Source: Bacteroidota bacterium
GTDB taxonomy: Bacteria > Bacteroidota > Bacteroidia > Bacteroidales > VadinHA17
Reading direction: 5' to 3'
Assembly (NCBI GenBank): GCA_030596025.1
Contig: JAUVKW010000011.1
Span: 1 to 35,338, forward strand
DNA: 35,338 nucleotides
Shown: positions 1 through 35,338 of the stretch, piece by piece
Numbering within the stretch: the first letter of the stretch is position 1
Layout: every line of letters begins with the position of its first letter
The notes under the pieces: model-generated
Seen by the model: the letters and a program-made list of their open reading frames with translations, nothing else
Told to the model about the DNA's origin: nothing
Database searches by the model: none
Translations under genes and position numbers: made by a program

Positions 1-250
1 ATACTTAAGACATTTCAATATAATAATATAGTTCTCACGGCACTTGAACCTCATCACTAAATGTCGTGTAATACGGAGATTCTTTAAGCGTAAGAGATAA
101 AAGTTGACGGATCCGTTGACAGAATCAACCTAATTGGTTGATTGTCCCGGAATATGTAAAATATACCAATCCAAGAATTAACATTCTAAATCATAGCCCG
201 AAAAATTCACAAAACCGGGCCAGGGAGTTCAGCACAGCAAATTTTTTGGA

Positions 251-844
251 CTAAACCTGCCGCATGATTGTTTCTGCAATATCCAGGCTGTCTTGATCAT
301 TGACATTGAAAAACAAGTCTGGATGAAAAAATTCAAAACTGGAGTCCATTTTCACCCAATTTACATCAATTTTTTTTTGCAGGTTCATAATCTTTAAGTC
401 CTGATTCCGGATTTGTTTTGTAAGCTGAGGAAGAATTGCTTTTGAATAAAGAGCACATAGAGGTTCTATCATATTCTGATCATGTATTGGTATGGAAACA
501 AGGCTTTTATTGTTTTTTGACAATAAATACGCAAGGGCTTGAGAATTAATAAATGGCATGTCGCAGGATAAAACAAAATTGCTATCCGAGTTTGTATTTA
601 AAAGACCTGTATATATTCCTCCTATGGGTCCCAAATCGGGGTAAACATCTTTTATGACAGGAAAACCAAATGTTTCATAAGCAGGATTATTCGTACATAT
701 TATAATCTCGCTGCATAGTTCCTTCAGCACTTCAATAGAATACTGTATTAATGGTTTCCCATGAAGCACCAGTAGCCCTTTATCTGAGCCCATCCTTGAA
801 CTTTTCCCTCCCGATAAAATGATCCCTGTAATTTTTTGTTTCAT
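251..844 (-). CDS. mobA: Molybdenum cofactor guanylyltransferase (MobA-like)
   Basis: N-terminal nucleotidyltransferase motif GIILSGGKSSRMGSDKGLL, then GPIGGIYTGL and FVLSCDMPFI, typical of MobA. Confidence 0.92.
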   Translation of the reverse strand: MKQKITGIILSGGKSSRMGSDKGLLVLHGKPLIQYSIEVLKELCSEIIICTNNPAYETFGFPVIKDVYPDLGPIGGIYTGLLNTNSDSNFVLSCDMPFINSQALAYLLSKNNKSLVSIPIHDQNMIEPLCALYSKAILPQLTKQIRNQDLKIMNLQKKIDVNWVKMDSSFEFFHPDLFFNVNDQDSLDIAETIMRQV

Positions 845-925
845 GAGCTATTGTAATTGATTCGAAGATAGATAGATATTCCAGAATCTTAACCCGCTTT
901 ATTCATACAAAAACAAATTATCATA

Positions 926-960
926 AAAAAAGGCTGCCTATATTTAGCACAGCCTTTTTA
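926..960. terminator. Intrinsic terminator-like hairpin, possibly bidirectional
   Basis: AAAAAGGCTG...CAGCCTTTTT stem with A-run on the left and T-run on the right; just downstream of the minus-strand DsrE2/SQR operon. Confidence 0.75.
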
Positions 961-985
961 GTTGAGAAGAATTAGTAATAAAAAA

Positions 986-1492
986 TCAAGTAAAAATGAT
1001 TTGAGTATTCTCACCACCAGCCAGTTCATAAAATGCGCCTATGGTGATAATGTCAATTACATGATCACATAAATCTTTTTTCTCCAGCTTGAACATATCA
1101 GCAGCAAGTTTACATGCGTAGATTTCACCTCCTCCTGCAGTGATCATGTCAAGAAATTCATCAACCGGCGGCATATCAAGTGCCTCCATTTGTTTTTTCA
1201 TCATTGCTGAAACACCTGCTTCGATACCTGGCAGGGTGCCCAGTAATGTTGGAAACGGAAGCCCTCCCGGCATTCTCATTGCAGGATTGCCAACAGTACT
1301 GGTGTGAAGTTTGTTCATTTGCTTCTTTGTAATTGCATCCAATCCGAAAAAGGTGAAAAATACTTTTGCCTCTATGCCTTCCATTACGGCACCATTTGCC
1401 ATAACCAGCGTGGCATAAACATCTTCAATAGATCCTTTTGCACAAATAATACAAACCTTCTTCAATGGATGTTCTTCTTTTTTTGTACTCAT
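986..1492 (-). CDS. DsrE/DsrF/DrsH-like family protein (DsrE2 type)
   Basis: KLHTSTVGNPAMRMPGGLPFPTLLGTLPG and GGGEIYACKLAADMF (conserved Cys) resemble DsrE2-type proteins. The ATG at 1492 (MSTKKEEH...) is preferred over the ORF-track start at 1525. Confidence 0.85.
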   Translation of the reverse strand: MSTKKEEHPLKKVCIICAKGSIEDVYATLVMANGAVMEGIEAKVFFTFFGLDAITKKQMNKLHTSTVGNPAMRMPGGLPFPTLLGTLPGIEAGVSAMMKKQMEALDMPPVDEFLDMITAGGGEIYACKLAADMFKLEKKDLCDHVIDIITIGAFYELAGGENTQIIFT

Positions 1493-1515
1493 AATATGTA
1501 ATTTAATGAATGGGT

Positions 1516-1827
1516 TTATACACAACTTGATGGTTTATCAATCCCTGCAATCCTTGAGGATTTTTTGAGCGGACCGCCTGGAAAAAGTTCATAAAGACCT
1601 TTGATATCAACAATGCCTGATTTCCCAACTTTTCGGATGGTCAAAGGACTTCCTTTTGCAGTTTCTTCCCTGAGAAACTGCAAAACTTCATAATGTTTAT
1701 CGGTAAGTTCAATTTCTTCCTCTTTGGCAAGTTCAGCTGCCACCTCTTTTGTCCATTGAGCAGGATCGGTTAGATAACCTTCATCGTTCACGTCAATTGC
1801 AACCCCTGCATAATTTTTTGTAGCCAT
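1516..1827 (-). CDS. tusE: TusE/DsrC family sulfur-relay protein with a single C-terminal Cys
   Basis: 103 aa; C-terminus FPGGPLKKSSRIAGIDKPSSCV matches the DsrC/TusE tail (KPxGCV-like) with a penultimate Cys. Confidence 0.88.
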   Translation of the reverse strand: MATKNYAGVAIDVNDEGYLTDPAQWTKEVAAELAKEEEIELTDKHYEVLQFLREETAKGSPLTIRKVGKSGIVDIKGLYELFPGGPLKKSSRIAGIDKPSSCV

Positions 1828-1864
1828 AGTAATTGATTTAAAATGTTATTAATTATTTTTTCTG

Positions 1865-2530
1865 TTAAATTTCCGTTTTCTCAGCAGGGCTTAAATTTTT
1901 CATAAATGTCAGGATAAACCCAATCCCTCTTTTCATCTCAGGAGTATTCAATTCTTTCATCACTTTCCAGATTGAATATTCCGGAACATTTGTCGGGTCA
2001 AGATTTTTATAAATATTCAAAGCATTGTTCATAGCCTTCATCATGTCGGGTTGGGTAAGACCTTTGAGAGTGTCCATTATTGTAACGATATTGTCGGCAA
2101 GCATTCTTACATCTTCTACCGAGTAGTGTGTAACAATATTGTCAAGAATCTTAAATGCTTCGCTGAAAAACTGAAAGTATCCTTTTTGCTCATACTCATG
2201 GAATTTCCCAATTACATCATATCCAACTTCTTTGGCAATCGGGCCCATATCTTTCATCAGATCCACCATGTTTTCAAACATATTCAGGATCATTGAAAAA
2301 TTATTTGCATTTTTAAGGAGCTTAAAAAAGATGATTTGCAAGGCTTCGCCATCGAGTTCAACACCTTGGTGATCAAGAGTCTCGACCGTGCTTTCAAATG
2401 CATCCTTCCCAATGATTGACATATCACTGATCAGATCTTCAATCATTTCACTTTTTAACCTTTGCTGATTGACATTTTCCAGCAAAAGATCCAGTTTTTG
2501 ATTTATCTCACTCAATTGATCATTTTCCAT
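1865..2530 (-). CDS. DUF1641 domain-containing protein
   Basis: Helical protein (LNPYKNLDPTNVPEYSIWKVMKELNTPEMKRGIGFILTFMKNL-like C-terminus) resembling DUF1641. Start set at MENDQLSEINQ (2530), 2 bp after the SQR stop. Confidence 0.75.
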   Translation of the reverse strand: MENDQLSEINQKLDLLLENVNQQRLKSEMIEDLISDMSIIGKDAFESTVETLDHQGVELDGEALQIIFFKLLKNANNFSMILNMFENMVDLMKDMGPIAKEVGYDVIGKFHEYEQKGYFQFFSEAFKILDNIVTHYSVEDVRMLADNIVTIMDTLKGLTQPDMMKAMNNALNIYKNLDPTNVPEYSIWKVMKELNTPEMKRGIGFILTFMKNLSPAEKTEI

Positions 2531-2532
2531 AA

Positions 2533-3762
2533 CTAAAGTTTTTTCCCGGCCATAGACATATTTGGCCCAATTGGAAGTTCTTTTCCCTTTAATAGAATAT
2601 GCCAGTAGATCCACCTGAAAATAACTTTTCCATAATGGTTAAATTTGGTGTTTTGAAGAAGACCAAAAGGACCCACCCCGGGTAGAGGAAAAGTTCCGGG
2701 TAAAGGTTCCGTGTCATAGTTAAAATCTATGATAGAGCCTTTCCCAAACCCGGTTTCAATATAGCAATTAGCATGCCCGTCGAATTTTGCATACAATGGC
2801 TTTCCATCTATAGAACTTAGAAGGTTTTCCAGCAATACCTCAGCTGCAAAGTGAACAACAGATCCTGCTTTTGAAGTTGGGATATTGGATGCATCACCAA
2901 GGACAAATATATTTTCATATTTCTCTGAACGCAAGGTCTGTTTGTCTGTTGGAACAAAATTAAGATCATCTCCCATACCACTTCTTTCAATTAAATCATT
3001 TCCCATATTTACCGGCACTATTGTGAGAAGGTCAAATGGGATTTCCTGGCCATCATAAGAGATGATCTTTTTTTCTTTGTTATCAACTCTCTCCAGATAA
3101 AATTCGGGAATTACCTTGATGTTCTTTTCTTCTAGTAAGCCACTCAGCATTTTTGTGGCATGAGGTTTGGTAAATGCTCCGGGAAGTGGAGTAACATAAG
3201 TAATGTTAATTTTATCCCTGATTCCGGCTTCATGAAAATAGGCATCTGCCAGAAAAACAAATTCGAGAGGAGCTACGGGGCATTTAAATGGAATCTCAGC
3301 AATATTCATTACCAGGCGCCCACCTTCCCATGTTTTAATGAATTCACGTAATGCGACTGCTCCTTCAATGGTATAAAAATCGAAAATGCGTTTATACCAC
3401 AGATCTTCTTTTAATCCTGGAGTTTCTTCAGGCCGGGTTTGAGTACCGGTTGCCAGGATCATAAAATCATAATTCAGAATTTTTCCATTCCCAAGCTTTA
3501 CCTGATTTTTATCGCCTTCTATTAAGTCAATTTCTGAAAAAATCACATTTACTCCCGGAGGGAAAAAATCACTTTTGGGTTTTATTACATCATTTTTATT
3601 ATAGATACCAAAGGGAATGAATAAAAAACCGGGTTGGTAATAATGAGTTTTATATTGGTCAACAAGAGTAATATCCCACTCGCTTCTATCCAGGATGGAT
3701 CTTAGTTTGTTTGCCATGATTGTACCTCCGGTACCACCACCAAGAATTAATATTTTTTTCAT
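2533..3762 (-). CDS. sqr: FAD-dependent sulfide:quinone oxidoreductase
   Basis: N-terminal Rossmann motif ILILGGGTGGTIMANKL; IPFKCPVAPLE and GHANCYIETGFGKG contain the two conserved redox Cys; ILATGTQ and VLGDASNIPTSKAG FAD motifs. Confidence 0.9.
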   Translation of the reverse strand: MKKILILGGGTGGTIMANKLRSILDRSEWDITLVDQYKTHYYQPGFLFIPFGIYNKNDVIKPKSDFFPPGVNVIFSEIDLIEGDKNQVKLGNGKILNYDFMILATGTQTRPEETPGLKEDLWYKRIFDFYTIEGAVALREFIKTWEGGRLVMNIAEIPFKCPVAPLEFVFLADAYFHEAGIRDKINITYVTPLPGAFTKPHATKMLSGLLEEKNIKVIPEFYLERVDNKEKKIISYDGQEIPFDLLTIVPVNMGNDLIERSGMGDDLNFVPTDKQTLRSEKYENIFVLGDASNIPTSKAGSVVHFAAEVLLENLLSSIDGKPLYAKFDGHANCYIETGFGKGSIIDFNYDTEPLPGTFPLPGVGPFGLLQNTKFNHYGKVIFRWIYWHILLKGKELPIGPNMSMAGKKL

Positions 3763-3873
3763 ATTTTTATTGAATCAAAAGATTAGATTTTCAGGGATAC
3801 ACAAAAAAACTTCTGCTGTGAATTGGGCATTACAAAATTACCCATAGATTTGTAGCTGATAGATTTGGGTATT

Positions 3874-3887
3874 ATGATATATATCAA
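3874..3887. promoter_or_regulatory. FNR-box-like operator (ATGAT-ATAT-ATCAA)
   Basis: 9 of 10 match to TTGAT-N4-ATCAA, in the divergent intergenic region between sqr (-) and a crp/fnr gene (+). Confidence 0.55.
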
Positions 3888-3936
3888 GATTGTTTTATAA
3901 CATATATAGATGTCTTGATAAGTTACTTAAGTTCTC

Positions 3937-4617
3937 ATGAATAATAACTGTGAGGTTTGTTTTTACAGATCGTTTTTGTTTGATAATCTCGAGAAAAAGG
4001 AGTTTGCTCTTCTTAGTCTGGCCCGAAAAGAGATTGATTACAAAAAAGGCGAAATCATTGTGAGAGAGGGAGAAAAGATTTCTGATTTTCTTTATTTGAA
4101 AGAGGGTTTATTGAAAGTTTACAGAACTGTGGGTCCCCGAAAGGAGCAAATTGTTGGAGTGGCAAAACCCATGGATTTTGTAGGCTTATTGAGTGTTTTT
4201 TCAAAATCAAATTATCAGTACTCCATATCTACTCTTGAAGATTCATCAGTTTGTGCTATTCCCCTGGATCTGGTAAAACAAATGGTGCATTCCAATGGAG
4301 ATTTTGCCAATACTCTTCTTAAAAAGATGAGCGAGATGAATGACCAGATCCTCAATGCCAGACTGGATATTAATTTAAAGAATTTGAGGGGAAGAACGGC
4401 TTATATTCTATTAATGCTTTCAAAGGAAGTATATAAAAGTGAGAAGTTTGATCTTCCTGTATCAAGGAAAGAAATAGGAGAGCTTATAGATATGAGAACT
4501 GAAAATGTGATTAGAATATTGTCAGAATTCAGGAATGACGGGATAATTAAAATAGAAGGGAAGGGGATTGAGATTGTGGACATGGAGAGGCTGGAGCAGA
4601 TTTCAGAATTTGGGTAA
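3937..4617 (+). CDS. Crp/Fnr family transcriptional regulator (paralogue 1)
   Basis: cNMP-binding fold (KKGEIIVREGEKISDFLYLKEGLLKVY), HTH (VSRKEIGELIDMRTENVIRILSEFRNDGII), N-terminal CEVC and SSVCAIPL resembling E. coli FNR C122 context. Confidence 0.92.
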   Translation: MNNNCEVCFYRSFLFDNLEKKEFALLSLARKEIDYKKGEIIVREGEKISDFLYLKEGLLKVYRTVGPRKEQIVGVAKPMDFVGLLSVFSKSNYQYSISTLEDSSVCAIPLDLVKQMVHSNGDFANTLLKKMSEMNDQILNARLDINLKNLRGRTAYILLMLSKEVYKSEKFDLPVSRKEIGELIDMRTENVIRILSEFRNDGIIKIEGKGIEIVDMERLEQISEFG

Positions 4618-4723
4618 AGTAAACCATAAGAGCATACGCATCAACTTATGAAAAACCACCTCCCTCCTGACGATTAATGTCAGGATTATAAACCTGGAGA
4701 ACTTATACTCTTCACTTGGCGAA

Positions 4724-4969
4724 TCATTCTTTTTCTGAACGGAAGTTGCTGCAATTGCATTTCATACATAAGACTGACCATGTAATTCCTAGCACTAAAC
4801 CGGCTCCAAGAGCGATGTAGAATACAATCTTAGGAAAGCCAAGACAACATGATAAAAAACCAATTAATATCAATGCCAGAACACCGACCATACCGAGAAC
4901 CATGCAAAAAAAACCTGCGTTAATCAGAAAATTTTTCCACCCTGGAATTTTATTGTTTTGTGTGTTCAT
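4724..4969 (-). CDS. Small hypothetical membrane protein (two predicted TM helices, Cys-rich)
   Basis: 81 aa ORF with two hydrophobic segments and FLSCCLG / VLCMKCNC motifs; lies alone between two crp genes. Confidence 0.55.
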   Translation of the reverse strand: MNTQNNKIPGWKNFLINAGFFCMVLGMVGVLALILIGFLSCCLGFPKIVFYIALGAGLVLGITWSVLCMKCNCSNFRSEKE

Positions 4970-5032
4970 TTTCCCACGATGTTAGTGTCTATGTCAAAGG
5001 TATGAAGATGTAAACTTAATGCCTTGTCATAT

Positions 5033-5130
5033 AGTGTGAGAATTGTCAAAATAAAGCGTGATATTTGTTTCAGATGTGTAGTGTGATGTTTGTTTCGTGC
5101 TCATAAATTATATTCGTATCTTATGAGCAC
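5033..5130. promoter_or_regulatory. Repeat-rich control region upstream of crp paralogue 2
   Basis: Three AGYGTGA-type direct repeats starting at 5033, 5055 and 5080 (last two extend to AGYGTGATRTTTGTTTC), then a perfect 10-bp inverted repeat GTGCTCATAA-N14-TTATGAGCAC (5097-5106/5121-5130). Confidence 0.55.
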
Positions 5131-5150
5131 AATTAAAAATTTAGAATTCG

Positions 5151-5849
5151 ATGATTCAGGTAAATAAGGATGGCTCAAAATGCCATGAATGCAAAAATAA
5201 ATCAACAGCGGCACTGGTGCTGGATGGGGACGAGCTTGAAATTCTTGAACAGGGTTGTCTGGATGTTCATTTGCAGGGTGGGGAAAAAATCTTTACAGAG
5301 GGATTGCCTCACTCTCATGTGGTATATCTAAAAGAAGGATTTGCAAAGATCCATATGCTTGGACCAAATGGACGTGATCAGATTTTAAAAATTTCGCGAC
5401 CAAACTCCTATTTGGGAATTCAAACAATTCTGGGAGGGAAAATAAATCACTTTTCTGCAACTGCACTGGGGGATATCAGGGCCTGTTATATAAATGTTCA
5501 TGTGTTTAAAGAATTGATAAATAAAAGTGGACCCTTTGCCACAAAAATTTTGAATTCTGTATGCTCTGAAGAATTGAGCTATTACAGGAGATTTGTGGGC
5601 CAGCAACAAAAACAAATTAATGGACGCCTGGCCGATGCAATTCTCTATTTTGCCGATGAGATTTTTGTTAGTAAAAACTTTGAATTACCCTTTTCGCACA
5701 ACGATTTATCTGGCTTGATCGGAACTACCAGGGAGAGTGTAACCCGGGGGTTGAAGGACTTTAAAGACGGGAATATCCTGGAGGTGAAAAGGAGAAATTT
5801 CCGGATACTGAATTATAGTCTTTTGAAAAAAATTAGCGAAAGAGGGTAA
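5151..5849 (+). CDS. Crp/Fnr family transcriptional regulator (paralogue 2)
   Basis: cNMP-binding fold (GGEKIFTEGLPHSHVVYLKEGFAKI), HTH (FSHNDLSGLIGTTRESVTRGLKDFKDGNIL), N-terminal CHEC and IRACYINVHVF. Confidence 0.92.
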   Translation: MIQVNKDGSKCHECKNKSTAALVLDGDELEILEQGCLDVHLQGGEKIFTEGLPHSHVVYLKEGFAKIHMLGPNGRDQILKISRPNSYLGIQTILGGKINHFSATALGDIRACYINVHVFKELINKSGPFATKILNSVCSEELSYYRRFVGQQQKQINGRLADAILYFADEIFVSKNFELPFSHNDLSGLIGTTRESVTRGLKDFKDGNILEVKRRNFRILNYSLLKKISERG

Positions 5850-5926
5850 AAGTGTCTGGTCCGGATATATTATACAGATTAGACAAAAGGACCAGGCAAC
5901 AAAAATGGGGGCATCTTCTGATATTT

Positions 5927-6022
5927 ATGTCAAAAGTCAGAGGCCAAAAGTATTATGTCAAATGTTGAGACCTCTTTATATTTACATGATACATTTGACA
6001 TTTGCCTTCTGACATTTGACAT
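5927..6022. repeat. Imperfect long inverted repeat (REP/MITE-like hairpin) between convergent crp genes
   Basis: Left arm ATGTCAAAAGTCAGAGGCCAAAAGTATTATGTCAAATG vs reverse complement of right arm ATGTCAAATGTCAGAAGGCAAATGTCAAATG; ~27-nt central loop. Confidence 0.7.
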
Positions 6023-6077
6023 TATTGTTGCCATTCATTTCTCATTTTATCAGGCTCAAATCAAATCTTATCTTACC

Positions 6078-6755
6078 TTACTCCATCTTTTTAAGGGTCT
6101 CAATATCTATAAGTTCAAAACTCTTGCCGTTTACTATCAGTAATTTATTAGCCTTCATGTATTTCAAAACCCTGGAAAGACTTTCCGGAGACATATTGGT
6201 GATTTCTGCCATGTCTTTCCTGGCAAGGGATGTAGTGAACTTGCTGGATTTGTATATATGTTTCGAAAGACATAATAAAAGATCAGATAATCTTCCATGA
6301 ACCTGTTTTTGTCCCAGGCTTGCTATTTGTTGGTAGCTTCTTATTATATCATCAGTGACATATTTCAGCATTCCTGCCGCAAAGCCTGCATTTCTTTCAG
6401 TAAGCTCTCTAAATGCATTTATATCCCATAAGCAGGCAAGGGTATCTTCACTGGCCACTGCAGAAAATGGAAGTTTCTGTGGCTTAAACAAAACCTGAAG
6501 TCCCAGGAAATATCCACCTGTTTCAATAGACAAAACAAGGGGCCCCCTGTTTCCTTCCGAAATAATCTTGATTAGTCCACTTCTAAGGTAGATTACATGG
6601 GAGGCAGAAGTACCTTGCTTACAAAGATTTTCTCCTTTCCTGAACTTAATTTCAACCCTGTTCCGGTTGATAAAAGCCAGCTCTTCTGGATTCAAAAACC
6701 TGAAGGGCGTAGTTATGCAAGTGCAATTCTTACAGGTATGAAGTATTTCAGACAT
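6078..6755 (-). CDS. Crp/Fnr family transcriptional regulator (paralogue 3)
   Basis: cNMP-binding fold (RKGENLCKQGTSASHVIYLRSGLIKI), HTH (LARKDMAEITNMSPESLSRVLKYMKANKLL), N-terminal CKNCTC and TLACLWDINAF. Confidence 0.92.
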   Translation of the reverse strand: MSEILHTCKNCTCITTPFRFLNPEELAFINRNRVEIKFRKGENLCKQGTSASHVIYLRSGLIKIISEGNRGPLVLSIETGGYFLGLQVLFKPQKLPFSAVASEDTLACLWDINAFRELTERNAGFAAGMLKYVTDDIIRSYQQIASLGQKQVHGRLSDLLLCLSKHIYKSSKFTTSLARKDMAEITNMSPESLSRVLKYMKANKLLIVNGKSFELIDIETLKKME

Positions 6756-6795
6756 TTTGTGAATCAGTTGTGAATCAGAGCAAAATTAGAAAAAA

Positions 6796-6846
6796 TTGAT
6801 TTCAAATCAAATCATTTTATGATATAGGGCAATTATAAAATGATTT
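6796..6846. promoter_or_regulatory. Two adjoining inverted repeats in a divergent promoter region
   Basis: TTGATTT-C-AAATCAA (6796-6810) overlaps a perfect 12-bp inverted repeat AAATCATTTTAT-N14-ATAAAATGATTT (6809-6820/6835-6846). Confidence 0.6.
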
Positions 6847-6948
6847 ATTACAAGTTTTTACCTGATAAATGCCCATGCTCACTCTATAGTGAATTAATTC
6901 CATATGCTCTACATTTGCCTCTGCGTTCCCTTTTTTTTGGCACTTGTA

Positions 6949-6966
6949 CTGTTAATTAATTAACAG
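6949..6966. promoter_or_regulatory. Perfect 18-bp palindrome CTGTTAATTAATTAACAG
   Basis: Read directly; 55 bp upstream of the rhodanese lipoprotein ATG (7022). Confidence 0.55.
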
Positions 6967-7021
6967 AAGAATGGGAAAACAAAACAAATGATTTATTAAC
7001 TAACCAAAATTTTTATTTATT

Positions 7022-7996
7022 ATGAAAAAGTTTCTAAGATTTTCGCTTTTTATTTTACTTGTTCCTGCATTGCTATTTAGTAGCTGTAAGAAAGACACAG
7101 AAACCCCAGAGCGGACTACCGATCCGGAATTTCAAGCATTAACAGCATACATGGCTGCTAATAGTATGGATTTGAGTGACGTTCTTGCCTCACCATGGTA
7201 CCTTACGGCCGCAAGTATCAAAGATAATCTTAACGATTATTTTATCATCGATCTTCGTGGTACTTATGATGCAGGTCATATTCCTGGTGCAGTAAGTGCT
7301 ACCCTCACAAGCCTTCTGGATGTTGCAGACGATGCTAATGGAAAGACAATTATAGTTGCCTGTTTTTCCGGCCAGAGTGCAGGCCATGCGGTGACTGCTT
7401 TGCGTTTAAGTGGTTATTCAAATGCCGCTAGCTTACTGTTTGGAATGTCTAGCTGGCACTCAACATTAGATTCATGGACCGCGGCTTGTGATACCAAAAC
7501 ACCTCATGCAAGCTGGATTGACCCGGCAGGATCGATTGTTGCCAACAAAGAGTTTGATGATCCTGATCTTCCTGCCTATTCCAGTACAGACGCTGAATTT
7601 CTTGCACAACGTGTAGATGCTATGCTTGCGGCAGGATTTAAAGGAGATTTAAGTGCTGATATTCTTGCTGCACCTGGTAGTTTTTTTATCAATAACTATT
7701 GGGCTGCAACAGATGTTGAAACCTATGGTAATATTATTGGAGCCTATCGTATTCAGCCATTGACTATTGCAGGAGAGGAATTTAAGCATATTGATCCTTC
7801 AAAAACCGTAGCCACATATTGCTGGACCGGTCAAACTTCTTCTGTGATTACAGCTTATCTGAATGTTATTGGATACACAGCTACGAGCTTGAAAAATGGA
7901 GCAAACAGCATGATTTATGATAACCTGACCGCTCACAAATGGTCTGCTGCTACAGGCTGTCCTGAAGATTTGCCTCTTGAAGCAACAACAAAATAA
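7022..7996 (+). CDS. Tandem-rhodanese lipoprotein
   Basis: Lipobox LLFSS-C-KKDTETPE; rhodanese domain 1 (IIDLRGTYDAGHIPGAV...IIVACFSGQSAGHAV) and domain 2 (TVATYCWTGQTSSVITAYL) each keep a loop Cys. Confidence 0.85.
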   Translation: MKKFLRFSLFILLVPALLFSSCKKDTETPERTTDPEFQALTAYMAANSMDLSDVLASPWYLTAASIKDNLNDYFIIDLRGTYDAGHIPGAVSATLTSLLDVADDANGKTIIVACFSGQSAGHAVTALRLSGYSNAASLLFGMSSWHSTLDSWTAACDTKTPHASWIDPAGSIVANKEFDDPDLPAYSSTDAEFLAQRVDAMLAAGFKGDLSADILAAPGSFFINNYWAATDVETYGNIIGAYRIQPLTIAGEEFKHIDPSKTVATYCWTGQTSSVITAYLNVIGYTATSLKNGANSMIYDNLTAHKWSAATGCPEDLPLEATTK

Positions 7997-8002
7997 ATGT
8001 TG

Positions 8003-8038
8003 AAAAGATATGTGGAGTAATCCGCATATCTTTTTTTT
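8003..8038 (+). terminator. Strong intrinsic terminator
   Basis: AAAAGATATGTGGA-gtaa-TCCGCATATCTTTTTTTT; stem of about 13 bp followed by T8. Confidence 0.88.
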
Positions 8039-8075
8039 AATTTTTTCTGATTATTAATTTTAAACACATTTCATA

Positions 8076-9098
8076 ATGAAAAAGATCACCCTATTTCTTA
8101 TGGGACTGTTTTTTTTAGGAACAGTTCAAATGTTCGCACAGGGATGTATGGAACCAGCTTCTGATGAAGGTGTTTCGGTAATTGGGTTCTTACAACCTGA
8201 ATTTCAAATGCACGAAACTGCTGATGGATGGAACAACAGTTTTGCTTTCAGAAGAGCACGTATTGGCGTTACCGGTAATATCCCTTACGATTTTAGTTAC
8301 TATGCTATTGTTGATTTCTCAAAGTTTATGCCGGATGCTCCATTTTTGCTGGATGCTTTTGTTTCTTATAATCGATTTTCATTTGCTAAAATAACTTTGG
8401 GCCAGTATAAACCTCCTTTTTCACAGGAATTAAGCACGGCCTGTCACAAGCTTTATACAATAAACCGATCAAAAGTGGTAAATGAACTTGCTTTGCCGAA
8501 CAGAGACCAGGGATTAATGGTTTGGGGTAGTTTTGCAAAAAGTGTTATAAACTACAATGTTGCCCTTATGAATGGATACAGAAGAAACTTTTATGACGAA
8601 AACAATAATAAAGCTATTGTTGGACGGGTAACTATTCAGCCATGGGAGGTACTTCGTTTTGGTGGTAGCTTCAGAAAAGGAATTACCGGTAGTGCATCTG
8701 ATAATGATGTCACCCGTTTTGCCGGAGAAGTACAAGTTGACTGGAAAGGCTTTATTATGCAGGCAGAATATATTTGGGGAGAAGATACAGGTTCCTATAC
8801 AACAGGTGGTGGATGTGACGGAACACCTATTGAAATTCACGAAGGACCTATAACACGTAGTGGTATGTATGCTCAACTTCTGTATATGACCCCATGGAAT
8901 CTGCAACCTGTTGTTAAATTTGAAACCTATGATGGTGATACTACAGCAGATAATGACCTGGAGACAATTTTTACCGCTGGAGTAAATTATTTCTTTAACG
9001 ACTGGACCAGGTTCCAGATAAACTACTCATATAAGGCCGAGGAAGCCAATGAGATACCTAACGATTGTTTGCTGCTGCAAATGCAAGTAACTTTTTAA
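8076..9098 (+). CDS. Outer-membrane beta-barrel porin (phosphate-selective porin O/P-like)
   Basis: Signal peptide; FAFRRARIGVTGNIPYDFSYYAIVDFS and LGQYKPPFSQELSTA porin motifs; C-terminal aromatic ending ...LLLQMQVTF. Confidence 0.8.
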   Translation: MKKITLFLMGLFFLGTVQMFAQGCMEPASDEGVSVIGFLQPEFQMHETADGWNNSFAFRRARIGVTGNIPYDFSYYAIVDFSKFMPDAPFLLDAFVSYNRFSFAKITLGQYKPPFSQELSTACHKLYTINRSKVVNELALPNRDQGLMVWGSFAKSVINYNVALMNGYRRNFYDENNNKAIVGRVTIQPWEVLRFGGSFRKGITGSASDNDVTRFAGEVQVDWKGFIMQAEYIWGEDTGSYTTGGGCDGTPIEIHEGPITRSGMYAQLLYMTPWNLQPVVKFETYDGDTTADNDLETIFTAGVNYFFNDWTRFQINYSYKAEEANEIPNDCLLLQMQVTF

Positions 9099-9122
9099 CT
9101 GTAATTTTTTTAAAATTTTGAT

Positions 9123-9989
9123 ATGAAAACAAAAATAAGATTATTTAGTCTGCTTTTAGCTTTGCTGGTATTGGCCGGTAACGTATTTGCAGGTCCAGAG
9201 CTTATTTCAGCCAAAGAGCTGAAAGGCAAAATGAAGGATAAAAATGTTATCATTGTATCCACAAGAACATTTTCAGATTATCAGCAGGTTCACCTTCCAG
9301 GTGCTGTGAATGTTTGGCACATCGACTTATACACTGATCCGACAGCGAATGGCTACATAAAATCTCCTGCCGAACTGGCCAAGATATTTGGTGGCAAGGG
9401 GATTAGCGAAACAAAAACCATTGTATTATATGATGCAGGTTCCGGAAAAAATTCAGGACGGCTTTATTGGATACTGAAATACCTGGGAGCCAAAGATGTT
9501 CGTATTCTGGATGGCCAGATGAAAGGATGGAGAGCTCAAAGGGGTGCGGTAACAAAAGCTCCAGCTAAAGTAGAAGCAGTTACGTTTACACCCAGTGTTC
9601 AAAAAGCAATTTTTGTAAGTACAGCTCAAGTGAGTGCTGCAAAAGGTAAATCCGGGACAGTAATCGTAGATGTTCGTTCTGCGGAAGAGTTTAATGGAAC
9701 TGATGAAACTGATATTCGGAAAGGCCATATACCAGGGGCAGTGAATCTGGAATTCAAAAATGTATTAACAGATGCGGCTACCTTTAAAAGTCCGGAAGAG
9801 CTAAAAAAGATCTTCACAGCACAAGGAATCACTGCAGATAAAGAGATTCTTCTTTATTGCAGAACCAGTGTTAGGGCAGGAATTGTTTATTTTGCCTTAA
9901 CCGACATGCTTGGTTATAAGAATGTTAAAGTATATGACAAGGCTTTTATCGGTTGGCAGTCAGCTTCTGCCAACCAGGTGGTTAAATAA
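9123..9989 (+). CDS. Periplasmic tandem-domain sulfurtransferase (SseA/thiosulfate sulfurtransferase-like)
   Basis: Signal peptide; two rhodanese domains; N-terminal domain loop IVLYDAGSGKNS (no Cys), C-terminal domain active loop ILLYCRTSVRAG (Cys). Confidence 0.88.
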   Translation: MKTKIRLFSLLLALLVLAGNVFAGPELISAKELKGKMKDKNVIIVSTRTFSDYQQVHLPGAVNVWHIDLYTDPTANGYIKSPAELAKIFGGKGISETKTIVLYDAGSGKNSGRLYWILKYLGAKDVRILDGQMKGWRAQRGAVTKAPAKVEAVTFTPSVQKAIFVSTAQVSAAKGKSGTVIVDVRSAEEFNGTDETDIRKGHIPGAVNLEFKNVLTDAATFKSPEELKKIFTAQGITADKEILLYCRTSVRAGIVYFALTDMLGYKNVKVYDKAFIGWQSASANQVVK

Positions 9990-10005
9990 ATCAAGCTGTT
10001 TTGTT

Positions 10006-10042
10006 AGAAAAGGTGAGATGTAAGTCTCGCCTTTTCTTTTTT
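10006..10042. terminator. Intrinsic terminator between convergent operons
   Basis: AGAAAAGGTGAGA-tgtaag-TCTCGCCTTTTCTTTTTT. Confidence 0.85.
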
Positions 10043-10065
10043 CATCAGGGAGCCTTAGCCTTCAT

Positions 10066-12819
10066 TTACTCCCATTCAGGCACCTTACATTCAGGACTTA
10101 AATGGTTTAAAAGCCCCTGAAAATCATCAAGACTTTGCATCATGATCTCTGAATTTTCATCATGGCAGTTGAGGCAGCTTCCAACAGTAAGTATGCTTTT
10201 TTGTTCCTCAGGGCTAAAAGGCCTGAAATTATCCCTGGTAGACAGATCCCCCTTTCCTTCTATTAAAAAACCAATCCATGCATCTTCTGGCAAACGATCA
10301 TATTTATTTAATTGATATCTGGGTATAAAGCTCCATTTTCGGGTATTTAGATCAAAATTCAATTTTCCTTCACCATATCCCAGAGCAACCGGATCATTAT
10401 GACATGATTTGCAGCTTCTTCCTTCTGCCTGGATAGTGTGAGCTTCAGCGGGAGCGAATAAACGGAGAAAACGATATGCTTCCGGATCTGAATAATGGTT
10501 ATAGCTACTTTTGTCAAGTGTCATAATCATCCCCGGGACAGCAGTTTTAATTTTCCTTTCAGAATCTGTTTTTCCACGAGAAGGATACTCTACTCCCAGG
10601 CTGGGAGGAATAGCCAGATATTTCCCGGCATATTCAACCCAGGACCCCCTGGTAAACTTATTTGCATAGATATCATATCCTGGTGTATGCGGCTCATAAT
10701 CTGTATGGCATCCCAGGCAGCGTGGAGCCCAGGAGGTATGGCATGCACTACAAGTGAGGTCGTTATGGGCATTTCCCCGTGTGCAAACATCTGCAGGAGC
10801 AAGAACAGGATGAATTTTACCGGAAATCTTTCCGGTTAGTTTTATGGAATCATATTTATTGATAAAAGTATTTACAATTGTTTTTCCAGTTTTTATTGTT
10901 GTTAAATACCGGTGAATACCTTCCGTGGCAGGACGGAGTTCAAGAATTTTTCTGTTTTCTGAGTCAAATTTGTTGGGGCTGAGAGTTTGAGCAGGCTCTG
11001 TGAGATGACAGTCTTCACAGGCTACCTGCACCTGATCTTCCTTGTGTGCGTATATTTTACCATCCCCCATTAATTCGTTGGAATTATGGCAATCAATACA
11101 TGCAAGACCTTTTCTGTGGTGAATATCGTCTTCAACAAATGTGAAAACCCTATGATCTTCAAGAATCCGATAAGCTGGTGTGTTAAGACTATCATGTTCA
11201 TCCAGTAGGGTTTCATGCCAACCTTCATAGTTTGTGGAAATCCTGCCCGATCTGCTATGACAGCCAAAACAATGATCATCTGACACATCAATTGACAGAG
11301 CCGGATGGCTGGTAAGTTTATAATCCTTTTTACCCGATGAATGATACTCTCTATGTGCCTGAGAAGCACTATTTGAGTAGTTTAAATGGCAGGCATTGCA
11401 TCCTCCGCCCCGGGATAGCTGAGTGACAGGACCGATTTCGATTTTTGAATTCCCCAGGTGACAGGAGGCGCAAAGATCCCGAAGATGATTATCGGCTGCT
11501 GTTTGTTTTAAATCGTGAACATGACTGATCTCAGACAGGCTGTTGGTTTCTCCGAAGACATAACGGTCAACCGTGATCATTCCACTCAGTGTTGACATAA
11601 GGGAGGATTTTACTCTTTGTGGAATATCCGGATGGCAATTTGTAGTACCACAACTCCTGGCTGCATCGAGATTATTCCCCGGAATCAGGATCATATTTTT
11701 ATGAGCCTGCTTTTTGTTGAGAGAAAAAGAGTTTCCTCCATGACAGGAAACACAACCAATTGCTTCCGGATTATGAGCAGGCGAAAAGCCTTGTATTCCT
11801 GAATGGCAGATTAAACAAGCTTCCTCCCTTCCTAATATAACAGGGATTTCGCTCAAATTTAGGCTATCAAAATCAGAATACAAATCCATAAAAACAGGAT
11901 TGAAAGGGGTTTGTATCTGAATGCTATACAGGTCATTCCATGGCCAGATCCATTTCCAGTCTTCTCCTCTGAAAAAATTCCCGATCAATGTTAATATAAG
12001 ATAAAAGTAAAAGGAATATAGAAGAGATTTTCGCAGTATAAATCCCGGCCTGGTTTTTAGAGAAGGCAAAAAATAAATCAGCACCAAAATACCCAAAATC
12101 AACAGAAGAGAAACTCCCGGATGACTAAGCCAATGTAGAATTTCTTGTAATCCAAGAAAATACCATGGCCCTTTCATAATGGGGTCGAGATTATTATGAA
12201 GGGGTGCCTGGAAAACAATGGAAAGAAGAGAAATAAGGATCAGTGATATAATGAAGGTTTTCAGTTTCCCCCAAATGGTATGGGCATGTTCAAGAATTAT
12301 GACAGCAATAAAAATACTTGTTGTGGCAATGTGGTGTACATAAATTATCTGGAAGTCATTTTCAGGGCCAAGGACACTGAAAGATATAATATCTCCGAAA
12401 ACTGGGATAGAGGAAAGAAGGGTTTCCAGTATCCTGCGTGCCTGGAGACTGTCAGCATCAGCTTTAAGGATAAATCCTGAGAGCATAACCCAAAATACAA
12501 AAAGCAGGGAAATTACCAGCCTGAACCAAATTCCGGGTTTCGGTTTAATACTTTTTGAATTGCCAAGGTAATCCCAAACATGAAGAATGATAAATACCAG
12601 AAAAAGCTGGGCACTCCAGTAATGCAAATTCCTGAAAAAGCTGGCCCAGGGATTTGCGATGAGTAGTTTTCCTATAGAAGAATATGGATCATGAATATCA
12701 TAAGGAATCGCCAAAAATATTCCTGAAAAAACACAAACAAGAAAAAATCCTATCGACATCATCCCATAGGAGTCGAAAAAGATAATTTTCTTTATTTTTT
12801 TCCAGTTGTTGCTATTCAT
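10066..12819 (-). CDS. Cytochrome b6-like membrane protein fused to a multiheme (about 12 heme) c-type cytochrome domain
   Basis: N-terminal cyt b helices with His pairs H66-X13-H80 and H163-X14-H178, variant Qo motif GPWYFLGLQE, then 11 CXXCH (CLICH, CVSCH, CASCH, CNACH, CFGCH, CIDCH, CEDCH, CSACH, CLGCH, CKSCH, CLNCH) plus one CX4CH (CGTTNCH). Confidence 0.9.
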   Translation of the reverse strand: MNSNNWKKIKKIIFFDSYGMMSIGFFLVCVFSGIFLAIPYDIHDPYSSIGKLLIANPWASFFRNLHYWSAQLFLVFIILHVWDYLGNSKSIKPKPGIWFRLVISLLFVFWVMLSGFILKADADSLQARRILETLLSSIPVFGDIISFSVLGPENDFQIIYVHHIATTSIFIAVIILEHAHTIWGKLKTFIISLILISLLSIVFQAPLHNNLDPIMKGPWYFLGLQEILHWLSHPGVSLLLILGILVLIYFLPSLKTRPGFILRKSLLYSFYFYLILTLIGNFFRGEDWKWIWPWNDLYSIQIQTPFNPVFMDLYSDFDSLNLSEIPVILGREEACLICHSGIQGFSPAHNPEAIGCVSCHGGNSFSLNKKQAHKNMILIPGNNLDAARSCGTTNCHPDIPQRVKSSLMSTLSGMITVDRYVFGETNSLSEISHVHDLKQTAADNHLRDLCASCHLGNSKIEIGPVTQLSRGGGCNACHLNYSNSASQAHREYHSSGKKDYKLTSHPALSIDVSDDHCFGCHSRSGRISTNYEGWHETLLDEHDSLNTPAYRILEDHRVFTFVEDDIHHRKGLACIDCHNSNELMGDGKIYAHKEDQVQVACEDCHLTEPAQTLSPNKFDSENRKILELRPATEGIHRYLTTIKTGKTIVNTFINKYDSIKLTGKISGKIHPVLAPADVCTRGNAHNDLTCSACHTSWAPRCLGCHTDYEPHTPGYDIYANKFTRGSWVEYAGKYLAIPPSLGVEYPSRGKTDSERKIKTAVPGMIMTLDKSSYNHYSDPEAYRFLRLFAPAEAHTIQAEGRSCKSCHNDPVALGYGEGKLNFDLNTRKWSFIPRYQLNKYDRLPEDAWIGFLIEGKGDLSTRDNFRPFSPEEQKSILTVGSCLNCHDENSEIMMQSLDDFQGLLNHLSPECKVPEWE

Positions 12820-13227
12820 CTATGATAAATGAACAATTAATTTTCTATTTTCTGAATCAATGCTATAACTGTGTCTTTGAAGAGGTTTCCCGGCAGGGCC
12901 TTTTACGCAGGACCCTTCAATATCAAATGCAGATCCATGACAGGGACAAATTAATTGATTATTTTCAAATTTGTTGATTTTACATCCCAGGTGTGTGCAC
13001 CTGGAAGACAGGATAGTGAATTTTCCAGTCTCTTTGATTATGATTATCTGGTCTTCAAAATGAACTCCGGCTGATAAATCAAGTGGGTAGATCAGCTCTC
13101 TATTTCCGGCTTGGGTTTTTTTATGTTTTTGGACAGAAGAAATCCAGGCATAAAAAAATGGAAATATCAAAATGCTTCCAAGGATTTTGAAGAATCGATT
13201 TCTGGATATTTTTTTTTCTGTTTGCAT
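12820..13227 (-). CDS. Rieske [2Fe-2S] protein
   Basis: CTHLGC...CPCHGSAFD Rieske motifs; N-terminal membrane anchor; stop codon directly abuts the cyt b-MHC start codon. Confidence 0.93.
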   Translation of the reverse strand: MQTEKKISRNRFFKILGSILIFPFFYAWISSVQKHKKTQAGNRELIYPLDLSAGVHFEDQIIIIKETGKFTILSSRCTHLGCKINKFENNQLICPCHGSAFDIEGSCVKGPAGKPLQRHSYSIDSENRKLIVHLS

Positions 13228-13690
13228 TTCTTAAAATTCATATCAAAATTAGCAAATTTAAATCAGTGATAATTAGTCTAAATAAATCTCAAGACCCCTA
13301 ATTAAAGTTTACTAAACTCTAATTTATTCTGGTCTTGATTTTGCCCATTGAGCAGGCATACTTAAGTATTTGTAACACAGAATAGTATATTTTTTATTTA
13401 GGAGACTACAATAAGATTGCAGATAAATGATAAAAATATTTTTATTAAGTAGTCTTAATATAAATTAAGAGCCTAAAAGTCATATAATTAGATAAATAGG
13501 AATAATGCATTTGATATTATTTTATTTGTTATGTGCATTATATTGTTTTTCTATACTTTCAACTTTCGCTTACATTTATTTAAATAGTTCTACAGGAACA
13601 CATACAGCAATTTAGATATGTTTGTTGAAATATTTTGCATGAATAATTGCTATGGAATCATGCACACTATTGAATATTAAATATAAACAC

Positions 13691-16000
13691 ATGAAAACAA
13701 GAAGAGATTTTATTAAAATCTCCGCAGTTGGAACCGGAGGCCTTGCAATAGGGCTTAGTTCTGTTAAGATTGCCCAGGCAAATGAGGGAGGAGGTTTGTT
13801 CAAGAAGCTTGAAAAAAAGCCGATTGTTCAAAATCGTTATCCTACTTATTGTGAGATTTGCTTCTGGAAATGTGCTGCATGGACTTATACAAATCAGAAA
13901 GGAGAACTGGTTAAGATTATTGGGAATGATGATGATCCGCATTGCAATGGACGGCTTTGTCCACGAGGAACCGGAGGAGTTGGAATGTATAATGATGAAG
14001 ATCGGTTAAAAACTCCTTTGATGAGGAAAGAGGTAAATGGCAAGCAGGTTTTTGAAGAGGTAAGCTGGGATGAAGCCCTAGATTATATTGCTGAAAAATT
14101 GCAGGGAATTGCAAAAGAACATGGTCCGGAATGTGTGGCTTTATTCTCTCATGGATCCGGCGGAAAATATTTTGGTCATTTATTAAAGGCATTCGGATCA
14201 GAGAATATTGCAGCTCCTTCTTATGCACAATGCCGGGGTCCCAGAGAAGTTGGTTTTATAGCTACGTTTGGTGCGGCTGTGGGATCTCCGGAGCCCACAG
14301 ATATCAGAGATACAGAATGTCTGGTTCTTATAGGTTCTCACCTGGGCGAGAATATGCATAATGGGCAGGTTCAGGAAATGTCGGCAGCAATTGATAAAGG
14401 GGCCACAATCATTACTGTAGATCCCAGGTATTCAACGGCTGCCAGCAAATCAAAACACTGGCTACCCATAAAGCCTGCTACCGATATGGCACTTTTATTG
14501 GCCTGGATAAATGTTATTATTGAGAACGAATGGTATAACAAGGAATATATAGAAAAGAATACCTACGGTTTTAAGCAGCTCAAACAGCATGTTAAGCAAA
14601 TGACACCTGAATGGGCATATGGGATTACGACCATTGAGCCCGATGTGATAAGGAAAACAGCTAAAGAAATGGCAAAAGCTTCTCCTGCAGTCATTGTTCA
14701 TCCCGGGCGTCATGTTACCTGGTATGGTGATGATACGCAGAGAACTCGCGCCATAGCCATATTGAATGCCCTTTTAGGCTCCTGGGGTAGCAGGGGTGGA
14801 TTTTTCCTTCCCGAGAGTATTCATCTTCCCAAGTATCCATCACCCAAGTATCCCAAGCCCACGAAATCATGGAGGGACGCATTTCCAGGTAAGTTTAAGT
14901 TAGCAGAATTGGCATTGGCTTCTGGAATTTGCGATGCTACTGTTCCAACCACTGAACGCGATTGCTCCTTTAAGGGATGGTTGGTATATGGAACAAATTT
15001 AATAGAAACCTTACCCAACCAGGAGCAGACCTATAAAGCAATTCAAAGCCTGGATCTTTTGGTGGCCATTGATACAATGCCCATGGAGATCACTGGTTAC
15101 GCCGATGTTATTTTACCGGAATGTACCTATTTAGAACGATACGATGACATCAGAACTTCAGGAACCAGGACACCATCCATTGCCTTACGAATGCCTGCTG
15201 CTGAGCCAAAATACGATTCCAAACCCGGATGGTGGATTGCTAAAGAGCTGGGAAAGAAACTAGGCTTAGAAGCTTACTTTAATTATGAAGATTACACAGA
15301 GGTTTTAGATTGGCAGTTAAAGCAGGTGGGTTCTTCGCTTGAGGAAATGAAAAAAATCGGGGTAAAAAAATTCAAACGTGAATATGGTGGTTTGTATTAT
15401 TATAAAGGAGAAAGTATAGAGTTCAATACAAATACAGGAAAAATTGAATTGTATTCTACTTCAATGCAGGATGAAGGGTATGATCCTCTTCCCAGCTATA
15501 CTCCACATCCGGAACCTCCAGGAGGCTATTACCGGTTAAATTATGGAAGGGCTCCAATGCATTCATTCAGCAGAACAACAAACAATCCATTGCTTTTCGA
15601 CCTGATGGAAGAAAATAACATATGGGTTAATCCTAAAATCGCTAATGAATGGGGTTTAAAGAACGGACAAGAAATTTGGTTAAAGAATCAAGATGGGATT
15701 GTTTCAAATTTTCCTGGCAAAGTCAGGGTTACTGAAAGAATTCGTTGGGATAGTGTTTTTGTAGTTCATGGTTTTGGACATTCAAACAAAAAATTAACGA
15801 GATCATATGGTAGAGGATTGAGTGATCAAAAGCTTATAACTAATGTCATGATTGACCCCATTATGGGAGGAACAGGAATGAGAGGGAACTTTGTGACCTT
15901 CCTGACGGAAGAGCCTACAGAACTTGAAAAAGCAAAAGGCAATCCTTACCTTGATGGAAAACAATCAATAATGAATGTTGGAAAGGAGGTTAAATCATGA
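13691..16000 (+). CDS. psrA: Molybdopterin oxidoreductase catalytic subunit, Psr/Phs (polysulfide/thiosulfate reductase)-type
   Basis: Tat signal MKTRRDFIKISAVGTGGLAIG; [4Fe-4S] motif YCEICFWKCAA...RLCPRG; CRGPREVG with Cys near the Mo site; MGGTGMRGNFV near the C-terminus. Start at 13691 (Tat signal) preferred over 13652. Confidence 0.88.
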   Translation: MKTRRDFIKISAVGTGGLAIGLSSVKIAQANEGGGLFKKLEKKPIVQNRYPTYCEICFWKCAAWTYTNQKGELVKIIGNDDDPHCNGRLCPRGTGGVGMYNDEDRLKTPLMRKEVNGKQVFEEVSWDEALDYIAEKLQGIAKEHGPECVALFSHGSGGKYFGHLLKAFGSENIAAPSYAQCRGPREVGFIATFGAAVGSPEPTDIRDTECLVLIGSHLGENMHNGQVQEMSAAIDKGATIITVDPRYSTAASKSKHWLPIKPATDMALLLAWINVIIENEWYNKEYIEKNTYGFKQLKQHVKQMTPEWAYGITTIEPDVIRKTAKEMAKASPAVIVHPGRHVTWYGDDTQRTRAIAILNALLGSWGSRGGFFLPESIHLPKYPSPKYPKPTKSWRDAFPGKFKLAELALASGICDATVPTTERDCSFKGWLVYGTNLIETLPNQEQTYKAIQSLDLLVAIDTMPMEITGYADVILPECTYLERYDDIRTSGTRTPSIALRMPAAEPKYDSKPGWWIAKELGKKLGLEAYFNYEDYTEVLDWQLKQVGSSLEEMKKIGVKKFKREYGGLYYYKGESIEFNTNTGKIELYSTSMQDEGYDPLPSYTPHPEPPGGYYRLNYGRAPMHSFSRTTNNPLLFDLMEENNIWVNPKIANEWGLKNGQEIWLKNQDGIVSNFPGKVRVTERIRWDSVFVVHGFGHSNKKLTRSYGRGLSDQKLITNVMIDPIMGGTGMRGNFVTFLTEEPTELEKAKGNPYLDGKQSIMNVGKEVKS

Positions 16001-16530
16001 GATATGCAATGGCAATAGATACAAAGAAGTGTGTGGGTTGCAGTGATTGTGTAGTTGCCTGTCAGGTCGAAAATAATGTACCTGTAGGTTACTGCAGGGA
16101 CTGGGTGACAGAAACCGTTGATGGTACTTACCCAAGCCTTGAAATTGAAATACGATCTGAAAGATGTAATCATTGTGATAATGCTCCTTGTGTAAGATGC
16201 TGTCCAACCGGAGCAAGTCATATTGTTGAGGGGGGAGTTGTGCTGGTTACACCCAACAAGTGTATTGGTTGTGGTGCTTGTATACAATCATGTCCCTATG
16301 ATGCCAGGTATTCACACCCTGATGGCCATGTTGATAAGTGCACTTTTTGTTTGCATAGGGTTAAAAAGGGACAGGATCCTGCATGTGTATCAGTATGCCC
16401 TACTAAATGTATGTATTTTGGTGATCTGGATAATCCAAATAGTGATGTTTCGAAAATGATTGCTAAAAGAAAATATAAAACTCTTGCTCCCGAAGCGGGG
16501 ACTAAACCACAAATTTTTTATTTGATCTAA
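15997..16530 (+). CDS. psrB: 4Fe-4S ferredoxin-type electron-transfer subunit (PsrB/PhsB-like)
   Basis: Four Cys clusters (CVGCSDCVVACQ, CNHCDNAPCVRCCP, CIGCGACIQSCP, CTFC...CVSVCPTKC); ATGA overlap with the upstream gene. Confidence 0.93.
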   Translation: MRYAMAIDTKKCVGCSDCVVACQVENNVPVGYCRDWVTETVDGTYPSLEIEIRSERCNHCDNAPCVRCCPTGASHIVEGGVVLVTPNKCIGCGACIQSCPYDARYSHPDGHVDKCTFCLHRVKKGQDPACVSVCPTKCMYFGDLDNPNSDVSKMIAKRKYKTLAPEAGTKPQIFYLI

Positions 16531-16550
16531 GACCTAATAAAAATCTGAAT

Positions 16551-17492
16551 ATGAACGAAGAACTGATCATTAGCGGAAGAATGAATCAGGGGATTGACCC
16601 TTATTTACATTTATGGCATTGGCCTATTCCTTTGTATCTTTTTCTTGGTGGACTGGCGGCTGGCTTGTTGTTTTTTGCAGGCTTGTACTATATTCTCGGT
16701 AAAGAGAAAGAATTGCCAACGGCAGTAAAATGGGCTAGCTTTCTTGCTGCGCCTGCATTAGTTATAGGCTTATTTTTCTTATTTATTGACCTGAAGAACA
16801 AACTTTTCTTCTGGCAGTTATATACAACTATCAGAATTACTTCTCCAATGTCGTGGGGTGCCTGGACACTTATGCTTATTACTCCCCTTGCCTTTATCTG
16901 GAGTGCCAGTTACTTAAGGGAATTAGTTCCAAATTGGGATTGGAGGCTTAAAATACTATATGATTTTGAGAGATTAGCCATTAAATTCAGAAAACATATA
17001 GCATGGGCATTGGTATTTCTTGCTGTTATACTGGGAATATATACAGGAATTTTATTATCTGCATTTAATGCCAGGCCTCTTTGGAACACGTCCTTACTGG
17101 GCCCTTTATTCCTTACTTCAGGGCTTTCAACAGGAGCAGCAACCATTATGTGGATGTCAAAAGATCATGCTGAACGAATGCTTTTTAGCAAGATAGACCT
17201 GATACTTATTGGAGTGGAATTATTTTTCATTATTCACTTGTTTATGGGTTTTCTTGCCTCTACGGAAGTTCAGATCAATGCTGCATATTTATTTCTGGGC
17301 GGAGAATTTACCGTTTCATTCTGGGTTTTTGTAATCCTTCTGGGTTTAATTTTTCCGGCAATTCTTGAAATTCTTGAGCTCAGGGGTTTTAAAGTTCCGG
17401 TAGCCATTCCTGCAGGATTGATCATATTCGGAGGGCTTATGTTTCGACTTATCATGGTTGAAGCCGGACAGGTAACCCGTTATTTATATTAA
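16551..17492 (+). CDS. psrC: NrfD/PsrC-type membrane quinone-interacting subunit
   Basis: Polytopic membrane protein starting WHWPIPLYLFLGGLAAGLLFF, the NrfD/PsrC signature; directly downstream of psrB. Confidence 0.9.
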   Translation: MNEELIISGRMNQGIDPYLHLWHWPIPLYLFLGGLAAGLLFFAGLYYILGKEKELPTAVKWASFLAAPALVIGLFFLFIDLKNKLFFWQLYTTIRITSPMSWGAWTLMLITPLAFIWSASYLRELVPNWDWRLKILYDFERLAIKFRKHIAWALVFLAVILGIYTGILLSAFNARPLWNTSLLGPLFLTSGLSTGAATIMWMSKDHAERMLFSKIDLILIGVELFFIIHLFMGFLASTEVQINAAYLFLGGEFTVSFWVFVILLGLIFPAILEILELRGFKVPVAIPAGLIIFGGLMFRLIMVEAGQVTRYLY

Positions 17493-17516
17493 AAATTAAT
17501 TAATACTAATATACAA

Positions 17517-18047
17517 ATGAAAAATCTGGAAGAAAGAAGCAAACAATACCTCAACCCTTACTTTGGAGGAGTGTTGCTGGGTTTGTTACTATTATTAACG
17601 GTGTATATTACAGGAAGAGGATTAGGGGCAACCGGAGCCATAAAGAGCTCAATAGTAACGGCAGTTGACCGGGTTGCACCCACATATGCTGAAAATCAGG
17701 CTTATTACAGCAAGTTTTTAAGCGATGATCATCATCCCATGAGTAACTGGTTGGTGTTTGAAACGATTGGGATTTTTGTGGGAGCTTTTCTATCTGGACT
17801 TATTGCAGGACGTGTGAAAAAATTCAGAATTGAACATTCTCCAAAAATTACACCTAAAACACGACTTATTTTTGCAACATTAGGAGGGATGTTATTTGGT
17901 ATTGGATCACAATTTGGAAGGGGTTGTACCAGTGGAGCAGCTCTAAGTGGCACAGCCACTATGGCAACAGCCGGTTTTTTGGCAATGATGCTTATTTTCG
18001 GATCGGGCTATTTATTTGCTTATTTTTTCCGAAAATTATGGATTTAG
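17517..18047 (+). CDS. YeeE/YedE family membrane protein, half 1 (PmpA/PmpB/TsuA-like)
   Basis: Membrane protein with SQFGRGCTSGAALSG motif of YeeE/YedE transporters. Confidence 0.85.
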   Translation: MKNLEERSKQYLNPYFGGVLLGLLLLLTVYITGRGLGATGAIKSSIVTAVDRVAPTYAENQAYYSKFLSDDHHPMSNWLVFETIGIFVGAFLSGLIAGRVKKFRIEHSPKITPKTRLIFATLGGMLFGIGSQFGRGCTSGAALSGTATMATAGFLAMMLIFGSGYLFAYFFRKLWI

Positions 18048-18077
18048 TGATCATTTTTTGAAATAGGTTTTAATAAA

Positions 18078-18683
18078 TTGAAATATAAAATTATGGGACC
18101 TCTAATTAGTCAAGGTTATATTAATCAGGAATGGAATTTTGTTATCGCCCTGCTTTTGGGTGTTGCATTTGGGTACATTCTTGAGGCAAGTGGCTTTTCA
18201 TCTTCAAGGAAACTAGCCGGTGTGTTTTATGGTTACGATTTTGTAGTTCTAAGAGTTTTTATGACAGCAGCAATGGTAGCAATGATTGGCTTAGTTTATT
18301 TTGATCACATGAATTGGATAGATATTTCTAAAATATTTATATTACCTACATTTTTAACTTCAGTCATTGTTGGAGGAGTTATTATGGGTTTGGGGTTTAT
18401 TATGGGTGGTTATTGCCCCGGAACCAGTTTTACCGGTGTGGCAATAGGGAAACTTGATGCAGTTTTTTTTACGGCCGGACTATACCTGGGTATCTTTATT
18501 TTTTCAACTGCCTTTCCGTTGATTGAGGGTATTTATTATGGTGGAGAACTCGGCCCGGTAACAGTTATGGAGACTTTTGGAATTTCACGAGAGCTATTTG
18601 CTTTTCTGTTTATTATGGCTACACTGATGGCATTCTTTGTCGTATCATTGGTACAGAAAAGAGTTAAGAAAATAGAAGTTTAA
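18078..18683 (+). CDS. YeeE/YedE family membrane protein, half 2
   Basis: GFIMGGYCPGTSFTGVAIGKLDAVFFTAGLYLGIF motif; ORF-track start is TTG, an in-frame ATG lies at 18093. Confidence 0.85.
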   Translation: MKYKIMGPLISQGYINQEWNFVIALLLGVAFGYILEASGFSSSRKLAGVFYGYDFVVLRVFMTAAMVAMIGLVYFDHMNWIDISKIFILPTFLTSVIVGGVIMGLGFIMGGYCPGTSFTGVAIGKLDAVFFTAGLYLGIFIFSTAFPLIEGIYYGGELGPVTVMETFGISRELFAFLFIMATLMAFFVVSLVQKRVKKIEV

Positions 18684-18695
18684 TACACACTACTA

Positions 18696-19328
18696 ATGAA
18701 TAAGACATATTATTTTTTAATTGCTTTAACATTTGCTTTGGGATTTGGCGCTTTGTTCCTGCCTGAGAAATCACACACCAAAGAAATCACACCTGAGCAA
18801 CTGTTTTATAAAATGAATAATCCATCCAGATTTGTCACTACTGACCAGGTAGCAAGATTAATTATTGAATCTGATCCCGCACTGCTCCTTGTAGATGCAC
18901 GATCACCTGATCAATATAGATTATTTTCTCTTCCAGGTGCTATGAATATTCCCATGAAGGAACTCGTAGATTCAAATGGAATAATTTGTTCTAAGTGGGT
19001 AGATTATTTAGATATAGAAGGATTGAATGTTATTTTCTTTTCAAACTCTGATGTAATTGCCGATCAGGTTTGGGTAATTTGTACCAGGCATGAACTAGAC
19101 AATCTGTATGTAATGAGGGGAGGCTTAAATACCTGGGCAGAAACAATTTTAAAGCCTCAAAAACCTTTTGAATCCTCTCCTATAGAAGAGTTTGCCTTAT
19201 ATGATTTTAGAAGAGGTGCATGTCAGTATTTTGGAGGAGGATCTATTAGCATTAAGTCAGATGTAGTTGCAGATCCGGTTCCGCGGATTCGTAGAAAGAA
19301 GAAGACCGTTGTAGCAGGAGGTTGTTAG
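18696..19328 (+). CDS. Membrane-anchored rhodanese-like protein lacking the loop Cys, with C-terminal GGC tail
   Basis: N-terminal hydrophobic anchor; LLVDARSPDQYRLFSLPGAMNIP...VIFFSNSDVIADQ (no Cys at the active loop); C-terminus RRKKKTVVAGGC. Confidence 0.82.
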   Translation: MNKTYYFLIALTFALGFGALFLPEKSHTKEITPEQLFYKMNNPSRFVTTDQVARLIIESDPALLLVDARSPDQYRLFSLPGAMNIPMKELVDSNGIICSKWVDYLDIEGLNVIFFSNSDVIADQVWVICTRHELDNLYVMRGGLNTWAETILKPQKPFESSPIEEFALYDFRRGACQYFGGGSISIKSDVVADPVPRIRRKKKTVVAGGC

Positions 19329-19353
19329 TTATAATTTTAATTTTTTAGAAATC

Positions 19354-19911
19354 ATGATTCATGCAAAGAATCCCAGGCGTTTAACACTTTCACTAATAGT
19401 TTTCGTATTAATTATAATTGTTGGCTTGATTACAATGAACAAGCCAGAGTTTAGTTATAAAAACAACTCGGCTCAAGTATTAAAAAGTATCCTAAATAAA
19501 GAGGGAGAATTAATACCCGAAAAAGCAATATTTTATGCGGAAGAGAACAATCCATCTTTTGTTTTTGTAGATATAAGGAACCCTTATGAATATATTAAAG
19601 GACATATTCCTAATGCCATAAACATACCTTTGACTGAACTTTTGTCTAAAGAAACTATGAAAACATTTGACAAGTATGTCAGAGACAAAACCACTATTGT
19701 GATATATGCAAATACTCAGACAGAGGCAAATGGCTCCTGGATGCTTTTAAAGCAGCTGGGATATTCTGATATAAAAGTATTAATTGGGGGTTTTGAGTAT
19801 TATTCTAAAGAACTTAAAGAGAATGAAAAAGTACCTGAGACCCCTGAATATTTTGTAGAAACTCCAAAGTATGATTTTGCTAAAATAGCAAAGGAAGCAT
19901 CTTCAAATTAA
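19354..19911 (+). CDS. Membrane-anchored rhodanese-like protein lacking the loop Cys
   Basis: N-terminal hydrophobic anchor; VFVDIRNPYEYIKGHIPNAINIP...IVIYANTQTEANG (no Cys at the active loop). Confidence 0.85.
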   Translation: MIHAKNPRRLTLSLIVFVLIIIVGLITMNKPEFSYKNNSAQVLKSILNKEGELIPEKAIFYAEENNPSFVFVDIRNPYEYIKGHIPNAINIPLTELLSKETMKTFDKYVRDKTTIVIYANTQTEANGSWMLLKQLGYSDIKVLIGGFEYYSKELKENEKVPETPEYFVETPKYDFAKIAKEASSN

Positions 19912-20669
19912 ATATCCGAGTTCATTTTTTTCAATTGTTTTGCAAGATTATTTGCAAATACAAACTGGTTGAGTTCTTCATTGCTGGAATCAAGAATATC
20001 TTTATTTGATCCTTCCCATAATTTTCGGCCCTGGTATATAAAAACAACCTTTTCCCCAATTTCCATTACGGAATTCATGTCGTGAGTATTTACAACTGTT
20101 GTCATATTGAATTCTTCTGTAATTTCTTTAATAAGGGCATCAATTAGTATGGCAGTTTTAGGATCAAGCCCTGAGTTAGGTTCATCGCAAAACAAATAAT
20201 CGGGATTTAACGCGATGGCACGTGCCAGAGCAACTCTTTTTTGCATACCACCACTGATTTCAGCAGAAAACAGATGACCCGCATCTTTAATATCTACCCG
20301 GTCGAGACAAAATCTGGCTCGTTCTTTTTTTTCCTGGAATGACAATTGGGTAAACATATCAAGAGGATACATTATGTTTTCAATTACTGTTGCTGAATCA
20401 AACAGGGCTCCTCCCTGGAACATCATACCCACCTTCTGACGAATTTTTTTCTTTGCTTTAAAAGGGAGTTTGTTAAATACTACATCGTCATACATTACAC
20501 TGCCTTCGTCAGGATCAAAGAGGCCGATTAAACATTTAAGAAAAACAGTTTTCCCAGATCCGCTTTGCCCAATAATCAAATTTGTTTTTCCCGGATCAAA
20601 TTTTACAGAAATGTTATCCAGAACTTTCAGGTTTCCCAAAGACTTTGAAATATTTATGGCTTCGATCAT
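19908..20669 (-). CDS. mlaF: ABC transporter ATP-binding protein, MlaF-like
   Basis: Walker A IGQSGSGKT, signature ISGGMQKRVALARA, Walker B YLFCDEPNSGLDP. Confidence 0.9.
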   Translation of the reverse strand: MIEAINISKSLGNLKVLDNISVKFDPGKTNLIIGQSGSGKTVFLKCLIGLFDPDEGSVMYDDVVFNKLPFKAKKKIRQKVGMMFQGGALFDSATVIENIMYPLDMFTQLSFQEKKERARFCLDRVDIKDAGHLFSAEISGGMQKRVALARAIALNPDYLFCDEPNSGLDPKTAILIDALIKEITEEFNMTTVVNTHDMNSVMEIGEKVVFIYQGRKLWEGSNKDILDSSNEELNQFVFANNLAKQLKKMNSDI

Positions 20670-21406
20670 GACAGGAGAAGCTGTGTAAGAATTACATTAA
20701 ACAATAATATAACAATGCTGCTGTAAACAACAGCCTTGGTACTGGCTTTTCCTACTTCAATAGATCCTCCCTTTACAAAATAGCCGTGAAATGAAGATAC
20801 AGATGTAATAATGAAAGCAAAGAAAACAGTTTTAACCATGGCATAGGTAATGTAGAATGGGATAAAGGCATATTGAATTCCAATTATGAAATATTCAGAG
20901 GAAACAACACCTGTTGCCAGAACAGCAACCCATCCACCAAAAACACCGACAATAATGCTGATTGTGGTTAAAATTGGGTTAAAAAACACAGCAGCAATAA
21001 TTTTGGGCAGGATTAAATAACTGGCCGAGTTTACACCCATTATTTCAAGGGCATCAATCTGCTCTGTAACCCTCATGGTCCCTAATTCAGAAGCAATACT
21101 GGATCCAACTTTCCCAGCCAGGATTAGAGCAATCATTGTGGAAGAAAATTCAAGTATCATTGAATCACGACAGCCCAATCCAATTAAGTATAATGGCAGT
21201 AATGGGTTTTCCATATTGTAGGCTGTTTGCAGGGTAATTACAGCACCCATAAATGCTGAAATAATTATGACAATCCCAATAGAGTTGAGCCCCAGGGAAT
21301 GTATTTCCTTCACAATTTGTTTATAATAAACGCTTTGTTTCTCTGGCTTAGCAAACACTTTAGAAAGAAGTATAAAGTATTTGCCTATTTGGTAGATAAT
21401 GTTCAT
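20666..21406 (-). CDS. mlaE: ABC transporter permease, MlaE-like
   Basis: MlaE motifs: ISAFMGAVITLQTAY, KVGSSIASELGTMRVTEQIDALEIMGVN; overlaps mlaF by 4 bp. Confidence 0.9.
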   Translation of the reverse strand: MNIIYQIGKYFILLSKVFAKPEKQSVYYKQIVKEIHSLGLNSIGIVIIISAFMGAVITLQTAYNMENPLLPLYLIGLGCRDSMILEFSSTMIALILAGKVGSSIASELGTMRVTEQIDALEIMGVNSASYLILPKIIAAVFFNPILTTISIIVGVFGGWVAVLATGVVSSEYFIIGIQYAFIPFYITYAMVKTVFFAFIITSVSSFHGYFVKGGSIEVGKASTKAVVYSSIVILLFNVILTQLLLS

Positions 21407-21541
21407 TTTATTGAGCTTGATGACAAAATTACGAATTATTTACAAATACTATGATCAAGTAGGATAGGCTTTTAATTTGGTAAAGATACTTTGCATTTTT
21501 TTTTATCTTTGACTTACAACAAACAAAATGAAAACAAGTTT

Positions 21542-22633
21542 ATGGATAAGAATAATTTTTGCGTTATAATGGCAGGGGGGATAGGGAGTAGATTCTGGCC
21601 TTTGAGTCGCACTTCCATGCCAAAACAATTTTTGGATATTCTGGGTACAGGGAAAACCTTATTGCAACAAACGGTTGAAAGATTCCTTAAGATTTGTCCA
21701 AAGGAAAATATTTTCATTGTCTCTAATCTTGAATATGGAGATATAATTAAGGAGCAATTATCAGATTTTACTGATTTTCAAATCATGCTTGAGCCAATGC
21801 GGAAAAATACGGCTCCATGTATTGCTTATGCAAATTATAGGATTAAGCAGGTAAATCCCAGCGCTAATATTATTGTTGCTCCTTCTGATCATTTAATCCT
21901 TGATGAAAGAGAGTTTATTCGGGTTATCAATCAGGGTTTAAATTTTGCAGGAAGCACAGATGCATTGCTAACCCTGGGGATTAAACCCAGCCGTCCGGAG
22001 ACTGGTTATGGTTATATTCAAGGAATCAAAGGGATTGTTGATAAGAATGTGCCCGATTTAATGAAAGTAAAAACATTTACTGAGAAGCCTGATTATGAAA
22101 TGGCTAAAGTTTTTTTGAGGAGTGGTGATTTCTATTGGAATTCAGGAATATTTATGTGGTCACTTAAAGCAATTGAGCAGTCTTTTGATCAGCATCTGGA
22201 GGAAATGGCAGCCTTATTTAATGATTTGGAAACTGGTTTAGCACCAGGCAGGGAAGCCGAAATTATCCATTCAGTTTACTCTGAATCAAGAAATATTTCT
22301 ATTGATTACGGAATTATGGAAAAGGCCGATAATGTTTTCGTTCTTACAGCTGATTTTGGCTGGTCGGATCTTGGGACCTGGAGTTCTCTATATGATCATC
22401 TTGATCTGGATAAAAAGGGAAATGCAATCAGCGGAGATATGATTATGAGTTATGATTCTGAAGGATGTATTGTAAATGCTTCAGATGGGAAACTGGTAGT
22501 TATTCAGGGCCTTAAAGATTATATTGTTGTTGATTCCGGGAAAGTGTTATTGATCTGTAAAAAGAGTGAAGAACAATCGATTAAGCAGATTGTAAATGAT
22601 CTTAAGGTTCAGACCGGGGAAGAATTTGTATAA
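21542..22633 (+). CDS. manC: Mannose-1-phosphate guanylyltransferase
   Basis: MAGGIGSRFWPLSRTSMPKQFLDI, APSDHLI, FTEKPD, WNSGIFMW. Start at 21542 (MDKNNFCV) preferred. Confidence 0.9.
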   Translation: MDKNNFCVIMAGGIGSRFWPLSRTSMPKQFLDILGTGKTLLQQTVERFLKICPKENIFIVSNLEYGDIIKEQLSDFTDFQIMLEPMRKNTAPCIAYANYRIKQVNPSANIIVAPSDHLILDEREFIRVINQGLNFAGSTDALLTLGIKPSRPETGYGYIQGIKGIVDKNVPDLMKVKTFTEKPDYEMAKVFLRSGDFYWNSGIFMWSLKAIEQSFDQHLEEMAALFNDLETGLAPGREAEIIHSVYSESRNISIDYGIMEKADNVFVLTADFGWSDLGTWSSLYDHLDLDKKGNAISGDMIMSYDSEGCIVNASDGKLVVIQGLKDYIVVDSGKVLLICKKSEEQSIKQIVNDLKVQTGEEFV

Positions 22634-22664
22634 AAAAACTCTCGGTTTCCCGGGAGTTTTTTTT
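22633..22664. terminator. Bidirectional intrinsic terminator between convergent manC and gldN
   Basis: AAAAAAACTCTCGG-tttc-CCGGGAGTTTTTTTT. Confidence 0.85.
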
Positions 22665-22683
22665 ATAATTCAATTCAGAAAAT

Positions 22684-23526
22684 CTAATATTCCCAAAGAT
22701 CTTGCTCCATATTGAAAATAGCTTCCTTGATCTTTTCTGATTCAAGCAAGGCTCCCCTTCCTGTTTCGTATTCTGTTACGTCACGGTTATCATACACATT
22801 TGATTCTGCAAGTATGAAACTTGCGAAACGACGCTGCAAAAAGGTGTCGTCATAGGAAATACGATGTGCATCATTATTCCTGTTATAGGATTCATGATTG
22901 GCAAAAGTGGTTCTGAAGTCAGGATAGTAAATCCAGAAAAGCTTTCTTTTCTGATATGATTCCAAATCAGAGTTGTAGGAAATACGGATAGGGCACAGGC
23001 CTACAATTCTTACCTGCAATGAGGATAATTTGGTATCGAAATACCATACTTCCTGAATGATGTATTGTTTTACTTCGGAAGAACTGGCTTCAGTTTTGAC
23101 AATTTCTAAGGAGTAAATTCCCGGATTATTGGGATCTTCTACCTCAATAGTATCAACTGTAGCACCGAACTTGGTGTCTATATCCGCCTGGGTTATCACA
23201 ACGGTCATATCATCTCCTTCAGCTGCATCGTAAGCATTTACTGTGCCAGACTTTATTTCTCCCAAAATAACATCAATTAAACTATGCCAGTCACCCTGGG
23301 GCGTGGTTGGATAATACAGAGGATGATTCATTTTTTCTCTAAGATCCACTAACCTCCATATTTTTTTTGCCCACATTACATCTGCTTCCCGAACAGCTTG
23401 ATAGGGTGCCGGAGCTCTTTGCCCAATTTGTTTTTCATAGATCCATTTTTCTTGTGCCTCAGCCTTTTGAGAGAAGAAGGCGATAAAAATAAAAAGGACT
23501 GAAAATATGCCTATAATCTTTTTCAT
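22684..23526 (-). CDS. gldN: Gliding motility / T9SS protein GldN (PorN)
   Basis: Signal peptide, READVMWAKKIWRLVDLREKMNHPLYYP; downstream of gldM. Confidence 0.93.
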   Translation of the reverse strand: MKKIIGIFSVLFIFIAFFSQKAEAQEKWIYEKQIGQRAPAPYQAVREADVMWAKKIWRLVDLREKMNHPLYYPTTPQGDWHSLIDVILGEIKSGTVNAYDAAEGDDMTVVITQADIDTKFGATVDTIEVEDPNNPGIYSLEIVKTEASSSEVKQYIIQEVWYFDTKLSSLQVRIVGLCPIRISYNSDLESYQKRKLFWIYYPDFRTTFANHESYNRNNDAHRISYDDTFLQRRFASFILAESNVYDNRDVTEYETGRGALLESEKIKEAIFNMEQDLWEY

Positions 23527-23549
23527 AAGTCGAATTCTTTAGTTTTCAA

Positions 23550-25175
23550 TTACTTGGCTTTAAATACAATAGGAGCAAGTTTTCTGGTTTTTCCATCAGG
23601 TCCTACTGCTTTAATCTCACTGATATAAATGGTTTGGTTTCGCTTTAATCGATTCAGTAGTTTCTTTTGCTGCGAAGTAAATAAGTTATTGCTTGACACT
23701 TCGTCATAAGTAAATCCTTTATTATCAGTTATGGATACTATAAAGCCGGTAACCCGGAATGACAGGTCGAAATCAAAATTTTCTAATTCAGCAATCACAC
23801 CTCTTTGAGCAGTAAGAGTTGCTTTAGGAATATCTCCACCTTTACTCCCTGCAACTTTAGCTACAGGATCGGGCAATGATTTAACACGGAAGTTTACTGC
23901 ACCCATTGGTTTATTTTGGCCACCAACATTGGCTATAACTGTAACCTTTGCCGCTACACCAGGTCTTCTTGGTTGAACAACCCAGTTCCCCCTGAATTTT
24001 TTTGTTTTTCCACGGATAATTGAACCATTGGTCATGCTTGCTCTAATTTGGGAATCTCCAATACCGGGTACAGAAATGTTTACAGGATTTTTAACCCCAA
24101 CATAAAATACGTTCATAGCTGTTGGTGAAACAACTACGTTTGGAGCAGCAACCATATAGCTTCCCTCAAAAGGATAGCTGATAGTGGATCCGTCCGGGGC
24201 ATTTATTTTAATTAAGCCACCCCATTTTTTCTCTCCCAGTGAGGATGTTTTTCTTTTATATATCCCCATTCCCCTGTCATCAATGGCAAGAGTCTCAGCA
24301 TTTCCGCTCATTCTGTATTCTATAGTGCCATTGGCAGCTGTAATAGTTTCATATTTACCAACCTGGATATTTGGCTTTTGTGTTGAGTCCATTGCCGCAA
24401 TAAACACCTTTGCTTCATAATCACTACCACTTGTTATATGGTTTGATCCGATAACTGTAGGAACAAGTTTATTCACTCTGATATCTGCTGCACCAATCTG
24501 GCTGAAAAAGAAACCAAGGGCATCTGCTTCTGCGTTTCGTACATCGTTTTGCATTTTCGATAAAATAGTAACTACTGCAATCAAAGGCATAGTATGGAAG
24601 TTATGATATTCCCAGGTTACCATTTCATCATGTTCCATTACATCATCGGTAGGCAGACTGTTTACAATGCTTGTGGAAACATTTGGATGTCCTTCACCAA
24701 TTTGTTCCAGGAGGAATTCCCGGTAATCAACTATTGCAGCTTTCAGATCGTATGCTTTTCCATTGTTATTAGAACCAATAAGTATTTGAGACGGAACATT
24801 GGCATCATCAATGTTTTTGATCATTTCCGTTTCAATCTGGCCATCCGTAATTGCGTCGGCATCCTTTACTGATACAATCTCAACTTTTAAGGATTGTATG
24901 TAATTATACAATTCATCAGAACGTTCTCGCACGGAACGGGCAACTTTTACCCAGGGCCCGGCTTTTGCAGGATTAGCCAGAGCTTTTTCTTCAAAATCAG
25001 CATAAACAATATTGTTCTTCTGCATGAAATTGGCCGTGGTTTTCGTCAATCCCTCATCTACCCTCTTGAATGCTTCGACGGCTTCTTTAGATACATTCAG
25101 TGCTAACAATGCTGTAAGCACTAAATACATCATTCCTATCATTTTTTGTCTCGGAGTTTCTTTTCCGTGAGCCAT
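23550..25175 (-). CDS. gldM: Gliding motility / T9SS protein GldM (PorM)
   Basis: N-terminus MAHGKETPRQKMIGMMYLVLTALLALNVSKEAVEAF; operon context. Confidence 0.95.
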   Translation of the reverse strand: MAHGKETPRQKMIGMMYLVLTALLALNVSKEAVEAFKRVDEGLTKTTANFMQKNNIVYADFEEKALANPAKAGPWVKVARSVRERSDELYNYIQSLKVEIVSVKDADAITDGQIETEMIKNIDDANVPSQILIGSNNNGKAYDLKAAIVDYREFLLEQIGEGHPNVSTSIVNSLPTDDVMEHDEMVTWEYHNFHTMPLIAVVTILSKMQNDVRNAEADALGFFFSQIGAADIRVNKLVPTVIGSNHITSGSDYEAKVFIAAMDSTQKPNIQVGKYETITAANGTIEYRMSGNAETLAIDDRGMGIYKRKTSSLGEKKWGGLIKINAPDGSTISYPFEGSYMVAAPNVVVSPTAMNVFYVGVKNPVNISVPGIGDSQIRASMTNGSIIRGKTKKFRGNWVVQPRRPGVAAKVTVIANVGGQNKPMGAVNFRVKSLPDPVAKVAGSKGGDIPKATLTAQRGVIAELENFDFDLSFRVTGFIVSITDNKGFTYDEVSSNNLFTSQQKKLLNRLKRNQTIYISEIKAVGPDGKTRKLAPIVFKAK

Positions 25176-25206
25176 AGCTATAAGTTATTTATTTAGATAG
25201 ACTGAA

Positions 25207-26109
25207 TTATTTGCTCATTACATTCATTGCTGAAAGCATGTTACCATAAATTGTATTTAGGGCTGAAAGATTTTCACTGAGCTTTGTAACTTCTTGCTTA
25301 TATCTTTTTGTGTTTTCAGCCGAACTGGTCAGGTCTTCCATCATATCTTGCAATCCTGTATACAATGCCTCAGTACTCTTAAGGTGCTCATTGGTTCCTT
25401 GAAGCTGAAGTTCGTATACAGCATTCAATGCAGCCAGGTTCTTGTTTACAGTTTCAAGATGATCACCATAAGATTTGCTACCATCTTCAATATTGGTAAA
25501 TGATTGAGATAATTGCTGATAGCTTGAACCAGATTCAGTAATCAGATTGGCAGTTTTATCATAAGAATCAGATAAACGCTCCACTGAACTTTTCAAATTC
25601 TGTGTTGACTCAACATATGATTCGGTATGACTGTTAATTGTATCTGCAGCTTTTTGTACGTTGTCTACATAATTATTGCTGGCCACTGCTGCATCTGAAA
25701 TATCAGTAAGATTTTCAGTAGTACTGTTGAGGTTTTTTAAGCCATCACCCAACTTTCTGAATAAGTCTGGTGTAATTTGAGCATTCTCAAGGAGGCTGTC
25801 AAATTTTTCAATAGCAGAAGAACTACCACCAACAGGCCGGTGATATTGTTCCAGGTCTTCATCATCTGATAAACCTGCAAGCTCAGGATACACAAGTGTC
25901 CAGTCTACTTCTTCATGCAAAGGTTCAAATGCAGAGAAAAAGAAAATGATAGCTTCAGTTCCAAGTCCAATGGTAAGCATTGGTCCGGCAAAAGGCCAGT
26001 GCTGAATTTTAAATAGAGCACCAATAATTACAACGGAAGCTCCCAGTCCGTATAGTTTGGCCATAAATGCTTTCCATCCGCTACTTTGTACAATTTCGGT
26101 AATATTCAT
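25207..26109 (-). CDS. gldL: Gliding motility / T9SS protein GldL (PorL)
   Basis: KAFMAKLYGLGASVVIIGALFKIQHWPFAGPMLTIGL, GldL membrane domain; coiled-coil C-terminus. Confidence 0.95.
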   Translation of the reverse strand: MNITEIVQSSGWKAFMAKLYGLGASVVIIGALFKIQHWPFAGPMLTIGLGTEAIIFFFSAFEPLHEEVDWTLVYPELAGLSDDEDLEQYHRPVGGSSSAIEKFDSLLENAQITPDLFRKLGDGLKNLNSTTENLTDISDAAVASNNYVDNVQKAADTINSHTESYVESTQNLKSSVERLSDSYDKTANLITESGSSYQQLSQSFTNIEDGSKSYGDHLETVNKNLAALNAVYELQLQGTNEHLKSTEALYTGLQDMMEDLTSSAENTKRYKQEVTKLSENLSALNTIYGNMLSAMNVMSK

Positions 26110-26160
26110 AGTAGGTGTAGGTTTAATTATTTATTTTAAAATCTGTTATTTAATTTTTAT

Positions 26161-27498
26161 TTATCTCAAGCCTAACATAGATCTGACATTCCTAAATCCT
26201 ATGTATGATTTTGCGGAATCCTGATATTCATAACTTCGTGTACTTGTTTGAAGATAATATGCAATATCCTTCCATGATCCACCACGAATCACTTTTCTTT
26301 TCATAATTGCAGGATCATCCGGACGCGCATTGTGTTGATAAATTGGATTCATGTCATGGGTAAATACGTAGGAAGATTCATCATAAGAGCTAGATGTCCA
26401 TTCAGATACATTTCCTGCCATATCATACAAGCCAAATTCGTTCATATCATATGAGGCCACTTTATTTGAATAAAGGGCACCATCATCAACATATCTTCCT
26501 CTCAGAGGTTTGAAATTGGCAAGAAAGCATCCCTCATCATTCCTTGTGTATAAACCGCCCCATGGATACATGGAGAAATCAAGACCTCCACGTGCAGCAT
26601 ATTCCCATTCAGCTTCAAGAGGGAGTCTGTATTCCTGAACAAAAGCATCACCTTGCTGAGCAAGATATGCGTTTAAATATTGTGTACGCCAAATGCTGAA
26701 AGCAGATGCTTGTTTCCAGGTAACCCCTACAACAGGGTAATCATCGAATGAAGGATGCCAGAAATACATATTTGCCTGGGGCTCATTGTAAGAGAAAGTA
26801 TAATCGCGTATCCACACCAAAGTATCAGGATAGCAATTTATCTCGTTATGAAATACAAATGAACTCCTATCCTGGATTTGAATTCTTTGACCATCCTGAT
26901 CAAATACCTCTCCTTCATAAGATTCTGTTTTCTCATTAAAACGGCTCGATGCCAAAGCTGCCTGTCTCAGGTCTATCCAGAAATAAGAATAAATAAGTTT
27001 TCTGGTATCGATTTCTTTTTTCCCGAAAAATCTCTCCTGCGGAGGATAATACATATCTTCGAGGATATCTGTTATTTCAGGATTTTCCCTGGGATCAATT
27101 TTTGTATCCCAATCAATTATTGGTGGATCATAAGGGTCTCCATTTTCATCTACTTTAAAAAATCCATCAATTTGAGCATCTCCAAGTTTATAACGCATGA
27201 TGGAGTCACGAACATAATGAACAAACTGACGATATTTATTGTTTGTAATTTCAGTTTCGTCCATCCAGAAGGCATCAACAGTAACTGTTCGGCTCATTGT
27301 ATTCATAGACCAGGAAACGTCCTGATCACTGGGGCCCATATTAAAACTTCCCTGGGGGACAAATGCCATGCGATAGGGCTCAGGTTCAAACCATTTCTTA
27401 CGGCCCTGAACGCCTACAAGCTCGCCGTTATATGACCCACTGCCACAGCTACTTGCTATTATTAAGGTAATTATTCCAACTATTGATAACTTTTTCAT
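26161..27498 (-). CDS. gldK: Gliding motility / T9SS lipoprotein GldK (PorK), SUMF1/FGE-like
   Basis: Lipobox SSCGSG; FVPQGSFNMG, DEFGLYDMAGNVSEWT-like and RGGSWKD FGE motifs; operon context. Confidence 0.95.
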   Translation of the reverse strand: MKKLSIVGIITLIIASSCGSGSYNGELVGVQGRKKWFEPEPYRMAFVPQGSFNMGPSDQDVSWSMNTMSRTVTVDAFWMDETEITNNKYRQFVHYVRDSIMRYKLGDAQIDGFFKVDENGDPYDPPIIDWDTKIDPRENPEITDILEDMYYPPQERFFGKKEIDTRKLIYSYFWIDLRQAALASSRFNEKTESYEGEVFDQDGQRIQIQDRSSFVFHNEINCYPDTLVWIRDYTFSYNEPQANMYFWHPSFDDYPVVGVTWKQASAFSIWRTQYLNAYLAQQGDAFVQEYRLPLEAEWEYAARGGLDFSMYPWGGLYTRNDEGCFLANFKPLRGRYVDDGALYSNKVASYDMNEFGLYDMAGNVSEWTSSSYDESSYVFTHDMNPIYQHNARPDDPAIMKRKVIRGGSWKDIAYYLQTSTRSYEYQDSAKSYIGFRNVRSMLGLR

Positions 27499-27545
27499 GG
27501 TACTACAAGGTTTAATATTGCAAGTAAGACAAATTTTTTAAAAAA

Positions 27546-28487
27546 TCATAGAAATCTAACACTTTTATATCTTCTCGGACTTCTTTCCATTCCTAAACTA
27601 AAACAGTAATTTACCATAAATTCATGGCTGCCGGTAGTGCCCTGAATAATGTCAGAAGTTGGGAATTCATAAGCATATCCCAACTTAATGCCATTGAATA
27701 ATTGTATACCGAGCATACCAACAACTGCTGAACCTACCTTGTAAGAAACGCCACCCCAGAATTTTTTATTGTACAGGGTATTGGCATTTAGAGTAATTTC
27801 TGATGTAGCTCCATCTGAAAGAATCTGTATGGATGGTAATATCTCAAATAAAGGATTTGGCAATTGGAAATTATATCCGGCTGTAAAGTAATAGTGTCTT
27901 GTTAAGAACGGACTTCCTTCTGAATATTTAAACTTGGGTTCATTCAGATGTGTTGTTGAAAGGCCCACATATAATTCGTCAGTTTTATAAAATAACCCAA
28001 ATCCCATATCAAACACAAACACACTCTCACTATTTGCTGGGATTAGTGGATCTCCATTGACATCAGTATGATGATCGCTGTCTGGAATAAACCACTCAGG
28101 TTCAAGAGACTGATTGTACATTCCAAAGTTAATACCAATACCTAATTTCCCTGGTCCAAGGTCAAGGCGATATGCATAAGATCCGGAAATATTCAGATTC
28201 TTATTGAAGCCGGCCTGATCGTTCATAATAAATAAACCAACTCCACTGCTAATACCAAAGGGTTTCACAGCAGCATTAATATGAAAAACTGTACTCGAAG
28301 GAGCACCCGTAAAACCAACCCATTGTTGACGATTTAGCAAAGTTGCACAAATCATATCACTGCTTCCTGCATACCCTGGGTTTATGGCCATTTGATTGAA
28401 CATATACTGACTGAATTGCGGGTCTTGCTGGGCACCTGAATTCAATGCAAATGAAATTACCAGAGAAATAAAAATCAACTTTTTCAT
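27546..28487 (-). CDS. porP: PorP/SprF family type IX secretion outer-membrane protein
   Basis: AQQDPQFSQYMFNQMAINPGYAGSSD, PorP/SprF signature. Confidence 0.93.
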   Translation of the reverse strand: MKKLIFISLVISFALNSGAQQDPQFSQYMFNQMAINPGYAGSSDMICATLLNRQQWVGFTGAPSSTVFHINAAVKPFGISSGVGLFIMNDQAGFNKNLNISGSYAYRLDLGPGKLGIGINFGMYNQSLEPEWFIPDSDHHTDVNGDPLIPANSESVFVFDMGFGLFYKTDELYVGLSTTHLNEPKFKYSEGSPFLTRHYYFTAGYNFQLPNPLFEILPSIQILSDGATSEITLNANTLYNKKFWGGVSYKVGSAVVGMLGIQLFNGIKLGYAYEFPTSDIIQGTTGSHEFMVNYCFSLGMERSPRRYKSVRFL

Positions 28488-28648
28488 AAGTTCTCTACGT
28501 CTTATTCTTAGGCCAATATATGTAGTTACGTAAAATAAGCAAAAATATTATTCCCAAACAAATTTTAATGTCCCCGAAACTTAATAATAGTCAGCACTTC
28601 CCTTATACATAAAAAATCATCTTAAGGTTACCTGAATTTAATGGAAAT

Positions 28649-29809
28649 TTAATTAATTCTTTGGAAAGCCTTCCACCAACGATCCGGAATTTCCTGTTTT
28701 CCTGCCTTTAAATAGTCCTGATAAGAGCAGGAAATCAGCAAAGCAGGCTTATTGTTATTTTTGATGAAAGGAATTTCTATCCACCATCTGTCAGTTTGCT
28801 CACTTTTATAAAAAGTCAAATCCTGTTCAATTGAATCAAGGCTAACTATATATTTGGTAAAACCTTCTGAGTCTCCAGGTTTCTCAATCTTTTTTTGTGA
28901 AAATCCTTCTATAAAGTACCAAAGCACCTGGGCTCCAAGATGAGAAGATTGATTGTTATTATCGAATTGTGGATTTATCTCAGATAATATGAAAGCACTG
29001 AGTTGATCACTAACCCCGGCATATTTTGCTATCTGACAAATTTCTTCTCCATAAAAACCATTTGGAGATGGATAGTAATGTCCCGGAGCATCAGATTGTC
29101 TCACTGCGCTCATGTCGAGGCTAATAAGATCAGCATCTCTAAGAACTGGTTCCAGGTTTCTCAAATCAGATCTTGCTTCTCCCAATCGAATGGTATCGAA
29201 GTATAAATTTTTTAATAGTTCAAGATCGTCCGGATCGGTAAAGTGCACCTGGTGTCCAATATTGGAATAACAGGATAAAAATTTAGTTTTTTGTTTTATA
29301 ATATGCTGCAGATAATTTCCGGAACTCATTTTTTTGCTTTTCGCCCGAAAATCAATTTTAGAATCAATACTTACCAGGTTAATTGATTTTTGTAAATTTT
29401 CATAAGCAAGTAAGGCACCATAAGTAATATCCTGAGAGCCTCCAACAATAACAGGTATGAGGTTTTTTGAAAGCACTTCAATGAGAACATCTCTTAAGCC
29501 AAAATAACTGTCTTCGGCAGAAGGTCCCATTTTCAAATTACCCAAATCAATGATCCGTGTTTTTTTCCAGGGTTTATATAATTTATAAAGGTATTGTCGT
29601 ATTTTATTAGGAGCAAGGGCACTACCAATATTACCGGAATTCCGGTCTTCAGGTACCCCGATCAGGGCTATATCAAAATTTTCAATCTCTTTGATTTCCC
29701 CATTTGTAGTATGAACAAAAATATTTCTGCCAAATTCCTTTTTGGGAATAAGAATGTCAACAGACGTTTTTTCCAGACTTACAGGATCAAAATAATCATT
29801 CAGGTTCAT
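28649..29809 (-). CDS. Arginase/formimidoylglutamase-fold protein with degenerate metal site
   Basis: Ureohydrolase fold landmarks: VGGSQDITYG, SIDSKIDF, SLDMSAVRQSDAPG; three of six canonical Mn ligands substituted. Confidence 0.8.
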   Translation of the reverse strand: MNLNDYFDPVSLEKTSVDILIPKKEFGRNIFVHTTNGEIKEIENFDIALIGVPEDRNSGNIGSALAPNKIRQYLYKLYKPWKKTRIIDLGNLKMGPSAEDSYFGLRDVLIEVLSKNLIPVIVGGSQDITYGALLAYENLQKSINLVSIDSKIDFRAKSKKMSSGNYLQHIIKQKTKFLSCYSNIGHQVHFTDPDDLELLKNLYFDTIRLGEARSDLRNLEPVLRDADLISLDMSAVRQSDAPGHYYPSPNGFYGEEICQIAKYAGVSDQLSAFILSEINPQFDNNNQSSHLGAQVLWYFIEGFSQKKIEKPGDSEGFTKYIVSLDSIEQDLTFYKSEQTDRWWIEIPFIKNNNKPALLISCSYQDYLKAGKQEIPDRWWKAFQRIN

Positions 29810-29828
29810 TTCAGGCAGGGGGTTTTAA

Positions 29829-32144
29829 TTATTTCTTTTTGGCAGATTTTTTTTTCTTGCTATTTGCAATAATAGTTAAGCAATTTTCAAGACTCAATTC
29901 TTCCGGATTATCATTTTTAGGGATTTTATAATTTTTCTTCTCATAAGAGATATAAGGGCCCCAACGTCCGTTAAGTATTTTCAAATTTTCATTTTCAGAA
30001 AAAGTTTTAATTACTTTTTTACTGTCTTGTTCTCTTTTTATACGAATAATTTCAATGGCTCTTTCGCTATTAATAGATAATGGATCATCCTGTTTTTCCA
30101 GGGAATAAAACTTTCCATCATGGCGTATATAAGGACCATATTTACTAATAGCAACAATCATGCTATTATTTTCAAAATTTCCAATTTCTCTTGGAAGCTT
30201 GAATAAATCAAGAGCCTCTTCAAGGCTTATAGTTTCAATTCTTTGATCTTTACGAAGACTGGCAAATCTGGGTTTATAATCTTCCCTGACTTTACCCAAT
30301 TGTGCCAGCGGGCCGTACCGGCCAACCTTAACCAAAACTTCTTCGCCTGAAGCAGGGTCAATACCAAGTACTCGCTCCCCGGTAGTTTTTTCAGATTCCT
30401 TTAAAGTTTTTTCAACCCTGGTATTAAAATCTGAATAAAACCTATCAATCATTTTCACCCATTCCAGATTTCCGGAAGCTATTTCATCAAACTCTTTTTC
30501 AACCAGAGCAGTGAAATTATAATCCATGATACTTTTAAAATGCTCTGTAAGAAAATCATTAACAACCATCCCAATGTCTGTAGGAACCAGTTTTGACCTT
30601 TCTCTTCCGTACTTTTCTGCTTTTTTACTTTCCTTGACTTTGCCATCAGTCATTTCCAAGACTACTATATCTCTTTCATTCCCGTCAAGATGTTCTTTTA
30701 CAACATAGCCTCTGTTTTGGATAGTTGAGATAGTAGGAGCGTAAGTGGATGGTCTGCCAATTCCCAGCTCTTCCATTTTTTTTACGAGACTTGCTTCTGA
30801 GTACCGGTAAGGAGGTTGGGTAAATTTTTCAGAGGCTGTTATCATTTCATAATGTAACTTTTCTCCTTCTCTCAGTGGTGGAAGAATTGTTTTTGAACCA
30901 CTTACACTGTCTTCATCTGTTGTAACAGAATATAGCTTTAGAAATCCGTCAAATTTGATTACTTCCCCTGTTGCAGTAAACACATCAGGCATATTGGATA
31001 TGGAAATAGTGGCAGTTGTTTTTTCAATCTCGGCGTTACTCATTTGTGAAGCCATTGTCCGCTTCCAGATAAGATTATACAATTTCACTCCTGCTGCCGG
31101 GCCATCAATATCTTTGTTTTCGAGGTAGGTAGGTCTAATAGCCTCATGTGCCTCCTGGGCTCCTTTAGTTTTTGTTTGATATTTTCTGAATTGATGATAT
31201 TTATTTCCAAATTCCTCATCAATAACTTTTTTTGCAGTATTTAAGGCCAGGGAAGATAAATTAACAGAATCGGTTCTCATATAAGTAATTTTCCCGGCTT
31301 CATATAATTTTTGAGCTACCGACATGGTTTGTGCTACTGAGAATCCTAATTTTCTCCCGGCTTCTTGTTGTAATGTTGAAGTAGTAAATGGTGGAGCAGG
31401 AGATCTTTTAAGTGATTTTGTTGCCAGCCGGGCAATTTCATAAGAAGCCAGACCACATTGTGTTAAAAAGTCCCTGGCTTCATCTAAATCCTTAAGCTTT
31501 CGTGAAAGTTCTGCCTGAATCTCCACTTGTTTTCCATCAGGATCTAAGAAACTAAAGATTGCACTTACTTTATAGGAAGAACTGGTCTTAAAGTTCAGTA
31601 TTTCCCGTTCCTTTTCCACCAGCAAGCGCACAGCTACAGATTGAACCCGGCCGGCTGAAAGCGAAGGTTTAATTTTTTTCCAGAGTAAAGGGGAAAGCTG
31701 AAAGCCCACAAGACGATCTAAAACTCTTCTTGCTTGCTGGGCCTGAACTACATTATAGTTAATCTTTCTGGGATTCTCAACAGCACTCTGGATTGCATTT
31801 TTGGTAATCTCATGAAATACAATCCTTCGGGTGTTTTCTTCAGTTAACCCCAGGACTTCAGAAAGATGCCATGCGATTGCTTCCCCCTCCCGGTCTTCGT
31901 CAGATGCCAGCCAAACCAGTTTAGCATTTTTCTTAAATTTCTTGAGCTCGCTTACAATTTTTTTCTTATCCTCAGGGACAATATAAATAGGCTTATATTG
32001 GTTTTTTATATCAACACCAAAGTCCTTCTTGGCAAGGTCTCGAATATGCCCGAAGCTTGATTTTACGATGAATCCTTTGCCCAGAAACTTTTCAATAGTT
32101 TTTGCTTTAGCCGGAGATTCAACAATAACAAGATTTTCTCCCAT
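29829..32144 (-). CDS. topA: Type I DNA topoisomerase
   Basis: MGENLVIVESPAKAKTIEKFLG, DEDREGEAIAWHL, KITYMRTDSVNLS (active-site Tyr region), Lys-rich C-terminus. Confidence 0.97.
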   Translation of the reverse strand: MGENLVIVESPAKAKTIEKFLGKGFIVKSSFGHIRDLAKKDFGVDIKNQYKPIYIVPEDKKKIVSELKKFKKNAKLVWLASDEDREGEAIAWHLSEVLGLTEENTRRIVFHEITKNAIQSAVENPRKINYNVVQAQQARRVLDRLVGFQLSPLLWKKIKPSLSAGRVQSVAVRLLVEKEREILNFKTSSSYKVSAIFSFLDPDGKQVEIQAELSRKLKDLDEARDFLTQCGLASYEIARLATKSLKRSPAPPFTTSTLQQEAGRKLGFSVAQTMSVAQKLYEAGKITYMRTDSVNLSSLALNTAKKVIDEEFGNKYHQFRKYQTKTKGAQEAHEAIRPTYLENKDIDGPAAGVKLYNLIWKRTMASQMSNAEIEKTTATISISNMPDVFTATGEVIKFDGFLKLYSVTTDEDSVSGSKTILPPLREGEKLHYEMITASEKFTQPPYRYSEASLVKKMEELGIGRPSTYAPTISTIQNRGYVVKEHLDGNERDIVVLEMTDGKVKESKKAEKYGRERSKLVPTDIGMVVNDFLTEHFKSIMDYNFTALVEKEFDEIASGNLEWVKMIDRFYSDFNTRVEKTLKESEKTTGERVLGIDPASGEEVLVKVGRYGPLAQLGKVREDYKPRFASLRKDQRIETISLEEALDLFKLPREIGNFENNSMIVAISKYGPYIRHDGKFYSLEKQDDPLSINSERAIEIIRIKREQDSKKVIKTFSENENLKILNGRWGPYISYEKKNYKIPKNDNPEELSLENCLTIIANSKKKKSAKKK

Positions 32145-32256
32145 TTCTAATGATTTAATTATAAATACGTTTTAAAAAACACCACAAAGAAAAGTAAATA
32201 GCTAAGTAAGTTCAAAATTTATTTTTAATTATTATTATTTTTGAGGCAGCAATAAT

Positions 32257-34620
32257 ATGCATATGGATACAAAAAAGCATAAATATAGAACAGGAATTAT
32301 CTGGTTTTGGATACTTTATTCGATTCCTTTTGTCCTGATAACAGTTTTATTTGTATTGATCTCAAATGAAAAACTAGGGCCTATGCCCAGTTTTGAGGAA
32401 TTGGAAAATCCGGAAAATAATCTGGCGGCTGAGGTATTTACAGAAGATGGTATGTTAATAGGTAGATTTTATGTTCAGAATCGTGTCTGGTGCGATTATG
32501 AAGAAATTTCACCATTTATTATTGATGCTCTTATAGCTACAGAGGATATTCGGTATTATCGTCATTCCGGTATTGATATCAGAGGTTTGGGCAGGGTGCT
32601 GATAAAGACAGGACTATTGGGACAAAAACATTCCGGAGGTGGATCCACAATTACTCAGCAACTGGCAAAAAACCTTTTTCCACGTGATACAACAAGATAC
32701 AAGTCGGGTATTTCAAGAAAAATTCATCTGGGAGTTACTAAATTTAAAGAATGGCAAACTGCAGTGAAACTTGAGAAGAGTTACTCTAAAGAGGAAATCA
32801 TGACTATGTATTTAAATGTTTTTGATTTTCTGTATCAGGCGGTGGGAGTCAAGTCTGCAGCTCAGATATATTTTGATACAACACCAGACTCTTTAAATAT
32901 TGAACAGGCAGCCATGCTTGTTGGAATGGTAAAAAATCCGGCCCTGTACAATCCCTTAAGAAACTATGACCGGATGATGTCAAGGAGAAATACGGTATTA
33001 TCACAAATGGGAAAATATGGCTTCCTCCCAATGGAAGAGGTGGATTCTCTTAAACAACTACCAATAGAGGTTGACTTTAAGATTCAGGATCATAATGTTG
33101 GTTTGGCTACTTATTTCAGAGAATATTTAAGAACCACCATGATCAAAGAAGAGCCCAAAAGGAGATATTTCTATTCCGAGGAACAGTATAAGGAAGCTCT
33201 CTATGAATGGAACAATAATCCCCTGTATGGCTGGTGCAGGAAAAACAAAAAGCCTGATGGTTCAAATTATAATCTTTACCGGGATGGAATAAAAATTTAT
33301 ACCACCATCAATTCAAAAATGCAAAAATATGCAGAAGAAGCGGTACAGGAACACCTTGGTCTTGATATTCAAAGTATATTTGATGAACATGTAAAAACCT
33401 TTAAGAATCCTCCCTATTCAAATGATCTTAACAGGAAGACCATTGCGAGTATTCTTGAAGGAACAATGAGGAGAACGGACAGGTACAGAAATCTTATCAG
33501 ACAGGGAGCTTCTCAGGATTCTATCAATGCAGCATTTAATTTTCCGGTAGAAATGAAAGTGTTTTCCTGGGAAGGAGAAATAGACACTATTATGACACCT
33601 ATGGATTCCATTAGGTATTATAAGTATTTCTTAAGATCCGGCTTGCTGAGTTTTGACCCCCATACCGGTTATGTAAAAGCTTATGTAGGTGGCCCCGATT
33701 TTAAATACTTTAAGTTTGATGCTGTGATGGCCCAGAAAAGGCAGGCGGGAAGCACTATTAAACCTTTTATGTACACTCTTGCCATGCAGGATGGTTATAC
33801 ACCTTGCTACAAGGTGCCCAATGTTCCACAAACATTTCAGCTTGGGGATTCTACCTGGACTCCTGCCAGTTCCGGTAAGAGTGAATATTGGGGTAAAATG
33901 GTTAGCCTGAAGTGGGGCCTTGCCAACTCAGAAAACTATGTGTCAGCATGGTTAATGAAACAGTTCAATCCACAATCTGTTATCAATGTGATAAAGAAAA
34001 TGGGTGTGAGAAGCTATATCGATCCGGTGTATTCCCTCTTTTTAGGGACATCTATTGTTTCACTCTATGAACTTACCGGTGCTTTTGGGACATTTGCAAA
34101 CAAAGGAGTTTATACTCAGCCTATTTTTGTAACAGCAATTGAAGATAAAAATGGTGATGTAATATCCAGGATTTATCCGAATTACGAAGAAGCAATTAGT
34201 GAAGAAAATGCATTTCTTATGGTGAGTTTATTAGAGGGCGTTGTAAAAGAAGGAACAGGAGCCAGATTAAGATGGAAATATGAACTGATGAATGAAATTG
34301 GTGGAAAGACCGGAACCACCCAAAATCAATCAGATGGATGGTTTATGGGAGTTACTCCCAATCTGGTAACCGGGGTATGGTCGGGTTGGGAAGACCGCAG
34401 CATTCATTTTGAAAGTTTGTATCTGGGGAGCGGAAGCAATATGGCCCTGCCAATTTTTGGACTTTACCATCAAAAAATTTACAATGACTCTACTCTTGCC
34501 TTCTATGAAGCCGACGTTTTTGAAGCCCCTCTTGGATTTAATATTGAGTTAGATTGTGCAAAACTTGAAAACGAACAGGGCGGAGAATCTTTTAAAATAG
34601 AAGATGAGACTATTTATTAA
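32257..34620 (+). CDS. Class A penicillin-binding protein (PBP1A-type transglycosylase/transpeptidase)
   Basis: GT51 motifs (ATEDIRYYRHSGID, GGSTITQQLAKNLF), transpeptidase SxxK (GSTIKPF), SxN (SEN) and KTGTT. Confidence 0.96.
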   Translation: MHMDTKKHKYRTGIIWFWILYSIPFVLITVLFVLISNEKLGPMPSFEELENPENNLAAEVFTEDGMLIGRFYVQNRVWCDYEEISPFIIDALIATEDIRYYRHSGIDIRGLGRVLIKTGLLGQKHSGGGSTITQQLAKNLFPRDTTRYKSGISRKIHLGVTKFKEWQTAVKLEKSYSKEEIMTMYLNVFDFLYQAVGVKSAAQIYFDTTPDSLNIEQAAMLVGMVKNPALYNPLRNYDRMMSRRNTVLSQMGKYGFLPMEEVDSLKQLPIEVDFKIQDHNVGLATYFREYLRTTMIKEEPKRRYFYSEEQYKEALYEWNNNPLYGWCRKNKKPDGSNYNLYRDGIKIYTTINSKMQKYAEEAVQEHLGLDIQSIFDEHVKTFKNPPYSNDLNRKTIASILEGTMRRTDRYRNLIRQGASQDSINAAFNFPVEMKVFSWEGEIDTIMTPMDSIRYYKYFLRSGLLSFDPHTGYVKAYVGGPDFKYFKFDAVMAQKRQAGSTIKPFMYTLAMQDGYTPCYKVPNVPQTFQLGDSTWTPASSGKSEYWGKMVSLKWGLANSENYVSAWLMKQFNPQSVINVIKKMGVRSYIDPVYSLFLGTSIVSLYELTGAFGTFANKGVYTQPIFVTAIEDKNGDVISRIYPNYEEAISEENAFLMVSLLEGVVKEGTGARLRWKYELMNEIGGKTGTTQNQSDGWFMGVTPNLVTGVWSGWEDRSIHFESLYLGSGSNMALPIFGLYHQKIYNDSTLAFYEADVFEAPLGFNIELDCAKLENEQGGESFKIEDETIY

Positions 34621-34689
34621 GACTTTTACAACATTATTTCCCTACCAAAAAAGGGACTAATATCAAATCAAACTTTCCCTTTTGGGTTC

Positions 34690-34768
34690 GTCATCCTGAA
34701 CTTGTTTCAGGATCTTCTACCAGGTATGGAGATGATGAATTAACCTGTCTGGCAAGATTCAGCATGAC
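34690..34768. repeat. Small REP/MITE-like element
   Basis: Ends GTCATCCTGAAC and (reverse complement) GTCATGCTGAATC form imperfect terminal inverted repeats; internal ATCCTGAAcTTGTTTCAGGAT dyad. Confidence 0.6.
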
Positions 34769-34779
34769 TTTGAGTAGTT

Positions 34780-34974
34780 TCAGACTTGACGCTGGTCAGG
34801 TTCCCAGTCACGGATGATGATTCTATCCCGGTAAAGCTTTACCTCCAGCTTTTGTTTTGCTCTCCATTTCAGTTTCCTGATGTACTCAATCGGTATGGTT
34901 ACGGCATAACTTGTTCCACTTGATACTTTCGTAAGGTTTCGTATGTGCCTTTCTTCCATTTTTCTACGTGTCAT
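34780..34974 (-). CDS. AbrB/MazE/SpoVT-like DNA-binding protein
   Basis: LTKVSSGTSYAVTIPIEYIRKLKWRAKQKLEVKLYRDRIIIRDWE, swapped-hairpin AbrB pattern. Start uncertain (34992 or 34974). Confidence 0.75.
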   Translation of the reverse strand: MTRRKMEERHIRNLTKVSSGTSYAVTIPIEYIRKLKWRAKQKLEVKLYRDRIIIRDWEPDQRQV

Positions 34975-35040
34975 AGTTTTAAGTTTTATCAACGTTTTAT
35001 AATACGGCTTTTAATACGGCGATGTTACACCTGGCCACGT

Positions 35041-35077
35041 ACCAGCCGGCTCCTTCACGTCCCTTCTGCCGGCTGGT
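35041..35077. repeat. Perfect 10-bp inverted repeat with 17-nt loop
   Basis: ACCAGCCGGC (35041-35050) and GCCGGCTGGT (35068-35077), just downstream of the minus-strand ORF6N gene. Confidence 0.6.
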
Positions 35078-35081
35078 GGGG

Positions 35082-35338
35082 CTATTGCTTTCCTTTTCTT
35101 TTGTAGCCTATTGTTTTCCGGTTCTTTTGTTCTAGCTCTTGTTGTTTGACTTCCTCTAGTTGTTTGAGGTATTCAAAGATTACCAGGATCTGGTTATCAT
35201 GTTCAGTGAAAGCCAGCGGTAAATATCTGGTACCTCCCCAACTTGAGGTGCCAAATTGGCTCCTCAAGTCACTAAACTCTTTTGTAGTCAGTTCTAACAT
35301 GAAATCTTCCGGGAACCTCGTAATATTACGCCTTACCG
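35082..35338 (-). CDS. ORF6N-domain protein, partial (runs off the window) and apparently missing its central segment
   Basis: The frame stays open to the window edge (VRRNITRFPEDFM|LELTTKEFSDLRSQFGTSSWGGTRYLPLAFTEHDNQILVIFEYLKQL...KTIGYKRKGKQ). RFPEDFM..LT..E and SSWGG are ORF6N landmarks, so the ATG at 35300 is probably not the true start. Confidence 0.7.
   Translation of the reverse strand, partial: VRRNITRFPEDFMLELTTKEFSDLRSQFGTSSWGGTRYLPLAFTEHDNQILVIFEYLKQLEEVKQQELEQKNRKTIGYKRKGKQ

Follow-up and report, generated by a model that had tools for sequence, protein, structure and literature searches.

A Psr-YeeE-rhodanese operon of Bacteroidota and its candidate sulfur carriers, rhodanese-fold proteins with a C-terminal Gly-Gly-Cys arm

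Gene content of the island

The window, the whole 35,338-nucleotide stretch of Bacteroidota contig JAUVKW010000011.1 analysed here, contains the following genes, identified at these coordinates by Pfam, NCBIfam and PDB searches (family cut-offs in parentheses where given):

986..1495, minus strand: DsrE2-like sulfur carrier; PF13686, 90.6 bits; NF047629, 104 bits (cut-off 210)
1516..1827, minus: TusE/DsrC-family protein ending KPSSCV; TIGR03342, 77.8 bits (cut-off 53.5); DsrC structure alignment
1865..2530, minus: DUF1641 protein; PF07849, 33.7 bits
2533..3762, minus: type III sulfide:quinone oxidoreductase (SQR); NF049943, 648.8 bits (cut-off 525)
3937..4617, plus: Crp/FNR-family regulator, divergent from SQR
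7022..7996, plus: lipoprotein with two rhodanese loops (CFSGQSA, CWTGQTS); PF00581, 60 bits
8076..9098, plus: outer-membrane porin, nearest curated family ExtI; PF07396, 62.9 bits; NF040900, 59.5 bits (cut-off 150)
9123..9989, plus: secreted tandem rhodanese, second domain CRTSVRA; PF00581, 131 bits; ExtH, 68.5 bits (cut-off 200)
10066..12819, minus: CytbM, a cytochrome b/membrane/11 CxxCH fusion (ExtP-ExtQ-ExtM-like); NF040943, 245.6 bits (cut-off 800); NF040969, 57.8 bits
12820..13227, minus: Rieske protein (CTHLGC / CPCHG); PF00355, 49.9 bits
13652..16000, plus: PsrA, Tat-exported molybdoenzyme; PDB 2vpw_A, E=2e-195
15997..16530, plus: PsrB, 4Fe-4S subunit; PF13247
16551..17492, plus: PsrC, NrfD-type quinol subunit; PF03916, 148 bits
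17517..18047, plus: YeeEa, C-terminal half of a YeeE/YedE channel (RGCTSG); PF04143 positions 173-308
18078..18683, plus: YeeEb, N-terminal half of a YeeE/YedE channel (GGYCPGTS); PF04143 positions 8-152
18696..19328, plus: RhdX1, with an N-terminal anchor helix, a rhodanese domain lacking the active-site Cys and a basic disordered tail ending GGC
19354..19911, plus: RhdX2, of the same architecture, its tail lost in this genome

The family assignments are far above chance, as illustrated by the match of PsrA to Thermus thermophilus Psr and the SQR score relative to its cut-off. Every gene kind named in the first-pass annotation was found: DsrE2, TusE/DsrC-like, DUF1641, SQR, porin, rhodaneses, Rieske, cytochrome b-multiheme, PsrABC, split YeeE/YedE and two rhodanese-like proteins. 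Its assignment of the modules to sulfur and quinone chemistry is sound, and the Psr-YeeE-rhodanese portion is a truly conserved operon. The DUF1641 gene is likewise present, with its start most likely at 2530 rather than 2614 because the longer frame overlaps SQR. The SQR carries both redox cysteines of the type III enzyme (Cys161 and Cys333) and aligns with human SQR structures. The TusE/DsrC-family protein has one penultimate Cys, with Ser replacing the second of the two conserved C-terminal cysteines of DsrC, and is of TusE type.

The core operon and the displaced cysteine

The core operon, which is widespread in Bacteroidota, runs PsrA-PsrB-PsrC-YeeEa-YeeEb-RhdX1. The Met start of the conserved PsrA protein lies at 13691, and the column of its putative molybdenum-ligand cysteine (C181) is invariant across the alignment and aligns to 2vpw. 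This subunit, the B subunit and the NrfD-type subunit stand in the order of PsrABC/PhsABC; the PsrA score against NCBIfam PhsA is 473 bits, below the cut-off of 694. Both halves of YeeE/YedE are present on two genes, and their cysteines (YeeEa GCTSG, YeeEb CPGTS) are conserved among relatives. These features suggest a polysulfide/thiosulfate-type reductase operon, with polysulfide or thiosulfate as the putative substrate.

Conservation was assessed in 60 informative relatives from Bacteroidota and Neomarinimicrobiota, taken as loci whose sequence runs on for 5 kb or more beyond PsrA. The core is intact in 58 of these, with PsrC found in 60, YeeEa in 58, YeeEb in 58 and RhdX1 in 59. In a survey of 218 genomes of the order, PsrA occurs in 65 and is absent from 153; all 65 PsrA genomes encode the RhdX family, which is linked on the same contig in 60. 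One locus (L126) has PsrABC beside arm proteins with EEEGC tails and lipoprotein-type N-termini, in an operon without YeeE, and another (L110) has PsrA and PsrC with neither YeeE nor RhdX1 nearby. The Psr-YeeE-RhdX partnership is therefore not absolute.

RhdX1 and RhdX2 had been described as a Cys-less pair. This holds for the catalytic position: the active-site loop of RhdX1, where catalytic rhodaneses carry Cys, has it in only 2/80 sequences and Ser in 73/80. It does not hold for the whole proteins, since RhdX1 ends in GGC, as does RhdX2 in most relatives; the window's copy of RhdX2 has lost the tail. Complete RhdX1 C-termini have GC in 65/65 and GGC in 64/65, seven with an added S and three with an added G. 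A GC-type terminus occurs in only 4/1223 other complete open reading frames of the same loci, at least three of which are YeeEb-rhodanese fusions; a chance origin of the terminal cysteines was rejected. The Gly-Gly-Cys arm, the most informative feature of the locus, was absent from the earlier reading.

The RhdX1 tail is basic (K+R 26%, D+E 5%). Within genomes, the tails of RhdX1 and RhdX2 covary (p<5e-5), whereas their bodies do not (p=0.43); recent gene conversion is not favoured as the source of the matching tails, as identical residues often use different codons. The RhdX1 N-terminus is TM-like in 63/65 sequences and follows the positive-inside pattern in 59/65. The AlphaFold model places a TM helix at 3-20, an ordered fold at 33-181 whose nearest folds are rhodaneses, and a disordered, low-confidence tail at 182-210. 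Domain searches of RhdX1 return Rhodanese only, with no SoxY domain (PF13501). On these sequence features, RhdX1 and RhdX2 make up a displaced-cysteine family with predicted periplasmic-type anchoring. Searches of the open-licence literature turned up no paper describing a Cys-less rhodanese with such an arm.

A fusion-type frame of 389-433 aa occurs in up to 17 surveyed genomes, 16 of them without PsrA. The retrieved fusions are of the form YeeEb-TM-rhodanese, nearly all end in GGC, and their loci encode an octaheme tetrathionate-reductase-family cytochrome with a cytochrome b561.

The lone terminal Cys could instead serve in a disulfide, in anchoring or in sensing. RhdX1 and RhdX2 would then be structural or sensory proteins (for YeeE/Psr assembly, as a disulfide tether or as a redox sensor) rather than sulfur carriers. 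Loss of the active-site Cys and the absence of the tail from some proteins fit such a role, a lone Cys might join two proteins through a disulfide, and RhdX1 and RhdX2 share tails. However, the GGC(G/S) ending resembles the SoxY arm pattern, is confined in the data surveyed to sulfur-channel and sulfur-enzyme loci, and belongs to a domain that is elsewhere fused to half of a sulfur channel; a purely structural or sensory function is rather unlikely.

Proposed mechanism and direction of the pathway

The locus may bear on how sulfane sulfur passes from the periplasm to the cytoplasm in bacteria that lack Sox proteins. The explanation narrowly favoured here is that PsrABC is wired to the split YeeE/YedE channel and to GGC-armed RhdX1 and RhdX2 acting as periplasmic sulfur carriers. 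It builds on several observations: the operon is conserved, the active-site Cys is lost, RhdX1 ends in GGC, the RhdX1 and RhdX2 tails covary, the domain is fused to YeeEb in some genomes, and the sequences predict a disordered tail and periplasmic-type anchoring. That a persulfide is transferred, between which partners and in which direction, we infer. In this reading the sulfur-binding Cys has left the rhodanese active site and sits at the end of a flexible, basic C-terminal arm, where it may carry a persulfide; the arm would swing between a donor (polysulfide, PsrA or a secreted rhodanese) and the periplasmic opening of YeeEa/YeeEb; and TusE, DsrE2, TusA or DsrE would take up the imported sulfane sulfur. 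PsrABC would exchange electrons with the menaquinone pool. The arm would resemble in its role that proposed for the GGCGG arm of SoxY towards SoxT, on an unrelated fold; the transfer of sulfur from SoxY to SoxT has itself only been proposed (PMC11582611).

More broadly, RhdX may represent a kind of sulfur carrier not described before: a rhodanese-fold protein without its catalytic cysteine whose GGC swinging arm, convergent with SoxY, loads split YeeE/YedE, and which plugs into varied periplasmic redox enzymes (PsrABC; the octaheme cytochrome with b561 in fusion loci). We regard this generalization as evenly balanced. If the arm is the handover device, it would tie polysulfide respiration to the import of sulfur in Bacteroidota and Neomarinimicrobiota that are widespread in marine and sediment habitats. 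Its role could then be probed cleanly by changing one residue, and it would serve to mark the genes of sulfur-channel systems that at present are labelled only 'rhodanese-like'.

Sulfur genes outside the window bear on direction. The first-pass annotation saw neither TusA nor sHdr, which is true of the window; the genome, however, encodes two TusA genes and a DsrE-TusA-MvhD-HdrA-HdrA-QmoC cluster on other contigs, leaving its suggestion that TusE/DsrE2 replace TusA unsupported. TusA-YeeE (C35) and DsrE-TusA (C127) lie on separate contigs, so yedE, tusA and dsrE do not stand together as in the YTD cluster of sulfur-disproportionating bacteria. AprBA-QmoABC is on a further contig, and cbb3 oxidase genes are present. 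Genome-wide absences rest on family searches of the genome. These found no Dsr-type sulfite reductase (PF01077, DsrAB), with positive controls detected; no SoxY match, with a control that was silent too; and only a sub-threshold match for SoxB. The sole match to an HdrB-type CCG protein lies in an electron-transfer-flavoprotein/acyl-CoA dehydrogenase-like locus and was judged from sequence not to be Hdr.

Because the genome holds Psr together with SQR, AprBA-QmoABC and cbb3 oxidase, sequence does not fix the direction (reduction, import or oxidation). PsrABC might act as an oxidase, passing electrons from sulfide or sulfane sulfur to menaquinone and feeding cbb3, with AprBA-QmoABC finishing to sulfate. 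These oxidative genes are all encoded, and reversible use of PsrABC has been suggested for Marinimicrobia (PMC5688066). Reduction is nevertheless the precedent in the family, and neither DsrAB nor an sHdr-type HdrB was recognised in the genome for making sulfite, which makes the oxidative direction doubtful.

Accessory modules and known systems

The island consists of three separable modules rather than one obligate pathway. The porin/rhodanese/cytochrome b module is an optional accessory. CytbM is an undecaheme protein most similar to Geobacter Ext proteins, with 11 CxxCH motifs in 16/16 members; it occurs in 16/218 genomes of the order, and all 16 encode PsrA (p=9e-10). As CytbM is always found with PsrA, a sulfur setting is indicated. 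The module might instead act on chalcogen oxyanions (selenite/tellurite) or in extracellular electron transfer, in the manner of Geobacter extHIJKLMNOPQS, in which deletion of extI impairs selenite and tellurite reduction (PMC5877670). Its rhodanese, porin, Rieske, cytochrome b and multiheme genes are of the kinds described there; in NCBIfam the porin and the cytochrome match ExtI, ExtM and ExtP best, and the tandem rhodanese matches ExtH. Every match is nonetheless below its curated cut-off (ExtI 59.5/150, ExtH 68.5/200, ExtM 245.6/800 bits), none of ExtJ, KL, N or S was seen, and this assignment, set against the constant company of PsrA, is improbable.

The SQR-DUF1641-TusE-DsrE2 module is also an optional accessory: SQR occurs in 18/65 PsrA genomes and 27/153 without PsrA, which is not a significant association (p=0.10). 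Of the complete sulfur-respiration route first proposed, the conserved operon stands, whereas the SQR and Ext-like modules are optional. In favour of a single sulfide/polysulfide/thiosulfate conversion route spanning all modules, every family is tied to sulfur or quinone, the SQR module adjoins the core in 4/16 CytbM genomes (G000, G216, G067, G172) and ~8/80 wider loci, and a sulfur disproportionation model for Desulfurivibrio dismutans joins Psr, secreted rhodaneses, porin, YeeE/YedE and TusA (PMC12142623). Such a route is nonetheless unlikely: CytbM is present in only 16/65 PsrA genomes, SQR does not significantly track PsrA, and TusA, the Hdr/Qmo-like cluster and AprBA-QmoABC lie outside the window, which shows that the route would extend beyond the island.

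The Desulfurivibrio model uses Dsr, and the armed Cys-less rhodanese is not in the part of its description available (PMC12142623). The Geobacter ext cluster shares the grouping of rhodanese, porin, Rieske, cytochrome b and multiheme genes; here the cytochrome b, membrane and multiheme parts are fused, several ext genes are missing and the module is Psr-linked. T. thermophilus PsrABC (PDB 2vpw), of the Psr/Phs family, shares the three-subunit Tat-exported molybdenum enzyme, the NrfD-type membrane subunit and the position of the molybdenum-ligand Cys, to which the present operon adds a YeeE/YedE channel in two pieces and rhodaneses with a GGC arm. TsuA/SoxT (YeeE/YedE) transporters likewise consist of a pair of homologous halves, both of which bear a conserved Cys motif; here the halves are on separate genes in swapped order, and some genomes fuse one half to an armed rhodanese.

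Sud of Wolinella, a polysulfide-sulfide transferase, and Aquifex SbdP are rhodanese-fold sulfur suppliers to sulfur reductase that retain the catalytic rhodanese Cys; in RhdX that Cys is lost and the Cys sits on the tail. With SoxY(Z), RhdX shares a predicted periplasmic location, a link to a YeeE-type transporter and a Cys, here the putative carrier, at the end of the C-terminal arm. The SoxY arm reads GGCGG, whereas RhdX has GGC, GGCG or GGCS, the full GGCGG being absent from RhdX1; no SoxZ was seen here and no Sox oxidation genes were recognised, and RhdX is a single membrane-anchored polypeptide with a rhodanese fold. What is new here is a predicted membrane-anchored rhodanese-fold pair in which the active-site Cys is lost and a Cys is displaced to the tip of the tail, in this genome in RhdX1 alone and in relatives usually in both proteins.

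Composition and conservation of the locus

Taken in aggregate, the locus is a conserved core with two optional accessories: operon order is kept in most loci, and the accessories are patchy. The window is contig C123 of a 3.1-Mb draft genome (about 90% complete), and the gene list of the first-pass annotation is borne out by family and structure searches. By profile search, the SQR clearly belongs to type III (648.8 bits; cut-off 525). The TusE/DsrC-like protein retains the penultimate Cys only, PsrA matches T. thermophilus Psr (E=2e-195) with the Mo-ligand Cys position retained, and the two YeeE/YedE genes are halves of a single channel in swapped order. Features of the window are:

251-844, close to the SQR module: a MobA-like guanylyltransferase of molybdenum cofactor synthesis, scoring under the curated cut-offs (about ten relatives also have MobA-like genes in the vicinity of the cytochrome fusion)
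3937-6755, between the SQR and porin modules: three separate Crp/FNR-family regulators
10066-12819: cytochrome b-multiheme fusion (CytbM), with 11 CxxCH motifs in 16/16 members
18696-19328 and 19354-19911: rhodanese-like RhdX1 and RhdX2
22684-28487, downstream: putative gliding/type IX secretion genes (GldN/M/L/K-like, PorP-like), recognised by sequence inspection

Across 218 genomes of the order, CytbM occurs in 16, PsrA in 65, SQR in 45 and the RhdX family in 87, including all 65 PsrA genomes. With p-values that count related genomes as independent, PsrA is present in 16/16 CytbM genomes (p=9e-10), and PsrA and SQR show no significant co-occurrence (SQR in 18/65 PsrA genomes versus 27/153 others, p=0.10). 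The nine-gene set (CytbM, Rieske, PsrABC, YeeEa, YeeEb, RhdX1, RhdX2) surrounds the fusion, in two arrangements, in 14/15 relatives, a count that takes in loci with contig-edge gaps or a PsrB masked by an overlapping frame. The SQR module adjoins this neighbourhood in 4/16 genomes, the source genome counted, and the rhodanese-porin-rhodanese set does so in about three; in two further genomes a contig end truncates it. In a named-genome scan, the order PsrA-B-C-YeeEa-YeeEb-RhdX1 holds in most of the best 80 of at least 546 PsrA loci; these 80 include cultured Mariniphaga, Sunxiuqinia, Carboxylicivirga, Marinifilum, Labilibaculum, Fulvivirga and Marinoscillum, as well as Neomarinimicrobiota and MAGs labelled Chlorobiota.

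Rhodanese-like proteins with C-terminal arms

Neither of the two rhodanese-like proteins at the end of the operon has the catalytic Cys. Among the best 80 of at least 546 loci, the RhdX1 active-site position is Ser in 73/80 and Cys in 2/80; complete RhdX1 proteins end in GC (65/65), nearly always GGC (64/65), with one extra residue, S or G, after the terminal Cys in 10 of the 65. RhdX2 ends in GGC in 21/24, the window's own copy being among those that lost this ending. Only 4/1223 other complete ORFs of these best 80 of at least 546 loci end likewise, and in at least three of these four YeeEb is joined through an anchor helix to a rhodanese domain.

The tails are basic (K+R 26%, D+E 5%). RhdX1 and RhdX2 tails are far more alike within than between genomes (p<5e-5, treating related genomes as independent); the rhodanese bodies show no such likeness (p=0.43). 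Identical tail residues are often encoded by different codons, a pattern that favours selection acting on the peptide over recent copying as the source of the match.

In the AlphaFold model of RhdX1, residues 3-20 form an anchor helix, residues 33-181 a confidently modelled rhodanese fold whose structural neighbours are rhodaneses, and residues 182-210 a tail of low confidence. In the best 80 of at least 546 loci, the RhdX1 anchor is TM-like in 63/65 and carries positive-inside charge in 59/65. An operon variant without YeeE (L126:13772-14425 and neighbours) encodes RhdX1 and RhdX2 with lipoprotein-type N-termini and EEEGC ends in place of basic-GGC. Given these anchors and N-termini, the most likely location of the rhodanese domains is the periplasmic side, where PsrA, which carries a Tat motif, also lies.

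The order survey of 218 genomes also holds 17 with an RhdX-family match inside a frame of fusion size (389-433 aa), 16 of them without PsrA. Essentially all of the 15 regions fetched encode a YeeEb-rhodanese fusion, ending in GGC or GGCS in all but one (L148, per our ORF call). Many of these loci share a cassette: a ~528-aa protein, a cytochrome b561-like protein, a double-rhodanese lipoprotein-GGC, YeeEa, YeeEb-rhodanese-GGC and RhdX2-GGC. In 3/3 loci checked the ~528-aa protein has 8 CxxCH motifs, and the L136 copy belongs to the tetrathionate-reductase family of octaheme cytochromes (TIGR04315, 548 bits). Several same-order genomes (L133-L142) carry the cassette with up to three GGC-ended rhodanese proteins, mostly without this PsrA.

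Sulfur genes elsewhere in the genome

The first-pass annotation saw no TusA in the window; TusA is encoded on C35 and C127, which, like C202, are contigs linked by binning in an incomplete MAG (GC of stretches read 0.355, 0.376 and 0.373, respectively; window 0.377). C35 (L005:4301-6820) carries a Crp regulator, TusA, a full-length YeeE/YedE, a Cys-containing rhodanese lipoprotein and a second one that lacks the active-site Cys and ends in KAPEGC. C127 (L004:3888-9626) carries a DsrE-TusA-MvhD-HdrA-HdrA-QmoC-like cluster interrupted by the contig end; in a relative (L135), such a cluster adjoins a YeeE-arm cassette. Across the order, this HdrA co-occurs with SQR (p=0.004, ignoring kinship) and not with PsrA. 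On C202 (L159:7979-15701) lie AprB-AprA and QmoA-QmoB-QmoC-like genes (AprA 906 bits, cut-off 642; QmoC 401, cut-off 300), possibly a sulfite-to-APS oxidation module in a Bacteroidota. The genome encodes a cbb3 oxidase, and family search of the roughly 90% complete draft found no sulfite reductase.

Proposed mechanism and known systems

In the mechanism proposed here, the flexible cationic arm would attract anionic polysulfide or thiosulfate, and its terminal Cys would bear a persulfide, presented at the periplasmic mouth of the split YeeE channel. Polysulfide, secreted rhodaneses or PsrA may donate the sulfur; cytoplasmic acceptors could be the window's TusE/DsrE2, the genome's TusA (C35, C127) and DsrE. 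Because Psr, HdrA/Qmo-like, AprBA-QmoABC and cbb3 genes coexist, and HdrA tracks SQR rather than PsrA, several flux directions are compatible: Psr acting as a reductase, sulfur import that serves biosynthesis or oxidation, and disproportionation.

We found no description of such an armed Cys-less rhodanese in the open-licence literature. Sulfur transfer from the SoxY Cys along SoxT cysteines has been called conceivable (PMC11582611). Geobacter Ext proteins are the best curated matches of CytbM and also match the porin and tandem rhodanese, all below curated cut-offs.
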